Below are positions 1 through 64,000 of a stretch of 64,000 nucleotides of DNA, piece by piece (positions within the stretch are counted from its first letter, which is position 1; each line of letters starts with the position of its first letter). The notes beneath the pieces are model-generated. The model saw only the letters and a list, made by a program, of their open reading frames with translations. It searched no databases and was not told where the DNA came from. This DNA comes from Leptospiraceae bacterium (GTDB taxonomy: Bacteria; Spirochaetota; Leptospiria; Leptospirales; Leptonemataceae): assembly GCA_025059995.1 (NCBI GenBank), contig JANXCF010000004.1, forward strand, positions 174,020 through 238,019. The letters are read 5' to 3'. The translations under genes and the position numbers were made by a program.

Positions 1-504
1 TATTAAATTATAAAATATTACCAGCTTGAAACCTTCCACCCACGGCTTGTCTTCGAACATCAAAGCGTAATCCCCCCTACGACTTTTAAGAATCTTTTGA
101 ACCATACCTCTGAATTTAATCACCCTTCCAACATATGCAGGTAAATCATCAAGGGTAACCAAGTCAGGGTTCATTTGGATGACAGGTATTTTTTCAAAAT
201 TATCATACGGAATTATCACTTTTTGGCGGCAAACGACACAACAACCCTCATTTTGAGATAAAATAAACTGATAGGATTCCTCTTGATAAAAAACTGAACA
301 CCTTTTGCAGTAATATACTGGTTTTCTGCCATCAAAAACAATAAGTTCACCCGTCAATGGATCATAAATGTCTTCCCAAGGATTTATGATTTTAGTTGGT
401 TTCTCTTTTGGTTCTTCTTTTTCTTCATGATGTTTTGTTAGTTCTGAGTTTTCTTCGTTTGAAAGATCTCGAAAATGGGTTATTTTTCTTTTGCGACCGG
501 GCAT
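1..504 (-). CDS. Zinc-ribbon protein of unknown function (3' end outside window)
   Basis: The reading frame is open from an ATG at 502-504 to the window edge, so the C-terminus is missing. The N-terminal ~45 residues are charged and low in complexity (many Glu and Lys). A zinc-ribbon-like Cys set follows, with YYCKRC near residue 68 and CCVVC about 25 residues later. After it comes a beta-rich stretch (AYVGRVIKFRGMVQK) that could be an OB-like fold; that part is inference. It is the last visible gene of the type II secretion operon, 63 bp after the GspJ-like gene, in the place where gspK might be expected, but it has no pseudopilin leader. The function is unknown. A weak TGGAAA ribosome site precedes the ATG. 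Confidence 0.72.
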   Translation of the reverse strand, partial: MPGRKRKITHFRDLSNEENSELTKHHEEKEEPKEKPTKIINPWEDIYDPLTGELIVFDGRKPVYYCKRCSVFYQEESYQFILSQNEGCCVVCRQKVIIPYDNFEKIPVIQMNPDLVTLDDLPAYVGRVIKFRGMVQKILKSRRGDYALMFEDKPWVEGFKLVIFYNLI

Positions 505-567
505 AGGGTTTCCACAATTAGAAAAAAAATTTCTAAAATCGTCAACTCTTTTTTCGAATATAAAATT

Positions 568-1206
568 TTATCTAATATACATACCTGGCATGGCTACGGT
601 CTCAAAGGTTTCTATTTTCCCACCATTTTGGATTTGGATTTGAATTCGAACGAGCTTAGGCAATCTTTTGTTTTTTTTTGTATCCCATTCTTCCCTCCAT
701 TCTACTCCATTGAGGGAATACTGGATTTGAAAGGATCTCACACCTTCCAATAATTGATAACTTACCCCACCGTCAAAAGGATCTTCATCAGGAAAATCTT
801 CTCTAATGAATAAACTACCTGTATCATTAAACTGTTCTTTCACAAAAAAAGCTATCTCTTTCACAACCCCACCTGCAACAGAACCTTTTGATACAGATGT
901 CAAGGTCAATTGATCTCTTCGGTTTCCTGTGATTCCTACGCTTTTTCCTATTAGAAATGTTTTATTGATTTCTTGAGAAAAGTAAGCCATACGTATAGTA
1001 TCTTGGAGGATGTTTAATGCTTGGATTGCTTCTGAACGCTTTAGACTTATGGTTGAGGTTTTTTTGGAAATCCTCGACACAGTAAAATTCACCCCAAATA
1101 ATACAACAAATAAAACCGACAGAGCTGTGATAGCCAAAGCAAGTTCAATCAAAGTAAAGCCACGAAGTTTAAGTCCCCTTCGCAGCTTTGAAAGTTTGAA
1201 CTTCAT
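568..1206 (-). CDS. Type II secretion minor pseudopilin, GspJ-like
   Basis: This is a prepilin-like protein of 212 residues. A basic leader ends in Gly at residue 16 and is followed by FTLIELALAI, the class III prepilin cleavage site with the conserved Glu5, and then a hydrophobic helix. By length and operon position it fits GspJ, a minor pseudopilin of the tip complex; the globular part is too divergent for a certain letter assignment. Its start overlaps the end of the preceding pseudopilin gene by 38 bp, which suggests translational coupling. It should be processed by a GspO/PilD peptidase encoded elsewhere. No GspK-like gene follows in the window. Confidence 0.82.
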   Translation of the reverse strand: MKFKLSKLRRGLKLRGFTLIELALAITALSVLFVVLFGVNFTVSRISKKTSTISLKRSEAIQALNILQDTIRMAYFSQEINKTFLIGKSVGITGNRRDQLTLTSVSKGSVAGGVVKEIAFFVKEQFNDTGSLFIREDFPDEDPFDGGVSYQLLEGVRSFQIQYSLNGVEWREEWDTKKNKRLPKLVRIQIQIQNGGKIETFETVAMPGMYIR

Positions 1207-1693
1207 AAGTTCCTAATTCATTTTTTCCAATGGGATAATGAATTCTTACAATAATACGATAAATGGGAATGAGTCCTCCCGTTTCTGTGATATTCTGTCC
1301 TTGTTTTTCTTTTCCTTTGAAATTTTGAACACTTGTGGGTAATAGATCATCCACATTAGCTTCAATCTTACCAGTTTCGGAAATTTTAGCTAAATCCACT
1401 TGTTCTTCTTTGATTAGGATTTCATACTTAAAGCCTTGATAAAGTTCAACGTTTAACTCTCCTGATTTTTGGGTAGGTTCTAACGTCAATTGAGATAGAA
1501 TTTGATTCATTTTGATTCTTGCCAGGGTTGATGCTAACTCCAAATTTTGTGAGTTCTTTTGCATACGGTATGAAGATGAAACTAAATTTAGAACACTAAT
1601 AGAAAAAGTAGATGCCACCGCAATGGCAAAAGCAATCTCTATCAAAGACAATCCTTTAAAAAATTTGTAAATTTTTTTAACTTTCTTTTTCAT
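1169..1693 (-). CDS. Type II secretion minor pseudopilin, GspI-like
   Basis: The 174-residue protein has a Lys-rich leader ending in Gly14, then LSLIEIAFAIAVA with Glu at mature position 5 and one hydrophobic N-terminal helix. This is the type IV prepilin/pseudopilin signature. The second position of the mature protein is Ser rather than Thr, which is tolerated in the family. The order after GspG and GspH-like proteins suggests GspI. It overlaps the upstream gene by 17 bp and the downstream gspJ-like gene by 38 bp, in a tightly packed operon. The letter assignment rests on order rather than on a diagnostic motif. Confidence 0.8.
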   Translation of the reverse strand: MKKKVKKIYKFFKGLSLIEIAFAIAVASTFSISVLNLVSSSYRMQKNSQNLELASTLARIKMNQILSQLTLEPTQKSGELNVELYQGFKYEILIKEEQVDLAKISETGKIEANVDDLLPTSVQNFKGKEKQGQNITETGGLIPIYRIIVRIHYPIGKNELGTYEVQTFKAAKGT

Positions 1694-2213
1694 TCAAAAT
1701 AGCTTCCTGTGGGAGTTCCTGATAGTTTTGATCTTTGATGATGGCTTCTTTTCCGTATCTTGGGAAGATGATGGTTTTTGATATTTTATCACCCCCACCA
1801 AGATAAATATAAACTTCGTCATTGACTCCATTGGGAAAAAACTGAATGGTATAAATTCCAGAACTCACTTCATTTTGATAAGGATTTCGAATGAAAAGTA
1901 TTCGATTTGTAAGGAATAACTCTCTTTCTATAAGATTTTGATTTTCTATAGTTTCTTTATTTCGAACTTTACGATAGATTGAATATCGTTGGTTTTCTAA
2001 ATCAAATTCAACATAGATGATTTGCCCTGAACGAGTGGAAGAACTTTTCGCAAAGCGGTAAATATCCTTTAAAATCTCTGCTTCATCTTGCTTGGTTTTG
2101 AAGATAGAAAACTGACTCACCATCGAAAAAAGTATCGATAACACAAGAGAGATTATCAATAAAACGACTGATAGTTCAATGATGGTTAATCCTTTAGTTA
2201 TTTTCTTAACCAT
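1677..2213 (-). CDS. Type II secretion minor pseudopilin, GspH-like
   Basis: The 178-residue protein has a short leader (MVKKITKG) followed by LTIIELSVVLLIISL, a clear prepilin peptidase site with Glu5 and an N-terminal transmembrane/packing helix. The remainder is beta-rich (for example IIYVEFDLENQRYSI), as in GspH/FimT-type minor pseudopilins. It sits between gspG and a gspI-like gene, with 16-17 bp overlaps on both sides. GspH is inferred from order and from the GspH/FimT-like body. Any minor pseudopilin role in the same secretion pseudopilus would fit equally well. Confidence 0.8.
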   Translation of the reverse strand: MVKKITKGLTIIELSVVLLIISLVLSILFSMVSQFSIFKTKQDEAEILKDIYRFAKSSSTRSGQIIYVEFDLENQRYSIYRKVRNKETIENQNLIERELFLTNRILFIRNPYQNEVSSGIYTIQFFPNGVNDEVYIYLGGGDKISKTIIFPRYGKEAIIKDQNYQELPQEAILNEKES

Positions 2214-2638
2214 TCAGGCCAGGTATTTTTGTCATCTAAATAGAAGTCTTGATTTTCTTTTTCTCCTCCAATTTGCCCATCTTTTCCATAGCTACAAATA
2301 TGCAAGTTTCCTTCATTATCACTACATATCACATAAAAGCGATTCCAAGGATCTTTGACGGTATCTTCATCAACAGGCTTCCAGCTGGTTTCGGGATGAG
2401 GTTTTGTAAGGAGCTCCAGAGTATCTCCTTCATTTAAGGGAGAAACTTCTTCTTCAAATTGAGAAACCAAAATCGGAAGTTGCTTTGCTTGAACATCACG
2501 AACTTTCAAAACTTTTGCCTTATCCACTACCCCCAAATCTAAACTCGCATAGACGATGCCAATAATGATGCCCAAAACTAAAAGAACCAATGCCAACTCA
2601 AAAAGAGTCAAGCCTTTACGATAACGAAACTTTTTCAT
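2198..2638 (-). CDS. gspG: Type II secretion major pseudopilin GspG
   Basis: The sequence has a leader MKKFRYRKG followed by LTLFELALVLLVLG, the prepilin cleavage site and hydrophobic helix. The C-terminal part carries the GspG hallmark KDPWNRFY followed by a SYGKDGQIGG loop, corresponding to the calcium-binding C-terminal loop of major pseudopilins. I chose the ATG at 2638 because an in-frame ATG at 2656 would add MVFLII, a hydrophobic piece in front of the basic leader, which is unusual. No clear Shine-Dalgarno supports either start. GspG builds the periplasmic pseudopilus that pushes substrates through the GspD secretin. Confidence 0.88.
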   Translation of the reverse strand: MKKFRYRKGLTLFELALVLLVLGIIIGIVYASLDLGVVDKAKVLKVRDVQAKQLPILVSQFEEEVSPLNEGDTLELLTKPHPETSWKPVDEDTVKDPWNRFYVICSDNEGNLHICSYGKDGQIGGEKENQDFYLDDKNTWPEWLRK

Positions 2639-2682
2639 AATTATGAGAAAAACCATGCTAACAAAAGAATCAATTCTTTTTT

Positions 2683-3909
2683 TTACATCTCAATGTATCG
2701 GGTCAGATTATAGATGGGAAGTAAAATAGCAGACATGATGACTCCAATCAAAAGCCCCATGATCACAATCATAGCTGGTTCAATCAAGGTGGAAAAACGC
2801 TGAATGGTGGCATCAATTTCATCTTCGGTGATTTCTGCTGTTTTCAATAACATATGGGCTAGGGTATCTGTGGATTCTCCTGCCGAGATCATACCCTTTA
2901 CCATGAAAGTAAGGATCTTCGAGTCCGAAAATGCTTCAGAAATCTTTGCTCCCTCTTTGATTTTTTCGATGGCATTCAGGATTTCTTTTTCGAAGATTTT
3001 GTGATTCACAAGCTTAGAAATAATTTGTAAAGACACAAGAAGTGATACTCGGTTTTCCAAAAGAACCCCCAGATTCCGAGTAAACCTCGCAATGATTACT
3101 TTTCTTATGATACTTCCCAAAAGTGGAACTTTTAGCAAAAAAGTTTCTGTTTTTTCTCTTCCTTTTTCCGTTCGATACCATCGGAAAAAACCAAAAACCA
3201 CCAAACCCAAAAAAAGAAAAACAAATAAGATCCTATAAGAAAAAAACAGATTCGAAACACCAATCACTATTTTCGTAATCAGAGGGAGTTCCATATTCAA
3301 TTGAACGAACATTTCTTGGATTTGCGGTATCACAACAGACAAAAGAAAAATCATAATCCCCCCCAAAAACAAAAGCATAATCAACGGATAGAACATAGCC
3401 GTAGTTACTTTGTTTCTGAGCTTCAGGGAGGCTTCTTCGAGGTCAGCAAGTCGCAGTAATGATTTTTCGTAATTACCCGTTTGTTCTCCTACTTGGATCA
3501 AGTTGGGATAGATCTCAGGAAAAATCTGGTTGTGTTTCGAAATTGCCTTGGACAACGAATCTCCTTCTAAGATATCGGTTTTAATTTGTATGATGGCTTT
3601 TTTTAGATAAATATTTTCCGTTTGTTCGATGATGTTTGTTAATGACTTATCCAAAGGGATACCCGCATCCAAAAGCGTTCCCAACTCCCTTGCAAAAATA
3701 GCAACATCCTTTCGGGGAACTCGGTAGAGTATCTTTGCCAAGAAAGGAAATAATTCCCTTTCTCTTTTTTCTATGTCTTCATTTAGGGTTTTTACGTATA
3801 AGTTTTGGTTTCGAAGTAGTTTTCTTGCATGAGCAACATTTTGAGCGTCTAAAATACCTTTTACTTGCTTTCCTTTTTTGTCAATGGCTGTGTATTTGTA
3901 AACGGGCAT
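2683..3909 (-). CDS. gspF: Type II secretion inner-membrane platform protein GspF
   Basis: At 408 residues this has the usual GspF/PilC length and starts with the typical PVYKYTAIDKKGKQVKG. It contains two duplicated T2SSF domains, with conserved ELGTLLDAGIPL and a weaker second copy (NLGVLLENRVSL), and three membrane segments near residues 170, 220 and 380. It is the inner-membrane platform that couples the GspE ATPase to pseudopilus assembly. Its ATG overlaps the gspE stop (TAATG), so the two are translationally coupled. The assignment is firm. Confidence 0.95.
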   Translation of the reverse strand: MPVYKYTAIDKKGKQVKGILDAQNVAHARKLLRNQNLYVKTLNEDIEKRERELFPFLAKILYRVPRKDVAIFARELGTLLDAGIPLDKSLTNIIEQTENIYLKKAIIQIKTDILEGDSLSKAISKHNQIFPEIYPNLIQVGEQTGNYEKSLLRLADLEEASLKLRNKVTTAMFYPLIMLLFLGGIMIFLLSVVIPQIQEMFVQLNMELPLITKIVIGVSNLFFSYRILFVFLFLGLVVFGFFRWYRTEKGREKTETFLLKVPLLGSIIRKVIIARFTRNLGVLLENRVSLLVSLQIISKLVNHKIFEKEILNAIEKIKEGAKISEAFSDSKILTFMVKGMISAGESTDTLAHMLLKTAEITEDEIDATIQRFSTLIEPAMIVIMGLLIGVIMSAILLPIYNLTRYIEM

Positions 3910-5570
3910 TAGCAGACTCGTAGGACCTCTTCTGGAGTTGTGATACCATCCAAAATTTTTCGCTTTCCATACTCAAAGAGTGTGATCATTCCTTCTTTAA
4001 GGGCAACTTCTTTTAGGGTTTCGGCATCATGTCCTTTTAGGATTGCCCTTTGGATTGCCGGTGTGATTTTCATGAATTCATAAATTCCAGTTCGACCGTA
4101 GTACCCCGTATGAACGCAATGCTCACAACCTTCCCCACGATAAAGCCTTTTTTGTTTTGTAGGATCTAAACCTAAATCCATCAGCTCTTCTACAGGAGGA
4201 GAGTACGAAACCTTACACTTTGGACAAATCACTCGAACGAGTCGTTGGGCTATGACAGCTCGAACACTACTCGTGATCAAATAAGGTTCAATCCCCATAT
4301 CCACTAATCGTGTGATTGCCGAAGGAGCATCATTTGTGTGTAAAGTTGATAAAACTAAGTGCCCTGTCAATGCAGCTTGTATCGCAATGCGGGCTGTTTC
4401 TTGATCCCGGATCTCACCCACCATGATGATATCAGGGTCCTGACGTAGCATGGTGCGAAGAACATTAGCAAAAGTAAGCCCTATCTTCTCATGAACCTGT
4501 GTCTGAGAAACTCCCTCTAACTCATATTCAATTGGATCTTCAACAGTCATAATATTGACTGATTCTTTATTGAGTTCTTTCAAAATCGAATATAGCGTTG
4601 TGGATTTTCCTGAACCCGTTGGACCGGTTACCAAAACAATTCCATTGGGCTGTGCGATGATCTTTTTGATTTCTCGTAGGATGTCATCATAGAGTCCTAA
4701 ATTATAAAGATGAAATTCAATATCGCTTTTGTTGAGAAGACGCATCACAATTTTTTCTCCATATTTCGTTGGAAGAGTAGAAACCCGGATATCAATTTCT
4801 TTCCCCGTAAGCTTGAGTTTGATTCTTCCGTCTTGTGGTAATCGATTTTCTGCAATGTTCAGATTCGCCATGATCTTGATGCGCGAGACAACTCCAGAGT
4901 GGATCACTTTGGGAGGAGTCATTCGTTTGTGTAAAATCCCATCAATCCGAAAACGAACCACAAAGTTTTTTTCAAAAGGCTCAATGTGTATATCCGAAGC
5001 TCTTTCTTGAACAGCCTGCGATAAGATTGCATTCACCATTCGAATGATGGGAGCTTCATTGGCTAAATCCAACGTATCTTCCATTTGGGCAAACTCTGAA
5101 TATTCTTCCTCGAGACCCTCAACAACATCAGAAGCATCCACTTTTTGAAAATGGGTATGAAAAATCCTCAAAACCTCACTTTCTGGTGCCAAAACGAATT
5201 CGACTCGGTAATCCTTGAAGTGATTTCTTATATCATCCTGGAAGTGAATGTTTTCTGGGTTTGATATGGCAAACCGAATCAAACGTTTCTTCTCAACATA
5301 CTCAAAGGGAACAATTTTATACTTTTCGATATAGTTCAATGGTAGTCTTTTGAAGACCTCGGAGTTTTTGAACTCCAACTTAGGGAAAAATTCATAGCCA
5401 TATTGTTTCGCTATGACTTTTAGAATATCGTTTTCAGTGGCAATGCCTTTTTTTTGGAGGATTTGACCGATTTTTAATTGAGACTTTTCTTTGATTTTTA
5501 AGATTTCGTTTAATTCTTCTTGATTGATGATTCCCTCTTCTAATAAGATCTCTCCTAAGGGTCTTTTCAT
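3909..5570 (-). CDS. gspE: Type II secretion ATPase GspE
   Basis: A 553-residue secretion ATPase. An N-terminal MshEN-type domain (about residues 1-150) precedes the RecA-like ATPase, with Walker [10 protein letters not shown] near residue 316, a Walker B-like [12 protein letters not shown] near 376, and the Asp and His boxes between and after them. A four-Cys zinc motif, CPKCK near 447 and CEHC near 483, is the normal GspE metal-binding loop. The protein powers pseudopilus extension from the cytoplasmic face. It lies between gspD and gspF in one operon. All catalytic motifs appear intact. Confidence 0.96.
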
Positions 5571-5588
5571 AACATCAGAAATTCTGTA

Positions 5589-7379
5589 TCAGGGATTTGC
5601 TTTGTCAATAGCATTTTTTGGTTTTGGGTTAAATGTTTGACCTTTATTTTTTTGCTTTTTTTCGTCTACGTGGATTTTTTCTTTTTTGATTTGTTTTTGG
5701 TGAATTTCTTCGTCAGTTTTGGGCTTATCTTGAGGCCATAGATGTATTTTTTCTGTTGCTTCTTTGTATTCTAAATTTTGCTGTTCTCGCTTTGAGTTGG
5801 TTATGTGATCCGCAATTTCTTTGTTATCAAGAATAGTAGGAGTAAGAAATACCATCAAGTTGGTTTTTTTCGTCGTGAAGGTTGTTCTTCGAAACAAAAA
5901 ACCAAGCAAAGGAATGTCTCCTAAGAGAGGCACTTTTTGGATAGCTTTTAATTTTTCTGTTGAGACCAAACCTCCTATCACAATTGTCTGTTTGTTATCC
6001 ACGGTGATAAATGTCCTGACGTTTCTTTTACTAAAAACAGGGTTCACTCCTAAGGTGATCCCTCCTTCGATATTTGTAACTTCCGTGAACAATTCTAAAT
6101 TGATCTTTCCTTCTGGGTTGATGTGGGGTGTAAACTTGAGTTTTATCCCAGCAGGTCTATATTCGAAAGAATTGATGGTAGCTTCAGCCGTTCCACCACC
6201 TGTGGTTCTCTCCTGAGTTTTCACGGGAACATCTTGTCCTACATTGATTTCCGCTTCTTGGTTATCTAACGTTAAAATTTGGGGAGCTGATAAAACATTA
6301 AAATTTCTTCTCGAGACGTTAGCATTCAAAATCCCTAAAAGGTCTCCTCCTCTTTGTAAAAATCCAATGCTAAAACCACTCAAAGTATTGTTTCCTGTGA
6401 TGTTTCCTTTTTCATCAATCAGATTGCCTTCTATGGCAAGTCCCGTATTGAATTGAGTATATCCGGCATCAGGTCCTATATAACGCCAATCAATCCCAAA
6501 ATCATTGATGTCAGAACCTGATACCTCTGCAATCAGAACCTCCAAAAGAATCTGCTTTCGGGGTATATCTAATTGTTCAATGATTCTTCGGATTTCTACC
6601 CACTCTTCTCGATTGGCAGTCACAATCAATGTGTTGGACTCTTTATGCGCAACAGCTTTGATCTTTCCCACAGGAGCAGGAGTCGGTTTTTCTTCTTTTC
6701 CCACAATTGGAGCATCAAGCTTTACTAAGACATTCGCTAAACTTTCAGCCTGCAAATGCTTAACGTGATAAATATGAACTGTGTCAGTAGTATCTGCCCC
6801 AAGTTGTTCTTCTTTTTGAGGAAGGATTTCTTGTGCTACTTCTAGGATTCTTTTGATCACGGGTCCATACCCAGTCAAGATAATAGAATACGAAGATGGA
6901 AACTCATGAACTGTTACATCATTACCTCCCAATTTACGAAATAAATCCGCAAGTTCTCGAACACTTATCACTTTTGGGACCTTGTAAATCATAGTGATGA
7001 TATCATTTTCTGACTTGGCGGGTTCCTGTTTTTTTACTTCTGAAAGGGGTTCCGCTTCTTTTTTCTTGTAAACCTTCAATAAACCACCATCTTCCACAAC
7101 AGTAAATCCACGAACTTCCAAAACCGATCTTAAAAACTCCAAGGCTCGACTTACGGGAATGGGTTTGTAGGCAACGATAGTGATTTTTCCTCTCACAGTA
7201 TCGTCTACTAAAATGTTATGTCTAGTTATTTGTGCCATGGTTTTGAGAAAATCCTGTATCTCCACATCACGAAAATTCGGAACAAAAAACCCCTTTGGAA
7301 CTTCTTTTGATTCTTGAGAGAATAGCTGATTTAAAAAGAGAAAAGAAAAAATCACAAAAAAATAAACTCTTATTCTCAT
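5589..7379 (-). CDS. gspD: Type II secretion outer-membrane secretin GspD
   Basis: The 596-residue protein has a signal peptide (residues 1-21), an N0 domain beginning FVPNFRDVEIQDFLKTM, and N1-N2-type repeats including VKHLQAESLANVLVKL and the TLIVTANREEWVEIRRII stretch. The C-terminal secretin domain (about residues 340-530) contains LLEVLIAEVS and IVIGGLVST and ends in VPLLGDIPLLGFLFR. A Lys/Asn-rich tail follows and may be where a pilotin or the cell wall interacts; that is inference. GspD forms the outer-membrane channel. There is one gene of this type here, downstream of gspC as usual. Confidence 0.95.
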   Translation of the reverse strand: MRIRVYFFVIFSFLFLNQLFSQESKEVPKGFFVPNFRDVEIQDFLKTMAQITRHNILVDDTVRGKITIVAYKPIPVSRALEFLRSVLEVRGFTVVEDGGLLKVYKKKEAEPLSEVKKQEPAKSENDIITMIYKVPKVISVRELADLFRKLGGNDVTVHEFPSSYSIILTGYGPVIKRILEVAQEILPQKEEQLGADTTDTVHIYHVKHLQAESLANVLVKLDAPIVGKEEKPTPAPVGKIKAVAHKESNTLIVTANREEWVEIRRIIEQLDIPRKQILLEVLIAEVSGSDINDFGIDWRYIGPDAGYTQFNTGLAIEGNLIDEKGNITGNNTLSGFSIGFLQRGGDLLGILNANVSRRNFNVLSAPQILTLDNQEAEINVGQDVPVKTQERTTGGGTAEATINSFEYRPAGIKLKFTPHINPEGKINLELFTEVTNIEGGITLGVNPVFSKRNVRTFITVDNKQTIVIGGLVSTEKLKAIQKVPLLGDIPLLGFLFRRTTFTTKKTNLMVFLTPTILDNKEIADHITNSKREQQNLEYKEATEKIHLWPQDKPKTDEEIHQKQIKKEKIHVDEKKQKNKGQTFNPKPKNAIDKANP

Positions 7380-7416
7380 TTTAAAAAATTATCGGTTTTT
7401 GATATCTGATTTTAAA

Positions 7417-8283
7417 TTAATCTTGGATGAGTATCTCGTAAGAAAAAATGCGTCCGCTTCGCTCTACTTCTACTGTCAGTTTATTCAAGGTTTGAACATT
7501 TTGCCACAGTTCTAAAAGCTTATTTACGTCATTGATGGGTTGACCGTTGATTCTTCTAAAAATGTCTCCTGTTCTTGCCCCTAATTCATACAAAATACTA
7601 TGATTTGGAATAAAGATGGCTTTCATTCCCAAGATTTTTCCGTTTTTGGTAATGGGAGCAAATTTGTTTTCGTATAGCTGGGTTTGATTTTTTGTGAGTT
7701 GGATAATTCGGCTTCTAGGAATAGTAATCTTTTGAACATTCTGAGAACTTTTTTCTTGTTTCTCTGTTTGGGCTGGCTTTTCCTGTTTTGCACTGGATAG
7801 ACTTTCACCTACCCCTAATTCAATGTCTCGAGCTCCTTGAGAAATTACAATCGAATGAGATAAAATCTTGATAATTTTATTTCCACCTGGTGTATCACCA
7901 ATGGCATACTCTTGGATGAGATTTTCATCTTTGATTTTGATAAGAGCTCTCGCAAATTGAGGTGAACCCGCTAAAACCCCCAAAAGTTCAATGTCTTTCG
8001 TTACCACTGGAGCACTTTCTGTTGCCATCTGTCTTTCAGTAGAAAGTTGAAACAAATTACCCGAAAGCACTCCATCAAACTCTTCATAGGGTCTGGGGCT
8101 TGGCAAAGTCAAAGTGATGGAAGTTCTTGGTGCTTCTTTCTGTAATTTTTGGTTTTGAATTTGATTAGATAATATATAACTCAATAAAACAGAAACAAAA
8201 TAAGAAAGAGAAAACGATAAAAAAATGACTCCCACCAAAAGTAAAAAAAAAGTGTTTTTGTATAAATAAACCAACATAGACAT
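7417..8283 (-). CDS. gspC: Type II secretion protein GspC with PDZ domain
   Basis: The 288-residue protein has one N-terminal membrane helix (residues 10-38), a periplasmic homology region with IELLGVLAGSPQFARALIK and an AIGDTPGG turn, a Gln/Lys-rich linker near residues 165-185, and a C-terminal PDZ-like domain (SILYELGARTGDIFRRING). This is the GspC layout, linking the inner-membrane platform to the secretin. It is first in the gsp operon, 37 bp before gspD and one base after the LysM/M23 peptidase gene, which is probably in the same transcript. Confidence 0.9.
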   Translation of the reverse strand: MSMLVYLYKNTFFLLLVGVIFLSFSLSYFVSVLLSYILSNQIQNQKLQKEAPRTSITLTLPSPRPYEEFDGVLSGNLFQLSTERQMATESAPVVTKDIELLGVLAGSPQFARALIKIKDENLIQEYAIGDTPGGNKIIKILSHSIVISQGARDIELGVGESLSSAKQEKPAQTEKQEKSSQNVQKITIPRSRIIQLTKNQTQLYENKFAPITKNGKILGMKAIFIPNHSILYELGARTGDIFRRINGQPINDVNKLLELWQNVQTLNKLTVEVERSGRIFSYEILIQD

Positions 8284-8284
8284 T

Positions 8285-9349
8285 TTATTTCAATGCAACT
8301 TTCTGAGTAGAGATTGGGATTCTTTCTTCTTTATTCAAAAGAGTTAAGGGATTGATGGGTTTGTCCCACTTTCGGATTTCAAAATGAAGATGTGGTCCTG
8401 TTGCATAACCCGTTCTTCCCACTTCTCCGATGATCTGACCCTGCCTTACTACTTCTCCCACTTTAACGTAATTCACTTTGTTATGAGCGTAGATTGTGAT
8501 GTATTGATTCTGATGTCGTATGAAAATGCTATTACCATAGCCTTCCATTCTCCCCGAAAAGATCACAATCCCATCACGAGCTGCACGTATGGGAGTTCCC
8601 ATTTCAGCAGCTATATCAATCCCTTTATGAAAACTCCTCATTTTGTGAACAAAAGGATTCACCCTACTACCAAAATGGGAAGTGATATACCCGTCCACTG
8701 GCATGATGAATAAATTGCGAATCCGATACTGCTGAATGAGTTTATAGCGATCCAGAATCAAAACATCCCCAGGTTTGATTTTATCACCCACAAGTTTATT
8801 TAGTTCTTTAATTCTCTTTAGGTCCACTCGATTTTCTTTTGCAATCTTGGTCAAAGTGTCCCCTTTTTTGACTTTATATTTTTTTTCTATGATTTGAACG
8901 TCTTCTTTGTTTCTCCAAAAAGAATCTTTATTTGGATTGTCCTCAAGAGTGTATACTTTGATCTCATCTCCAACAAAAATTGAACTTTTTTCTTTTAGAT
9001 TTGGATTGAGCTCTATGATTTCTTGCAAGTTCATTTGATGGCGTTTTGCTATTGAAAATAATGTATCTCCTTCTTTAATTCTATATAACTCCGTCTTTCT
9101 TTGTAGGCTATTGATTTTTTCTCCTAATTCTGCTTCCGATATATTGTAAAACACAATCCCGTTTTTGATTACTTCTGTAGATGAACCAAAGATTTGATTG
9201 AGCTTTTCTTCATCGGTATCATGTTGTTGAAGAAGTTGTAAATACTTTTGTAATTCAATGTCAATTTCATCTAGCTCTTGGGTACCATGATCAGCATGAA
9301 TCTTAAAAATAAAAACAAAAAAAAGAATCAACAAAACCCAATTTTTCAT
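8285..9349 (-). CDS. LysM-containing M23 peptidoglycan endopeptidase
   Basis: The 354-residue protein has a signal peptide (residues 1-19), two LysM repeats (YRIKEGDTLFSIAKRH and YKVKKGDTLTKIAKEN) and a C-terminal M23 domain with HKGIDIAA, an IYAHN motif and GPHLHFEI. The zinc ligands His, Asp and the HxH pair are all present, so it should be an active DD- or LD-endopeptidase or an NlpD/EnvC-like hydrolase in the periplasm. It directly precedes gspC and may open the cell wall for assembly of the secretion apparatus; that link is inferred from position. It may also serve cell division or flagellar assembly. Confidence 0.92.
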   Translation of the reverse strand: MKNWVLLILFFVFIFKIHADHGTQELDEIDIELQKYLQLLQQHDTDEEKLNQIFGSSTEVIKNGIVFYNISEAELGEKINSLQRKTELYRIKEGDTLFSIAKRHQMNLQEIIELNPNLKEKSSIFVGDEIKVYTLEDNPNKDSFWRNKEDVQIIEKKYKVKKGDTLTKIAKENRVDLKRIKELNKLVGDKIKPGDVLILDRYKLIQQYRIRNLFIMPVDGYITSHFGSRVNPFVHKMRSFHKGIDIAAEMGTPIRAARDGIVIFSGRMEGYGNSIFIRHQNQYITIYAHNKVNYVKVGEVVRQGQIIGEVGRTGYATGPHLHFEIRKWDKPINPLTLLNKEERIPISTQKVALK

Positions 9350-9370
9350 AAAAAAAATATCGGTTTGTGT

Positions 9371-9775
9371 TTATAATTTTTTGAAATGAGTTTCAATATA
9401 TTCATCAATGATTTTTTTCAGTTCTTTACTTTTCTTTTTTTCATCTGCGGGATGCAAGTACAGAACCACTACTCCAAAATAATCTATGCGATTTTTATTT
9501 TCTTCGAAAACTCGAAGCCGAACCCAATCATCCACAGCTTCAATTTTCAATGTGACTTTTGAATTTTTCTGTATTAGGGGTTGGTCTTGAACTTTTACAA
9601 AAGAGTTTGTTTCAAAGTCATAATCCGAAAGAAAAACTTCACTTGTTGTAAGATAAACATGCTTCTGATAATCCTGATTCCAATTTTGAAGTTCTTTTTT
9701 CGAAACCAGAGTCGTCCTACAGAAAAAAACCCAATACACCAAAAAAAACATCAGTAAAAATTGAAAAAACTTCAT
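9371..9775 (-). CDS. Putative lipoprotein
   Basis: This 134-residue protein begins with a hydrophobic signal that ends in VYWVFFC at residue 19, a loose spirochaetal lipobox. The mature part is charged, with a short beta-rich core (VTLKIEAVDDWVRLRVFEE) and a Lys-rich C-terminus. I do not recognise a family. It is probably the first gene of the transcript running into the LysM/M23 peptidase and gsp genes, 21 bp away. Its start lies only 14 bp from the divergent ComM-like gene, so the two promoters must overlap each other's coding ends or be very compact. Confidence 0.68.
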   Translation of the reverse strand: MKFFQFLLMFFLVYWVFFCRTTLVSKKELQNWNQDYQKHVYLTTSEVFLSDYDFETNSFVKVQDQPLIQKNSKVTLKIEAVDDWVRLRVFEENKNRIDYFGVVVLYLHPADEKKKSKELKKIIDEYIETHFKKL

Positions 9776-9789
9776 ATAAATCAGAATAT

Positions 9790-11286
9790 ATGGAAATCAA
9801 ATCCTTAATCTTCGATAAAAATATAACATCAAGAAGAATTTCAATCCAGAGCTTCATCAAAAAAGGAATTCCACAGATCAAGATTTTAGGAATCTCCCCC
9901 CAAAAAAGCTCTGATATGGCAATCAAATTACAAACCATTTTTCTTAGCAATCAAATCGAACTACCCTACGAAAACATCCAAATCAACATTACTCCAAATG
10001 GAATAGACTACCAAAATTATTTAGATTTGAGTTTATTTGTTTGTCTTTTTCAAAGTTTGTATCCTAGTCTTGGTCTTGATACGTTTGATTTCGAAAATAC
10101 TCTTTTTTTAGGAGAGCTGAATCTTTTTGGAGAAGTCATATGCGATGAGTCCTATAAAAAGATCATTCTTGCCGCAAAAGAAATAAACTTTGAAACGATG
10201 GTCCTATCAAGGCGCTGCTCGAGTTTTCTTTATCCCATCAAGGATGTTCGATTTTATTTGATTGAAACCATCAAAGACTTAAAAAACAAGACATGGGAAA
10301 TTTATGAACCTGAAGCCCCAAAAGTATTTTTTTTTCAAAATGAAACCAAATCATCCAAAATCCAACTTCCAAAAGCTCTCTTCGAAATCATGCCAATCAT
10401 TGCTGGAAAGCATTCTGTGTTTCTGATAGAAAAAACCAAAATCCACAAATGGGAGTTTCTTTATGCCTTTTCCCGTTTGATTAGCACTCTTCATCCAACT
10501 GAATGGGAGCAACTGCACTCTAACGAAAACTTTCAAGATCAACTCCCTATGGCAATCATCAATAGTAATATCACAAAAAACGAACTCATAGGATCAAAAA
10601 AAAGCATCCTCGAAAGTCTACTTTTTCGTAATCAATTTGGCATTCTTTTGATTGATGATTTTCCTTCATTTAGCAAAGATAAAGTATTGATCTTTAAGGA
10701 CCTATTAGAAAAAAAATTTATTGATTATCCTTCCGAAAACTTTCGACTAAGAAATTCGTTTTGGCTGACGTTTTTTTCTTACCCTTGTCCTTGTGGAAAT
10801 TTTCTTCATCCAGTGGATGAATGTATCTGTAGCTACAAAGAAATCAAAAAATACCATAGTAAGTTTGAACTCTACATCAAAAACTTTGTTGATATCATCA
10901 TGCCTGTTGATCATGAAGTTATCTCAATCACGATGGATGAATTTACACAGTACAAAGAAAAAATCAAATCTGCAATGTTAATCCAATTTGAACGATACCA
11001 AAAAGAAAGTTTTTTCTACAACTCTCATGCCCCCAATGAAAGAATGGAAGAATTTATGTCATTCGATAGCGAACAAACCTCAAAACTTTGGAAAGAAAAA
11101 ACAAAAATGCTTTCTTCTGAGAATGAAAAAAATATCATCCGAAGGATTGCAAGAACCATCGCCGACTACAATGGCAATCCTCGGATAACTGCTGATGATC
11201 TACAAGTTGCTTTTTCTTTTCGAAATACACTTTTGTTTCTTGAACAGCCCAAAATCCAGAAAACCATCACCGATCCTTCAAAATAA
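9790..11286 (+). CDS. ComM/YifB-family Mg-chelatase-like protein lacking a clear Walker A
   Basis: The 498-residue protein follows the ComM/YifB layout. It has an N-terminal ribosomal-S5/Lon-like domain (IQINITPNGIDYQNYLDLSL is the degenerate counterpart of the usual 'NLAPADL.K.G..fDLP' stretch), a Mg-chelatase AAA+ domain, the Cys motif PCPCGN plus CICS near residues 336-352, and a C-terminal helical domain ending NPRITADDLQVAF. At the Walker A position (around residues 196-210, after MPIIAGKH) the usual GPPGSGKT is absent. A Walker B-like GILLIDDFPSF remains. In other bacteria ComM is a branch-migration helicase for natural transformation. Here ATP hydrolysis may be lost, so the role is uncertain. 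Confidence 0.82.
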   Translation: MEIKSLIFDKNITSRRISIQSFIKKGIPQIKILGISPQKSSDMAIKLQTIFLSNQIELPYENIQINITPNGIDYQNYLDLSLFVCLFQSLYPSLGLDTFDFENTLFLGELNLFGEVICDESYKKIILAAKEINFETMVLSRRCSSFLYPIKDVRFYLIETIKDLKNKTWEIYEPEAPKVFFFQNETKSSKIQLPKALFEIMPIIAGKHSVFLIEKTKIHKWEFLYAFSRLISTLHPTEWEQLHSNENFQDQLPMAIINSNITKNELIGSKKSILESLLFRNQFGILLIDDFPSFSKDKVLIFKDLLEKKFIDYPSENFRLRNSFWLTFFSYPCPCGNFLHPVDECICSYKEIKKYHSKFELYIKNFVDIIMPVDHEVISITMDEFTQYKEKIKSAMLIQFERYQKESFFYNSHAPNERMEEFMSFDSEQTSKLWKEKTKMLSSENEKNIIRRIARTIADYNGNPRITADDLQVAFSFRNTLLFLEQPKIQKTITDPSK

Positions 11287-11506
11287 AGTGAGAGATCTCC
11301 ATCGCTATTCTTCGAATAGCGTGATCTAGATATTTTTCATCCAAAAGTAGCTTTCTATAATATTCTATGTCTTTTTTCTTTATGTAGTTTAGTCCTTGTT
11401 TTCTCAGTAAAAGGGGATCTTCGTAATTATCTTTTTCTGGTTCTAGGGAATGATTTTCTTGTGATTCTTTAGAAAAATGGGTTTTTTGAGGTAATGCTTT
11501 TTCCAT
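11267..11506 (-). CDS. Small hypothetical protein
   Basis: The 79-residue reading frame has a good ribosome site (AAGGA, 7 bases before the ATG). The N-terminal 30 residues are polar and probably disordered. The C-terminal half is predicted to be helical and charged (YIKKKDIEYYRKLLLDEK). It overlaps the 3' end of the ComM-like gene by 20 bp in convergent orientation and is the likely last gene of the rpsP-to-yraN transcript. No family is recognised. The coding case rests on the ribosome site and helical composition. Confidence 0.55.
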   Translation of the reverse strand: MEKALPQKTHFSKESQENHSLEPEKDNYEDPLLLRKQGLNYIKKKDIEYYRKLLLDEKYLDHAIRRIAMEISHFILKDR

Positions 11507-11592
11507 ACGTTACATCCTTGTAACTTGATTTCCATCCTTGGATTTACTGAATCATTCGACCTGTTGTAGGATTTTGAATAGAATTTTTCGAA

Positions 11593-12024
11593 CTAAAAGA
11601 AAATATTTTTGTAATGCTTGATTTCTCGATCTTGTATCCAAATCAAATCAAACGAAACACCTACATCCCAAACCGACATTTCTTTAAGAAAATTTATAAA
11701 ATTTTTAAACTCATTTAAATCTTGATACATCTCCAAATTCTGCCTAACCATTTTCAAAAAAACTTTATAAGCTTCGTAAAGTAATTCTTTTCTTTTGGAA
11801 TTTTCTCTCAAAAGCGGATGAATGAAAAAATTCTTTTTCCAACGTTTGACTTCAACAAAGTGCAGTCTTTTCTCCATCTGATGAAAAGCGATGATATCAA
11901 TTTCAACTTTTCTTTTTTCAGTTTGTATCAGAAAATTATGCTTTAAAACATCATATTGACGATTTTTTAAATAATCAATCGCTATTTTTTCGGACTCATG
12001 CTTAAAGGAGTTTTTTTCCTTCAC
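11593..12024 (-). CDS. YraN/UPF0102 family endonuclease-like protein
   Basis: The 143-residue protein shows the YraN pattern. An N-terminal helix SEKIAIDYLKNRQYDVLKHN is followed by EIDIIAF and, about 10 residues later, LHFVEVKRW. These are the (E/D)-x(n)-ExK core residues of a PD-(D/E)XK nuclease fold. The family is widely conserved, usually near rnhB, and its physiological role is unclear. Its ATG overlaps the stop of the HD-GYP-like gene by 4 bp (ATGA). The C-terminal 40 residues are divergent. Confidence 0.78.
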   Translation of the reverse strand: MKEKNSFKHESEKIAIDYLKNRQYDVLKHNFLIQTEKRKVEIDIIAFHQMEKRLHFVEVKRWKKNFFIHPLLRENSKRKELLYEAYKVFLKMVRQNLEMYQDLNEFKNFINFLKEMSVWDVGVSFDLIWIQDREIKHYKNIFF

Positions 12025-13229
12025 ATTAAGCTCAGGATGTCTATGTTTTCTTCTTTTGCATCCAATACCTTGATAACGGTGATCTGATGTTCTTTTGCAA
12101 GATCCAAAAAGTAATTCTCTTCGATGTGTTTGCCTTTGGGATCAAAAACTAATTTCACTAAAGGTCGTAGTGGGGATTTGAGGTTTCCTTCAACAACAAT
12201 TGCCTTAAAACCATTAGATAATTCCACCAAACTTCCTATCGGATAAATGGAAAGTCCACCTACCATAAAACGTAAAATCCTTGGATCCAGATGAGAGGCT
12301 TCTTCTGAAAGTAAAATTTTCATGGCTTCATAAGGGATTCTGGCTTTTCGATGGTATCGATCCTCCAACATGGCAGTATAACGATCTGCAATAGCGGCTA
12401 TGCGAGCCATCAGGTTGATATCTTCTTTTTGTAATTTTTTTGGATAACCTGTTCCATCGAAGTTCTCATGGTGTTGCAAAGAAACTATTGCTAAGTTTTG
12501 CTTAACATAAGCATCTTGAGTTAAAACTTTAAAACCAAATAAAGTATGATTGTAAAAAATCTTTTTTTCTTCTTCAGTTAATGGATAATTCTTTTTTCTT
12601 AGTTCTATAGGGATAAAAAACATCCCAACATCCATTATCATCATAGAAAAAATCAGCTCATGCACTCGAATTTTACCTAGATTGATCAACTTGCCTAAAT
12701 ATCCTCCATATAATGCTGCATGAATTGAATGTTGTATCAAGATATCATCAGATATCCGAATTCCCAATAGTAAGATGGGGAAAAAACGATAATCCATAAC
12801 AACACCAGCAAGATACAACGCATCCGATAGAACTTCGTGATTATTAAAGTGCTTTCTTTCTACAAGAGAACGAATGTTTTTTTGTAGCTTTTTTCCAATT
12901 TCGAAAACTTGCTTTTGGAACTCATCCCGATATTCTTTTGCCTTTTCGAATTCTTTTGAAATCTTTACGTTCTCTAAATCTTTTGCTCCACCCTGAGGTA
13001 GTTGAACTTTTTCTTCAACAACAGAAACTTCCTCCCCATCTGTATAAACCTTATCGATACCCCATTTCAGTAGTTTTTCAATATCACTTTTCTTGATGGT
13101 TTCGTAGGCTCGAACTAATACATTATTCTCGTCAATGTAAACAGGTGCAGTAAACGACATTCCCGATTTTAGTTGTTCAATTTTGATTACTTTTCTTTTT
13201 GAGGTAGCCATCTTTATATAATATACCAT
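12021..13229 (-). CDS. HD-GYP-like protein with degenerate HD pair
   Basis: The 402-residue protein has an N-terminal DUF3391-like part (VIKIEQLKSGMSFTAPVYI ... GIDKVYTDGEE) and a HD-GYP domain. Retained motifs are a first His (QHSIHAALYGG), NHTLFGFKVL, HHENFDGTGYP and ARIAAIADRY. The central HD-IGK is IMDVGMFFIP, so the metal-binding His of the HD pair and the following Lys are replaced. Canonical HD-GYP proteins hydrolyse cyclic di-GMP; this one may be a binding or scaffold variant. An alternative ATG at 13211 (MATSKRK) is possible, since neither start has a strong ribosome site. It overlaps the FlhB-C gene upstream by 53 bp. Confidence 0.82.
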   Translation of the reverse strand: MVYYIKMATSKRKVIKIEQLKSGMSFTAPVYIDENNVLVRAYETIKKSDIEKLLKWGIDKVYTDGEEVSVVEEKVQLPQGGAKDLENVKISKEFEKAKEYRDEFQKQVFEIGKKLQKNIRSLVERKHFNNHEVLSDALYLAGVVMDYRFFPILLLGIRISDDILIQHSIHAALYGGYLGKLINLGKIRVHELIFSMMIMDVGMFFIPIELRKKNYPLTEEEKKIFYNHTLFGFKVLTQDAYVKQNLAIVSLQHHENFDGTGYPKKLQKEDINLMARIAAIADRYTAMLEDRYHRKARIPYEAMKILLSEEASHLDPRILRFMVGGLSIYPIGSLVELSNGFKAIVVEGNLKSPLRPLVKLVFDPKGKHIEENYFLDLAKEHQITVIKVLDAKEENIDILSLM

Positions 13230-13452
13230 AAATCTTCGCTATTGTAAAATACAATTCCTTCGGGATTTCCCAATTTAAGGGAATCTTATCTAAAATAGAC
13301 GTTAGGATTTCATCTTTTATTAAGGGAATTTTATAATTTTCTAACACTTTAACAAAAAAATCGGAATTTGATGTATGGATCTTAAAGCAAATTCTTGGAG
13401 CTACATCAACATCGGGTTCATACTTTAATCCAATAAACTTTTTTCTTTTCAT
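13177..13452 (-). CDS. Free-standing FlhB C-terminal-like protein (FlhX/FhlB)
   Basis: The 91-residue protein matches the cytoplasmic C-terminal domain of FlhB/YscU. It has IGLKYEPDVDVAPRICFK at the start, KIPLIKDEILTSIL in the middle and IPKELYFTIAKIYGILYK at the end. There are no membrane helices and no NPTH autocleavage site. Such solo FlhB-C proteins are known in many flagellated bacteria and can influence hook-length and export switching. It sits between the rnhB block and the HD-GYP-like gene, in a ribosomal-protein operon. Full-length FlhB must be elsewhere. Confidence 0.83.
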   Translation of the reverse strand: MKRKKFIGLKYEPDVDVAPRICFKIHTSNSDFFVKVLENYKIPLIKDEILTSILDKIPLNWEIPKELYFTIAKIYGILYKDGYLKKKSNQN

Positions 13453-13477
13453 TTGAGACTCTCTTAGTTAAATTAAA

Positions 13478-13696
13478 TCAGAAGTCAGATGTTATTGATA
13501 AAATTTTCTTTTTGGTTTTTTCACTCAGTATTTCTTTAGGATCATGTAGAATTATTTTGTGAATTTTTTGTTCATTATACAAAATAGAAATTCTGAGCTG
13601 AATATCTCGGATCTCAAAACTAAAGTGTTTTAAGTTCGTTTCTTTTTGGAATAAAGTATCTTTGAAATAATTGTTCACACAAGCTTGAATTTTCAT
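13478..13696 (-). CDS. Small hypothetical protein
   Basis: The most likely start is the ATG at 13696, giving 72 residues; the frame extends to a TTG at 13717, which would add mostly hydrophobic residues without support. The protein is a mix of beta strands and a charged C-terminal helix (IQLRISILYNEQKIHKIIL). It lies between rnhB and flhX in one strand direction with short gaps, so it is probably part of that operon. I recognise no family. In related genomes one could look for a conserved gene at this spot. Confidence 0.5.
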   Translation of the reverse strand: MKIQACVNNYFKDTLFQKETNLKHFSFEIRDIQLRISILYNEQKIHKIILHDPKEILSEKTKKKILSITSDF

Positions 13697-13726
13697 GGAA
13701 AAAAAAACGGAATTCAAAAAAATAAC

Positions 13727-14470
13727 TTAATATGCCTTAAATGATCCTAAAAAACTTTTGCGATGGAACTCGCAAATCCCATGAATCCGTATTTTTTCAA
13801 AATGGGATTTTGTTCCATAGCCCTTATGTCTTTCGAACCCATATTGGGGATATTGTTTGGCTAATTCCATCATCCACAAATCTCGTGATACTTTTGCAAG
13901 GATTGATGCAGAAGCAATGGAAAATACCTTATCATCCCCTTTTATGATATTAGAAATTGAAATTCGATACGTTTTTGTGTTTTTATAAAGTTCTAAATTG
14001 ATTTCGTTTACTAATTTAGTCTGAGATATTCTTAAACTTTCTAAATCTTCATGTAATTTGCCAAACGAAAAGCGATAATTACCATCAATAAGAAATTTAA
14101 TGTTTATTATGTCATCAAGTTCAATCACATCATTTATCAAAAACAGAATACCCTTTTCGATGGCAGAGTTAATCCCGTTTTGATCAATATAATCAGATGA
14201 GACAGAATAACTTTTAGAAAAAAAAGCAGTTTTTTTGATTTTTTCGTATAGTTCTTCTCTTTTTGAAGGTGTTAATTTTTTTGAATCCCTTACTTTTGAT
14301 ACCCAATCAAAATCGGGTTTCTCGAAGAAGCTTTTCGAAAAACCCACCCCACCGATGAAAACAGGACCTGCAATTGCTCCACGTCCTGCCTCATCAATAC
14401 CAATAACAATGTCATATTGTTCGAAAAAACTCTTTTCAAAAGAAAAAGTCAGTTGACTATGAAAATTCAA
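13727..14470 (-). CDS. rnhB: Ribonuclease HII
   Basis: The 247-residue protein carries the RNase HII motifs IGIDEAGRGAIAGPVFIG (catalytic Asp26-Glu27), FLIDGNYRF with the next acidic residue, and KGDDKVFSIASASILAKVSRD, followed by YGFERHKGYGTKSH. It removes ribonucleotides from RNA-DNA hybrids, including single misinserted ribonucleotides and primers. It starts one base before the rplS stop region, in the usual rplS-rnhB order. At 247 residues it is slightly longer than most bacterial enzymes because of insertions in the middle. Confidence 0.96.
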   Translation of the reverse strand: MNFHSQLTFSFEKSFFEQYDIVIGIDEAGRGAIAGPVFIGGVGFSKSFFEKPDFDWVSKVRDSKKLTPSKREELYEKIKKTAFFSKSYSVSSDYIDQNGINSAIEKGILFLINDVIELDDIINIKFLIDGNYRFSFGKLHEDLESLRISQTKLVNEINLELYKNTKTYRISISNIIKGDDKVFSIASASILAKVSRDLWMMELAKQYPQYGFERHKGYGTKSHFEKIRIHGICEFHRKSFLGSFKAY

Positions 14471-14935
14471 TTATTGATAAACTTCTTTCACTTTTGCGGA
14501 TTTTCCTATTTTTTCTCGTAAGTAATATAGTCTTGCTCTTCGGACTTTTCCTTTTTTTACTAATTCAATATTAGCTATCCATGGGCTATGATAGGGAAAT
14601 GTTCTTTCTACCCCCACACCATGTGATATTCTACGAACTGTGAAAGTTTTGTTAAGATCCTCACCTCTTATGCGAATAACGGTTCCTTCAAATATTTGGA
14701 TTCGTTCTTTGTCTCCTTCTTTTATAATGGTGTGGACCCTGATAGTGTCCCCAGGACGAAAATCAACCCATTTCTTTTTTTCAAATAAGGGCGATTTTTT
14801 AACTTTGATGGGTTTTCCATTGATGAAAATCTTAGAATGTTCTGTTTTTTCTTTTGTAGTGTCTTCTTGAGTTCCTTCAGATAATTGTTCTTGGTTATTC
14901 ACCTCTTGTTGACTATTCATTGGTTCTGTGTTCAT
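14471..14935 (-). CDS. rplS: 50S ribosomal protein L19 with N-terminal extension
   Basis: The C-terminal 105 residues are typical L19: [30 protein letters not shown], the [15 protein letters not shown] loop, and [20 protein letters not shown]. The ATG at 14935 is chosen because AGGGG lies ten bases upstream; a longer frame to 15019 lies inside trmD and lacks support. With this start about 50 polar residues (Gln, Glu, Thr and Asn rich) precede the L19 core, an extension not found in common L19 proteins. It overlaps trmD by 23 bp. L19 sits at the 30S-50S interface. Confidence 0.92.
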
Positions 14936-15662
14936 TTTTAAGACCCCTAAGATTGAGATTCCATCGAAGTTTTCTTCTGTTGGTTCTTTCCAAACTTTTT
15001 TCTTTACGCCACTTGTCAATAAGACTGTGATTTCCAGATAACAAAATTTCTGGAACTTTCCAACCTTTGTATTCTCTTGGCTTTGTATATTGAGGGTATT
15101 CCAACAATTTTTTTTCTTCTTTGTATTCTAAAGAAAAACTTTCTTCTTCTAAGCTTTGAGGTTTTCCTACAAAACCGGGTAAATACCTCATAAATGCATC
15201 GATAAAGCATAGAATTGCTAAATCACCTGAATTCAAAACAAAATCACCAATACTTACCTCCAGATCAACCAAGTGATCTAAAATTCTTTGATCAAAACCT
15301 TCATAATAACCACTCAAAAAAGTAAGTCCATGGATTTGGTTTTTTTTTAACTCATCATGCAAAGATAAGATAAAATCCTGGGTTAACAAAATTCCCCCTG
15401 GTGTCATAGCAATCACTGGGTAAGAATTCTCAAATGATCGTAGAGCTCGATCTACTGGCTCAATTCTTAAGATCATCCCCGTGCCACCGCCAAAAGGCTT
15501 TCCATCAATGATCTTTTTCTTGTTTTTGACTATGGCAAAATCAAGAAGATTGGCTATGCGATAATTAATGATTTGATTTTTGAGGGCTCTTTTGGGCAGA
15601 CCTGTATGGAAATAAGCTTCAAAACGTTCCGGAAAAAGCGTTATGATTTGAAATAAAAACAT
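14913..15662 (-). CDS. trmD: tRNA (guanine37-N1)-methyltransferase
   Basis: This is a 249-residue SPOUT methyltransferase. Diagnostic stretches are [41 protein letters not shown], the knotted SAM site [12 protein letters not shown], and [13 protein letters not shown], which corresponds to the usual IGDYVLTGGE. TrmD methylates G37 of tRNAs with G36 and prevents +1 frameshifting. It is in the standard rimM-trmD-rplS order; its ATG directly follows rimM. The C-terminus overlaps rplS. Confidence 0.95.
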
Positions 15663-16297
15663 TAAGTCTCAAGAAAGTATTCCCAATCTTTAATAATGAT
15701 TTTACTCACTCCTTTGGTATCTTCATGAAACACGATTTGGCAAAATTCATCTACAAATGGAACTAAAATATTTTTCTTTTTTAGTTGTGGTATAAGTCGG
15801 ATTTCTAGTATGCCATGAGCCGAGGTTTCCATGTAATCAAATACATTACCAATAAGATTCCCTTTTGTATCATAAACCTCTTTATTTTTGATTTTGAAAA
15901 AATATAATTCATCCTTTTGTTCCAAAACCTGAATAGGAATACAAACCCAACTTCCAATTATTGTATCAGGCAAGGGTTCATAAAACTCGATGAATAACCC
16001 CATGCGTTTTTTTCGTATAACACGTTCCAAAATTCGAATTTTAAATATTCGATATTTTAGTAATTGAGAAGTTCTTATAAAACCTTCAGAAGAAACATCA
16101 TATTGAATGTTTTTTTTCTCTTGCTTGGTTTTGAAGTTTCGTCCTTTTCCCAATAACTGAACTACAAAAGCATCAAAAGGAATTTCAATCTCTTGAAGGG
16201 AATCACCTTTGGTTGAAACAATAAGTTCGTTTTTATTTACGAAAAAATCTTGGATAAATCCAATAGGGATCAAAGACTCTAATCCAATTTTGCTCAA
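15662..16297 (-). CDS. rimM: 16S rRNA processing protein RimM
   Basis: The 211-residue protein is divergent at the N-terminus (IPIGFIQDFFVNKNELIV), where RimM normally has a G.hG..G motif. The C-terminal PRC-barrel part is clearer (VYDTKGNLIGNVFDYMETSAHGILEI ... VPFVDEFCQIV). It is about 30-40 residues longer than typical RimM because of an insertion near residues 55-110. RimM assists 30S maturation through S19 and S13. The identity is supported strongly by its position between khpA and trmD. The stop overlaps the trmD start. Confidence 0.85.
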   Translation of the reverse strand: MSKIGLESLIPIGFIQDFFVNKNELIVSTKGDSLQEIEIPFDAFVVQLLGKGRNFKTKQEKKNIQYDVSSEGFIRTSQLLKYRIFKIRILERVIRKKRMGLFIEFYEPLPDTIIGSWVCIPIQVLEQKDELYFFKIKNKEVYDTKGNLIGNVFDYMETSAHGILEIRLIPQLKKKNILVPFVDEFCQIVFHEDTKGVSKIIIKDWEYFLET

Positions 16298-16298
16298 T

Positions 16299-16565
16299 TT
16301 AGTCTATGATTTCAACAGAATAGTTTTTTTTGTCCCGATTATTAACTGCTTGAATAATCATACGAATGGCTCTAATCACACTTCCATTTTTTCCAATGAT
16401 TTTTCCCACATCGTCGGGATGAACCCGAATTTCTATGATGGTTTCTTGTGTTCCCTCGACTTTTTGAATTTTCACTTCTTCAGGATGTTGGACTAATCCT
16501 CTAATTACGTAATCCAAATACTTTACGGGTTCTAAGTTTACTGCATTAGGATTGATTTTTCTCAT
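16299..16565 (-). CDS. khpA: KH-domain RNA-binding protein KhpA
   Basis: The 88-residue protein has a single KH domain: VKYLDYVIRGLVQHPEEV, then IEIRVHPDDVGKIIGKNGSVIRAIR with the GxxG loop as IGKNGS. KhpA (YlqC) works with KhpB/Jag as a small RNA chaperone in many bacteria. It lies between rpsP and rimM, overlapping rpsP by 20 bp, which is the common arrangement. Confidence 0.93.
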   Translation of the reverse strand: MRKINPNAVNLEPVKYLDYVIRGLVQHPEEVKIQKVEGTQETIIEIRVHPDDVGKIIGKNGSVIRAIRMIIQAVNNRDKKNYSVEIID

Positions 16566-16878
16566 TCTGATTTGCTTTGGATTTCAACCGAGCTTGGTAT
16601 TTTTGTTCTTCTTTTTTTAATACAAAATTGGGGATAACAACACCTGCTTTTTTGAAAATTGCCAATACCGTTTCAGTTGGCCAAGCCCCTTGATTTAACC
16701 AATATTCAGCTCTTTCTTTTTGAACTTTGTAAAGAATTTCTTTTTCATTCGCAGAAGGGTTATAAAATCCGACGGATTCAATGTATTTTCCATCTCTTCT
16801 TTTTCTCGAATCCACCACTACAATTCGATAAATGGGCTTTTTCTTTTTTCCAAACCTATGCAATCGTATCTTTACCAC
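16546..16878 (-). CDS. rpsP: 30S ribosomal protein S16
   Basis: The protein is typical S16: IRLHRFGKKKKPIYRIVVVD, then GKYIESVGFYNP and AEYWLNQGAWPTETV. I place the start at the GTG at 16878, which gives the family's normal MVKIRL terminus; an in-frame ATG at 16887 would add MVF. Neither has a strong ribosome site. TATAAT lies at once upstream of the ATG, which also argues for the later start. It is the first gene of the khpA-rimM-trmD-rplS-rnhB operon. The C-terminal ~25 residues are a Lys/Gln-rich tail. Confidence 0.93.
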   Translation of the reverse strand: MVKIRLHRFGKKKKPIYRIVVVDSRKRRDGKYIESVGFYNPSANEKEILYKVQKERAEYWLNQGAWPTETVLAIFKKAGVVIPNFVLKKEEQKYQARLKSKANQNEKNQS

Positions 16879-16980
16879 AAAAACCATAGATTATATGGGT
16901 AATCTTATGTCAAACAAAATCAAATTTGTATTTTCATGATAATTGAATGTTTTTTTCTTTATTTTTAATTTATTAAACTC

Positions 16981-17277
16981 ATGGAGAAACTTCATAACCA
17001 AGAGATAGAACAAATTTTACAAACTGAACTAAAACAATGGCAATGGAAAGATGATCGTTTAATACGCACGTATCATTTTAAAGATTTTAAACATGCTTTG
17101 AGTTTTATGGTATTGTGCGGACTAAAATGTGAACAGATGGATCACCATCCCGATTGGAAAAATGTCTACAACAAAGTCTTCATAGAACTTTATACACATT
17201 CGCTAAATGGAATTTCTTCAAAAGATGTCGAATTAGCCAAATATATGGAAGGAGTTTATCAAAAGTTTATGCCTTGA
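16981..17277 (+). CDS. Pterin-4a-carbinolamine dehydratase
   Basis: The 98-residue protein has the PCD/DCoH pattern. A central helix is followed by CEQMDHHPDWKNVYNKVFIEL, with the conserved His55-His56-Pro57 and Trp59, then YTHSLNGISSKDVELAK with the third His. It dehydrates 4a-hydroxy-tetrahydrobiopterin and supports aromatic amino acid hydroxylases. No hydroxylase gene is nearby. The 3' end overlaps the convergent glpD gene by 11 bp. Upstream is a 102-bp divergent gap shared with rpsP. Confidence 0.92.
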   Translation: MEKLHNQEIEQILQTELKQWQWKDDRLIRTYHFKDFKHALSFMVLCGLKCEQMDHHPDWKNVYNKVFIELYTHSLNGISSKDVELAKYMEGVYQKFMP

Positions 17278-18958
17278 CTTGCTTTAATACTTCAGTGGGA
17301 TAACTACTTAGGGTATTTTCTACTTCTTTTTTGACTCTTGTTTTGGTCCATTTAAGGGATTTTCCTACAAATTCTGCTATGTTCGTTAAAACATTCTTAT
17401 CGGGGACTCCGTAGGTTCCATAGCCTATTCTTCTTCTTACAATATCTTCTAAGGTTCGAGCTCCTTCATATTCAAAAGCAAACTGGACCTGAGCATAAAG
17501 TTCACGATTGGGAAATGAATCATCAATGGGTTTTGCCAATTTTGGATTTTCGTGGATGAGCTTCAATATTTCAATATGCTCAGTCCCATAGAGAGAGATC
17601 AAATACTTATGTTGTTCAGAGTTAATTTCTTTGATTTTGAATTCTTTCAAAGCAAAATCTTCATATACTGAAAATGGATTCGAATATCCAGGCGAACCAA
17701 AAAGAGGAAGAATGGAGGTATCAACGTTTTTCGATGTTCTTTGGAATTCAGGAAATTCCATGTAGATTTCTTGAAGAACATCTTCTCCGATTTTTCTTGC
17801 GGTGGTCCACTTTCCCCCTACGACACTGAAAAGTCCTTTCCAACCATCTTTTTTGTGGCTGAAAACTTGATGTTTTCTTGTCGCTAAATAGGTTTGATTT
17901 TGAGAGTAAAGTAAAGGTCGAATCCCTATGATGACATCTTGAATTTGTTCTTTTGTGATCATTTTTTTTTCGAAGGTCTGATTGATTTCTTGAATGAATG
18001 TTTCAATCTCTTCTTTTGTCGGTTGAAGATCATCAGGATCTCCATCAAAAGGAGTATCCGTTGGACCAATCAACGAAAAATCAAGCCATGGTATGATGAA
18101 AAAATGCCTTTTGGACTTTGTTCGAAGTAAAACGGCTGATTTTACGTTCCAAATAGGTTTTGTAAGAAAGTGTATCCCCGTCGATCTTTTCAGAATCTTG
18201 ACGGGCTGGCCAAATATTCTTGATAACAACAAATCAGCCCAAGGACCAGTCGCATTTACAAATACCTTTGCCTTGAAGGTAGCAGTTTTTCCCGTGAGGG
18301 TATCTTTTACTTCGACCCCTCTTAATTGAGAGAGATGATGATTCTTTTCAACAAGAAAATTTTCAATCTCTACGTGATTATAAAACTTTGCTCCCTTTTC
18401 ATGGGCACTTTTTAGAAACGCCAAAGCAAGTCTTTCTGGATGGATATTCAAGGCATCATAATACAAAAACCCTCCCTTAGTTAACTCTCTTAATTCTGGG
18501 AGGATTTGGTCGATTTCGCTTTTCCCAAGAAATTTTGAATTCGGTATGTAGGATTCTTCGGGTAAATATCGATTTCGATCAAAAGACAATAGATCATAAG
18601 TTTTTAATCCCAAAAAGAGAAAAAAAGGATTTGGTTTCGTCCAAGGCAACACTGGGATTAAAAAAGAAAGAGGCTTTACCAAATGAGAAGCCGAGAGCAT
18701 CAAAATCCTTCTTTCTTTCAATGACTCACGAACCAGATCAAACTCAAAATTTTCTAGATAACGTAATCCTCCATGAATGAGTTTTGAAGTCGAAGCACTG
18801 GTTGCGCAGTAAAAGTCATTTTTCTCAATTAGTCCCACAGAGTGCCCACGTTCAGCAGCTTCCCTAGCAATTGCTAAACCTAAAATCCCACCACCAATGA
18901 TCAAAATGTCAAAGTCTTCCGAACCTTGAATAGCCGTATTGATTTTCAAAGAAAACAT
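17267..18958 (-). CDS. glpD: FAD-dependent glycerol-3-phosphate dehydrogenase
   Basis: This is a 563-residue member of the GlpD/GlpA family. The N-terminal FAD dinucleotide fold reads DILIIGGGILGLAIAREAAERG. Next come SKLIHGGLRYLENFEFDLV, ALNIHPERLALAFLKSAHEKGA, FVNATGPWADLL and GGKWTTARKIGEDV, all typical. The C-terminal domain ends in the helical GlpD cap (EYEGARTLEDIVRRRIGYG). It oxidises glycerol-3-phosphate to DHAP and feeds electrons to quinone at the membrane. It follows the MaoC-type gene with a 3-bp gap, so it is probably co-transcribed. Confidence 0.95.
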   Translation of the reverse strand: MFSLKINTAIQGSEDFDILIIGGGILGLAIAREAAERGHSVGLIEKNDFYCATSASTSKLIHGGLRYLENFEFDLVRESLKERRILMLSASHLVKPLSFLIPVLPWTKPNPFFLFLGLKTYDLLSFDRNRYLPEESYIPNSKFLGKSEIDQILPELRELTKGGFLYYDALNIHPERLALAFLKSAHEKGAKFYNHVEIENFLVEKNHHLSQLRGVEVKDTLTGKTATFKAKVFVNATGPWADLLLSRIFGQPVKILKRSTGIHFLTKPIWNVKSAVLLRTKSKRHFFIIPWLDFSLIGPTDTPFDGDPDDLQPTKEEIETFIQEINQTFEKKMITKEQIQDVIIGIRPLLYSQNQTYLATRKHQVFSHKKDGWKGLFSVVGGKWTTARKIGEDVLQEIYMEFPEFQRTSKNVDTSILPLFGSPGYSNPFSVYEDFALKEFKIKEINSEQHKYLISLYGTEHIEILKLIHENPKLAKPIDDSFPNRELYAQVQFAFEYEGARTLEDIVRRRIGYGTYGVPDKNVLTNIAEFVGKSLKWTKTRVKKEVENTLSSYPTEVLKQVKA

Positions 18959-18961
18959 GAC

Positions 18962-20128
18962 TTACATTCGCTTTTTAATCAAAACTTTTCTTTCAATCTC
19001 GAAAATTTTGTTGGGGATTTTTTCTTTTCCTAAATCCTTTTTGTCATTCTCTTTTATGAACAAGTCTTCTCCATATTTGTCTAAAGCTTCGATTGTTTTG
19101 ATGTTTTTGACCCCTATGAGCTGTATCTGAAGTATTCCTGTTCCGGGAATGGGTCCTTCTTCTTTTCCTATAATTCGTGATATTGCTCCAATGGTATCTC
19201 CCGCAAAAGAAGGTTGGGTATGATATCCTTCTGTGTAACCCAAATCCCAAATCATGTTTTCCGTAAGATCCCGGGATGCAAGTCCCACCAACCAACCAAA
19301 GACCAATCCTCCATATACGATCGGTTCACCACTCATTGGTCCACTCAGACTTGTTGAATATAAGCGATCATAGTGTAAGGGATGAGTATTTCCTACCCGA
19401 TAGGTCCATGCAATGTGTTCTTCTGTGATCGTCCTCATGTTTTTATGAACGAAAATTTGACCTACCTCAAAATCTTCAAAATAAGTGTTATTTAAAGTAT
19501 AATTAGCAATAATGCTTTGATCAATATTCTGAAGTTTCAATTCTGGTAGTTCTAATTGTGGATCAAGAACCTCAGGAAATTCTTTAGGATATTCTACAAT
19601 ATTGGTTTTTTCTTTGGATGGAGCTACCATGATTTTTCGCTCGTATTGTATTACTACTTCTCCATTCTGATTTATGCCAATTGTTTTAACATGAACAATT
19701 CCGGGTTTGTCTTCTTTTGATTTTTTGGAGATCACTTTTGTTCTAGCACGAAGGGTATCCCCAGGATATACTGGTTTCAAAAACTGAACGTTGTAGTATC
19801 CCAAGTTAGCAATCGCTTTTTCTGAGTCGTTTTGAACTCCCAACGACAAAGTAATATTAAACACCAAAAGAGGATGAACCAACAGATCACGAAAACCATG
19901 AGCTCTCGCATAAACTTCACTCAAAAATAGAGGAGAAGCTTCATGAAAGGTAGTAGCATATTCGATAGCAAAACTTTTAGTTATTGTGATTCCTCTTGGA
20001 TGAATGAAAACATCCCCATCATGATAATCATCCAAATACCTTCCATATTCCTTTTGTATGATTTTTTCTTTGGAAAAGGGAACACTTTTGGATTTTTCTT
20101 GGATTTCAGGATATTTTATTTTTATCAT
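18962..20128 (-). CDS. MaoC-family (double hot-dog) acyl-CoA hydratase/dehydratase
   Basis: About 388 residues with two hot-dog domains. The first has [20 protein letters not shown], then [23 protein letters not shown]. The second has [32 protein letters not shown] [14 protein letters not shown], and [14 protein letters not shown]. Resemblance is to mesaconyl-CoA/methylmalyl-CoA hydratases and related MaoC enzymes; the substrate is not determined. I prefer the ATG at 20128 over a TTG at 20158; neither has an obvious ribosome site. It precedes glpD in the same direction. It may act on a branched or hydroxy acyl-CoA. Confidence 0.82.
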
Positions 20129-20313
20129 AAATGCGTAATTTTCTAAGTAATTCAACAATCAATTATTTTATTTACATTTGTTTCAGAATTTAACAAAAAA
20201 ATGATTATGAATCTCAATAAAATTTATGATGGACTATGATACAAAAAAAATTTGATTTGATTTTTAAGAGAATTCAATTTTAATTGCATTAGATCATTAA
20301 AAGGAGGTGAATT

Positions 20314-20415
20314 ATGTTTAGAGGAGACTTAGTGGATTTACTTATATTTTTTACCATTGCCTTCGCGGTAGGTATGGTTATATACATAATTTTTATGTTA
20401 AGAAAAAAGACATAA
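20314..20415 (+). CDS. 33-residue membrane micro-protein
   Basis: A short frame, ATG at 20314 to TAA at 20415, encodes 33 residues: a short polar N-terminus (MFRGDLVDLL), one membrane helix (about residues 9-28) and a basic end (RKKT), suggesting an N-out/C-in single-span protein. The case for coding is the consensus ribosome site AAGGAGGTGA at 20301-20310, six bases from the ATG, the strongest in the window. The stop abuts the convergent lipoprotein gene. The function is unknown; small subunits of respiratory or transport complexes look like this, but nothing nearby decides it. Confidence 0.72.
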   Translation: MFRGDLVDLLIFFTIAFAVGMVIYIIFMLRKKT

Positions 20416-21288
20416 TCAAGGCTGATAAACACTCGATGAAAAGAGTGGAGTTTCTTTTGAGGTTTTGAAGGATTTTGAAACTTTTTCTCTATAAAGTGGC
20501 AAAAGTTGGGGGAATTTCTTCAAACAATCCTCAGATGAAAAAAAAGAAATTTTTAACTTATGGAAATGGGGTTGGGTTAAACACAACATCTTATGATCAT
20601 TACGATGAGTTGTGATGATACCTTCAAGAGTATCAAGAAAAACACCCACCAATTCCCTATCTTCTTTTTTTACGTTTTGTTTTTGGAGAAGTCTTTCTTT
20701 TTCTTGAGCAATCAGTTGTAAAAGATCAGGCCTTGTCATATCAAAGAAATTTTCTTTCGTAATTACCTGAACTTTTTCCAACATTCCATTGATTAACGAA
20801 AATTTACAAAACAAAGAAAGAAATGGATCTCGAATTGACTGGGTTTTAATGCTTGCTTGTAGCCAAATTTGATTTTTGATTGTTTGCTTACAATCCAAAA
20901 AATTTCGTAGATCAACGATCAAAGGATCAAAAATAATAGAAGGATGAATGGTATCTCCACTCAACAAAAACTTCATCGTGTCATCATCGTTTATGTCCAA
21001 AAGAAACAAAAAAGCTTCATAATAATATTCAGGCTGGGGTTTTTTCTCTAACAGAGAAATGTAAAAATCCTTCGCCAAACCATAGGTTTCCTTATGCAAA
21101 GAGTAAATCCTTGCTTTCCATAGTAAGTATTCTTCTTCTTTGAGAGATTTTTGTTGGAGTTCCACTTCGTAGATGGTTTGTAGGATTTTGTTCCACTCTC
21201 CTTTTTGAAAATACATCTCCAGTTTTCGAGAAGTCTGAAAACTACAACTAACAACGAAAACAATTAAAATGAATATTAACTTATGCAT
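20416..21288 (-). CDS. Putative lipoprotein with helical repeats
   Basis: The 290-residue protein has a signal ending in IVFVVSC (Cys15), a spirochaete-like lipobox. The rest is predicted to be almost all helical, with TPR/SEL-like pairs (KLEMYFQKGEWNKILQTIY; EYYYEAFLFLLDIND), but no repeat is canonical. No enzyme motif is seen. It starts inside the last codons of galE (8-bp overlap), so it is co-transcribed with it. A role in the envelope is likely; the specific role is unknown. Confidence 0.75.
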   Translation of the reverse strand: MHKLIFILIVFVVSCSFQTSRKLEMYFQKGEWNKILQTIYEVELQQKSLKEEEYLLWKARIYSLHKETYGLAKDFYISLLEKKPQPEYYYEAFLFLLDINDDDTMKFLLSGDTIHPSIIFDPLIVDLRNFLDCKQTIKNQIWLQASIKTQSIRDPFLSLFCKFSLINGMLEKVQVITKENFFDMTRPDLLQLIAQEKERLLQKQNVKKEDRELVGVFLDTLEGIITTHRNDHKMLCLTQPHFHKLKISFFSSEDCLKKFPQLLPLYREKVSKSFKTSKETPLFSSSVYQP

Positions 21289-22258
21289 TTTTTTGATAAG
21301 TTTCCCACATTGTTCTTATAATAGTTTCTGGATCTGAAAACTGTGGATTCCAATTCAAAATGGTTTTTGCCTTTTGCGATGAGGCAAGCAGTTTTACTGC
21401 ATCTCCTTTTCTTCTCGAACCGATTTCATAAGGAACTTTTTTGTTAGTAACTTTCTCTGTGATTTGAAGAACCTCTAAAACCGACATACCCTTTTCTGAA
21501 CCTAAATTAACGACAATATTTTGATTTGTATTCATGATATAATCCATTGCCAACAAATGGGCAGAGCTCAAATCATTCACATGAATATAATCTCGAATAC
21601 ATGTTCCATCGGGTGTGGGGTAATCATTTCCAAATACCTGCATCTTTTCACGTTTGCCAATCAAAGTCTCCATAACAACAGGAAGAAGGTTTTGAGGGTT
21701 ATTTTCTAAACCCAAGACCCTTCCTTTCACATCATAACCCGCTGCGTTAAAATATCGAAGGGAAGCATAACGTAAATCCGTTAATTTTGAAAACCATTCC
21801 AGATTGTCCTCAATAATTTTCTTTGTAAAGCCGTAATAGTTCGTTGGTTCACGCGGATGTTCTTCATCAACAGGTAGATACTTGGGTTCGCCATAAACTG
21901 CTGCACTCGATGAAAAAATAAAAAAACGAATATGATTCTCAATCATTGCTTCTAAAAGAGTCAAAGTACCTCGAATGTTGTTGCTTGAGTATTTTGTGGG
22001 CTGGAGCATGGATTCACCTGCGGCTTTACTTGCTGCGAAATGAAAAACCACATCAGGTTTATACGAGATTAGTTTTTGCAAAACCTCAAAATCTTGGAAA
22101 TTTCCTTCAACGAGATAATACTTAGGATGTTGGACGATGTTTTTTCGGTTTCCAGTAGAAAAATTATCACAAACTATCACTTCAATATTTCTTTCCAACA
22201 AATCCCAAACTACATGGGAACCTATATAACCCGCTCCTCCAATTACCAAAGCCTTCAT
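21281..22258 (-). CDS. galE: UDP-glucose 4-epimerase
   Basis: This 325-residue extended short-chain dehydrogenase has the NAD site GGAGYIGSHVVWDLLERN, the FHFAASKAAGESM loop, FSSSAAVYGEP with the active-site Ser, and YYGFTKK with the catalytic Tyr-xxx-Lys. RYFNAAGYD and GTCIRDYIHVNDL are typical of GalE. It interconverts UDP-glucose and UDP-galactose for lipopolysaccharide or capsule. Near relatives act on N-acetylated sugars, so exact substrate preference is not certain. It is followed by a lipoprotein gene overlapping by 8 bp. Confidence 0.93.
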   Translation of the reverse strand: MKALVIGGAGYIGSHVVWDLLERNIEVIVCDNFSTGNRKNIVQHPKYYLVEGNFQDFEVLQKLISYKPDVVFHFAASKAAGESMLQPTKYSSNNIRGTLTLLEAMIENHIRFFIFSSSAAVYGEPKYLPVDEEHPREPTNYYGFTKKIIEDNLEWFSKLTDLRYASLRYFNAAGYDVKGRVLGLENNPQNLLPVVMETLIGKREKMQVFGNDYPTPDGTCIRDYIHVNDLSSAHLLAMDYIMNTNQNIVVNLGSEKGMSVLEVLQITEKVTNKKVPYEIGSRRKGDAVKLLASSQKAKTILNWNPQFSDPETIIRTMWETYQKNA

Positions 22259-22352
22259 AAAAACAAAAATCCGAAAAAAAATTTTACTTATTTTTTGTCA
22301 AAGTTTTTCTGCTTGAAAATGAAAACGCAAATAAACAATCTTCTTTTTTATC

Positions 22353-22604
22353 ATGGAACAAAATGGTATCTCTGATTTGGATGAACTTAAAAAATTCATA
22401 GAAGAAAGAAACGAAAAAGTGCGAAAAGAACGTAAAAGGTTAATCAATGTCTCCCGAATCAAAGACTACATACGAAAACAAAAATGCGAAATCAGCGAAG
22501 AAACGATCGATGCTATTGATCGTAAAGTATATGAACTCATCAACCAAGCCATATATCGAACCAAGGCAAACAAAAGAATCACCATCCGCCCTCACGATTT
22601 ATGA
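22353..22604 (+). CDS. Bacterial histone (histone-fold DNA-binding protein)
   Basis: The 83-residue protein ends in a histone fold. A helix VSRIKDYIRKQKC (33-45) is followed by a long central helix from ISEETIDAIDRKVYELINQA (47-66), then YRTKANKRITIRPHDL to the C-terminus. The R-x-KANKR-x-T-x-RPHDL end is the hallmark of bacterial histones such as Bdellovibrio Bd0055 and Leptospira LA_2458, as I remember them. The extra ~30 charged N-terminal residues (KKFIEERNEKVRKERKR) are unusual. It should be an abundant chromatin protein forming dimers. No good ribosome site is seen before the ATG. Its stop overlaps a downstream ATG as ATGA. Confidence 0.82.
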   Translation: MEQNGISDLDELKKFIEERNEKVRKERKRLINVSRIKDYIRKQKCEISEETIDAIDRKVYELINQAIYRTKANKRITIRPHDL

Positions 22605-22693
22605 AGAATGATTTAAACTTACTAAAAGACTCACAAAAAAAAACTTTAAATTTTAAACTATAAGCAATAGATACAGATGACGAAATTTTTAAA

Positions 22694-23338
22694 GTGGGAA
22701 ATCTTCTAGTTGAAATCTTTAAAGATCAAATGCTAATTCAAAAGATACAAAAGAAACTCCCATATTTATTTAAAATTGCTGAAATAGAAGTTTCGAAAGG
22801 TGGACGAGTCGGAATGGAAGTAGGAACTTTAAGAGAAAAAATGATAATTGCTCTTTTAATGTATAAATTTGGTATCGAACGTGTTCAAGAAGTTCCAATC
22901 ACACAACACGAAACAGATGTAATAATAGTAGGGCATCAAAATCCAATATCCATAAAGACAAAAACAAATACTTCGTTTCGCAGTGTTAAGTTGATTTGGA
23001 CAGTAGACTGGAGTAAAGTAGAATACTTTTATGAAAATTATGAACCCAAAACCGATATCATACTAATCACAATAAAATGGTGCTCTGAAGGTATGTTTTG
23101 TTATATACCAAAAGATAACCAAATCGAAGTCTTTAATTCTCTTGGTAGAGACAAGTATATTAATAAACCAAGAAAAGGAACAAACCCTCGTGGGATTGAA
23201 ATTAATCCAAATGCATTAAAAATATGTGTTGACAAGTCTATACAAATGGGATACTATATATCTGTTAACTGGTTTATACCACATGATTTAGAATATAATC
23301 CTTATATAAAATGGATAGAATTATGGAAAAAAAAATAA
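22694..23338 (+). CDS. Type II restriction endonuclease, ThaI-like
   Basis: About 214 residues from a GTG at 22694. The stretch EVGTLREKMIIALLMYKFG followed by VPITQHETDVIIVGHQNPISIKTKT gives a PD-(D/E)xK-type core (Asp75, then Ser86-x-Lys88). The order KGTNPRGIEINPNALK and the overall length recall the ThaI endonuclease family; that family call is from memory and is not certain. It overlaps the methyltransferase gene by 28 bp. The frame is open upstream only to a TAA at 22661; beyond that stop the same frame has an ATG at 22601 that overlaps the histone stop. The true start is therefore unclear, and an ancestral longer start may have been lost. Confidence 0.72.
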   Translation: MGNLLVEIFKDQMLIQKIQKKLPYLFKIAEIEVSKGGRVGMEVGTLREKMIIALLMYKFGIERVQEVPITQHETDVIIVGHQNPISIKTKTNTSFRSVKLIWTVDWSKVEYFYENYEPKTDIILITIKWCSEGMFCYIPKDNQIEVFNSLGRDKYINKPRKGTNPRGIEINPNALKICVDKSIQMGYYISVNWFIPHDLEYNPYIKWIELWKKK

Positions 23339-24264
23339 AGACAAAAACTTCTACCCACAGCTTTGGTTCTAAGGGGAGGATCTCCCACAATTCTCAGAGC
23401 TTCTATTCAAGGAAAATCATCGAGAGCTTCAAAGAAAAATATCATTTTGAAAATCTCAAAGAAAATGTTTCTGTTGCTGAAAACCTAATACCTCCCTTTT
23501 TGAAAAATACCATCTTAAACCAATCCTCAGAAAATATGAAGGATTTACCAGATCGAAGCATTCATCTTATCATAACTTCACCACCTTATAATGTTGGCAA
23601 AGAATATGACCAAGATATAAGTTTCGATGATTATAGAAATTTTTTAAAACAAGTCTTTAAGGAATGCTATAGAGTTCTTACATGGGGTGGAAGGATTTGT
23701 ATCAATATCGCAAATCTTGGTAGAAAACCCTACATACCATTACATGCATTTCTCATACAAGATATGTTAGAACTTGGATTTTTGATGCGGGGAGAGATTA
23801 TTTGGGTGAAGGAAGGAGGCGGTGCTCCCTCCACTGCTTGGGGCACATGGCAGTCAGCAAAAAATCCCATTCTTCGAGATGAACACGAATACATATTGGT
23901 TTTCTCAAAAGGCGAATACACAAGAAAAAAAGAAAAAGACAAAAAAGACACTTTAACCAAAGAAGAGTTTTTAAACTACACAAAAAGCGTTTGGCACATA
24001 AAACCCGAATCCGCCAAAAAAATAGGACATCCTGCTCCTTTCCCAGTTGAGCTTCCCGTCAGACTCATCAAGCTCTTCTCTTACACTCAAGATGTTGTTC
24101 TTGACCCTTTCATGGGAAGTGGACAAACCGCCATTGCCAGCCTCATGACAAATCGGTATTACGTCGGCTATGAAATCCACCCCGAATATGTAGAATTAGC
24201 AAACATAAGAATCAAAGAATTCCTCAAAAACCCATCATTGGCTCAAAGAGAATTATTTGTTTGA
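23311..24264 (+). CDS. DNA methyltransferase of a type II RM system (probably N4-cytosine)
   Basis: The 317-residue protein has motif IV TSPPYNVG (residues 89-96) and, near the end, motif I DPFMGSGQTAIASL (about 263-276). The order IV before I is that of beta-class methyltransferases, and a TSPPY motif favours N4-cytosine. The SAM pocket and target region between them are intact (IIWVKEGGGAPSTAWG). A second in-frame ATG at 23323 is possible. It overlaps the endonuclease gene, so methylation and restriction are linked as a type II pair. The tandem of RM genes right after a core histone gene suggests insertion by transfer. Confidence 0.88.
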   Translation: MDRIMEKKIKTKTSTHSFGSKGRISHNSQSFYSRKIIESFKEKYHFENLKENVSVAENLIPPFLKNTILNQSSENMKDLPDRSIHLIITSPPYNVGKEYDQDISFDDYRNFLKQVFKECYRVLTWGGRICINIANLGRKPYIPLHAFLIQDMLELGFLMRGEIIWVKEGGGAPSTAWGTWQSAKNPILRDEHEYILVFSKGEYTRKKEKDKKDTLTKEEFLNYTKSVWHIKPESAKKIGHPAPFPVELPVRLIKLFSYTQDVVLDPFMGSGQTAIASLMTNRYYVGYEIHPEYVELANIRIKEFLKNPSLAQRELFV

Positions 24265-24333
24265 CTTATTATAACCAACAATTCTTTACTTTAGAAAATA
24301 CAATTATGTCAAACTAATTTGCATTCTAAAAAA

Positions 24334-24831
24334 TCACAAGTTTTTTAGAACATCATCGTAATCAGGTTCTTGACCAATCTCTGGCACAACTTGAGTATAA
24401 GTTATTTTTCCTTTTTCATCCACGATAAAAACCACTCTTGCTAAACAACCTTTTAACCCACCTTCGGCAATCACAACACCCCATTTCTCCATGTCTCGAT
24501 AGCGAAAATCCGATGCCACAACAAGATTCTTGATATTGAAACTATCACAAAATCTTTTTTGGGCAAAAGGCAAATCCATCGAAACAACATAGACATCAAC
24601 ATTTGGATACGTCACTACTTTCTCATTGAAGGTTTTGGTTTCTTTTTCGCATACGGAAGTATCCAACGATGGAACAGTAATCACAAGTTGCTTTTTTCCG
24701 TTTGGGATACCAATCACTTTTTCTTCTAAGTCTTTTGTAACAACCACTGATGGTGGAGCTGTATCTCCTGGTCTAAGGGGGGTTCCAATCAATTGTATGG
24801 GATTTCCTTTGAGGGTTACAGTTGCGCTCAT
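24334..24831 (-). CDS. tpx: Thiol peroxidase
   Basis: The 165-residue atypical 2-Cys peroxiredoxin has the peroxidatic Cys61 in PSLDTSVCEKET and the resolving Cys95 in KRFCDSF, both at the expected spacing for Tpx. The start MSATVTLKGNPIQLIG is typical. A good ribosome site (AAGGAG) precedes the ATG. It reduces organic peroxides and H2O2 using thioredoxin. It is apparently monocistronic, between the RM genes and an M23 peptidase gene. Confidence 0.96.
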   Translation of the reverse strand: MSATVTLKGNPIQLIGTPLRPGDTAPPSVVVTKDLEEKVIGIPNGKKQLVITVPSLDTSVCEKETKTFNEKVVTYPNVDVYVVSMDLPFAQKRFCDSFNIKNLVVASDFRYRDMEKWGVVIAEGGLKGCLARVVFIVDEKGKITYTQVVPEIGQEPDYDDVLKNL

Positions 24832-25048
24832 AAAAACTCCTTAAAGTAGGGATAAAAATCAAATAAAAACAAAGCCATAAAACTCAAATCGATTTTTTTT
24901 CAAACCCTCAAAATAAGTCAAACTCCAATCTTTTTAAAAGAAAAAAACTGAAATCAAAATGAAAAGGAAAAGAATTTTATCTCCCAAACACAAAAAACAA
25001 TATCTGTTTGACAAAAAAATCTTTATTCTAATTTTGCATTTAGCTATT

Positions 25049-26083
25049 ATGTGGAAAAATTTTGAAACTCCCAAACTTAATCCAGACCAAATAAAGCAAC
25101 GTCTCCAAAAGAAATTTTCTGAAAGACTCACCATCATGTTGATACCTCATGGAAATGAAAAAATCTATAGCATACACATTAGCTTTTTGGTTCTCGTCTT
25201 TTTGTTGGGTTTATTTGTTTTCTTGATTATCGTAGGATTGAATGCTTATCTACGATATAAAGAAATATCTCAAAAAATTGAAGAATTACAACACCTCTAC
25301 GGAAAAAACTATCAGTTTATTTTTTATCTACAAAAAGCATTGATGGAAATCCAAAACTATAACAAACACCAAATCAATAAAAATATACAAAATATTTATG
25401 AAGTCATCCAAATCCCATCTTCTAAGTTGAAGGTGGATTTTTCTGATATCTCAGAAATCGTAGAAGAAAAGATCAACAAAGAAATAAGTGAAAAAAAAGA
25501 ACTCCCAACTGGATTTAAATATATCAAAGCTACTTATATAGCTTACAACATCAAAGAGTTCCTTCAACTTCAAACCGATGTTTTAAGAAAAATCGAAAAA
25601 CTCCAAGACAAAAAGATTGATTTTGTTTATTCCATTCCGAACGGTAGACCCGTTTATAGAGTGAATGACACTTCCGGGTATGGGATTCGTTTGGATCCTG
25701 TAACAAGAAATCACTTTGAATTTCACACAGGTATGGATATGGCGGGCTCTTATGGAGATCCCATCCTTGCTACAGCCGATGGATATGTATATAAAGTTTT
25801 TTACGATCCCGGTTATGGAAATACCGTCATTCTAAAACACCCCTCGGGTTATTATACCCTCTATGCTCATCTTTCTCGAGCATTGGTTCAAACCAATCAA
25901 AGGGTTTATAAAGGACAGGCAATCGCCCTAATGGGACTTTCGGGTAGAACCACAGGAGTTCATCTTCACTACGAGGTTCAACTCCCAAACCAAGATCGTG
26001 TCAATCCCATTTCGTTTGTTTGTTTAACGGATTTGTTAACCTCCAAGTGTAAAAGATACAATCGAAACTTCGAAGAAGATTAA
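25049..26083 (+). CDS. Membrane-anchored M23 peptidase
   Basis: From the ATG at 25049 the protein is about 344 residues: a basic cytoplasmic start (RLTIMLIPHGNEKIYSIHIS), one membrane helix (about residues 48-70), a periplasmic coiled-coil region (about 75-160) and a C-terminal M23 domain with HTGMDMAG, LYAHLSR and VHLHYEVQ. The zinc ligands are complete. The frame extends upstream to 24959, but that part does not look like a protein start and this start matches the MLIPHGNEK type of Leptospira homologues as I recall them. It is a cell-wall hydrolase or a regulator of one. It is separate from the LysM/M23 protein near 9 kb. Confidence 0.88.
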   Translation: MWKNFETPKLNPDQIKQRLQKKFSERLTIMLIPHGNEKIYSIHISFLVLVFLLGLFVFLIIVGLNAYLRYKEISQKIEELQHLYGKNYQFIFYLQKALMEIQNYNKHQINKNIQNIYEVIQIPSSKLKVDFSDISEIVEEKINKEISEKKELPTGFKYIKATYIAYNIKEFLQLQTDVLRKIEKLQDKKIDFVYSIPNGRPVYRVNDTSGYGIRLDPVTRNHFEFHTGMDMAGSYGDPILATADGYVYKVFYDPGYGNTVILKHPSGYYTLYAHLSRALVQTNQRVYKGQAIALMGLSGRTTGVHLHYEVQLPNQDRVNPISFVCLTDLLTSKCKRYNRNFEED

Positions 26084-26084
26084 C

Positions 26085-28871
26085 TCACAAGTATTTTTTC
26101 AAATAAAAACCCGTATAGCTTTCTTTGACATTCATGATTTCTTCGGGTTGTCCTTTTGCAACAACAAAGCCACCTCTTTCTCCTCCTTCAGGTCCAAGAT
26201 CAATCACCCAATCCGCTGTTTTGATCACATCCATGTTATGTTCAATCACAATCACGGTGTTGCCGCGATCTACAAGTTCATGCAAAACATCCAAAAGCTT
26301 TTTGATATCATGAAAATGTAGTCCTGTCGTTGGTTCATCTAAAATATACACAGTTTTCCCTGTGCTTCGCTTGGACAGTTCTGTTGCAAGCTTGATCCTT
26401 TGAGCTTCACCTCCCGAGAGAGTAGTGGCAGGTTGACCTAACTTAATATAATCAAGCCCTACTCTGATTAGGGTTTCTAATTTGTTTTTGATGACTGGGA
26501 TATTTTCAAAAAAGCTAAAAGCATCTTCGACCGTCATTTCTAACACATCATAAATAGATTTGCCTTTGTACTTGATTTGTAGTGTTTCTTTGTTGAATCT
26601 TTTCCCACCACACACGTCACAACTCACAAAAACATCTGGCAGAAAATGCATTTCAATCTTAATGATTCCTGCACCATCACAATTCTCGCATCTTCCCCCT
26701 TTGACGTTGAAACTGAATCTTCCTGCTTTATATCCATGAAGCTTTGCTTCAGGCAGACTCGCAAATAATTCCCTGATGGGAGTAAAAACCCCCGTATAAG
26801 TTGCAGGGTTGGATCGGGGAGTTCTTCCAATGGGTTCTTGATCAATTGCTATTACTTTATCGATATGATCTAACCCTTCAATCTTTCGAAATCCAACGCC
26901 ACCCTCTACTTGTTTTTTTCTTAGACCTTTATATAAAACTTCATTGATTAAAGTTGACTTTCCTGAGCCCGAAACTCCCGTGATGCAAATAAACATACCC
27001 AACGGAAATTCTACATCGATATGTTTTAAATTATTCAAGTGAGCTCCATAGAGTTTGAGAAATTTGCCATTCCCTTTTCTTCGTTGTTTTGGAACTTCGA
27101 TTTTCAGTCTTTTGGATAGATACTTCCCCGTCAAACTTTCAGGATGATTTTTGATTTCTTCTGGAGATCCCATAGCTACTATGTTTCCACCATGTATCCC
27201 AGCACCAGGTCCTAAATCAATGATATAGTCTGATTGGAGCATAGTATCTTCGTCATGTTCTACCACAATCACAGTGTTTCCTAATTCTTTGAGATTTTTT
27301 AAGGTTTGAATGAGTTTGTCATTATCCCGTTGGTGTAGTCCAATCGATGGTTCATCCAAGATATAGATCACTCCTGTTAAGGACGAACCAATTTGAGTTG
27401 CCAAGCGAATCCTTTGGAGCTCCCCACCTGATAGGGTTCCTGCAGAACGAGACAATGTCAAATACCCCACCCCTACGTTGTTTAAAAACTCCAAACGCTT
27501 GATGATTTCTTGTAAAACCCTTCCAACAACTTTTTCTTCATATGCAGTCAAAGAAACATTTTTAAAGAATTCTAAACATTTTTCAATAGGCATATCCACG
27601 ATATCTGAAATGGTTTTTTGATGGAACCTTACTGCCAAGGACTCAGGACGAAGTCGCCTCCCATGACAAACCGGACAGGTCTTTTCTACCATGAATCTTT
27701 TGTACCATTCTTGAATGTCTTCTGATTTGGTTTCTTTGAATCTTCTTTGTAGAATCGGAATTACTCCTTCAAAAATAGGAAATCCTTTTTCAAAATAACC
27801 ATACAAAATAGCTTTTTGTATGTCTTTGGATAGATTACACCAAGGTTCTTTGATTTGAAAGTTGAGTTTTTTTGCTAAGATTTCGAACTTTTCATAGATA
27901 TACCGAGACTCATCAATCTTTCCAAAAGGCTCAATGGCTCCATCAAGGATGGATTTATAGGGATTTTGAATGATCAATTCTTCATCGAATTCCAACAAAA
28001 ACCCTAAACCACTACAATGAGAACATGCTCCCAAAGGAGAGTTAAATGAAAAATTCACAGGTTTTAGTTCTGGAAGGGAAACCTCACAATGATGGCAATA
28101 TAACTTCGATGAAAACACAACTTCGTGGATTTGATGGTCATGTTCATGTAAAAGTATTACTGTATCATTTCCTTCTTTGAGGGCAAGTTCTACACTATCA
28201 TATAAACGACTTCGGTTCTCATGCTTTAAGATGACTCGATCCACCACCAAGTCAATGCTGTGTTTTTTATTTTTATCCAGTTTGAATTTCATATTTTCCA
28301 AAATTTCATCGATTTGATAAATGGTTCCATCAACCCTTGCTCGTAAAAATCCATTTTTCTTAATACTTTGGAAGATTTCTTTATGTTCTCCTTTACGATT
28401 GATCACTAAGGGAGCAAGAACCGTCAACTTGGAATTTAAAGGAAATTTATAAATATTTTCAATGATTTGATCCACAGATACCGATTGTACCTCACGACCG
28501 CACAAATGACAATGGGCAACACCTACATTTCCAAATAGCAAGCGAAGATAATCATAAATTTCTGTGATGGTTCCTACGGTAGAGCGAGGATTGTTATGAG
28601 TGGTTTTTTGTTCAATCGAAATGGTAGGACTTAAACCCTCAATCACATCCACATCAGGCTTATTCATTAGCCCTAAGAATTGTCTTGCATAAGCACTTAA
28701 TGATTCCACGTATCTTCTTTGACCTTCTGCATAAATGGTGTCAAAAGCCAAAGAAGATTTTCCAGAACCAGAAACCCCTGTGATAACCACCAATTGGTTT
28801 CTTGGAATCTTTAACGTAATGTTTTTTAAATTATGTTCCCTTGCTCCTTGTATATAGATGTAATCTCGCAT
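26085..28871 (-). CDS. uvrA: Excinuclease ABC subunit A
   Basis: The 928-residue protein is full-length UvrA. It has two ABC ATPase halves with Walker [15 protein letters not shown] and [14 protein letters not shown], signature motifs [17 protein letters not shown] and [16 protein letters not shown], and zinc fingers with CHLC...CHHC, CPVC and CENCDGAG...CDVCGG. It recognises DNA damage for nucleotide excision repair. It is divergent from the DUF1295 gene of the light island. Whether it belongs to the light response (photolyase plus NER) is only suggested by proximity. Confidence 0.97.
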
Positions 28872-29052
28872 AGGTAGATGTTATCATCTTTTAATTTAAA
28901 TTTGATTGTAAACTTTTTTGTTTTTTCTGAAACTTAAAGCTTATATAACACTTAGTATATTAAGAAGAACTATCATTTATAAACGAAATCAAATTTTTAA
29001 ATTTGCGTTAAAAATCTTCGCCCTTAAAGATTTCATCATTATTTTAATTATT

Positions 29053-29874
29053 ATGGATTACATAATATTATTAGAAATTTTCATTCTTAGTTCATTAAGC
29101 ATGATGATCTCTTTTCTAGTTGGGAAAATTATTCATAATTTTGCCGTAGTAGATTTTACTTGGAGTTTTAATTTCTTTTTGATTAGTGTTTATCTTTTCA
29201 ATAAGTTAGAAGAAATCAATCCTGTTCAAGGGATTTTCTTAATTATGGTTTCCCTTTGGAGTCTTCGTTTAGCTTTCTATCTCCTTTTTGCTCGTATCAT
29301 CAACCAGCCAGAAGAAGGAAGGTATGTCCGACTTCGAGAAAGTTGGAAAGATCATCTTAATTTAAAGTTTTTTCTTTTTTATCAATTTCAAGCCCTGACG
29401 AATGTGATTCTTTCCATTCCATTTCTTTTGATCTTTTCCCAAGAAAATAGCCTTCTTTTTAACCATTACTTGGGAATATTTGTTTTTACTTTGAGCCTGA
29501 TTGGTGAGTCAATTTCTGATTTTCATTTATTTCTTTTCAAAAGGAAGCCCTCCAACCACAACAAAACCCTAAGGACGGGGCTATGGAGATACTCACGACA
29601 CCCAAATTATTTTTTTGAGTTAGGAATCTGGCTATCTTATGGAATTTATCATATGAATGCACCGTTGGGGTATTTAGGATTTCTTTCTTTTTTTATCATT
29701 TTGTATTTTATACTTTATGTAACCGGAATTCCGGCTACCGAAGAACAAAACCTCAAATCCAAAGGAAAAGAATATTTAGACTATATTGCAACAACATCTC
29801 CATTAATTCCCATGCCGCCGGCAATGTATCAAAAGTACCAAAAATGGAAATCCCTTTTTAGGAGTAAGCTATGA
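29053..29874 (+). CDS. DUF1295 membrane protein (steroid-reductase/ICMT-like)
   Basis: From the ATG at 29053, about 273 residues with seven or so membrane helices. The C-terminal part has the DUF1295/ICMT-like signature RTGLWRYSRHPNYFFELGIW followed by GIPATEEQNLKSKGKEYLDY. Homologues of this type occur with cyclopropane-fatty-acid-synthase-like enzymes in light-regulated lipid clusters. It may reduce or otherwise modify membrane lipids; the reaction is not proven. It overlaps the next methyltransferase gene by an ATGA. The frame extends upstream to a TTG at 28918, which I reject as start. Confidence 0.84.
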   Translation: MDYIILLEIFILSSLSMMISFLVGKIIHNFAVVDFTWSFNFFLISVYLFNKLEEINPVQGIFLIMVSLWSLRLAFYLLFARIINQPEEGRYVRLRESWKDHLNLKFFLFYQFQALTNVILSIPFLLIFSQENSLLFNHYLGIFVFTLSLIGESISDFHLFLFKRKPSNHNKTLRTGLWRYSRHPNYFFELGIWLSYGIYHMNAPLGYLGFLSFFIILYFILYVTGIPATEEQNLKSKGKEYLDYIATTSPLIPMPPAMYQKYQKWKSLFRSKL

Positions 29875-30890
29875 AGGATCAAGCCCACATTGCAGAGAAA
29901 TTACCTGAGTCTTTACTAAAAATCATCATCAACTACTTGAATAAAAAACGCATTCGAGAAGAAGACCTAAAAGACCTAGAAAAAAACCAAGAAAAATTCT
30001 TAAAAATAATCGATGAACTCAAAAAGTCTCCGATTGCTTTAACTCCTGAACTTGCCAATCAACAACATTATGAATTACCTTATGAATTTTTTGAACTAGT
30101 CTTAGGTAAATACAAAAAATATAGCTGTTGTTATTATGACTCACCAAATCTTTCATTGGATGAAGCAGAAAAAAAGATGTTGGATTTATATATCGAACGT
30201 GGTGAGATGAAGAATGGTCATTCAATTTTAGATCTAGGTTGTGGTTGGGGTTCTTTTTCTCTTTACATAGCTGAGAAGTTCCCTAAATCCAAAGTGGTTG
30301 CTGTAACAAACTCAAAGCTCCAGAAAGAATACATCGACAATCAAATAAAAATCCGAAAACTCAAAAATTTAAAAGTCATAAAAGCTGATATGAATGTATT
30401 TGAAACAAAACAAAAATTCGACCGAGTCATCTCTGTCGAAATGTTTGAACATATGAGAAATTACGAAAAACTTTTAGAAAAAATCTCAAGATTTATGAAC
30501 AAAAATGCAAAACTTTTCGTTCATATTTTTGCTCATCGTCAATTTCCTTACTTTTATGTGGTTCGAGATGAAACCGACTGGATGGCAAAATATTTCTTTA
30601 CAAATGGCATCATGCCATCGGCGAACTTACTCCATTATTTCCAAAAGGATTTATATATTGAAAAAGAATGGTATGTTAATGGTAGGCACTACTATTATAC
30701 ATCTTTAGCTTGGCTTCAAAATTATACGAAAAACAAAGATAAAATCCTTGAGATTTTCCGTAGAGTCTATGATGATCCCGAGTTGTGGTTGATCCGATGG
30801 AAAATTTTCTTTTTAGCTGTGGCAGAGTTTTTCAAAACTAACAAAGGAACCGAATGGTTTGTGGTTCATTATCTTTTTGCTAAGAAGTGA
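29871..30890 (+). CDS. SAM-dependent methyltransferase, CFA-synthase-like
   Basis: The 339-residue protein has the SAM motif ILDLGCGWGSFSLYIAEKFP and then VAVTNSKLQKEYI, ISVEMFEHMRNYEKLL and VHIFAHR, all typical of the cyclopropane-fatty-acyl-phospholipid synthase and plant coclaurine N-methyltransferase relatives. An AGGAG site precedes the ATG. It follows DUF1295 with a 4-bp overlap. It may methylate unsaturated lipid chains with a SAM methyl group, perhaps in concert with the DUF1295 protein. Its 3' end overlaps the convergent ammonia-lyase gene by 11 bp. Confidence 0.82.
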   Translation: MKDQAHIAEKLPESLLKIIINYLNKKRIREEDLKDLEKNQEKFLKIIDELKKSPIALTPELANQQHYELPYEFFELVLGKYKKYSCCYYDSPNLSLDEAEKKMLDLYIERGEMKNGHSILDLGCGWGSFSLYIAEKFPKSKVVAVTNSKLQKEYIDNQIKIRKLKNLKVIKADMNVFETKQKFDRVISVEMFEHMRNYEKLLEKISRFMNKNAKLFVHIFAHRQFPYFYVVRDETDWMAKYFFTNGIMPSANLLHYFQKDLYIEKEWYVNGRHYYYTSLAWLQNYTKNKDKILEIFRRVYDDPELWLIRWKIFFLAVAEFFKTNKGTEWFVVHYLFAKK

Positions 30891-32370
30891 TTTGATAAAA
30901 TTTCCTTTTCACTTTTTGAATTAAATGGCTAAGATTTTCGCTTCCAAAATGTTTGATTATATAACTAAAGTATTGATTTACTCTAAATGAAAAATGAGTT
31001 ACTTTTTGTGAATGGGTTTTTGATAAAAGTTGATTAAAATTTAAGATCACGATAAAATACGAAATCACTAAATCGAGTAGTAGATCCAGTTGTTGGTAGG
31101 TTTTTCGAACACTGAGGTTAGCCATAGGAACAATGTCTTGATTGCCTCCATTTGTAGGAACAGAATAAGTAGAATGAAAATTCCCCTTTGCCCGCAACTC
31201 CGCAATAAGAGACGATGACAAGAGCTCCAAACCTGCCAATCCAAAAGATTCTTTTGGTTCATGACTTCCCAAAAACGTAATTGGGTTTATATCAGGATAA
31301 AGCAGAGTCTTCATCAAACGTTCAATCCAAACTCCTAATTGAACCATCAAAAGATTCAACTGGTCCGATAAAAATGCTAAGTTTTGTCCGAAAAAGTTTC
31401 CCCCATGAACTACCCTATCACGTATGATTAGAGGATTATCATCAATTGAAAACAGTTCTTTTTGGAATGAAGTTGCAACATGTTGGAACTGCTCCCAGAC
31501 AGCTCCTAAGATTTGATATCCACATCGTAAAGAATATATTTCTTGTAATGGTCTTGGAAAATCTAATGATATTTGATGTTTATAAAACCTCCATAGTTCA
31601 TCTTTTTCTTTGATTAGATCATGATGCATAAAGCGATTAAGTTTCAAAAGTTCGTTATCGAAATGTTCTTCGTTCGCATTCAAAAGAATGTAATTCAAAA
31701 GAAAAAGCTCATGAATAATTTTTAATAACTCAAAAAAACGATATAAAGAAAAAAAGAAATAGGCTTTTGAAACACTTATTCCATTAATAAAACTCAATAC
31801 TTCTTTTTTATGAAGTTCTAAAACTTTTATTTGAAACTTTTTTATAAACTTTTTTGATGGATAGATTTTGTTATTTTTTTTTATGAAACTTTTAGACCTT
31901 CCAATGAGAGAATTTAGAATCATTGCTAATGGGATCAAATCCCCACTTGCTCCTAAGCTTCCTCGTTCAAAAACAACAGGAAAAGCCTTATGGTGATAAT
32001 AAAATAAAATAAAATCCAAAAACTCAGTTCTCACTCCAGAAAAACCTCTACTCATCGTTAACACACGAAAAAGCAAAGAATATTCGATAACCTCCTCTGG
32101 GATAGGGTTTCCAGTTCCTACAATCAAGTGGTCTAAAAATTCAACTGAACTCATTTGATTATCGAATTTAACAAAAGGTCCTAAGCCAGTGTGGATCCCG
32201 TAAATCTTTTGGATTTTCTCGAGCTCCAAAAACCTATAAAAAGATTCTTGGATTCTTTTTCTTTGTTCGTTTGAAATTAGGATTTCTTTTTGATTGAGGG
32301 TAGCAAGATTTTCTATGCATTCCTCATAGCGAATGTGTTCCCAGTGAAATATATCCTCAATGTTGAGCAT
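30880..32370 (-). CDS. Aromatic amino acid ammonia-lyase, predicted tyrosine ammonia-lyase
   Basis: The 496-residue protein has the MIO prosthetic-group triad Ala141-Ser142-Gly143 in ERGSLGASGDLIPLAM, Tyr57 in IYGIHTGLG as catalytic base, and NGGNQDIVPMANLSVR in place of the usual NQ(D/E)HVSM box. The substrate-selectivity pair is His81-Leu82 (FLDHLIVGTG), matching His89-Leu90 of Rhodobacter tyrosine ammonia-lyase, not the Ser-His of histidine ammonia-lyase or Phe-Leu of plant PAL. It would make p-coumarate, the chromophore precursor of photoactive yellow protein. It overlaps the photolyase gene by 14 bp in one operon behind a putative light-responsive operator. There are no hut genes nearby. 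Confidence 0.86.
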   Translation of the reverse strand: MLNIEDIFHWEHIRYEECIENLATLNQKEILISNEQRKRIQESFYRFLELEKIQKIYGIHTGLGPFVKFDNQMSSVEFLDHLIVGTGNPIPEEVIEYSLLFRVLTMSRGFSGVRTEFLDFILFYYHHKAFPVVFERGSLGASGDLIPLAMILNSLIGRSKSFIKKNNKIYPSKKFIKKFQIKVLELHKKEVLSFINGISVSKAYFFFSLYRFFELLKIIHELFLLNYILLNANEEHFDNELLKLNRFMHHDLIKEKDELWRFYKHQISLDFPRPLQEIYSLRCGYQILGAVWEQFQHVATSFQKELFSIDDNPLIIRDRVVHGGNFFGQNLAFLSDQLNLLMVQLGVWIERLMKTLLYPDINPITFLGSHEPKESFGLAGLELLSSSLIAELRAKGNFHSTYSVPTNGGNQDIVPMANLSVRKTYQQLDLLLDLVISYFIVILNFNQLLSKTHSQKVTHFSFRVNQYFSYIIKHFGSENLSHLIQKVKRKFYQITS

Positions 32371-33772
32371 ATTGTTCTACTTTTTTGAATAGCTTGAGGA
32401 CTTGTTCTTTTGAAACCTCATGATCAACGATTGGCTTGAGATAATTATTTTCATCAAAATCAGGAATCCACTTTTTAATGTATTGATAATTTGGATCAAA
32501 TTTCTTTTGTTGTAATAAGGGATTGAAAATCCGAAAGTATGGTGCCGCATCAACACCAGTTCCACTACACCATTGCCAATTTCCTACATTCGATGCCAAC
32601 TCAAAATCCATGAGTTTTTTTGCATAATACCTTTCCCCAAACTTCCAATCAATCAATAAATCCTTTACAAGAAAATTGGCACAAACCATACGAACTCGAT
32701 TGTGCTGGTATCCTGTTTCATTGAGTTCTTTCATTCCCGCATCTACGAGAGGATAGCCTGTTTCTCCACTACACCAGCGAAGAAAATCTTCTTCGGCTTT
32801 CTCGTCCAACTCAGGATTTCTCCATATATCCCTCAAGTATTGGTATTTTGGGTTCCACTCTTTATTTACTGACTCAGGGAAAAAATACAAAATCATTATA
32901 TAAAACTCACGCCAAACTAATTCTTCGATATATTTGATACTTAAATTAAAAGTTGTCTTTATGATTTCTCGAATGCTTCTTAGACCAAAGCGAAGGTGAA
33001 CACTGATTTTTGAAGTCCCACTTTCCAAAAAGGGAAAATCACGATTCTTTGCGTAGTTTTTCAATAAAACTTCATCGAGATTTGGATTAGGAAGAACATA
33101 AGAAACTTTTTGGAAATGCATTTTTTCTAATACCGGATTCGGAAATCGACCCTCATCGATGATATTTAAATCCTCGTAGATTTGATTTTGTTGCTGGAAG
33201 AGTTTTTTGAATAAATCTTTGTTTTGTTTGATCATTTCTTTGGAAATGGCAAAATTCAAAAGCTCTTGAGAAGGATAAATCTTGAGTTGTTGAAGTTCAA
33301 ACTTTTTAAACCATTGTTTTTTATACTGAGAATATACTTTGTAAGGTTCTTGTTGGGGATTTAGGATTTCTTCTTTTTCAAATATTACATGATCTTTGAA
33401 GGTGAAAACTTTTCTTTTATAACTTTTGTAAAGATTTTTTACCTTATCATCACGTTCTAATGGATAAGGTTCATAATCATGATTGAAATATAGACACTGG
33501 ATTGGAAGGATTTCTAAAATACTTTGATGAATCTTAACAGGATCACCATAAAAAACCATCAAAGATGAATTTCTTTTTTCTAATTCAGTTTTTAAAAACA
33601 AGACCCTATCAAAGATAAGGCTTACTCTTTTATCGTTGATTTCTAATTCTCCTAAAATATTTGTGTCGAAGATAAATAATAGTAATGAAGGAGTTTGAGT
33701 TTTTAAACATTCCCATAATCCTACATTATCATCCAATCGTAGGTCCCTTCGAAACCAAAATAGATTAAACAT
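32357..33772 (-). CDS. phrB: Deoxyribodipyrimidine photolyase (class I-type cryptochrome/photolyase)
   Basis: From the ATG at 33772, about 471 residues. The N-terminal DNA-photolyase fold starts FNLFWFRRDLRLDDN. The FAD-binding C-terminal half includes LVWREFYIMIL, YPLVDAGMKELNETGYQHNRVRM, and NVGNWQWCSGTGVDAAPYFR, the typical CPD photolyase block. It uses blue light to repair cyclobutane dimers. The frame continues upstream to 33859, but the conserved start FWFRRDLRL sets 33772. It heads the photolyase-ammonia-lyase operon, divergent from carH; a 31-bp dyad lies in the 111-bp gap. It may also be the light-supply or chaperone partner; no such role is visible. Confidence 0.92.
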   Translation of the reverse strand: MFNLFWFRRDLRLDDNVGLWECLKTQTPSLLLFIFDTNILGELEINDKRVSLIFDRVLFLKTELEKRNSSLMVFYGDPVKIHQSILEILPIQCLYFNHDYEPYPLERDDKVKNLYKSYKRKVFTFKDHVIFEKEEILNPQQEPYKVYSQYKKQWFKKFELQQLKIYPSQELLNFAISKEMIKQNKDLFKKLFQQQNQIYEDLNIIDEGRFPNPVLEKMHFQKVSYVLPNPNLDEVLLKNYAKNRDFPFLESGTSKISVHLRFGLRSIREIIKTTFNLSIKYIEELVWREFYIMILYFFPESVNKEWNPKYQYLRDIWRNPELDEKAEEDFLRWCSGETGYPLVDAGMKELNETGYQHNRVRMVCANFLVKDLLIDWKFGERYYAKKLMDFELASNVGNWQWCSGTGVDAAPYFRIFNPLLQQKKFDPNYQYIKKWIPDFDENNYLKPIVDHEVSKEQVLKLFKKVEQYAQH

Positions 33773-33813
33773 AAAACAAAAAAAGAAAAATTCTTTTAAT
33801 AAGTCAAAAACTT

Positions 33814-33844
33814 TTGTCGTATCTTTACAAAAAAGTTTTGACGA
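33814..33844. promoter_or_regulatory. Putative CarH-type operator (31-bp inverted repeat)
   Basis: The 31-bp window begins TTGTCGTATCTTT and ends AAAGTTTTGACGA, with the two arms forming an imperfect dyad about ACAAA. It lies in the 111-bp gap between the divergent photolyase and carH genes. It matches a second site at 40148-40178 in 25 of 31 positions by eye. The right end overlaps a putative -35 (TTGACG) for carH. An overlapping longer dyad, GTCAAAAACTTTTGT at 33803-33817 with ACAAAAAAGTTTTGAC at 33827-33842, is also present. It is the likely binding site of the MerR/B12 protein; no binding has been shown. Confidence 0.62.
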
Positions 33845-33866
33845 ATCTGATTCTTGCATTTTATTT
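33838..33866 (+). promoter_or_regulatory. Candidate promoter of carH operon
   Basis: TTGACG at 33838-33843, a 17-base spacer and TTATTT at 33861-33866 resemble a sigma-70 promoter with a poor -10. The distance to the carH ATG at 33884 fits a short leader. The -35 overlaps the right arm of the 31-bp dyad, the arrangement expected for a repressor. Confidence 0.4.
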
Positions 33867-33883
33867 TAGAAAGATATAAAGAT

Positions 33884-34693
33884 ATGAAGTACTTGATAAA
33901 GGATTTATCTAAAATGACAGGGCTTTCTCCAGCAAGAATTCGAAAGTGGCAAGAACGCTATAATATTTTAAGACCTACACAAGCTCATAATGGATATTAT
34001 TATTACGACAACGACGATTTGCGAGTTTTACTTTTCATAAAAAATCAACTTTCCAATGGGAAAACCCTCAAAGAATTACTCAACATATCTCGAGAGCAAG
34101 TATTAAATAAAAATCTCTATCTCCATGAATTCACACAAAAGGAATTAGAATTAATCAATTATATTTCAAATTATCAATACCATGAGATTCAAAAACATTT
34201 AGACTCAATTTATAAAAAGTCATTTCTAAAGTGGATAAGCGAGATTCGTAATCTTTTGATTTTAGTTGGAAGAGCTTGGGAAAAAAACTTTCTATCCGTT
34301 GCTGATGAACACAGTATTTCTAACTGGATTCGAAGTTATATTGCGAAACACCTTTTAAAAGAAATGAAATTCGAAAAACCTGTTTGGTTGGTTTGTGTAT
34401 TTCCTGGAGATACTCATGAGTTGGGGGCAATGCTACACTTTGCAAAATTGCTATATTACAAAGTTCCAGCTAAATTCGTAGGCATGTTGCCCAAGCACGA
34501 ACTATTAAGAGAAATCCGACAAAATTCATATAGAAAAATAAGTATCAGCGTCGTTTTGCCAAAAAAATGGAAAGAGTTAGAAAATCTAAGAAAAGAGATT
34601 CAGAAAATCAGCAATGCAAAGGTTTTATTTGGTGGGTATGGTTTCAAACAAACGCAAAAACCCAAAAAAACAATAAAAAACATTCGAACTTAA
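33884..34693 (+). CDS. CarH/LitR-type MerR regulator with B12-binding light sensor
   Basis: From the ATG at 33884, about 269 residues. The N-terminal MerR winged helix reads YLIKDLSKMTGLSPARIRKWQERY. The middle four-helix part has Trp132 followed by nine residues and Glu142-His143 (AWEKNFLSVADEH), the W-x9-EH motif of adenosylcobalamin-dependent CarH/LitR proteins. The Rossmann B12 domain has GDTHELG with His178 as lower cobalt ligand. In CarH, light splits the Co-C bond, the tetramer falls apart and repression ends. The residue after Trp132 is Glu, where Thermus CarH has His132, the light-state second ligand. It begins the operon for lipid-modifying genes. Confidence 0.88.
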   Translation: MKYLIKDLSKMTGLSPARIRKWQERYNILRPTQAHNGYYYYDNDDLRVLLFIKNQLSNGKTLKELLNISREQVLNKNLYLHEFTQKELELINYISNYQYHEIQKHLDSIYKKSFLKWISEIRNLLILVGRAWEKNFLSVADEHSISNWIRSYIAKHLLKEMKFEKPVWLVCVFPGDTHELGAMLHFAKLLYYKVPAKFVGMLPKHELLREIRQNSYRKISISVVLPKKWKELENLRKEIQKISNAKVLFGGYGFKQTQKPKKTIKNIRT

Positions 34694-34703
34694 GGAGTAA
34701 TAA

Positions 34704-35996
34704 ATGAAAAAGATAGCCGTTATTGGAAGTGGAATTTCAGGATTAGGTGCTGCTTACTATCTAAGCAAAGAATTCGATGTGACGATTTTCGAAAAAGAAA
34801 ATTACTTAGGAGGTCACACGAATACGATAGAAATCTCTAATGATCGAGAAGTAATCCCTGTGGACACAGGATTTATCGTCTTTAATTTTGTAACATATCC
34901 CAACCTTGTAAATCTCTTTCGAGAATTAGAGGTAGAAGCAGTTCCATCGAATATGAGCTTTTCTGTCTGGAATCAAAACAAAAACCTTTATTACTCTACT
35001 AAGAATTTCAGTACCATCTTTGCTCAAAGAAAAAATCTATTTAATCCCAGTTTCCTTATTGCCATAAAAGAGATATTAAGATTCAACAAGATTTGCTATG
35101 ACACATCTATATATGAATGGGATTATGATTTTACCTTGGGAGACTTTTTGAAGGAATATCATTTCAGCAAGAGTTTCATAGAAAACTATCTCATACCTAT
35201 GACTTCAGCCATCTGGTCGACCAACCCTGAAAAAATCTTAGAATTCCCCATCCGAACTTTGATTCAGTTTTTTAATAACCACGGATTATCAAGTATTAAT
35301 GGACAACACCAGTGGTATACTGTAAAAAATGGGTCATATAACTACATAAAAAAAATCATCAATAAAACTAAAATTCGTTATTTTCTCAATGAGCCAATAA
35401 TTTCCATCATAAGAAATTACAAAGAACAAAATGTATGGGTTCAAACGAAAAATCGGAAAGAACGCTTTGATTACGTGGTCATAGCAACTCATGCTCCTAC
35501 AGCTCTTGAGATTTTACAAGATGCAACACCAAAAGAAATAGATGTCTTACAGAACTTCAAGTATCAAAAAAACATAGCAATTCTCCACAGAGATGTAAGC
35601 GTAATGAACAAAAACAAAAAAATATGGTCTGCATGGAATTACAAAATCGGAAAGGGGAATAAAACTTCAACCACATACTATATGACTAAATTACAACCAT
35701 GGCTTAAAGAAGATATCTTCGTTTCGGTAAATGAATTTCAGGAAATCAGAGAAGAATTCATTTATAAAGTAATCGAATATGAACATCCTGTATTTGACTC
35801 CAAGGCTTTGAAAAACCAATTAAAACTTCAAGAACTCAATACCAACGGTTTAGTTTATTTTTGTGGAGCATATTTTCGTTATGGGTTTCACGAAGATGGA
35901 TTAATTTCAGCTCTTGATGTCGTTAAAAGAATCAAAACCCGTGAAAGCTTAAGAAAAAAACTAGAAGTCTATGAAGCTAAAAGAATTTCAATCTAG
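34704..35996 (+). CDS. FAD-dependent amine-oxidase-like oxidoreductase
   Basis: The 430-residue protein has the FAD fold GSGISGLGAAYYLSKEFDVTIFEKENYLGGHTNTI at the start and a FAD-end motif YFCGAYFRYGFHEDGLISAL near the C-terminus. An AAGGAG ribosome site lies just ahead. Proteins of this kind (NAD/FAD-binding, flavin amine oxidase-like) stand with DUF1365 and CFA-synthase-like genes in light-induced lipid clusters of many proteobacteria. The reaction is thought to be oxidation of membrane fatty acids; the exact product here is unknown. It overlaps the DUF1365 gene by 26 bp. Confidence 0.86.
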   Translation: MKKIAVIGSGISGLGAAYYLSKEFDVTIFEKENYLGGHTNTIEISNDREVIPVDTGFIVFNFVTYPNLVNLFRELEVEAVPSNMSFSVWNQNKNLYYSTKNFSTIFAQRKNLFNPSFLIAIKEILRFNKICYDTSIYEWDYDFTLGDFLKEYHFSKSFIENYLIPMTSAIWSTNPEKILEFPIRTLIQFFNNHGLSSINGQHQWYTVKNGSYNYIKKIINKTKIRYFLNEPIISIIRNYKEQNVWVQTKNRKERFDYVVIATHAPTALEILQDATPKEIDVLQNFKYQKNIAILHRDVSVMNKNKKIWSAWNYKIGKGNKTSTTYYMTKLQPWLKEDIFVSVNEFQEIREEFIYKVIEYEHPVFDSKALKNQLKLQELNTNGLVYFCGAYFRYGFHEDGLISALDVVKRIKTRESLRKKLEVYEAKRISI

Positions 35997-36819
35997 TTTA
36001 TACGAGGTAACGATTGTCCATCGAAGAGTTCGTTATACCCAACATTTACTTAAGTATCGTATTTTCATGTTTTATATTGATATTGATGAGATTGAGCAAT
36101 TAGATAAAAAGATCAAACTATTCTCATATAATCGAAAAAATATTTATTCTTTATATGACAAAGATCATTTTTACTTCTATGAGTCAAAAGCTTCTATCAA
36201 AGAAAATCTAGAACGATACTTCAAAGAAAAGCAACTCATCATTCCAGACAAAATCTATTTGTTAACTAACTTGAGGTTTTTGAATTATGTTTTTAATCCC
36301 GTGTCTTTTTATTATTGCTACAAAGACAACCAACTACTTTATATTCTTTCTGAAGTAAACAATACCTTTAATGAACAAAAACCAATTCTTATCCCTATTA
36401 GTCATTCTGAGAAGAAAAATGCATTCTTGTACTTTCATAAAAACAAAAAAGATTTCTATGTCTCTCCATTTGTAAAATATGATACTGATTTGCTTTTTTA
36501 TTTTACTGAACCATCTGAAACTTTACTTATGAGAGTAGATTCAGGTTATTTCAATCAAAACAAACAAGAACATCACGTCATAGCTACAATGTATGGGAAA
36601 AGAAAGAAATTGACTGATAAAGAATTGATAAAACTCACAATGAAATATCCTTTTGTGACTTTTAAAGTCATTTTTGGGATCCATTACCATGCACTACTTC
36701 TTTGGTTAAAGCAAACTCCTTATTTCACAAAAAGAGAAACCGATCAAATCCTAAGAAAAATTTATTTAAAAAATGGAGGTTATACATATGAACCTATTAA
36801 AAACTATGGTCCAAAATGA
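35971..36819 (+). CDS. DUF1365 family protein
   Basis: The 282-residue protein matches DUF1365: SSLYEVTIVHRRVRYTQHLLKYRI, FYIDIDEIEQLDK, the DKDHFYF acidic-His piece, ILLTNLRFLNYVFNPVSFYYCYK-like LLTNLRFLNYVFNPVSFYYC, and VKYDTDLLF...PFVTFKVIFGIHYHALLLW toward the end. The family is nearly always linked to FAD oxidoreductase and CFA-synthase-like genes but has no established reaction. It overlaps its neighbours at both ends. Its role is presumably in the same lipid-modifying step. Confidence 0.88.
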   Translation: MKLKEFQSSLYEVTIVHRRVRYTQHLLKYRIFMFYIDIDEIEQLDKKIKLFSYNRKNIYSLYDKDHFYFYESKASIKENLERYFKEKQLIIPDKIYLLTNLRFLNYVFNPVSFYYCYKDNQLLYILSEVNNTFNEQKPILIPISHSEKKNAFLYFHKNKKDFYVSPFVKYDTDLLFYFTEPSETLLMRVDSGYFNQNKQEHHVIATMYGKRKKLTDKELIKLTMKYPFVTFKVIFGIHYHALLLWLKQTPYFTKRETDQILRKIYLKNGGYTYEPIKNYGPK

Positions 36820-38077
36820 ATACAAAATCATAGAGCCTAAAACCATATCTCAAAAATTTTTTTATCATACATTAAAATACGCTAAAAATGGTGAGTTGCA
36901 TGTAGTATTGAATGATAATGAAAGATTTGTTTTCGGTGAAAAAAATGAAAAAGAGCCAGCTTTTCTATTCGTGAAAAATCCCAATTTCTTTCGAAGAGTA
37001 TTGTGGTTTGGTGATATTGGATTTGCCGAAGCCTATATGAATGGTGAATTTGAAACAAATGACCTGTACCGTTTGTTAGAGTGGTTTCTCGATAATGCTG
37101 ACTCAATACCTATCTTTGTTTTATCAAATGCTAAGAACTCACTTATTAATATCTTTGAAATTTTTAATTTTGTTCTCCATAAATTTAGAAAAAATACTTT
37201 AAAAAAATCAAAAGAAAATATTGCTTATCATTATGATTTGTCTAATGAATTCTATCAATTGATGTTAGATGAGACTTTGACTTATTCAAGTGGTATTTAT
37301 TTTCCAAACGATACAAAAAATTTAACCAGTGCACAAATATCAAAATATGAGAAAATATGTAGAAAGCTCAACCTCAAACCCTATATGCATATTTTAGAAA
37401 TAGGATCGGGTTGGGGTGGTTTTGCTAAATACGTAGCAGAAAACTATCATTGTTATGTAGATACGATTACTATTTCTGAAAAGCAATATATGTTCGTAAA
37501 AGAGTTAATTGAAAGAAATTCTCTTTCTGATAGAATACGTGTTTATTTTCTGGACTATCGTTTATTAGATCCAAAAAAATTTGGTCTGTATGATCGAGTA
37601 GTTTCAATCGAAATGGCGGAGGCTGTCGGATACGAGTACTTTCCAGAATACTTCAAAACAATAGAGAAAATGCTTAAGTCCGATGGCTTAGCATTAATAC
37701 AATATATTAATTATCCTGAGTATGCGTATAAAAAATATTTAAAAACAACGGACTTTATACAAAAATATATCTTCCCTGGTGGGCAGTTACTTTCACATTA
37801 CGAAGTTTTAAAAGCTCTTCAAGAAACTAAGCTTTGTATGTATGATTTAGAAAGTTTTGGCTTAAGCTATGCTGAAACTTTAAAGTCTTGGAGGAATAAT
37901 TTCCTGAATAACTTAGAAAAAATCAAAGCTTTAGGGTTTGATGATAAATTCATTCGAATGTGGTTGTATTACTTGATTTATTGTGAAGTAGGTTTCCGAA
38001 AAAGATATGTTAATGTAAGTCAGATTCTTCTATCAAGACCTATGAACAAAGATCTTATCGATGGTGTTTATTTCTAA
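36788..38077 (+). CDS. Cyclopropane-fatty-acyl-phospholipid synthase-like methyltransferase
   Basis: From the ATG at 36788, behind GGAGG, about 429 residues. It has the CFA layout: an N-terminal domain with VLWFGDIGFAEAYMNGEFET, then YHYDLSNEFYQLMLDETLTYSSGIYF, the SAM motif HILEIGSGWGGFAKYVAE, and RVVSIEMAEAVGYEYFPEYF. These are hallmarks of CFA synthases. In the light-induced clusters this enzyme methylates or cyclopropanates unsaturated lipid chains, perhaps as an early step to furan fatty acids that quench singlet oxygen; that is inference. It overlaps both flanking genes. Confidence 0.92.
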   Translation: MNLLKTMVQNEYKIIEPKTISQKFFYHTLKYAKNGELHVVLNDNERFVFGEKNEKEPAFLFVKNPNFFRRVLWFGDIGFAEAYMNGEFETNDLYRLLEWFLDNADSIPIFVLSNAKNSLINIFEIFNFVLHKFRKNTLKKSKENIAYHYDLSNEFYQLMLDETLTYSSGIYFPNDTKNLTSAQISKYEKICRKLNLKPYMHILEIGSGWGGFAKYVAENYHCYVDTITISEKQYMFVKELIERNSLSDRIRVYFLDYRLLDPKKFGLYDRVVSIEMAEAVGYEYFPEYFKTIEKMLKSDGLALIQYINYPEYAYKKYLKTTDFIQKYIFPGGQLLSHYEVLKALQETKLCMYDLESFGLSYAETLKSWRNNFLNNLEKIKALGFDDKFIRMWLYYLIYCEVGFRKRYVNVSQILLSRPMNKDLIDGVYF

Positions 38078-38831
38078 ATTAGGCTTTGGTCTTTTGATAT
38101 TTATGATTATTTCTAATCCCGTCTTATCACAAGTGAAGAAAAGAGAATTCTTTGGTTATGCTTTTGATTTGAAAACCAATCAATTTCTATACAAAGAAAG
38201 ATATATCGTAACCTATGAAAATCAAAGATTGACAACTATCGTTGTGATCTATACAGATATCCAGAATCAAGTAATTGGAAAAAAAGTATCTAATTACCAA
38301 AGATATCCCACTATACCTTTGTTCCAACTAGAGTACTACAGAAATGGTTACACAGAAGGTTCATTGTACGAGGACAATGGATTTCGGGTTTTTTATCAAG
38401 ACAAAGGACAACCCAAGAAAGTTTCTAAACTCTTTCCCTTTGATAGAAACATTTCATTAGACTCTGGATTACATCCTAAGATACAAATGCATTTTGATGA
38501 TCTATTAAAAGGGAAATCAATCAAGTTGAATTTTGCTGTCCCTTCTCAATTGGATATCTTGCAATTTCGACTATATAAGCAAAAAGAATGGTTTTTAAAA
38601 GAGAGAAAAACTGTAAGACTAATCTTAGAAATTGATAATTTTTTTCTTAGATTTCTCGTAGAACCAGTAATCCTCGATTATGACATACAAACAAAAGAAT
38701 TAGTTCAATACATTGGAATATCCAATTTATACGATGAAAACAATAAACCATATAAAGTAAAAATCATTTTTGACCATGAAGGAGATGGATATGATATTAC
38801 AACGAGTTCAACATATACCAAGAAATATTGA
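38061..38831 (+). CDS. Secreted hypothetical protein of the light-induced lipid cluster
   Basis: The 256-residue protein has a signal peptide (LGFGLLIFMIISNPVLSQ, cleavage about residue 24) and a beta-rich body (LTTIVVIYTDIQNQVIGKK; SIKLNFAVPSQLDILQFRLYK). It lies between the CFA-synthase-like gene and the SRPBCC gene, overlapping both. I cannot name the family, but secreted proteins of unknown function occur at this spot in such clusters (for example DUF3833 or lipocalin-like). A lipid-carrier role in the periplasm is possible. Confidence 0.72.
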   Translation: MVFISKLGFGLLIFMIISNPVLSQVKKREFFGYAFDLKTNQFLYKERYIVTYENQRLTTIVVIYTDIQNQVIGKKVSNYQRYPTIPLFQLEYYRNGYTEGSLYEDNGFRVFYQDKGQPKKVSKLFPFDRNISLDSGLHPKIQMHFDDLLKGKSIKLNFAVPSQLDILQFRLYKQKEWFLKERKTVRLILEIDNFFLRFLVEPVILDYDIQTKELVQYIGISNLYDENNKPYKVKIIFDHEGDGYDITTSSTYTKKY

Positions 38832-39234
38832 TGAAGTCTGGGATTTTTTTAGCAATCCCAGAAATTTAAAAATCATCACACCCCCTTACATGGGATTTGA
38901 TATCATAAATGAAGTGCCTGAGAAAATGTATGAAGGACTTTTGATTGAATATCGAGTATCTCCACTTCTGAACATTCCCTTAAAATGGATTTCTGAAATA
39001 TCATATATAAAAGAGAAAGAGTATTTTATTGATGAACAGAAGGTTGGTCCTTATAAATTATGGCATCATACTCATATCTTCGAGAAGAAAGATAATGGTG
39101 TTTTAATGAAAGATATTGTATATTATGAATTACCATTTTCACCAATTTCGAATATCATATTGCCATTGATTGAAAATCGATTAAAGGAAATTTTCAATTA
39201 TCGTTATAATAAGATCAAAGAACTTTTCCCATAG
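38791..39234 (+). CDS. SRPBCC (START-like) lipid or ligand-binding protein
   Basis: The ATG at 38791 has AAGGAG six bases ahead, so I take it rather than the frame start at 38770. About 147 residues start ILQRVQHIPRNIDEVWDFFSNPRNLKIITP, typical of SRPBCC cyclase/ligand-binding proteins found next to photolyase and lipid genes. Later parts have the PLKWISEISYI and LPFSPISNIILPLI stretches of the fold, with a C-terminal helix. The ligand is unknown. It overlaps the previous gene by 41 bp. It ends the carH operon; the PYP genes follow after 94 bp. Confidence 0.86.
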   Translation: MILQRVQHIPRNIDEVWDFFSNPRNLKIITPPYMGFDIINEVPEKMYEGLLIEYRVSPLLNIPLKWISEISYIKEKEYFIDEQKVGPYKLWHHTHIFEKKDNGVLMKDIVYYELPFSPISNIILPLIENRLKEIFNYRYNKIKELFP

Positions 39235-39290
39235 GAAAATTCAAAAATCCGATAAAAAAAATTTCTCTATGCTAATTTTTAAAAAAATGA

Positions 39291-39318
39291 TTGAAAAAAT
39301 TAAACTCTCAGATATAAT
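39291..39318 (+). promoter_or_regulatory. Candidate promoter of the first PYP cassette
   Basis: TTGAAA at 39291-39296, a 16-base spacer and a perfect TATAAT at 39313-39318. The expected start of RNA is about four bases ahead of the ATG at 39329, so the RNA would be nearly leaderless. AT-rich sequence makes chance matches common. No copy of the 31-bp operator is present here. Confidence 0.4.
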
Positions 39319-39328
39319 TGAAATTAAG

Positions 39329-39601
39329 ATGGATATATTAACACAACTTAATGGCAATCCAGATGCTATAAAAGAAATTATCCAAAATTTAGAAGCCCAA
39401 TTAGTGAGTTTATATGCTGAAAAAGAATACTTAGAGAAAGAAATCGGAGTATCAGATCCTGTTATCATAGTAGAAATGATAAGAAACATGGAAAAGCAAC
39501 TCATTGATCTATATAAGGAAAGACAAGAAGCTATATATATTGACACGAAAGAGATTGTGATACAAGGACCAAAAAAAATAATCGTTAGAAAAAATAGTTA
39601 G
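39329..39601 (+). CDS. PYP-associated coiled-coil protein, copy 1
   Basis: The likely start is the ATG at 39329 (90 residues), because the distance to the first helix motif then equals that in copy 2; the frame extends back to 39269. The body has two related helix motifs, NLEAQLVSLYAEKEYLEKEI and NMEKQLIDLYKERQEA, joined by DPVIIVEMI, and a beta-like basic tail IVIQGPKKIIVRK. The second protein of this type, before the other PYP, shares the plan, and a third has a related tail. I know no family for it. Position suggests a partner of the photoactive yellow protein made just downstream. Confidence 0.72.
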   Translation: MDILTQLNGNPDAIKEIIQNLEAQLVSLYAEKEYLEKEIGVSDPVIIVEMIRNMEKQLIDLYKERQEAIYIDTKEIVIQGPKKIIVRKNS

Positions 39602-39607
39602 TAGAAT

Positions 39608-40057
39608 ATGAATGAAATCAATAAATTATCAAGTTTCAGAAGTATCCACGAAAGTATCCACGAAAAAGCTGCCTTTTGGGCAAAACATCAACATAAATTC
39701 GTCAGTGATGATTTTTTAGAGAGACTAGAGGATATCAATCATAAAGAATTAGATACACAAAGTATAGGAATCATAGAAATAGATGACAAAGGTAAAATTC
39801 TATACTTTAATGATACTGAATCTAAACAAACTGGATTAAAAAAAGAACAGGTTTTGAATAAGAATTTTTTTACAGAAGTCGCAATATGCACAAATAATCT
39901 CCTATTTCGAAGTATATTTGAGCAAGGTGTATTGGACAATCATTTGAATCATTTACTTCCCTATGTTTTTACTTACAAAATGGATCCAATATTTGTAAAA
40001 ATCCATTTGTATCGAACAAAAACAAAAAGAAATTTCATCTTGATTAAGAGAGATTAA
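39608..40057 (+). CDS. pyp: Photoactive yellow protein, copy 1
   Basis: The 149-residue protein is a PAS-fold photoactive yellow protein with about 24 extra N-terminal residues. The core is IIEIDDKGKILYFNDTESKQ, then KNFFTEVAICTN with Cys94 at the p-coumarate thioester site (Cys69 of Halorhodospira PYP), and FTYKMDPIFVKIHLYR at the end. Glu71 (Glu46) and Thr75 (Thr50) are kept; Tyr42 is Phe67, Arg52 is Leu77, and Pro68 is Ile93. The chromophore should be p-coumaroyl, supplied by the ammonia-lyase and ligase of this island. The ribosome site is weak. A tandem 12-bp repeat lies in its N-terminal coding part. Confidence 0.9.
   Translation: MNEINKLSSFRSIHESIHEKAAFWAKHQHKFVSDDFLERLEDINHKELDTQSIGIIEIDDKGKILYFNDTESKQTGLKKEQVLNKNFFTEVAICTNNLLFRSIFEQGVLDNHLNHLLPYVFTYKMDPIFVKIHLYRTKTKRNFILIKRD
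39641..39664 (+). repeat. Tandem 12-bp repeat within PYP copy 1
   Basis: AGTATCCACGAA occurs twice in direct succession (39641-39652 and 39653-39664). It encodes SIHE-SIHE in the N-terminal extension, ahead of the PAS core. In-frame, so the protein is not broken. PYP copy 2 has no such repeat. Confidence 0.95.
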
Positions 40058-40147
40058 AAATACATTCAATATATTATAAAACTATCAAAACAAATCAAAA
40101 ATATAATTTTATGTTTTTTTATCAAATTCGAAAAAAATTTTCTTTTT

Positions 40148-40178
40148 TTGTCGAAACTTTATAAAAAAGTATCGACAA
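40148..40178. promoter_or_regulatory. Putative CarH-type operator upstream of the second PYP cassette
   Basis: A 31-bp dyad with arms TTGTCGAAACTTT and AAAGTATCGACAA about a 5-base centre; 12 of 13 arm positions pair. It matches the site between photolyase and carH (33814-33844) in 25 of 31 positions by eye. It lies in the 131-bp gap after PYP copy 1, 29 bp ahead of the copy-2 coiled-coil gene start I prefer. It is likely to place this cassette and the ligase under the same regulator. No -10 is convincing. Confidence 0.62.
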
Positions 40179-40206
40179 CCATTAAGAAATGTTTTTTATT
40201 TTAACT

Positions 40207-40482
40207 ATGGAAACAAAAAATTCATTTGAAGAGAGTTTATATAGAATGAAGATGAATATTGATAGTATGGAAAAACAATTGATTGATTTGTATTCAGAAA
40301 AAGAATTCTTAGAGAGAGAAATTCATACATCAAACCCAATCTTAATTGTTCACATGATTAAGAATATGGAAAGACAGTTAAAAGAACTTTATGAAGAAAA
40401 AAGAAATTATTTAGTAATTGATGCCAATCAAATCATCATTCAAGGAGCAAAGAAAATAATCATTCGTAAAAAAAGTTCATAG
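40207..40482 (+). CDS. PYP-associated coiled-coil protein, copy 2
   Basis: The ATG at 40207 gives 91 residues; an ATG at 40189 would add MFFILT. The body has SMEKQLIDLYSEKEFLEREI and NMERQLKELYEEKRNY helix motifs about a NPILIVHMI link, then the tail VIDANQIIIQGAKKIIIRKK. Over these parts it is clearly the same family as copy 1. No signal peptide or membrane helix is seen, so it should be cytoplasmic. It precedes PYP copy 2 by nine bases and so is probably translated from one RNA with it. The function is unknown. Confidence 0.72.
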   Translation: METKNSFEESLYRMKMNIDSMEKQLIDLYSEKEFLEREIHTSNPILIVHMIKNMERQLKELYEEKRNYLVIDANQIIIQGAKKIIIRKKSS

Positions 40483-40491
40483 GAGGTTTTA

Positions 40492-40932
40492 ATGGAAACT
40501 ACAAAATATCAAAATGAAATTTTGGAAAAACTTCAAAAGCAAGCAAAGTTTTGGGCTGATTCTTCCCAAAAGTTCGTTCCAGATACACTACTCGAGAATA
40601 TTGATTTCATGAACAAATCAGAGCTCGAGGATACTTCATTTGGGATAATTGAGTTAGATGATAAAGGAAGAGTAATATTCTTCAATAACACAGAGTCAAA
40701 ACTCACAGGGGTGAGCAAAGAAGAAGCAGTAGGAAAAAATTTCTTTACTGAAGTAGCACCATGCACCAACAATTTTATCTTCAAAGGAACTTTTGAAAAT
40801 GGCGTTCAAAAGAACGAGTTAAATCATCTTTTTCCTTACACATTTACATATCGTATGGCACCTACTCATGTAAAAGTCCATCTCTATCGAACTAAACAAA
40901 GAAGAAATTTTATTTTTATCCTAAGGAGATAA
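40492..40932 (+). CDS. pyp: Photoactive yellow protein, copy 2
   Basis: The 146-residue PYP has the core FGIIELDDKGRVIFFNNTE, then GKNFFTEVAPCTNN with Cys91 at the chromophore site (Cys69), and FTYRMAPTHVKVHLYR at the end. Glu68 (Glu46) and Thr72 (Thr50) are kept; Tyr42 is Phe64 and Arg52 is Val74. The VAPCT box is identical to that of Halorhodospira PYP. A strong AGGAGG lies five bases ahead of the ATG, stronger than for copy 1, so this copy may be the more abundant. It is followed by the ligase gene after 1 bp. Confidence 0.94.
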   Translation: METTKYQNEILEKLQKQAKFWADSSQKFVPDTLLENIDFMNKSELEDTSFGIIELDDKGRVIFFNNTESKLTGVSKEEAVGKNFFTEVAPCTNNFIFKGTFENGVQKNELNHLFPYTFTYRMAPTHVKVHLYRTKQRRNFIFILRR

Positions 40933-40933
40933 A

Positions 40934-42394
40934 ATGTTCTTTGACGTCGATATATATCATCATAGTTTGAACTGGATGAACCCATGGAGAAATATTCTCT
41001 TTGATCTATTAAAGTATAAAAGTAATCCTATTTTGATAACGAAAGAAACTATATACACAGCCGATTCTCTTTGGACCTTAAGTCGGCTGTGGAAAGAGCT
41101 TCTTGCTAAATTTTCACTAAAAAAAGGAGATACTATCTTACTTCACCTTCCAAAAAGTGAGCATCTATTAGCGAATATTATCAACGGTCTTTTCCAAAGT
41201 TATCCTCTGATTTTAGCCAATCCAAAATGGGATTTATGGGAAATCAAAAAACAAACAAATCCAAAGATTATCATCACAGACAAAAATAACTTTGAATATT
41301 TTTCTCATTTCATGAAAGAAAAACAATATGAGTTTATTCGTGTTTTAAACCAAGACTTTGTAATCATACATCTTCCAGAAGGAAATAATATTGAAGAAGT
41401 AGTTTTTTTTCTAAGGACTTCTGGAACTCATTCACCAAAATGGATTGGTTTAACTAACCGTGAAATTTTTTTTAATATTAATGTTCATAGTAAAATATTC
41501 GAGGAATATTCGATAGTTCTTTCTATCCTTCCTTGGTTCCATTCTTTTGGATTGATCTTGGATTTACTTTCTACTTTTCTAAAAAAGTCATATATTATCA
41601 TTGATGAAAATCATGGAAAAGACATTGAATATATTGACTTCCTTTTTGAAAAGTTTTTGTTCCGCCACTTAAGCATGGTTCCTCTCACGTTAGAAAAACT
41701 AATAGAAAATGGGTATGAATCTATTTTATTTCACCTAAATTCAGGAATTATCGGCGGAGCAAAAATTCCTTCGAAATATTTACCTCTACTAAAAAATACA
41801 AAACTAAGAGTTGGTTATGGTCAAACAGAAGCAGGACCAGGCATTAGCATTGGAGAACCTGGAGATTGGGAAAATAATTATGTTGGTAGAATTCTATGTG
41901 ATGTAATGATTTCTGAAGATGGCGAAATCCTATATCATGGCGATAATGTGTACCAATATGAATTAAAAGATGGAAGTATTATAAAATACGATTCCAATCG
42001 TTGGGTTTCCTCAGGAGACTTGGGTTTTCTTATCGACGATCGATTGTATTACGAAGGAAGAAAATCATATATTTTTAAATTGAAAAATGGCAGGTGGTTC
42101 AATCCATTATTAATAGAAGAGCAAATCAAAAGAGAATATCAAATCGACCATTGTATTATCTTGAATGATAACCACGTCGGTTTGATTGTTATTTTTTCTA
42201 ATGATATAAGAACAACTTATCTAATTCCCTTGATTGAAAAAACGCTTTTGTATGCTATTCGTCCATACATAAAAGCTATAATAACGATACAGAAAGAAGA
42301 ATTTTTTAAAACAAACAAGGGAGATTATGACCGATTAAAAATCTATAAATATGTTGTAGGACGATATGGATTACATGATTACCGAGTTAAATGA
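40934..42394 (+). CDS. p-Coumarate:CoA ligase-like ANL enzyme (PYP chromophore activation)
   Basis: The 486-residue ANL-superfamily protein has the P-loop RTSGTHSPK (161-169), LPWFHSFGLILDLLS, GGAKIPSKYLPLL, YGQTEAG (295-301) and SSGDLGF with Asp362. The C-terminal A10 motif is KTNKGDYDR, so Asp464 replaces the normal adenylation Lys (usual KT-x-x-GK). It stands directly after PYP copy 2, where the PYP-linked coumarate-CoA ligase is found in other bacteria. CoA-activated p-coumarate would be transferred to the PYP cysteine. Its 3' end overlaps the tail-protein gene by 29 bp. Confidence 0.84.
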   Translation: MFFDVDIYHHSLNWMNPWRNILFDLLKYKSNPILITKETIYTADSLWTLSRLWKELLAKFSLKKGDTILLHLPKSEHLLANIINGLFQSYPLILANPKWDLWEIKKQTNPKIIITDKNNFEYFSHFMKEKQYEFIRVLNQDFVIIHLPEGNNIEEVVFFLRTSGTHSPKWIGLTNREIFFNINVHSKIFEEYSIVLSILPWFHSFGLILDLLSTFLKKSYIIIDENHGKDIEYIDFLFEKFLFRHLSMVPLTLEKLIENGYESILFHLNSGIIGGAKIPSKYLPLLKNTKLRVGYGQTEAGPGISIGEPGDWENNYVGRILCDVMISEDGEILYHGDNVYQYELKDGSIIKYDSNRWVSSGDLGFLIDDRLYYEGRKSYIFKLKNGRWFNPLLIEEQIKREYQIDHCIILNDNHVGLIVIFSNDIRTTYLIPLIEKTLLYAIRPYIKAIITIQKEEFFKTNKGDYDRLKIYKYVVGRYGLHDYRVK

Positions 42395-42866
42395 GTTTGA
42401 AGTAACATTAAAACAAGATATAGCAAGAAATTATAAAAATCTATCATTTGACTATGATAATTTTATTACAAAAATGAAAAAAGACATTGAAAATATAATT
42501 AACGATGCTTTATCTACCGACGAAATTAAAATCCATCTTGCATTGCAATATAATATCTTGAAATCAAAGTGGATAATTTTAAATAATCGAATACAAAGTC
42601 ATAACTTGAGATATGGAACCGTCCATGAGGAATTGGTTATGAAGGCTTACATCATGAGCCAGTTTATTGGTTTTATTGAGAAATACCTCGAACTAACTCA
42701 AAAGAAATCTATAGATACATTTCTTTCTAATTATAATGAGATTCTAAATGCCAGCTTATTTTTGGTTACCTTAAACCACAATGATCTCATCATTGAGCCA
42801 AAAGAAATCAAAATCTTTGAACCCAAAAAGGTTGTTATAAAAAAGAGAAATAAACAAAGAAGCTAA
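42366..42866 (+). CDS. Helical protein with PYP-partner-like C-terminal tail
   Basis: The 166-residue protein is largely helical through about residue 140, then ends in LIIEPKEIKIFEPKKVVIKKRNK. That end resembles the tails of the two coiled-coil proteins (xIDxxxIxIQGxKKIIxRK) with shared spacing and basic end, though with more changes. The N-terminal part is unlike theirs. It overlaps the ligase gene by 29 bp, so it is probably on the same transcript. No family is known to me. A second ATG at 42375 is possible. Confidence 0.7.
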   Translation: MDYMITELNEFEVTLKQDIARNYKNLSFDYDNFITKMKKDIENIINDALSTDEIKIHLALQYNILKSKWIILNNRIQSHNLRYGTVHEELVMKAYIMSQFIGFIEKYLELTQKKSIDTFLSNYNEILNASLFLVTLNHNDLIIEPKEIKIFEPKKVVIKKRNKQRS

Positions 42867-42911
42867 AAAATTGCAATATTTCATTATCAATCTTTAAATA
42901 ACCCAAAATCC

Positions 42912-44306
42912 ATGGCAAAATTTAATTATATTCTTTTGGGTTTTGCAGAATTAGGTTTCTTTTTCGTAGAAATTATAATTCGACTCTATCTCTTAAAATA
43001 TTATACTGATGAGATAAAACTCGATCCGAAATTAGCAGGTATTGCGATTTCAATATCCCTTCTTTGGGATGCTATATCCGATCCTCTTATGGGCTATATT
43101 TCTGATCATTTTCCTTTGGTGATAAGGACTAAAAATCAAGTTTGGAAGAAGAAGCGTGTTTTTTACATGATTCTGGGGTCTCTTTTTACTTCTTTATTTT
43201 TTATCGTTCTATTTCTGGATTTTATAAAAGAAAGAAGCCAAGTTGAGAAATTTTTTTACTTGTTAGTTAATTATTTCTTTCTTAATACATTTCTGACCAT
43301 TATGTCCGTTCCGCATTCAGCTCTTTGCAGTGAAGCTTCTATTAATCCCAATGATAGAAATTGGATTTTTGGATTTCGATTAATTTGGGGAAATATTGGA
43401 TTGATTTTGGGGATTCTTCTTCCCACTTATTTTTCCTTGAATCAAGAAGGTGTGATAAAAAATATTTTATTTGCAGCAGTAATTCTTATAAGTGTGTGGG
43501 TATCATCTTTAGTTGGTTTTCAGCTTGATACACACGAAAAAACTTTTACTCCAAAATCTTATTTTTTTGATGTTTTTCGAACAACTAAATTTCTACTAAA
43601 AAACCAATATCTTTTTGTTTTGGTGCTCAGCTATTTTATCGCTTTTGTGGGTATCGGGATCAACTCTGCTATTGCGTTGTTCTATTATGAATATACTCTA
43701 AAGTTTTCAGAACAAGAAACGTCTCTTATTCTTTTAGTATTTTTGTTGGTTTGGACCTTTTCAGTTCCTGTTTGGATTTGGTTAGCCAAAAGATTTGAAA
43801 AAAAACACTTAATTCTTTTAGCTATTTTTTCATTAGGTTTGGGAACTGTTCTTGGGTATCCCAATTTTCCAGAAAGAGATTTGATCTACCCTTTGATTGC
43901 TTCTGTGGTTGGAGGTATCCTTGCAGCAAGTATTGTTCTAATGGATACTTTGATTGCTGATTTAACTAATTACGATTTCGTGAAATTAAGATTTCGAGAA
44001 AAACGAGATGGCTTATTTTTTGGATTTCTAAAAATGATCATTAAAGTTTCTCGAGCTGTTTCTATTTTGATCTCAAGTTTTGCTTTGGGTTTTATTGGTT
44101 TTCATGAGAATCCCTTATCTTTTGAAGTCTCAAGAAACATATCTTATATTTTTGGATATGGAGTGGGATTCTTTTTGATTTTGTCGTCGTTAGTTTTTTT
44201 GAGTTTTGATTATGATAGCAAAAAACACGAAAAGGTGATTCGGATTATACAAACTTACCAAAAGCTGAAAGAAGCTCCCCAAAACCTTTCCAAATCAATA
44301 GTTTAA
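42912..44306 (+). CDS. MFS/GPH-type transporter
   Basis: The 464-residue protein has twelve membrane helices. Its N-terminus YYTDEIKLDPKLAGIAISISLLWDAISDPLMGYISD matches the glycoside-pentoside-hexuronide (MelB-like) branch of the major facilitator superfamily. An MFS protein of this kind is often part of the photolyase/CFA light cluster. It may move a lipid or sugar; the substrate is unknown. It comes 45 bp after the helical tail gene and may be co-transcribed with it. Confidence 0.83.
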   Translation: MAKFNYILLGFAELGFFFVEIIIRLYLLKYYTDEIKLDPKLAGIAISISLLWDAISDPLMGYISDHFPLVIRTKNQVWKKKRVFYMILGSLFTSLFFIVLFLDFIKERSQVEKFFYLLVNYFFLNTFLTIMSVPHSALCSEASINPNDRNWIFGFRLIWGNIGLILGILLPTYFSLNQEGVIKNILFAAVILISVWVSSLVGFQLDTHEKTFTPKSYFFDVFRTTKFLLKNQYLFVLVLSYFIAFVGIGINSAIALFYYEYTLKFSEQETSLILLVFLLVWTFSVPVWIWLAKRFEKKHLILLAIFSLGLGTVLGYPNFPERDLIYPLIASVVGGILAASIVLMDTLIADLTNYDFVKLRFREKRDGLFFGFLKMIIKVSRAVSILISSFALGFIGFHENPLSFEVSRNISYIFGYGVGFFLILSSLVFLSFDYDSKKHEKVIRIIQTYQKLKEAPQNLSKSIV

Positions 44307-44379
44307 AAATTCGATTTGACTAAGAGTTCAAATCAAAAATTCTTGGTTGTTTAGAAAAAAATCCCTCTGGAGTTGGAAA

Positions 44380-44580
44380 ATGAAAGCAGGAATCCATCCC
44401 GAACTAAAAGATGCGGTAATCCGTTGCGTATGTGGAGCTGTTTATAAAACCAAAACCACCAAAGGAGACCTTCACGTTGAAATTTGTGCGAATTGTCATC
44501 CCTTTTACACTGGAACTCAAAAAATTGTAGATTCCGCTGGAAGAGTAGAAAAATTCAAACGTAAATACAAACTCAAATAA
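44380..44580 (+). CDS. rpmE: 50S ribosomal protein L31
   Basis: The start at the ATG at 44380 gives [16 protein letters not shown], with a GGAG site eight bases ahead; the frame extends back to 44347. The 66-residue protein has CVCG and [10 protein letters not shown], the zinc-binding (C+) form of L31, and the standard [10 protein letters not shown] end. It sits just upstream of the MoxR operon with a 1-bp gap. Confidence 0.95.
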
Positions 44581-44581
44581 C

Positions 44582-45577
44582 ATGCAACCAAAAGAAGAAA
44601 GGATCCCTCCTGAATACTTTCAGATTGCAAGAGAAGGCATTTTTCGCCTCATGGCGAACATCAAAAGTGTTATCACCATCAAAACCCAAAAGTTGGAATA
44701 TATTTTAGCTGCTAAGATTGCTGGAGGTCATGTAATTTTGGCTGACTCTCATGGTGTGGGAAAAACTTCTCTTGCTAAAGCTTTAGCAGGTTCAATTCGT
44801 TGGAATCACACAAGCATCAATCGTCAGGGCATTCCGATCGAAAGTTTTTCTCGTATCCAATGCACAGTGGATTTGCTCCCACAAGACATCTTGGGTTTCA
44901 ATCAATTTGACATTAAGAATAATCAATATCGATTCAACAAAGGACCTATTTTTGCTCATTTTATCCTCACGGACGAAATTAATTTACTAACCCCCAAAAC
45001 TCAAGGTTCTTTCTTCCAAGTAATGGAAGAACAAACCGTCACCATCGAAGGAACAACATACGAAATCCCTGATCCTTTTTTCATCATTGCTACCATGAAC
45101 CTAAAAGGAGCTCATTTGTTTCCACTTCCTGCTCCTCAGTTAGATCGATTCATGATTCGAATCTCTATGGGTTATCCAGAAGAAAACGAAGAAAGTTCCA
45201 TTATCGAAAAACACGGAAAAGAAAATTCATGGGATGGATTTGGACCCGTTATTGAAGATAAAGAACTACTGGCTTGGCAGAAGTTAGTGGATCATGTTAG
45301 CCTATCGAGAGAAGTCATCGACTATATAACCAGAATCATCCGAAAAACTCGTCATCATCCAGGTGTTATAACTGGTGCAAGTCCAAGAGCGGGTATTAAA
45401 CTCTCAAGGGCAAGTAGAGCCTTGGCCCTCATTCGTGGAATGGATTATGTATCGATCGACATTGTAAAAGAGATGGCAGTTCCAGTGCTGGCTCATCGTT
45501 TGGAGTTAGAGGACCCAGCGATGGATGCTAATGAAATCATTACTCAGGTTCTAAAAGAAGTTCCCACGAAGGTGTGA
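44582..45577 (+). CDS. MoxR-family AAA+ ATPase
   Basis: The 331-residue protein has Walker A DSHGVGKTSLAKAL, a Walker B-like FILTDEINLLTPKTQ, sensor-1 IIATMN and the arginine finger region QLDRFMIRISMGYP. This is a standard MoxR. With DUF58 and a transglutaminase gene downstream it forms a well-known operon type that handles or assembles envelope or exported proteins. The start ATG follows the L31 stop at once. The 3' end overlaps the DUF58 gene by 4 bp. Confidence 0.93.
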   Translation: MQPKEERIPPEYFQIAREGIFRLMANIKSVITIKTQKLEYILAAKIAGGHVILADSHGVGKTSLAKALAGSIRWNHTSINRQGIPIESFSRIQCTVDLLPQDILGFNQFDIKNNQYRFNKGPIFAHFILTDEINLLTPKTQGSFFQVMEEQTVTIEGTTYEIPDPFFIIATMNLKGAHLFPLPAPQLDRFMIRISMGYPEENEESSIIEKHGKENSWDGFGPVIEDKELLAWQKLVDHVSLSREVIDYITRIIRKTRHHPGVITGASPRAGIKLSRASRALALIRGMDYVSIDIVKEMAVPVLAHRLELEDPAMDANEIITQVLKEVPTKV

Positions 45578-46827
45578 TGTTTCAAAAACTCTATGAAGGT
45601 TTTTCTCTTTACTATCCTTTTACGTGGAATGGCACTTTTCTTTTAGTGATCAGTTTATTTTTGTTGGGAATTGCGTGGGGGACGTTAAACATGTTTGCTT
45701 TAATCTTTTCTATTTTGGGGATTTTTTGGCTGGTTTTTGTGATGATAGTAGGTTTCATTTCAAAAATCCGAAATCAAGAAAGCTATGTTCTTTGTGAATT
45801 ACAGCAAACTATTTATTCTCGATTGATCAATCAACATATCCAAGTTTCAGCTGAAAGTATCAGCGTTCCTTTTTTTTTAAGAATGCATTATATCCTGAAG
45901 GGGAAAATCAAAGTTGGAAGAAAGGCTTTTTTTTATCTTTACTTTGAGGGTTCAAAACTTCCCTCTGAGAATTTTGTTTCAATTCCTGTTTATTTTCCTT
46001 TTTGTGGGATAGCTAATTTAAAAGGTTATGCTTTCATCAAAGACATTTTGAATCTAATCAAAATTCCCCTGAAAAAACCCGATGAAATCAAAATTTCCAT
46101 CCATCCACCGTTGTTTTCAGAAAAACCTCAAATTCAAATCATGCCTTCATCAACTTTAGAAAGCACAAAGAAGATACAAACTTCAGATGAAGAAAAATAC
46201 TTCATGAGGGAATACATTCCTGGGGATCGACTAAAAGACATCAACTGGAAGAGTTCCATCAAGTTAAATGAACTAATCACGAAAATCTCTCCTTTATCGC
46301 CAGAAGAGTCAAAAACCATTCACATCGAAATCCGTCCTTATCACTATCACAAAAACAAAGATGGTATTAACGCCATCCTGCAAATCAATTACCTAAAGAG
46401 CTGGGTGCTCTCATTCATAAGAGCATGGAAACAACAAAACCCAAAATACAAATTTCATGTCAACACAGGAAAAGAAATCCTACACGTAAACGAGGACAAC
46501 GACATAGAAATCCTCTCAAGAAAGCTTTCAGAGTTAGAATACATAACTCAGCCAAGCTTGATTGATCCTTCAAATTCCTTAGAGAAATTTATTTTTTCCA
46601 CGAGTTTTGATATCCATCTTCATGATTATCTTCAAAATGCGAAATCTAAAATCTATCTATTTCACGTTGGGTATGGGGAAAAACGAAAAGTAGGTGTTTT
46701 AAAAACTCCAAGTTTGAATGTTCTTCCTGGTTTGTGGGTTTTTCGTAAGGAAAGATTAAACTCCCAACCCCCCAAACCTATGATAGGAAAATTAATAGAA
46801 GAATCCCTAAAAGCTGTTATAATTTAG
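45574..46827 (+). CDS. DUF58 protein
   Basis: The 417-residue protein has two N-terminal membrane helices (about residues 15-65) and a DUF58 body with REYIPGDRLKDINWKSS (the usual YxxGDxxRxIxWxxSA). Beyond that it is divergent, with a vWA-like fold. Such proteins partner with MoxR ATPases. The start may be at the second Met. The gene overlaps moxR by 4 bp and is followed three bases later by the transglutaminase gene. Confidence 0.9.
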   Translation: MMFQKLYEGFSLYYPFTWNGTFLLVISLFLLGIAWGTLNMFALIFSILGIFWLVFVMIVGFISKIRNQESYVLCELQQTIYSRLINQHIQVSAESISVPFFLRMHYILKGKIKVGRKAFFYLYFEGSKLPSENFVSIPVYFPFCGIANLKGYAFIKDILNLIKIPLKKPDEIKISIHPPLFSEKPQIQIMPSSTLESTKKIQTSDEEKYFMREYIPGDRLKDINWKSSIKLNELITKISPLSPEESKTIHIEIRPYHYHKNKDGINAILQINYLKSWVLSFIRAWKQQNPKYKFHVNTGKEILHVNEDNDIEILSRKLSELEYITQPSLIDPSNSLEKFIFSTSFDIHLHDYLQNAKSKIYLFHVGYGEKRKVGVLKTPSLNVLPGLWVFRKERLNSQPPKPMIGKLIEESLKAVII

Positions 46828-46830
46828 AAT

Positions 46831-49143
46831 ATGAAGTTTTTACAAGAACATGCCCTGTTTATCACAAGGTTTTTTTTATACATAACCGCATTGATTTTTC
46901 CTTTTTTCCATCCTGCCATTGCCGTTTCCCATGATCTTTATACGAAGATTACGTTGTTGTTTCTTCTTCCCCTTTCGATGATCTTTGGTTATTTCTTGAT
47001 ACCACCCAGATGGGATTTCAAAAAAAGCCTAATTACTTTGATGGTGATTTTTTTTGTGACTTCTCTCATTTTCTTTCCTTTTGATATGAGCTTACTTTTT
47101 CCTTTTGCTGTTGTATTATGGGGGTATTTTAGCACCTTGTTAATTTTTCAATCTCAAGGAAAGTTTCCTTTTTTTGCTACTTTGGAGATTTTTCTTTTGA
47201 TAACGATTTATTATCAGCTCTTACAATATAGTCGATCCTCTGAAGAAGTAGCACAAGCGAGTGAAGGTATCAATAATTTACTGATAGCCATACTACTTTT
47301 TAGTTTTATCTTACATTCTTTGACTTTATACATCAGTTTTTTTGGTGGAAAGAGTATTTCGAAATACAAAAAAGAACTTTCACTTTTTGCTGTCATTGGG
47401 ATTCCGTTGTTTTTGTTCATTGCCTTCATGATACCTCCTGATTTCGTAAAACATCAAGTAGTCTATAACCCATTAGAGCCTGAGCCTCCATTAACTCCGA
47501 TGGAGGGGGATGGTTTCTTCGATAGAAGACAAGGTGGAGGTCAAGAAGAGAACTTTCGCAACGGAAAACCACTTGGAAAACGCAAAGAAAAATTTCCCTC
47601 GGAATTACACAATCCTAATCCTGATCAACAAAACCAAGGAGGAGAATCCTCAAGATCAGAACAAGAAAACCCACAGCCAAGAGAGAAAAACCGTTTAGAG
47701 GGGGTTCCTTCTGAGATGTGGGAACAATTCAAAAGTTCCCAACATTCAAAAGGAAAACAAATAGCTGTGATGGTGATTGCATCAGAAATCCAACCCATTT
47801 ACGCAGCAGAAAGTTATTTAGTCAGGTATGAACCCCAAACTGGATTTTTGATTGATGAACAAGAAATGTTGAACCAACTTAAAAACCTTCACCTGATTTC
47901 TACATGGAATGATCCAGAAAAACCTTTGGATGAAAAACGATCTCCCTATTCAATTTTTTATCTATCAACTCTAAAGGATCGTGTTATCGCTTATCGACCC
48001 TTTCAAATCGAACCTACAATCAAAGATGAAAGATACTACCCTTTTGAGTTTTCTTATATCGCTATTAGTGGAGTCAGTATATCCAAACCTGAGGATTGGA
48101 AAAATTTGACCTTACAAGACTTATCCCAAGAACCTAACTTCTCAGTAGAAAAGTATTTATCGTTGAATTTAAGCAAAGAAGAGGAACAACTTTTGAAATC
48201 TCATGTTAAATCTCTCCTTGCCTCGAAAAATCCTTCAAACTATTTTGATGTTTTGAATTCCATCTTAGAAAGTTATCGAACTTATAAATACAAATTAGGT
48301 TTCCAAGAAAAAACTGATTTCAATCAAATCAAAGATTTTCTTTTCAAGACAAAAGAAGGCGACTGCACGGAATTCTCAGCAGCAACAGCTCTACTACTTC
48401 GCAGTGCCAACATCCCAGCAAGAGTAGTTCATGGTTGGATTGCTTCCCGGGATTTACAAACCCCAGCTCATGTAGGAGGAGTCTATCATTTAAGAAAAAA
48501 GATCCCTTCTTTGCAGAAATATGAATTAAAAGATCTTTATTTAGTAACCACAGCACATCGACATGCTTGGGTGCAGGTATATTTTCCCAAATTTGGATGG
48601 GTGGATATTGAAACTACTTCTTTTGCTATCCCTCCTGATCCTGAATTTGATCCCAATGCTCAAGATGTGGTGATCCCGTTGATTGACGAGCCCATCCCTC
48701 TCAAAAAAGAAAAATTCGATTTCCCTTTTACGTTATTTTTCACGTTTGTTGGAAGTTTGATCGTTCTGACTTTAATGGTTTTGTATTTTTATAAAGTCTT
48801 TTTATATACTTTTCTCTTCTTTGCAACACGAAGATACAACCCCAGAGCTACGAATTACCTTAACCGACTTCTTTACATGAAGCTTTATGATTATGGTTTC
48901 CCCAAGCGTAAAATCTATGAAACTCCATTGGATTATATCTCAAAAGTTCCTCAAACTGAACGGTTTGCAAAATTGATTACAGAATTAAAGTTTCGTATCA
49001 GTCTACCTCAACAAGAAAAAGAGCTACGATACCAAGAACTACTTGACGAATACAAAATGCTTTCTCAAACCCTAAAACCAAAAACGATATGGAAAAAACT
49101 CAAGTATCTACTCTCTCTGAAAGGGATTTTCTACAAGCAATGA
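46831..49143 (+). CDS. Membrane transglutaminase-like protein (TgpA type)
   Basis: The 770-residue protein has about six membrane helices in the first 200 residues, a periplasmic region with a charged Gln/Glu/Asn-rich linker (about residues 228-300), and a transglutaminase fold with GDCTEFSAATALLLRSANIPARVVHGW (catalytic Cys near 511) and HAWVQVYFPKFGWVDIETT (His near 579 and Asp). A further membrane helix lies near 635, then a cytoplasmic tail. This is the TgpA/DUF3488 layout, the third member of the MoxR-DUF58 operon. The substrate is probably an envelope protein or peptide. Confidence 0.9.
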   Translation: MKFLQEHALFITRFFLYITALIFPFFHPAIAVSHDLYTKITLLFLLPLSMIFGYFLIPPRWDFKKSLITLMVIFFVTSLIFFPFDMSLLFPFAVVLWGYFSTLLIFQSQGKFPFFATLEIFLLITIYYQLLQYSRSSEEVAQASEGINNLLIAILLFSFILHSLTLYISFFGGKSISKYKKELSLFAVIGIPLFLFIAFMIPPDFVKHQVVYNPLEPEPPLTPMEGDGFFDRRQGGGQEENFRNGKPLGKRKEKFPSELHNPNPDQQNQGGESSRSEQENPQPREKNRLEGVPSEMWEQFKSSQHSKGKQIAVMVIASEIQPIYAAESYLVRYEPQTGFLIDEQEMLNQLKNLHLISTWNDPEKPLDEKRSPYSIFYLSTLKDRVIAYRPFQIEPTIKDERYYPFEFSYIAISGVSISKPEDWKNLTLQDLSQEPNFSVEKYLSLNLSKEEEQLLKSHVKSLLASKNPSNYFDVLNSILESYRTYKYKLGFQEKTDFNQIKDFLFKTKEGDCTEFSAATALLLRSANIPARVVHGWIASRDLQTPAHVGGVYHLRKKIPSLQKYELKDLYLVTTAHRHAWVQVYFPKFGWVDIETTSFAIPPDPEFDPNAQDVVIPLIDEPIPLKKEKFDFPFTLFFTFVGSLIVLTLMVLYFYKVFLYTFLFFATRRYNPRATNYLNRLLYMKLYDYGFPKRKIYETPLDYISKVPQTERFAKLITELKFRISLPQQEKELRYQELLDEYKMLSQTLKPKTIWKKLKYLLSLKGIFYKQ

Positions 49144-50396
49144 AAGCCATAAGTTCAATTTTGTTTCTTTTATTGATAGTAAATTGTTCGAAACAATACA
49201 ATTGGATTGAATATCGAGGTCATCAAGGTTCAGGTTATACTTCCGAACACATTTTTCCGCCTTTAGGATTAAAGTGGAAGATCAAAATCCAAGAAGAACG
49301 AATGAGAGCCAAAAGGGCTTTTAATCCCCCCATTGTGATCGATGATGTGATTTACTTTGGATCTCCTGATGGCAACTTCTATGCTTTTGATTTGAACACT
49401 GGTTATATGAAGTGGATTTTTAAAACCAAAGGAGCAGTGAATTCTGTTCCTTTTGCAGATGATCAAAATGTTTACTTCGGTTCTAATGATGGAAATGTCT
49501 ATGCCGTAAATCGAAAAACTGGCGAAGAAGTTTGGTCCTTTTACACAGGAAAAACCGTGCAATCCTTAGTTCTTCGATACAAAGACTATATTATCTTTAC
49601 AAGTGATACAGGAGCTACGTATTTTTTGGATTTAGATGGAAAGCCGGTCTTTCAACTCCCTAATCCTGTGTGGTCTCATCATACTTTTCAAGTTCAAGAT
49701 GATATTGTTTATTGGGCACCTCAAGGAAGAAGATTTGGCGCTTATGACATCAATCAACGAAGATTTCTTTGGTATGTTGATGTTACAGCCCCCTACCCAT
49801 TATGGTATTCATTCCCTGCGATTGATGATGAAAATATTTATTTTTCCTCGAGTTTCTACAAGGGTTATGAAGTGGAATTTAACTACTATGCTGTTAATCG
49901 ATTTACAGGTGAGCTAAAGTGGCAATATACTGATACATATCAACATAGTCTGTATTATCCTGTCAATGAATATACTTTGTTTTTGGATCACGTAGAACTC
50001 TTGGATTATCTGGCTCCAACTTTATGGGAAAATTTAGTGATTTACACCAGTGGAGATACGATAGTTCGTGCTTTTGATAAAAACTCAGGGGATCTCGTTT
50101 GGACCAAAAAATTAGACTTTCCTTCTTCTTCAGCTCCAACAGTTGCAGGGGCTCGGATTTATTTTGGGGTCAATGGGATTAGTGAGGCTACGGACTCAGG
50201 TTTGTTTGTTCAAGCACCAAAACTGGTTTGTCTTTCCGCAAAAGACGGAACCACCCTATGGGAATATCCCACAGAGGGTGCAGTTTTAAACTCACCTTTG
50301 ATATCGAATGGGAAAATCATTTTAGGGACTGATGAAAACGTATTTTACGTTTTGGAGGAAGTGTTTCATTTTGAGATTTTTCCTTTCTTGAGATAA
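49140..50396 (+). CDS. PQQ-type beta-propeller lipoprotein
   Basis: The ATG at 49140 overlaps the transglutaminase stop (ATGA) and gives a signal peptide ending in LLLIVNC, a lipobox at Cys17. The 418-residue mature part is made of WD/PQQ-like repeats: FGSPDGNFYAFDLNTGYMKW, FGSNDGNVYAVNRKTGEEVW and TSGDTIVRAFDKNSGDLVW. This is the fold of BamB and of PQQ dehydrogenase propellers, but catalytic PQQ residues are not evident. It may be a BamB-like assembly or a sensor part of the operon. The frame upstream to 49089 has no support. Confidence 0.86.
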   Translation: MKAISSILFLLLIVNCSKQYNWIEYRGHQGSGYTSEHIFPPLGLKWKIKIQEERMRAKRAFNPPIVIDDVIYFGSPDGNFYAFDLNTGYMKWIFKTKGAVNSVPFADDQNVYFGSNDGNVYAVNRKTGEEVWSFYTGKTVQSLVLRYKDYIIFTSDTGATYFLDLDGKPVFQLPNPVWSHHTFQVQDDIVYWAPQGRRFGAYDINQRRFLWYVDVTAPYPLWYSFPAIDDENIYFSSSFYKGYEVEFNYYAVNRFTGELKWQYTDTYQHSLYYPVNEYTLFLDHVELLDYLAPTLWENLVIYTSGDTIVRAFDKNSGDLVWTKKLDFPSSSAPTVAGARIYFGVNGISEATDSGLFVQAPKLVCLSAKDGTTLWEYPTEGAVLNSPLISNGKIILGTDENVFYVLEEVFHFEIFPFLR

Positions 50397-50405
50397 TAGA
50401 AATAA

Positions 50406-51266
50406 TCACCTCGCAACCTCGTTGATAAGTTTTCCTAAGAGGTTATCATGTGTTGTAATGGATTTTTGATTGGCTTCGTATTCCCTTTGGACCTCGATCA
50501 TTTTTGTCATCTCCCGAACGATATTGACATTCGATGCTTCTAAATATCCCTGTAATATCTTGGGAAAAAATTCTTCTTTAAATTCAAGCATAGGTCCTGA
50601 TTCAGGAGTAATGGAATAAAAACTATTCCCCTCTTTTTTGAGTTCTCTTGGAAATTCCACTGTTCGTATTTTGATACGATCTAGAAGCACGGGTTCTTCC
50701 CATTGGTTCTGTGTTTCATTTGTGCCAATTAAAGGGTCATTTCCATACTTTCGATTGATCCAAATCTCTCCGTTTTCTTTCACAATCCAGTTCCAACGAG
50801 AAACTCTGATGGGTCCTTTTTCCCCCAACAAAGGAAAACCATCATGAGTCACAAGAAATCCATCTTTGTCTAATGTGAAATTTCCACTTCGTGTAAGCTT
50901 CTCACCTCGATCCGTAAGAACCACAAAAAAAGCAGGAGACTCCATACTTTTGTCATCTATGGCAAGATCAAAATGATTGTCGGTTTTCTTGAGAGCTCCC
51001 TTTTCGAAACGGATAAAGACTTCATTCAACTCCACACCCGTTCCAAGTTTTCCCACAATAGGTGCCAAATCAAAGCTTCCTATGGGAACCCAACCTAATC
51101 CATCATCCCTCGTTCTTCGAATCAACATCTCTGGAAAGGATTTAAAGATTGCATCTTCTGCTTTGAAGGCTGTTTTATCGACATTGGCAAGATTATTGGC
51201 AATCACATCCATTTTGTAGTGGTTCATAATCATGCCCGTTGCTGCGGTGTAGATACCTCTTAACAT
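50406..51266 (-). CDS. Flagellar hook/basal-body rod protein (FlgF/FlgG-like)
   Basis: The 286-residue protein starts [37 protein letters not shown], the standard rod/hook N-terminus, and ends [38 protein letters not shown], the conserved C-terminal helix. The middle [23 protein letters not shown] is typical of FlgG/FlgF. It is divergent from the ATP-grasp gene, 42 bp away. It supports a periplasmic flagellum. FlgF and FlgG are close, so the letter is not certain. Confidence 0.9.
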
Positions 51267-51308
51267 ATTGATTCTTTCGGTTGTTTTTTCATTTTGGCTA
51301 ATCGATTT

Positions 51309-52511
51309 ATGTTTGTCAGTTTAGGCGCAGGAAAAAATCAAATCCCTCTCATAACAGCTCTGAAAAACCTCCAAATCCCGGTGATTGGCATCGACCAGAA
51401 TCCCAACTCCATTGGAAAAAAATATTGTGATGTATTTTATCAGAATTCCATCTATGATAAAGAAAAGATTATAAAGCTCCTTAGACCTTACAAAAATCAA
51501 CTTTTAGGGATATATACACGTTCTTTTGGAAAGGCAATTCAAATAGCAAATGAATTGGCTTTTTTACTGGAACTACCCCATAATCCCATCAATGCTATCC
51601 AACAGTATCAAGATAAAAAAAATATCATAAAGATCGCTCTACATCATAGAGACCTAAAAACCCAAAAAAACATGATAGAAAACTTAAACAACGCAAAAAC
51701 ATGGATCATCAAACCCAAAGATAGTTATTGCTTCTATGCAAAAAAAAACATCATTCTCGAAAAAAACTGGGACAAAGTTCAACCTTACCTTCAAAACGAA
51801 AACTTTATTGTTGAACCCTATTATGAAGGAAGTGAGTATATTTTTTTTGGAGTTGTGATCGATGGACAACTCTATCCTTTACTCATAACCCAAAAAGAAC
51901 GTATCTTAGAAGGTGAACTAATCTTTTGTGATTTTTCTCATTTTTTTCCAAATGATTTGGATCCAGAAACAAAATACAAAATCTTTCAAATTTGCCAGTA
52001 TATCGTTAAAAAAACAGAAATCCAAATAGGACCTTTTTTAGCGGAATTTGTGGTTTCAAAAAATGAAATTTTTTTCATCGAAGCTGCTCCTGAAATCGGA
52101 GGAGAAGGTATTCCTGATTTTATGTTTCCTGAAATCTTAAACATACCTTATTTCGAAATGATTGTCGACCTTTATTCAAAAAAACCTATTAAGAATAAAA
52201 ACTTTTACAAAGAACTCTTATATAAAAAACTTTTAGAAAAAAAAGAAAAATCAATGCTTATACAATTTATTCTTCAAGAAGAGAGCTATTTTCAAAACTT
52301 GATTTTTCCTAAGGAACTCTATATGTCTCCCTACTATTACTATTCTGAAATTCTAAAAGATCCAAACACAAAAACCTATTACCAAAATAAAAACCAAGAT
52401 CGTTTAGGATTTTTTGTTTTGAGTGGAAAGGTTCCTTTAGAAATTCTTCAAAAAGAAAAAGACATCATACTCAAAAAAACCATCATCAATTATTCTGAAA
52501 ATTCTCTATAG
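51309..52511 (+). CDS. ATP-grasp enzyme of unknown substrate
   Basis: From the ATG at 51309, about 400 residues. The N-terminal domain, [29 protein letters not shown], resembles a pre-ATP-grasp fold. The ATP-grasp part has [33 protein letters not shown] and the Mg site [25 protein letters not shown]. The last 100 residues are unlike known families. Carboxylate-amine ligases of this type make peptides or modify small acids; the substrate is not visible. The frame reaches 51294 through a TTG, not used. It overlaps the convergent gene by 26 bp. Confidence 0.78.
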
Positions 52512-54681
52512 GTTCGAAAGTAATAATCTCTTGATCTGTTTGTTCAATCAGATACCAATTTTTTATCATGGAAATATAATACAACATTCGAAGCATTTTG
52601 GGATGAGAAATTTCTTTGTAGTAAAACACTTGGTTTTCCTGCCAAAATCTCTGCAAATCCCATAAGCGTATGGTTTCTTGAGAACATTGGATTTTGCTTA
52701 ACAAAGGATAGTTTTCGTTGATAAACCAATTCTGATATATAAAAATGCCTGTTTTTGTTTTACTTGATTGTTTGCAAATTTCTTGTTCTTGTTGAAAAGA
52801 AAGTTTTGATTTGATGGCTGAGATACCGTCTGGATTTCGATAAAGCAGCACAAAACGATGTTGATCGGAATTCGTATCGAACTCTTTATGGGTCAGCTCC
52901 ACATGAGGATTTAAGATGAATATTAAAGGGCGTTTTTCGTTCAAGATCATTTGAACGAAATTTTTTTTATTCTCTTTGTTTTCTATTCGTTTTCTTATGA
53001 TTTTTGAGTTTTGAATTATAAAGCCATGTAAATATTTCGTTGTTTGAAGAAAAAGCACAATGGGAGTAGAATTCGAAAAAGAAGGAAAAGACTCAGACTG
53101 ATAAAACCTTATTGGAGAAACAACATTAGCACATTGCAGATATTTACAATACAAATAAGAAGAATACATCCCCAAAACAGAACTCGGATTTTGATTATCA
53201 TGAAAGAAAATTGATTTTATATAATCTTTATAAATTAAATTTAATAATTCTCTATATCTTTTTTGCTCATACAAAAAATCAATATAGATATCCTTCCAGA
53301 TGTCATAATGGATATCTGTCGGTATCCATTCCATCACACTAAAAAAATAAGGATCAGGAATGTATTGTTGATGAATTTTCTCGAGGGTTTCAAGGATTTC
53401 TGATTCAGTGATACCAAATTTTCTTTTTGATAAAAGTAGTCCTAAAAGGACTCCATATTGACTTTTGTTTGACAGGTGTTTTTTATGGATATTGGCGGCT
53501 TTGACAAACTCAATCGTAGACTGATAGTATTTCTGCATTTTGTATAGGCACCAACCATTCCATAGTGTGGCATAGTATTCTAAAAGATAAAAACCTTTTT
53601 CTTGAGACTTGAACTGAACATCTTCTGCAATTTTTTGAGCCAAATTTATATTGGATCCGTAGAGAATTCGGGATTGAATCAAACGTGCATATTGTTTTTC
53701 TAATTCTGTTATGGATTTATTTTTTTGGATCTTATCTAAAAGAATTAAAGTTTCTTTCTCGTTTTTCGTTCCCCAAAAATATAATTCTGCATGACGTATT
53801 CGAATCAATCCCTCGGTGATTGGTAATCCAGTCCATAAGTCAGTTCCCTTTTGTTTTTTTAGAAATTCAATATTTTGTTCATTTTGAAGTACTTTAATCA
53901 AAAAAGAAAAATTTTTTGATAATATCATCACATTGAAAATAGAGACCAAAGGAAATTGTTGAGAACTTTCTTTGGGATCACTCCAATACTTTTTGATAAA
54001 ACTTTCTATATCGCCTGCATATAACAGCGATAGATAAAAATCACTACGTAATTGTTTTTGGATATTGGGATCAGTTCGATACATCATATTTTTTATGAGC
54101 AAAGCTGCCTCCAAGTTTAGACCAATACTTCTTAGATAATCAGGTAGCCATTTCCCGGTTTGATACATAAAGGGAATGTAATAATTTTTATTGATAAAAT
54201 CTTCTAACACTATATAGATTTGCGTATAATCTTCAAGCGATAACGGTTTTTTGATTTTATAATATTTTGTATATATTTCCTGCAAAGATGTTAGCCATGA
54301 ACAGAACATCTCCCCGAAATAATGACAATCATTTATCAAGTCTTTGTAATCATATTCTTGAGTTTTTAGGACTGAAAGATATTTTTCCCATACCTTCAAA
54401 GCTGGATTAGAGGAAGGTTTTGGATTTTGCTCCCATAACTGTTCTACTATCCAATAAAATTCAGGAAACTGTCGTAAGAATTCTTTTACTTCCAGCTGCT
54501 TTGGTTTGTCATAGTAATAGTAAGCAATTAAATTTCTTAAAAATTCTTTTGAAAATCTTTTTTGATTTTTGTATTCTTTTAAACTAAAAATTTCTTGATT
54601 CTCAAAGTAAAAGTCATTACTTGTAATAGAAAAAGAAATGAGAGAGAGTAAAATAATGAACAAAAGAATCTTTCTTTTCAT
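52486..54681 (-). CDS. Large secreted helical-repeat protein
   Basis: The 731-residue protein has a signal peptide (residues 1-20, ILLFIILLSLISFSIT) and a long, mostly helical body with TPR-like pairs, for example ARLIQSRILYGSNINLAQKI and YATLWNGWCLYKMQKYYQST. A C-terminal region of about 150 residues (IVLFLQTTKYLHGFIIQNSK) is different and beta-rich. No family is recognised. It would sit in the periplasm. The first 26 bases (54656-54681) are also the start of the divergent secreted protein gene, which is unusual. Confidence 0.74.
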   Translation of the reverse strand: MKRKILLFIILLSLISFSITSNDFYFENQEIFSLKEYKNQKRFSKEFLRNLIAYYYYDKPKQLEVKEFLRQFPEFYWIVEQLWEQNPKPSSNPALKVWEKYLSVLKTQEYDYKDLINDCHYFGEMFCSWLTSLQEIYTKYYKIKKPLSLEDYTQIYIVLEDFINKNYYIPFMYQTGKWLPDYLRSIGLNLEAALLIKNMMYRTDPNIQKQLRSDFYLSLLYAGDIESFIKKYWSDPKESSQQFPLVSIFNVMILSKNFSFLIKVLQNEQNIEFLKKQKGTDLWTGLPITEGLIRIRHAELYFWGTKNEKETLILLDKIQKNKSITELEKQYARLIQSRILYGSNINLAQKIAEDVQFKSQEKGFYLLEYYATLWNGWCLYKMQKYYQSTIEFVKAANIHKKHLSNKSQYGVLLGLLLSKRKFGITESEILETLEKIHQQYIPDPYFFSVMEWIPTDIHYDIWKDIYIDFLYEQKRYRELLNLIYKDYIKSIFFHDNQNPSSVLGMYSSYLYCKYLQCANVVSPIRFYQSESFPSFSNSTPIVLFLQTTKYLHGFIIQNSKIIRKRIENKENKKNFVQMILNEKRPLIFILNPHVELTHKEFDTNSDQHRFVLLYRNPDGISAIKSKLSFQQEQEICKQSSKTKTGIFIYQNWFINENYPLLSKIQCSQETIRLWDLQRFWQENQVFYYKEISHPKMLRMLYYISMIKNWYLIEQTDQEIITFEPIENFQNN

Positions 54682-55384
54682 TATGATTTTACCTTTAAAT
54701 ATTATTTTCCCTCAAGCTCAACAGAAAACCACAAATCCTGGTGATAAAATCACTCTAACAGAAAACCCCTTAATAGCAATCCATTCTTCAGATTATCTGG
54801 AAAGACACATCGCAAGCAAGAAGTTCCCAAAAGTAAAAGAAGATGCAGAAAAAAACTTACGAAAACTCAATCGAATCTTAAAGCATTATGAAAAAGACAT
54901 CCCCGAATCCCAAAAGCAATATGAAGAAGCTCTAAACCACTATAAAAAAGCAATGGAGTCATTTGTTTCCAATGATATATTAGAGGCTTATAAAAACCTC
55001 CTGCAAAGTCGAAAGATTTCAAATGAACTCTTACAAAAATATGGAGAGGTTTATCAAAAAAGAGCTTTAGAAATTTCCAATGAAGTTTCCAACAAAATCC
55101 TACTGAAGGATCCAAAAGAATTTTTAATGGGAAGTTTTAATTACTTAAACTCAGAGCACAACCTTAACGTACTCAAAGATAAAATCCATACAGCTAATTA
55201 CTTGACTCGAATCCATCAATATGCTGATGCGATAGAACTTTATCGTAATGCGAAAATCATCGGCATCATAACTTTATTACGATTAGAAGAAGAAGCTAAT
55301 CGTCCAAAAATTTTAGAGAAATTCAAAATTGATTTAGAAGATGCCAACTATAAAGTCGAAAGAACCCTATTAGAAACTTTTTAA
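54656..55384 (+). CDS. Secreted helical protein
   Basis: The ATG at 54656 gives 242 residues; an ATG at 54638 would add six. A signal peptide (KRIFLFIMILPLNIIFPQAQ) is followed by helical, charged segments such as DAEKNLRKLNRILKHYEKDI and TRIHQYADAIELYRNAKIIG. The latter is TPR-like. No family is known to me. The start codon region overlaps the antisense signal-peptide region of the large helical protein by 26 bp, so both are head to head with no separate promoter space. Confidence 0.7.
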   Translation: MNKRIFLFIMILPLNIIFPQAQQKTTNPGDKITLTENPLIAIHSSDYLERHIASKKFPKVKEDAEKNLRKLNRILKHYEKDIPESQKQYEEALNHYKKAMESFVSNDILEAYKNLLQSRKISNELLQKYGEVYQKRALEISNEVSNKILLKDPKEFLMGSFNYLNSEHNLNVLKDKIHTANYLTRIHQYADAIELYRNAKIIGIITLLRLEEEANRPKILEKFKIDLEDANYKVERTLLETF

Positions 55385-55387
55385 TCT

Positions 55388-56254
55388 TTAATAAGAGTCA
55401 AAAATAAGAACTTGATGAGTTTCGTGGAATTCGAGGTATTTTTCTACTAAATAACGATTTCCAGCCACTAAACCATAGGAAACAAGGTTGGGTTTATTAA
55501 ACAAAACCTCCGAAAATTCTTTTTCTAATAAGTGAACTTTCGATAAAGCCACCTGTCCAACTGCCTTTAATAGAGCTACCCCACCACAAATATCCCATTC
55601 ATTCTTAGGAACTAAAGAGATCAATAAATCACCTTCTTGAATCGCGACTTTGGCTAACTTTCTTGCTACTGAGCCTGTTGGAAAGATATTCCAGCTTGAT
55701 GAAAATTGGGAAAAGCCATGCTTTTTGAACTCCGTCTTACTCACAAGGATTTTGGCTTGATCCAATTCTTTATTAAAGTAATTGAAGCTTTTGATTGTCT
55801 CTTGCATTTTTTCGAAATAATTGTATTTTATCAAAAAAGGTTCAGAATCCAAAAGTTTTCCTTGAACACCTAAAAAAATCCAACCTTCTGCTGGTAAAGC
55901 TACAGCTCCTAAGATGGCTTCATTTCTATAAACGAGTCCAACGGATACGGCATATTCAGAGGTATGATTCATAAATTCTCGAGTTCCATCGATGGGATCA
56001 ACTATCCATAAGTAATCATAAGCGAATCTTTTTTCTTCACTTTTCGATTCTTCAGATAAATAATAAGCTTCTGGGAAAAGAGAACCAAGTTTTTCTTTCA
56101 AAAAATCATTCACTAAAATATCCGCAGACGTAATTGGATGGTGGTTACCTTTATAATCAATGCTGAAATTTTTCTCTCTTTGTAAGGATACTAAAATTCT
56201 ACTAACTTCTTCTAAATTTATAATAAGTGGTTCAATCAAAGATAAAACTTTCAC
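55388..56254 (-). CDS. Inositol-monophosphatase family phosphatase, CysQ-like
   Basis: The 288-residue protein has YYLSEES (Glu metal ligand), LWIVDPIDGTREFMNHTSEYAVSVGLV (DPxDGTxxF core) and WDICGGVALLKAVGQV. The WIVDPIDGTREF form is more like CysQ (3'-phosphoadenosine 5'-phosphate phosphatase) than inositol phosphatase. The reaction with PAP clears a by-product of sulfate assimilation; other small phosphates are possible. It overlaps the preceding secreted protein gene by 4 bp. Confidence 0.88.
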   Translation of the reverse strand: MKVLSLIEPLIINLEEVSRILVSLQREKNFSIDYKGNHHPITSADILVNDFLKEKLGSLFPEAYYLSEESKSEEKRFAYDYLWIVDPIDGTREFMNHTSEYAVSVGLVYRNEAILGAVALPAEGWIFLGVQGKLLDSEPFLIKYNYFEKMQETIKSFNYFNKELDQAKILVSKTEFKKHGFSQFSSSWNIFPTGSVARKLAKVAIQEGDLLISLVPKNEWDICGGVALLKAVGQVALSKVHLLEKEFSEVLFNKPNLVSYGLVAGNRYLVEKYLEFHETHQVLIFDSY

Positions 56255-56706
56255 CGAGTTTGGTTTGGAGCTGGCGGGGCCGTGTTTCTATCTTTTTCTT
56301 TATCATGGTCTTCTTCTGAAAATTCATCCATGATTAAAAACTTTTCATAAATAGGTGCTTGAATGAAAAATCTTGGGTCATTTGCAAAATCAAACCTAAC
56401 AATAAAAAATTTATACTTCACATAATAAATATTTGGACCGAGAGGTGCTTCCCAACTTAGGTTTTCTATGGTCAAGTCTTTTAGGTATTTGTCCCCTTCG
56501 TAAAAAAATCTTCTTTGAATTGCCATCTTCATGGCACGAAGAAGATTATTTTGTAGAGTCTGCATTTGTTCTTTTTCGGAGCGGAATTTTCTTCGTATCC
56601 CTTCTTCTACTGCTCGAAACTCACTCATGACTCCTTCTTTTGGTCCTGCTTCTAAATAAGACAAACTGAGTGGTATGATGAGAAACAAAAAGACTATTTT
56701 CTTCAT
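56251..56706 (-). CDS. Secreted hypothetical protein
   Basis: From the ATG at 56706, 151 residues with a GGAAA site just before. A signal peptide (KKIVFLFLIIPLSLSYLEAG) is followed by helical, charged residues (EFRAVEEGIRRKFRSEKEQM), and then a beta-rich centre (APLGPNIYYVKYKFFIVRFD). The C-terminal 20 residues are acidic and Pro-rich. No family is recognised. Its stop overlaps the CysQ-like gene start by 4 bp, so they form one operon. Confidence 0.7.
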   Translation of the reverse strand: MKKIVFLFLIIPLSLSYLEAGPKEGVMSEFRAVEEGIRRKFRSEKEQMQTLQNNLLRAMKMAIQRRFFYEGDKYLKDLTIENLSWEAPLGPNIYYVKYKFFIVRFDFANDPRFFIQAPIYEKFLIMDEFSEEDHDKEKDRNTAPPAPNQTR

Positions 56707-56755
56707 GATTTCCATATCGAAAAATTAATTGCTTAACTTTATTTTGCAAAGTACT

Positions 56756-57559
56756 TTAAGCATTTTCGAAAACAATTTTATTAATTTCGTTTTCTGGGAT
56801 ATTATATTTTTGAGAAAAGCTCAATAAAATGAGAAATTCTCGATTGCCCTTTGCACCCAAGATAGGAGATACTGTAAGAGCATTGACGTAATAACCAAGC
56901 TTAATGACTTGATTAATGACAATTTCTATGGCTTTTTTGTGGAGAACTGGATCCTTTACGATGCCATTTTTTACTTCTTTTTTTGAGAGCTCAAACTGAG
57001 GCTTTACCAGCGCTACCCCAGAAGAATCATGATGAAGCAACTCTTTTATAGTGACAAGAATTTTTGTTTGTGAAATGAAAGAAACATCTGAACAAAAAAA
57101 ATCAATCGGCTCAGGAATGATTTCTTTCGTTAGATAACGAGCATTTGTATTTTCAATGGAAATGACGTTGGGATGATTTTTAAGCTTTTCGTGGAGTAAG
57201 TTTTCCCCCACATCAATAGCATAAACTTTCCTAGCTCCATATTGTAAAAGACAATCGGTGAAACCTCCTGTTGATGCACCTATGTCCATGCAAACTTTAT
57301 CTCGAACATCAAGTTGAAAAGTGAGAATGGCTTTTTCTAATTTATAACCTCCTCGAGAAACAAATTTTTCTTTTTGTTTTATTATGATTTCATCATCGTA
57401 AGAGATTTTCGTACTCGCCTTTTGGATTTTCTGATTGTTGACGTAAACTTCACCTTTGAGTATCAAAACCTGAGCTTTTTGTCTTGATTCGACTAACCCT
57501 TTTTCAACGAGAATTTTATCAATTCTTTCTTTTTTGGTTTTTTTGGTTTTTTGATTCAT
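56756..57559 (-). CDS. tlyA: TlyA-family rRNA 2'-O-methyltransferase
   Basis: The 267-residue protein has an N-terminal S4 domain (RIDKILVEKGLVESRQKAQVLI ... GEVYVNNQKI) and a FtsJ-type methyltransferase with CMDIGASTGGFTDCLLQYGA, VYAIDVG and ALVKPQFEL. This is TlyA, which methylates cytidines of 16S/23S rRNA; it is also called hemolysin A. It follows the MFS gene at once, with no gap. Confidence 0.92.
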   Translation of the reverse strand: MNQKTKKTKKERIDKILVEKGLVESRQKAQVLILKGEVYVNNQKIQKASTKISYDDEIIIKQKEKFVSRGGYKLEKAILTFQLDVRDKVCMDIGASTGGFTDCLLQYGARKVYAIDVGENLLHEKLKNHPNVISIENTNARYLTKEIIPEPIDFFCSDVSFISQTKILVTIKELLHHDSSGVALVKPQFELSKKEVKNGIVKDPVLHKKAIEIVINQVIKLGYYVNALTVSPILGAKGNREFLILLSFSQKYNIPENEINKIVFENA

Positions 57560-58837
57560 TTATCGATGTTCTTTGCTAAAGAAAATCGCTAATAGACTTA
57601 TAGCTAAAAAGCCAATCAACAATAAGAAGGCTTTTTGATAGGCAAAAAAAGAATATACCCTTGAGGCATTCAAAAGATGTCCTTCCCAATGAAAATCCAA
57701 GATCAAACCAAATAATGGCTGTAATACGGCAGCTCCTAAAAATCCTCCCATGTTGGCTATTCCTGTTGCACTCCCTGCTAATTCAGGAAGATTCACATTC
57801 TTTGCTAAGGTCCAAATAAAGATAAAACTACTTCCCACCACCCCCATCAAGAAAAAAAGATAAGGTAATAGTTTTAACTCTAATCGAAAGTTTCCCAGAA
57901 CTATAAAAATCAAAAAAAATATCAACATATTTAAGAAAAATAATCGTTTTATTCGAAATCGCTTGGCTAAGTTTCCTTGAAGGATTCCTCCAACCATCAG
58001 ACCAAAGGTTAAAAACATCAAATACTGGGAAGCTTCAATCTTTTCTAAGCTATAATTATGCATGAGGTAAAGAATCCCCCAACTTCCTTGAAACACCATC
58101 AAACTACCATAAATGCCAAAAAATGCAATAAAAGGCAGCCACGTATAGGGATTCCTAATCACTAAAAAAAGACCACGATTTGCTTCTTTTAACGTCAAGG
58201 GTGGAGTATCTGACAATCCCTCGGGTAAAGGGAAATTCTTCTCTTTGGGGTGATTGACTACGACAAAAAAAGCGAGAAAACCTGTTAAAACTCCCATCAC
58301 TCCGATAAATATAAAAGTTGTTTGCCATCCGAACAAATCAGTAAAATACGCAAGAGGATAAGTGGCAAAAAATGCTCCTAAGTTTCCCAAAAAAATAGTA
58401 ATTCCTGACATCAAAGAAAAAGACTTCAAATCAAACCAGTTTTGATTGAGTTTTAAGATTGAAACAAAAATGACGGATACACCCAGTCCAACAAGAAGTC
58501 TTCCAAACAGAGCAAAAGAATAAACCTCTGACAATCCAAAAAGAATAGAACCAACCCCAGAAAGAAGAGAACCAAAGAATATGATTCTTTTTGGACCAAT
58601 GGAATCCGCCAAAACACCAGCTGGAACCTGCATGATGGTATAGATATAAAAATATATCGCTGAAAGATTCCCGAACTCAGCTCCCGTGATTTGAAAAAAA
58701 GACATTAACTGCTGAGAGACAACAGCAGGAGCTACTCGATGAAAATACACTAAAACATACGGAATAGAAACAGAAAAGAAAATCCACCAAGCATATTGTT
58801 TTCTCTTTTGTATTAAAGCCTCTTGTTCAGAATTCAT
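57560..58837 (-). CDS. MFS transporter
   Basis: The 425-residue protein has twelve membrane helices, with the MFS loop motif ADSIGPKRIIFFGSLLSGVG between helices 2 and 3 and FHRVAPAVVSQQLM at the start of helix 1. It resembles the anion:cation symporter or NarK-like groups. The substrate cannot be told. It is upstream of tlyA and probably in the same transcript. The C-terminus is short. Confidence 0.86.
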   Translation of the reverse strand: MNSEQEALIQKRKQYAWWIFFSVSIPYVLVYFHRVAPAVVSQQLMSFFQITGAEFGNLSAIYFYIYTIMQVPAGVLADSIGPKRIIFFGSLLSGVGSILFGLSEVYSFALFGRLLVGLGVSVIFVSILKLNQNWFDLKSFSLMSGITIFLGNLGAFFATYPLAYFTDLFGWQTTFIFIGVMGVLTGFLAFFVVVNHPKEKNFPLPEGLSDTPPLTLKEANRGLFLVIRNPYTWLPFIAFFGIYGSLMVFQGSWGILYLMHNYSLEKIEASQYLMFLTFGLMVGGILQGNLAKRFRIKRLFFLNMLIFFLIFIVLGNFRLELKLLPYLFFLMGVVGSSFIFIWTLAKNVNLPELAGSATGIANMGGFLGAAVLQPLFGLILDFHWEGHLLNASRVYSFFAYQKAFLLLIGFLAISLLAIFFSKEHR

Positions 58838-58878
58838 GTAATCCTTATAAAAAGAAACACAAAAAAAGTCAATTGGGT

Positions 58879-59586
58879 TTATTTTACGAACATCATGATT
58901 TCTTGTAAGTGTTTTTGGATTTCTGAGTTATTGGGTTCTAATTGATAGGCTTGGTATATGTATTCCTTGGCTTCTTGGATTTTTCCTAATTTGAGCATGA
59001 CTACTGCATATGAGTCTAAATAATAAGGATTTTTTGGTTTTTTCTTTAGAGCTCTTTGAACAAATTTTTCAGCTAATTTGTAATCTTCTTCGTTTTTGCC
59101 ACATACTGCTAAAAGATATCCATACGCATTTAGACTTGCTTCTCTTTCAGGTTCAATTTGCAAAATTTTTTTATGAATGGACAATGCTTTTTTACAATCA
59201 TTCAATTTCTCATAACAATAAGCCAAACAACTTAAAAGCACAACATCTTGGGGTTCTATTTGTAAACGCTCTTGGATTTCTTTTATCGCAGTTTGATATT
59301 GTTCTTTATAAATTAGGGCTAAGATTCTTAACTTTTTAGCACGACTAATGTCGATATAGTCTGGGAATTTCTTTTGGAGTTCGTCTAAGATTTCAATACA
59401 CTTGTCATAATTTTTGATTTTAAAATACAAAATTCCTAATTCGTGATAATCTGTGGGAGAGGGTAATTCTTTGATGTTTTGCTTCAAAAATAAAATTCTA
59501 TTTATGATTTCTTCTTCATCAGATGTAAATAGACTTTTTTTTGTTATAGGCTTTTGGCTTGTGGTTGCTTTTGTAAATTTTTCCAT
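58879..59586 (-). CDS. TPR protein
   Basis: The 235-residue protein is made of tetratricopeptide repeats: YHELGILYFKIKNYDKCIEI, RILALIYKEQYQTAIKEIQE, LSCLAYCYEKLNDCKKALSI, LNAYGYLLAVCGKNEEDYKL and LDSYAVVMLKLGKIQEAKEY. There is no signal peptide; the first 40 residues are polar. The role is likely protein-protein binding. Its start overlaps the surE end by 43 bp, so the two are coupled. Confidence 0.85.
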   Translation of the reverse strand: MEKFTKATTSQKPITKKSLFTSDEEEIINRILFLKQNIKELPSPTDYHELGILYFKIKNYDKCIEILDELQKKFPDYIDISRAKKLRILALIYKEQYQTAIKEIQERLQIEPQDVVLLSCLAYCYEKLNDCKKALSIHKKILQIEPEREASLNAYGYLLAVCGKNEEDYKLAEKFVQRALKKKPKNPYYLDSYAVVMLKLGKIQEAKEYIYQAYQLEPNNSEIQKHLQEIMMFVK

Positions 59587-60323
59587 CGATTTAGTTCTTC
59601 CCAGTGGGTTGTTGTTAAGCTTAACGGAGTGATAGAGATCTTTTTATTTTGGATAGCTTCAAAATCAGAGCCAGGTAATACCTCTTTCGCTAAGATAGTT
59701 TCTTTTAATTTCATGACCCATCGTTCTTGATGTTCTTCTTCTAAGATTTCGTAGGAGTCTTTATAAATCCTACTTCCCTGAAAGGTATAAACTACTTCTG
59801 GGAAAGGTTTTTCTAAGGAATCTTCTTCTTCTTCATAAGGATAGTTGATATTATAAATTACATCTGGGTTCAAGTATTGATAGTTTTCTTCTAACCAAAT
59901 CCGAAGCCACCTTGCCACCCTTCGAAAATTACCATTGAAATCAAAATTCTCATAACTAATGGCAATGGCTTTTTTGTTATGTATGACTGCATGTCTTGCC
60001 GCTCCAACAGTTCCACTATAGTGAATATCATCGCCTAAGTTCGGACCATGGTTAATCCCCGAAATCACAATATCCACAGGCGGAATAAGATTCCCATACA
60101 AACCTATATTTACACAATCAGTAGGATAACCATTGACTTTGAAGTGAGTCTCCGATACTTTTTCAACAATCAAGGTTTCTCGAATGGTGATTGCTTGGGA
60201 AGTAGCACTACGCTGCCGATCGGGACAAATCGAGTAAACTTCATAGAATTTACTTAATTCTTCTTCTAAATGTAGCATTCCATTGGAATGTAAACCATCA
60301 TCATTTACAATTAGAATCCTCAT
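59544..60323 (-). CDS. surE: 5'/3'-nucleotidase SurE
   Basis: From the ATG at 60323 (GAGG six bases ahead), 259 residues. It starts MRILIVNDDGLHSNGMLHLEEEL, with the metal-binding Asp pair, then CPDRQRSATSQAITIRETL, VNGYPTDCVNIGLYGNL and VISGINHGPNLGDDIHYSGTVGAARHAV. These are the SurE hallmark. It dephosphorylates nucleotides under stress or in stationary phase. The frame upstream to 60335 uses a GTG. It overlaps the TPR gene downstream. Confidence 0.96.
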   Translation of the reverse strand: MRILIVNDDGLHSNGMLHLEEELSKFYEVYSICPDRQRSATSQAITIRETLIVEKVSETHFKVNGYPTDCVNIGLYGNLIPPVDIVISGINHGPNLGDDIHYSGTVGAARHAVIHNKKAIAISYENFDFNGNFRRVARWLRIWLEENYQYLNPDVIYNINYPYEEEEDSLEKPFPEVVYTFQGSRIYKDSYEILEEEHQERWVMKLKETILAKEVLPGSDFEAIQNKKISITPLSLTTTHWEELNRWKNLQKQPQAKSL

Positions 60324-60331
60324 AAGAAACC

Positions 60332-60925
60332 TCACTTGCTTATAAAAAGAATCAAGAGAAAGAGAAAAAAAAATAAAAGCAGTGGCAAAGCAAAAAGCTT
60401 CAAAAAACCCAAAACCAAAATACGACTCACAGTATTAAAAGATAAGCCTAAAAAAGATTGTATAGCCACTATCCAGTTATAAAACACCCAACTCAAAATC
60501 AAAACAAACCCCAACACCAATAACCCATATGCTTGAAGATAATTGCTAATCACACCTGCATGAAAAAAGAAAATAAAAGGAGATAATCCCAACTCAATGA
60601 TAGATTGAATACGCAACGTATTTTCTTGTAGCTCGATTGAGAATTTCTCATCTTTCTTTGAGAGATTCGTTATTAATATAGCACTAAATTGTTCTGAAAA
60701 AACCAACATCATGATATAAAAAAAAACAACAAAAAAAGAAAATCCGATAAAATCCCACCACATGAATTGAGACTTCCATATGAAAAAAGTGGCAACGAAA
60801 AAAAAACTAACTAATACCCTATGAAAGATACGAAATAAATTGATTTTATAAATTGTATAAACTATATCCCATTCTTCCGGACGAAAAAGGGAAAAGTAAT
60901 ACATCTTCAACCAATCCGTCAACAT
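60332..60925 (-). CDS. Membrane protein, possibly Yip1-like
   Basis: The 197-residue protein has five membrane helices (about residues 36-52, 56-80, 112-130, 135-160 and 170-195). The start LTDWLKMYYFSLFRPEEW is like Yip1-type bacterial proteins. The family call is tentative. It lies two bases after sppA and nine before surE, in an operon of the same strand. The function is unknown. Confidence 0.7.
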   Translation of the reverse strand: MLTDWLKMYYFSLFRPEEWDIVYTIYKINLFRIFHRVLVSFFFVATFFIWKSQFMWWDFIGFSFFVVFFYIMMLVFSEQFSAILITNLSKKDEKFSIELQENTLRIQSIIELGLSPFIFFFHAGVISNYLQAYGLLVLGFVLILSWVFYNWIVAIQSFLGLSFNTVSRILVLGFLKLFALPLLLFFFLFLLILFISK

Positions 60926-60927
60926 AA

Positions 60928-61905
60928 CTACTGTAATAAGTTTTGAAAATAATAATTCAACACTGATGAATTAAAAAAAAGATAATAAACTTGATAAAAC
61001 TGATTTTGAGGTAAAGTTCTTTGATTTGAAAATATTTTTATATTCAAATACTTAAAGATTGTCTTAAGTGGATCCTCTTCGGGTTCGTATATAGGGAAAT
61101 CTTTCGTTGTTTTTAACATCAATTTTAATGCTTGGATTGCTTCTTCTTCTCCACCAAAATCATCAATCATTTGATAGGCTTTTGCTTTTTTCGCTGAAAA
61201 GATTCTTCCTTCTGCCCAATCATCTTTGACTACTTTTTCTGACTGCTTTCTTCCCAAAGCAACATCACTGATAAAACCCATATAGGCTGTTTCTAAAATT
61301 TCGTTATACATTTCTTTTTCTTCTTCTGATAAATTTCTGAAAGGATAACTTATATCTTTGTATTTTCCTGATTTTAATACATATACTTCTATTCCAATCT
61401 TTTCCAAAAGGCTTTGTAAATTGGGTCGAAGCATAATAACACCAATACTTCCAATAATGGCTGTCTCATACGATAAAACCTTATCAGCAGCAGAAGCGAT
61501 ATAATAACCACCACTAGCCGCTATATTGGTTATATAGACTACGACAGGTTTTTCCTTTCGTAAGCTCATCAAGGCATTGTAAATCATCTTTGTGGCACCT
61601 ACTTCCCCCCCTGGACTATCAATTTCGATAAGAACTCCTAAGAGGTTGATGTTATCTTTGATTTCTTGAATCCAATCGACTACTTGCTGTGCATATATAC
61701 CATCACTTAGAGTCTCATCATTATGAATGATACCTTTGAGTTTTATTTTCGCTATTCCTTCTTGCATAATACTGCTAAAGTTAGAAACTTTCTGGAGCTT
61801 TGATTGAGTTGTTTTTTCCGTCGTAAGTTTTATAACCGATAATGTGAATGTCAAAAATGTTAATAAAAAAACGAACATCATGAAAACTTGGATTTTTTTT
61901 GACAT
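60928..61905 (-). CDS. sppA: Signal peptide peptidase SppA
   Basis: The 325-residue protein has one N-terminal membrane helix and a ClpP-like S49 peptidase fold: VLIEIDSPGGEVGATKMIYNAL, NIAASGGYYIASAAD with the nucleophile Ser131, GSIGVIM, and the KSGKYKD motif (179-184) with the general-base Lys. It cleaves residual signal peptides in the membrane. It is the first gene of the sppA-membrane protein-surE-TPR run. The C-terminal 50 residues are not conserved. Confidence 0.92.
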   Translation of the reverse strand: MSKKIQVFMMFVFLLTFLTFTLSVIKLTTEKTTQSKLQKVSNFSSIMQEGIAKIKLKGIIHNDETLSDGIYAQQVVDWIQEIKDNINLLGVLIEIDSPGGEVGATKMIYNALMSLRKEKPVVVYITNIAASGGYYIASAADKVLSYETAIIGSIGVIMLRPNLQSLLEKIGIEVYVLKSGKYKDISYPFRNLSEEEKEMYNEILETAYMGFISDVALGRKQSEKVVKDDWAEGRIFSAKKAKAYQMIDDFGGEEEAIQALKLMLKTTKDFPIYEPEEDPLKTIFKYLNIKIFSNQRTLPQNQFYQVYYLFFNSSVLNYYFQNLLQ

Positions 61906-62015
61906 ATAATGCTACAATTCTCATATTTGATTTAACAAAAAGTATTTTTTTATTTTTTTCCAAAAAACACTGAAAATTTTGATTCTCATTACCGATTTTC
62001 TTTTAGGGGTAGTTT

Positions 62016-62495
62016 ATGGAAATCACAACCAACTATCTATTAAATAGTGCAAGAAATTTTATCAGAAGAAGGGAGTTAACAACAAAAGAAGCTCAAGATA
62101 AAAGTATTGTAGAAAACACTACCCATCACAAGAAAATTTTAGAGATATTCGAAAATCTAAAATCCATCCAAAATGAACTCACAAAAGAACAAGTTCGATT
62201 CCAATATCTAAGCGGCAATTTTGAACAAATTCACGAAAATCTAAAATATAACAACGAATCCCTTTTCCCAGAACTAAAAGATAAATTCAATCGTGAAGAA
62301 CTATTAGAAAAAACAAAAAAAAGAATTGAAGATTTAACGCTTACTTTAAAAAAATTAGAAATTGAACAAGAAAATTTCTTTGCTATGAACTTTATTTCCC
62401 CCAATGATATTAACTTATCAGAATTAAATGTTAGCATCAGCAATCTAAAAGCTGAAAGAGTTTCCCGTTTGACAAGAAATCAATTTCTTGGTTAA
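62016..62495 (+). CDS. Helical hypothetical protein
   Basis: The 159-residue protein is nearly all helical and coiled-coil-like (KKILEIFENLKSIQNELTKE; LLEKTKKRIEDLTLTLKKLE). An AGGGG site lies just ahead of the ATG. It has no signal peptide. Its size and helical make-up recall FliJ/FlgN-like export chaperones, but no motif proves that. It is 9 bp before yggS and likely co-transcribed with it. Confidence 0.7.
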   Translation: MEITTNYLLNSARNFIRRRELTTKEAQDKSIVENTTHHKKILEIFENLKSIQNELTKEQVRFQYLSGNFEQIHENLKYNNESLFPELKDKFNREELLEKTKKRIEDLTLTLKKLEIEQENFFAMNFISPNDINLSELNVSISNLKAERVSRLTRNQFLG

Positions 62496-62504
62496 ATCTA
62501 TGGA

Positions 62505-63206
62505 ATGGATACAACTCCTATAAAAAATTTAGAATCAATACTCAACTATATTGAGAAACAAGGCTACCAAATTTCAAAATTAGTCGTTGTAACAAAAAAT
62601 CATCCCTCTAAAGTAATCCAACTACTTTATGACTATGGACATAGAGATTTCGGTGAAAACAAATACCAAGAAGCCAGAGATAAATTCCCACTAATAGAAA
62701 CTAAAAAAGATTCTCCATTGATTGGACACCATATTGGTCCCCTACAGTCAGGAAATGCTAGGAACATTCCAAAAATTTTCGAATGGGTTCATGGAGTAGG
62801 TTCATGGAATGCCTTAGAAATTTTAGCTAAAGCTGCATTAAAGAAATATCAAGAAGAAAAAAAGAAAACCTTCTATTTGATTCAATTGAATCTAACAAGA
62901 GAAGAATCGAAATTAGGGGGTATGTTCATCGAAGAATTCGAACAGACCGTCCAAAAACAACCAGAGAAAATAATACAAAACGAAGGTTTAATTTGGAAAG
63001 GCTTTATGGTAATGGGTCCTTCAGACGGAAATTTGGAGGTAACCAGAAAAGTTTTTAAGGAATTAAGAACTATACGTGATAAATATATGCAAAATGGGGA
63101 ACTCAGTATGGGTATGTCCCATGATTGGAAGATAGCATTAGAAGAAGGTGCTACTATCTTGAGGATTGGAACCGCCATAACTGGAAGCAGGAATATAAAT
63201 ATTTAG
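62505..63206 (+). CDS. YggS/PLPBP family PLP homeostasis protein
   Basis: The 233-residue protein has the PLP lysine at Lys31 in KLVVVTKNHPSKVIQ, then YGHRDFGENKYQEARDKFP, HHIGPLQSGNARNI, and FYLIQLNLTREESKLGG. These are the YggS markers with some changes; HHIGPLQ replaces the usual HFIGxLQ. The C-terminal MGMSHDWKIALEEGATILRIGTAI is the normal SMGMSxD...VRIGxxIFG end. It buffers pyridoxal phosphate and is found in most bacteria. Confidence 0.92.
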   Translation: MDTTPIKNLESILNYIEKQGYQISKLVVVTKNHPSKVIQLLYDYGHRDFGENKYQEARDKFPLIETKKDSPLIGHHIGPLQSGNARNIPKIFEWVHGVGSWNALEILAKAALKKYQEEKKKTFYLIQLNLTREESKLGGMFIEEFEQTVQKQPEKIIQNEGLIWKGFMVMGPSDGNLEVTRKVFKELRTIRDKYMQNGELSMGMSHDWKIALEEGATILRIGTAITGSRNINI

Positions 63207-63263
63207 GTCTTTAACACTGAAAATTTTCTTTACAGATAGTAAAGTATTCTTTATAATTTTTTC

Positions 63264-64000
63264 ATGACACAAAATGTAGAATTGCAAAAATCTCAAAAGT
63301 CTGCAATTATCAAAAGTGACGAATCCTTTTCTCAAAAAAACATTGAACCTCAAACCATCATTATAAATGAAAATTCAAAGGTATCTCAACTTATTATTAT
63401 TCATGAAGGAGAAATCGGAATCATTGATCCTTCGATTAAAAGTTATTTAATGGTTTTACCTGTAAAAAATTTTATTCCATCTTTTAGCCAAATTTTCTCC
63501 AATTACGCATATCCATTAAAAATAGTAACTACAAAAAATAGCATAGTAAGTGCATTTCCTGTATCAATAAAAAGTGGAATACAAAATATTATACTTGGAA
63601 AACTCAATATTGGTATTATAGCACTACAGTCCTTACAATTCGAAACACAAGTATATTTCAATATATTAAAAAAACTTGAAGAATTTTATAAAAAAATTAA
63701 CATTTATAACATTAATTTATCTATAGGCTACTATAAAATACAAAAAAAGCTTTTCGATGAATTAAATGACACAAAAAAGGTTGAAGATGAAAATTTAAAT
63801 ATAATAAGGGACTTCATAAAACTTTATACAGAAGAAAATCAAATACCAAAATACGTAAATAAAAATTGGTTTCATCAAAATCAATTTCACGTTAATCCCC
63901 ATACAGATGTGGATATTGATGAACTAAACTTTGAAAAAGAGTTTCTAAAAAAGTTGTTAACATTACCAGTAGAAATACAACAAACAATCTTAAAAACAAA
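63264..64000 (+). CDS. cNMP-binding-fold-like protein (3' end outside window)
   Basis: The frame opens at an ATG at 63264 and stays open to the window edge, 245 residues so far. Residues 30-115 look like a cyclic-nucleotide-binding fold (TIIINENSKVSQLIIIHEGE, then a LPVKNFIPSF step), but the phosphate-binding cassette is not visible, so it may not bind a nucleotide. The rest is helical, with HTDVDIDELNFEKEFLKKLL near the cut end. Leptospira has many cNMP-fold proteins. The function is unknown. Confidence 0.65.
   Translation, partial: MTQNVELQKSQKSAIIKSDESFSQKNIEPQTIIINENSKVSQLIIIHEGEIGIIDPSIKSYLMVLPVKNFIPSFSQIFSNYAYPLKIVTTKNSIVSAFPVSIKSGIQNIILGKLNIGIIALQSLQFETQVYFNILKKLEEFYKKINIYNINLSIGYYKIQKKLFDELNDTKKVEDENLNIIRDFIKLYTEENQIPKYVNKNWFHQNQFHVNPHTDVDIDELNFEKEFLKKLLTLPVEIQQTILKT

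Follow-up and report, generated by a model that had tools for sequence, protein, structure and literature searches.

The window analysed here is a stretch of 64,000 nucleotides from the 2.38-Mb genome of an uncultured relative of Leptospira. All the genes named by the first-pass annotation of this DNA are present between positions 28918 and 44306, as judged from ORF translations and profile matches. At the left end are a DUF1295 membrane reductase-like gene (28918..29874, forward strand like all features below unless stated; PF06966, E=2.5e-53; likely start 29053) and CFA1, a cyclopropane-synthase-like methyltransferase of the CMAS/CFA type (29871..30890; PF02353, E=8.6e-41). Two reverse-strand genes follow, which overlap by 14 nt: an aromatic amino-acid lyase, likely a tyrosine ammonia-lyase (TAL; 30880..32370; PF00221, E=7.4e-83), and a DNA photolyase (32357..33859; PF03441/PF00875; likely start 33775). 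The gene for a CarH-type MerR/B12 regulator (33884..34693, in an ORF that opens at 33854) is divergent from these, and the promoter region between carH and photolyase-TAL holds predicted CarH operator 1 (33814..33843).

Downstream of carH are genes for an FAD-dependent oxidoreductase of the amine-oxidase type (FADox, 34704..35996; PF01593, E=3.3e-17), a DUF1365 protein (35971..36819; PF07103, E=1.4e-62) and a second cyclopropane-synthase-like CMAS/CFA protein, CFA2 (36773..38077; PF02353, E=8.8e-79). The next two genes have no Pfam match: one encodes what we read as a secreted-looking protein (38061..38831), homologues of which are encoded in carH clusters within the class, and the other a protein that we call SRPBCC-like, conserved in carH clusters (38770..39234). 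They are followed by coil1, a PYP-associated coiled-coil protein recognized by alignment, with LYxEKE repeats and a GPKKIIVRK tail (39269..39601), and by the first of two PAS-type photoactive yellow proteins, PYP1 (39608..40057; TIGR02373, E=2.9e-25). The largest intergenic gap from carH through PYP1 is 34 nt. Predicted CarH operator 2, a near-perfect palindrome (40148..40178), is upstream of a second run consisting of coil2, a second PYP-associated coil that aligns with the coil family (40189..40482), PYP2 (40492..40932; TIGR02373, E=2.7e-31), an AMP-binding ligase, likely a p-coumarate:CoA ligase (40934..42394; PF00501, E=2.3e-16), coil3, a helical protein that within the phylum is restricted to PYP genomes (42366..42866), and an MFS_2 transporter (42912..44306; PF13347, E=1.8e-49). 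The MFS_2 gene is also found in carH clusters of PYP-less relatives, and neighbourhood comparison places it in this same cluster both in congeners and in another genus, g4. The three small coil ORFs were not in the first-pass annotation and have zero Pfam matches above cut-off.

The regulator has an N-terminal MerR helix-turn-helix (PF13411, E=6.6e-15), a weak match to the Pfam B12-binding domain (PF02310, 19.8 bits; cut-off 32.1) and a match to the NCBIfam CarH model (E=5.4e-21) that, at 75 bits, is below the curated cut-off of 400. Alignment to 5c8d and 3whp, which we take to be structures of Thermus thermophilus CarH, and to 16 relatives shows that W131, E141-H142 and the B12-ligand H177 (presumably Thermus CarH numbering) are all conserved in the window protein; the exceptions among the 16 relatives are L193, which has no W in line, and L192, which has N at H142. 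The protein is like Thermus CarH in its MerR head and in a B12-binding part with these residues, but it is distant from it (62 bits), and the genes predicted to be its targets are for repair, lipids and photoreceptors, whereas those of Thermus CarH are carotenoid genes. A cobalamin adenosyltransferase gene is found in the window's genome. In a second phylum, CarH-like genes that keep the W, E-H and H positions lie divergent from adjoining PYP-kinase operons (L077 and L088). The window protein is a predicted B12-photoreceptor repressor of the CarH type, a reading against which the low Pfam B12-binding score and the NCBIfam score far under its cut-off count.

The two PYPs score 88.8 (PYP1) and 108.2 (PYP2) bits against TIGR02373, for which the family cut-off is 143; in each of the 16 Leptospirae genomes with PYP, the PYPs also score under it. 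Among PDB entries PYP2 matches best to 1otd, itself a PYP (E=5e-26). By alignment, the chromophore Cys69 and Glu46 are conserved in both proteins, in columns that are invariant or nearly so, and T50 is kept in both (we assume Halorhodospira PYP numbering here and for Y42, R52 and P68). PYP1 has the substitutions Y42F, R52L and P68I, and PYP2 has Y42F and R52V. Both thus have Phe in place of Tyr42, which does not exclude PYP identity because Y42F occurs in about 9% of PYPs according to the accessible text of PMC9664959. PYP1 forms a long branch in the PYP tree. We considered whether the PYP kits of the window and of g4 are sister copies and rejected this: they fall in separate supported clades, and the backbone of the tree lacks resolution and allows one or two joinings.

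The lyase retains the MIO-forming ASG (SLGASGDLIPLA). A His-Leu pair, which we take to be the TAL-type selectivity motif, is present in the window lyase and in 7 of 10 aligned relatives; three relatives, from other spirochaete families, have YH or FH instead. The lyase is missing from this position in the congeners L180 and L181. The ligase adjoins PYP in g4 and f3 genomes. Motifs and context suggest that the lyase is likely to be a tyrosine ammonia-lyase, context that the AMP-binding protein is likely to be a p-coumarate:CoA ligase, and it is likely that together they make and load the PYP pigment.

In the window, and equally in the genome as a whole, the palindrome pattern occurs in exactly two places: at 33814 in the carH/photolyase promoter and at 40148 before coil2-PYP2. 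The pattern search lists three matches, the third being the 40148 site on the opposite strand, and there is no third copy in the genome with three mismatches allowed. The pattern had zero matches in 100 shuffles of the window (0.00 expected). Operator 1 overlaps a -35-like TTGACG (33838), in a promoter-hexamer scan that as a whole shows no excess over shuffles, and it was aligned with four other genomes. A matrix was built from nine sites, all from the carH promoters or carH-operon heads of other genomes. The positions 40148 (score 23.5) and 33814 (22.0) rank first in its scan of the 64 kb; the maximum per simulated window under a first-order model (n=60) has a mean of 14.2 and a highest value of 21.2. 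On leave-one-out, three of the nine training sites scored poorly, two of them having been entered one base out of register. The matrix scan also took in 11 Leptospirae PYP loci (L034, L035, L048, L050, L051, L054-L057, L059 and L060), and the remaining Leptospirae PYP genomes were scanned by a class-wide pattern only.

Across 48 genomes, the class-wide pattern with up to two mismatches gives 98 matches, in comparison with 31 for the reversed control (our sums). Sites with at most one mismatch are found in 16 of the 28 genomes with carH and in 0 of the 20 without (p=1.3e-5, a value that takes no account of kinship, for a cut chosen after the list was seen). By our count there are 25 distinct sites at this level. 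Of these, 19 are placed: they are upstream of carH (eight), BLUF genes (four), PYP operons (two), the paired MFS_2 and cyclase genes that belong to the carH cluster (two), and FADox, DUF1295 and uvrA-like genes (one each). The other six are before genes without placement. The two-mismatch level is near background (22 matches and 17 for the control in the 20 carH-less genomes, our counts), and adds one intra-ORF site in the window's genome (G000:C4:99611). Two sites are directly upstream of PYP operons that lie on a different contig from carH: one with no mismatch in G048 and one with two mismatches in G125, the latter weak by itself because the pattern is near background at that level. On this evidence carH promoters throughout the class are marked by sites of this kind, and the palindrome is a predicted CarH operator.

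The order carH-FADox-DUF1365-CFA2-coil-PYP-ligase-coil3-TAL-SRPBCC recurs in genus g4 with protein identities of 24-55% (44-46% for the SRPBCC-like protein), so the order of the cluster is more than chance; the TAL and SRPBCC-like genes are elsewhere in the window cluster. In three g4 genomes (G133, G168 and G184) the whole run MFS_2-ORF-carH-FADox-DUF1365-CFA2-coil-PYP-ligase-coil3-TAL-SRPBCC is in one predicted operon, and in a fourth (G196) the same operon continues up to the ligase, where the contig ends. Predicted CarH sites are found at the heads of the g4 operons. In G184 the ORF after MFS_2 is a DUF5939-cyclase by Pfam, and the largest gap is 54 nt. The carH cluster is also present in the congeners G062 and G179, but without TAL, coils, PYPs or ligase, and in two sister genomes a BLUF-cyclase occupies the slot of the PYP kit in this cluster. 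Two of the neighbourhood comparisons leave out ORFs with more than 20 X, and in one of these, matches to CFA2, FADox and MFS2 that score below 60 bits are omitted.

The link between CarH and PYP is not general in Leptospirae PYP genomes. Neither a CarH site nor linkage was found for PYP in 8 of the 16, one of which (G181) has a contig that starts 63 nt before the coil gene; G205, where the contig ends, was counted neither as linked nor as unlinked. Five of the eight have no carH; PYP can therefore do without CarH. Co-occurrence of PYP and carH is not above chance in the 48 genomes (Fisher p=0.36, with the weak carH matches of G217 and G145 taken as negative and the partial ones of G125 and G160 as positive), and on this value we rejected the idea that PYP generally goes with carH. 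The first-pass annotation had proposed that a B12 regulator controls both chromophore supply and PYP expression. For the window this is supported in silico by the common palindrome at carH/phr-TAL and at coil2-PYP2, and further by the operon fusion in g4 and the sites before the unlinked PYP operons of G048 and G125.

The coil family is present in every one of the 16 Leptospirae genomes with PYP and in 0 of 376 other genomes of the phylum, seven of which have high-scoring other PYPs. A match to any coiled coil was therefore rejected as the explanation, the 376 genomes surely containing other coiled coils. coil3 is found in 13 of the 16 and in no others of the phylum; it is away from PYP in G040, G125 and G156 (on another contig or at about 10 kb). 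Weak matches distant from PYP are G205:C70 for coil (E=5.3e-4) and G168:C19 for coil3 (E=1.9e-4). In a set of 79 PYP loci, which shares contigs with the 16 genomes and so is not independent of them (for example L061-L067, L069, L074, L096, L113 and L139), a coil of at least 25 bits is within 300 nt in 46, and five more have a coil-PYP fusion in which the coil scores 15-39 bits. Only 1 of 7370 ORFs is a coil match not adjacent to PYP; here a match had to reach 25 bits to count as adjacent, and L125, which has no separate PYP call, was entered as 'none'. In Bdellovibrionota the coil is fused to PYP, and the coil3 domain is the C-terminus of Hpt/HATPase CheA-like kinases beside PYP; it is also the N-terminus of other proteins, two with weak CheW matches. 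The coil-repeat proteins of L068, L081 and L086 end in PYP-like domains without Cys69. The structure model of coil3 has five helices (mean pLDDT 84.7), and structure comparison gave no informative match. The true start of coil2 may be downstream (the database version is 71-aa), and a sequence search with it found no match except itself. The window's genome has eight matches to CheW domains.

The first-pass annotation knew of no described system that joins the two photoreceptors, and we too found none in the accessible literature that pairs PYP with CarH or LitR. A looser precedent comes from Pseudomonas mendocina, in which a LOV sensor lies beside a class II LitR. In the accessible text of PMC9758184, the LitR of P. 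putida and P. mendocina is a MerR-type repressor, and the light-induced genes include photolyase and the furan-fatty-acid gene ufaM. The window resembles these regulons in having a predicted MerR-type repressor over photolyase and, as in P. mendocina (where a short LOV adjoins the regulator), a second photoreceptor. According to the same text, however, class II LitR is thought unable to bind B12, whereas the window CarH keeps the B12-ligand residues; the LOV protein acts upstream by inhibiting LitR, whereas PYP is a predicted target of CarH; and the Pseudomonas operator is TGTACA-N12-TGTACA, from which the window palindrome differs. The pyp operon of Halorhodospira halophila holds pyp, pCL and TAL, so that PYP has ligase and TAL genes nearby as in the window, but CarH, coil and coil3 do not figure in the description available in PMC12826048; TAL is rare in that survey, with 7 of 113 pyp operons having it. 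Clade B PYPs of Leptospira, which by description have related hosts, adjoin sensor-less chemoreceptors and chemotaxis is their proposed output, but the accessible account (PMC9664959) names no coil, coil3 or CarH, and there is no chemoreceptor among the window cluster genes. In sister genomes, spirochaete BLUF-cyclases (Pfam BLUF with Guanylate_cyc) belong to carH clusters or have a related palindrome in front of them. Unlike the window PYP, the BLUF-cyclase is a flavin receptor with its own cyclase output, and there is no BLUF match in the window's genome.

Taken together, the data make it probable, in our view, that CarH represses the photolyase and lipid-remodelling genes together with the PYP kit in the dark and releases all of them in the light, giving two-tier light sensing. 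CarH with adenosylcobalamin would bind the palindrome in the dark and let go in the light. Photolyase and TAL would then be transcribed leftwards from operator 1, carH through PYP1 as one transcript from the same operator, and coil2-PYP2-ligase-coil3-MFS_2 from operator 2. The p-coumaroyl-CoA for PYP1 and PYP2 would come from TAL and the ligase. Excited PYP would act through the LYxEKE coils on coil3, and the signal would probably pass from coil3 to a CheA/CheW system, because in Bdellovibrionota coil3 is fused to CheA-like kinases and the coil to PYP. Light sensing through B12 is thus likely to switch on a second, different light sensor: CarH would give a long-term report of light, and PYP, made only then, would follow fast changes in blue light.

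It may be instead that the PYP kit simply ended up among the carH cluster genes and is driven by an unrelated promoter of its own. The eight PYP genomes without a detected carH link would fit this, as would the different positions of the TAL and PYP genes in the window and in g4, but we consider it unlikely because one palindrome is found at carH and at coil2-PYP2 and nowhere else in the genome, because the linkage in the second genus is inside one predicted operon, and because sites precede the unlinked PYP operons of G048 and, more weakly, G125. Common control could also be exerted by a different regulator that reads the palindrome in place of CarH. We regard this as quite improbable: the confinement of close sites to carH-bearing genomes, and the position of 8 of the 25 at carH, with 11 others at genes of the cluster, of repair or for photoreceptors, argue for CarH, against which stand the unlikeness of the site to the known LitR box in the available text of PMC9758184 and the six close sites before genes without placement.

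For the coils, the adjacency of their genes to PYP, ligase or TAL would also suit factors for PYP loading or stability rather than signal partners. This is doubtful, given that coil3 is joined to Hpt/HATPase CheA-like proteins and to the proteins with weak CheW matches, and that the PYP-like domains in which the coil-repeat proteins of L068, L081 and L086 end need no loading, as they are without Cys69. A broader version of the CarH cascade has, in our judgement, about an even chance of being right. Here CarH would act in the Leptospirae through a conserved palindrome to license a lineage-specific second photoreceptor, encoded in a plug-in slot, and coil and coil3, as PYP-bound protein families, would be the long-sought relay that in several phyla carries the signal of single-domain PYP to CheA-type kinases. 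In the window, genus g4, G048 and G125 the slot would be filled by the PYP kit, and in G062, G179, G148, G172, G208, G193, G202 and G220 by a BLUF-cyclase.

The signal output of single-domain PYPs is given as an open gap in the accessible text of PMC12826048 and PMC9664959. The coil and coil3 proteins are named candidate partners for PYP, since in some phyla there are fusions of the coil to PYP and of coil3 to CheA-like kinases. The predicted operators turn the guess that B12 controls PYP into a question about two 30-bp sites. If the reading is true, nature would here have a circuit that lets one light receptor determine if another, faster one is made, and in sister genomes a BLUF-cyclase would stand in for PYP in that circuit.

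ORF calls and domain profile searches recover in the window all the genes that the first-pass annotation had named, and there are three small genes that it had overlooked: coil1 (39269-39601), coil2 (40189-40482) and coil3 (42366-42866). The window's genome is 2.38 Mb on 17 contigs. Alignment shows that coil1 and coil2 are built of 'ExQLxxLYxEKExLExE' units with a C-terminal GPKKIIVRK-like tail; coil3, from alignment and a structure model, is helical and has a tail like theirs. PYP1 and PYP2 keep the chromophore cysteine Cys69, Glu46 and Thr50, and Tyr42 is replaced by Phe in both (alignment; numbering of the Halorhodospira protein). PYP1 (39608-40057) is far more diverged than PYP2, with a branch of 0.85 against 0.12 in the PYP tree, yet Cys69 and Glu46 are kept; a long branch with these residues retained suggests an altered role for PYP1. 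ASG and a His-Leu pair are present in the aromatic lyase (TAL, a likely tyrosine ammonia-lyase) and in each of the seven other Leptospirae lyases aligned. CarH scores low with curated models and keeps W131, E141-H142 and H177 of Thermus CarH in the alignment, and there is a cobalamin adenosyltransferase gene in the genome. The Tyr42 to Phe change occurs in about 9% of PYPs and is linked to a red shift, according to a PYP survey (PMC9664959).

There is a conserved palindrome in the carH/photolyase gap, seen when the window is aligned with four other genomes. Its pattern matches at 33814, in the carH/photolyase promoter, and at 40148, before coil2-PYP2, with no third copy in the window or the whole genome at up to three mismatches. 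A matrix made only from nine sites of other genomes, three of which scored poorly when left out (two had been entered one base off register), ranks these two positions first in the 64 kb, and both exceed the top score reached in 60 simulated windows. Further sites found with the matrix lie at the operon heads in g4, a second genus of the family, including loci L035, L060 and L187 from outside the training set, and one lies before the coil-PYP-ligase-TAL operon of genome G048, where carH is on a different contig. Site 40148 overlaps a TCGACA hexamer positioned like the TTGACG of site 33814, and the natural reading of this overlap is that CarH would repress at both predicted operators by covering the -35 region. 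A general promoter scan gave no excess over shuffles.

In 48 genomes of the class Leptospirae the class-wide pattern has 98 matches against 31 for the reversed control, with the excess in genomes carrying carH. At no more than one mismatch, a cut picked after the list was seen, it is found in 16 of the 28 carH-bearing genomes and in 0 of the 20 that lack carH. These 25 distinct sites lie at carH (eight), before BLUF genes (G172, G193, G202 and G220), before PYP operons (the window and G048), before an MFS_2/cyclase pair (G062 and G179), before an FAD oxidoreductase gene (FADox; G208), DUF1295-CFA1 (G156) and uvrA (G085), the last three named by reading the sequence, and before unplaced genes (six: G055, G048:C3, G156:C173, G172:C81, G110:C398 and G202:C315). 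The palindromic sites of G202:C315 (L234) and G110:C398 (L235) are beside proteins of 827-829 aa which, as read from sequence, start like cyclic-nucleotide-binding proteins. In G148 and, by the matrix, in G208, carH and a BLUF gene are divergent and have a site in the gap between them. Two-mismatch sites, for which the background is appreciable, occur before DUF1295 in G062 and G137, before the coil-PYP operon of G125, and, in another part of the genome to which the window belongs, within an ORF (G000:C4:99611). The G085 site (L231 site 3487; G085:C7:178986) is mismatch-free and directly precedes the uvrA-like gene, suggesting that excision repair is part of the CarH regulon there. A uvrA-like gene (26085-28871) also adjoins the window cluster, and no site was found before this copy.

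In g4, carH and PYP are in one run of 12 co-directional genes, MFS_2-cyclase-carH-FADox-DUF1365-CFA2-coil-PYP-ligase-coil3-TAL-SRPBCC. The run is whole in G133, G168 and G184 (largest intergenic gap in G184, 54 nt), reaches the ligase at a contig end in G196 and is divided among contigs in G205. The cyclase is Pfam-named in G184 only; G133 and G168 have an ORF of similar length in that place. TAL and SRPBCC are placed differently in the window and g4, and the PYP tree, with an unresolved backbone, neither joins nor firmly separates the PYPs of the two.

The congeners G062 and G179 have DUF1295-CFA1, a photolyase divergent from carH, FADox-DUF1365-CFA2-unknown-SRPBCC and, further on, MFS_2, with no TAL, coil, PYP or ligase in the carH cluster; in the third congener, G085, the cluster is reduced. 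The photolyase of G062 and G179 directly adjoins CFA1 where the window has TAL, and the slot of coil1-PYP1-coil2-PYP2-ligase-coil3 is taken by a BLUF-cyclase and a second cyclase with DUF5939. This BLUF protein carries a fused class III cyclase domain (L180:14902-16050, BLUF and Guanylate_cyc by Pfam on the G062 copies; L181:3887-4933 in G179, BLUF by separate search). BLUF was found in all three congeners, and a genome search gave no match in the window's genome. BLUF genes like those of the congeners also have a palindromic site of the predicted CarH-operator type in front of them in G193, G202, G220, G148 and G172. The PYP kit (TAL, ligase, PYPs and coils) is thus set into a carH cluster that occurs also without it, and the difference may reflect gain in the window or loss in the congeners.

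The coil alignment was searched against 392 genomes of the phylum, the set from which the distribution of PYP was also obtained. It matched all 16 Leptospirae genomes with a true PYP and none of the rest, among them seven with high-scoring PYPs of another type. In six of these seven (L041-L047, from other spirochaete families) a lyase gene lies next to PYP in divergent orientation; the stretches taken from the seven contain neither coil nor carH, and they represent another kind of PYP system in the phylum. Matches to coil3 are in 13 genomes, all among the 16, and are not beside PYP in G040, G125 and G156. Of 79 named PYP loci, drawn from many phyla, 46 have coil next to PYP and five more have it fused to PYP at low scores; among the 7370 ORFs of these loci there is only one further match of at least 25 bits away from PYP.

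Fusion proteins of coil and coil3 point to a partnership with PYP. Coil-PYP fusions are found in Bdellovibrionota (L078, L094, L101 and L126; by eye L088, L110, P0011 and P0032) and in L097, and a coil3-coil fusion in G190. In the structure model of one natural fusion, P0027, PYP is of high confidence and coil forms two helices at about 67-75 pLDDT. Directly upstream of PYP in L077, L078, L088, L094, L101, L110 and L126, coil3 is the C-terminus of 684-731-aa proteins; of those scanned (L077, L088 and L101) all three have HATPase_c and two have Hpt. It is also the N-terminus of 481-486-aa proteins, with weak CheW matches in two of five and none in three. Salinivenus and its relatives have coil-repeat proteins of 350-1225 aa before PYP; those of 547-1225 aa lie directly before it in L081, L085, L086, L095, L099, L106 and L115 (Salinivenus and other Bacteroidota-labelled records). 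Where the ends were read (L068, L081 and L086), they carry a C-terminal PYP-like domain without the chromophore cysteine. Additionally, in two loci of Bdellovibrionota, a second phylum, a regulator with the CarH residues is divergent from the kinase-PYP operon (L077:5919-6830 and L088:5913-6779), with a CheY-like gene, by sequence reading, downstream in L077; no convincing palindrome was found at these two loci.

Literature searches agree with the earlier statement that no described system is known to join CarH and PYP in one regulon. In their available text, the PYP surveys PMC12826048 and PMC9664959 were found to make no mention of CarH or the coils: MerR, cyclopropane, photolyase and 'coiled' do not occur in the main text of the former (one 'coiled-coil' was counted in its full text), nor MerR and 'coiled' in the latter. 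The nearest precedent, described in PMC9758184, is the class II LitR of P. mendocina with a LOV protein, which works in the opposite way to the predicted CarH-PYP control.

No CarH site or linkage was found in 8 of the 16 Leptospirae PYP genomes, to which the CarH-PYP reading does not extend, five of them without carH; the contig of one, G181, starts 63 nt before the coil gene, and G205 is counted on neither side. The proposal of a B12-based regulator over PYP is supported in silico for this organism by the palindrome, a predicted operator, at both carH and coil2-PYP2. Taken together, the best-supported reading, which we infer from sequence, is that CarH would gate PYP in the window organism, in g4 and in G048 and, less surely, in G125.
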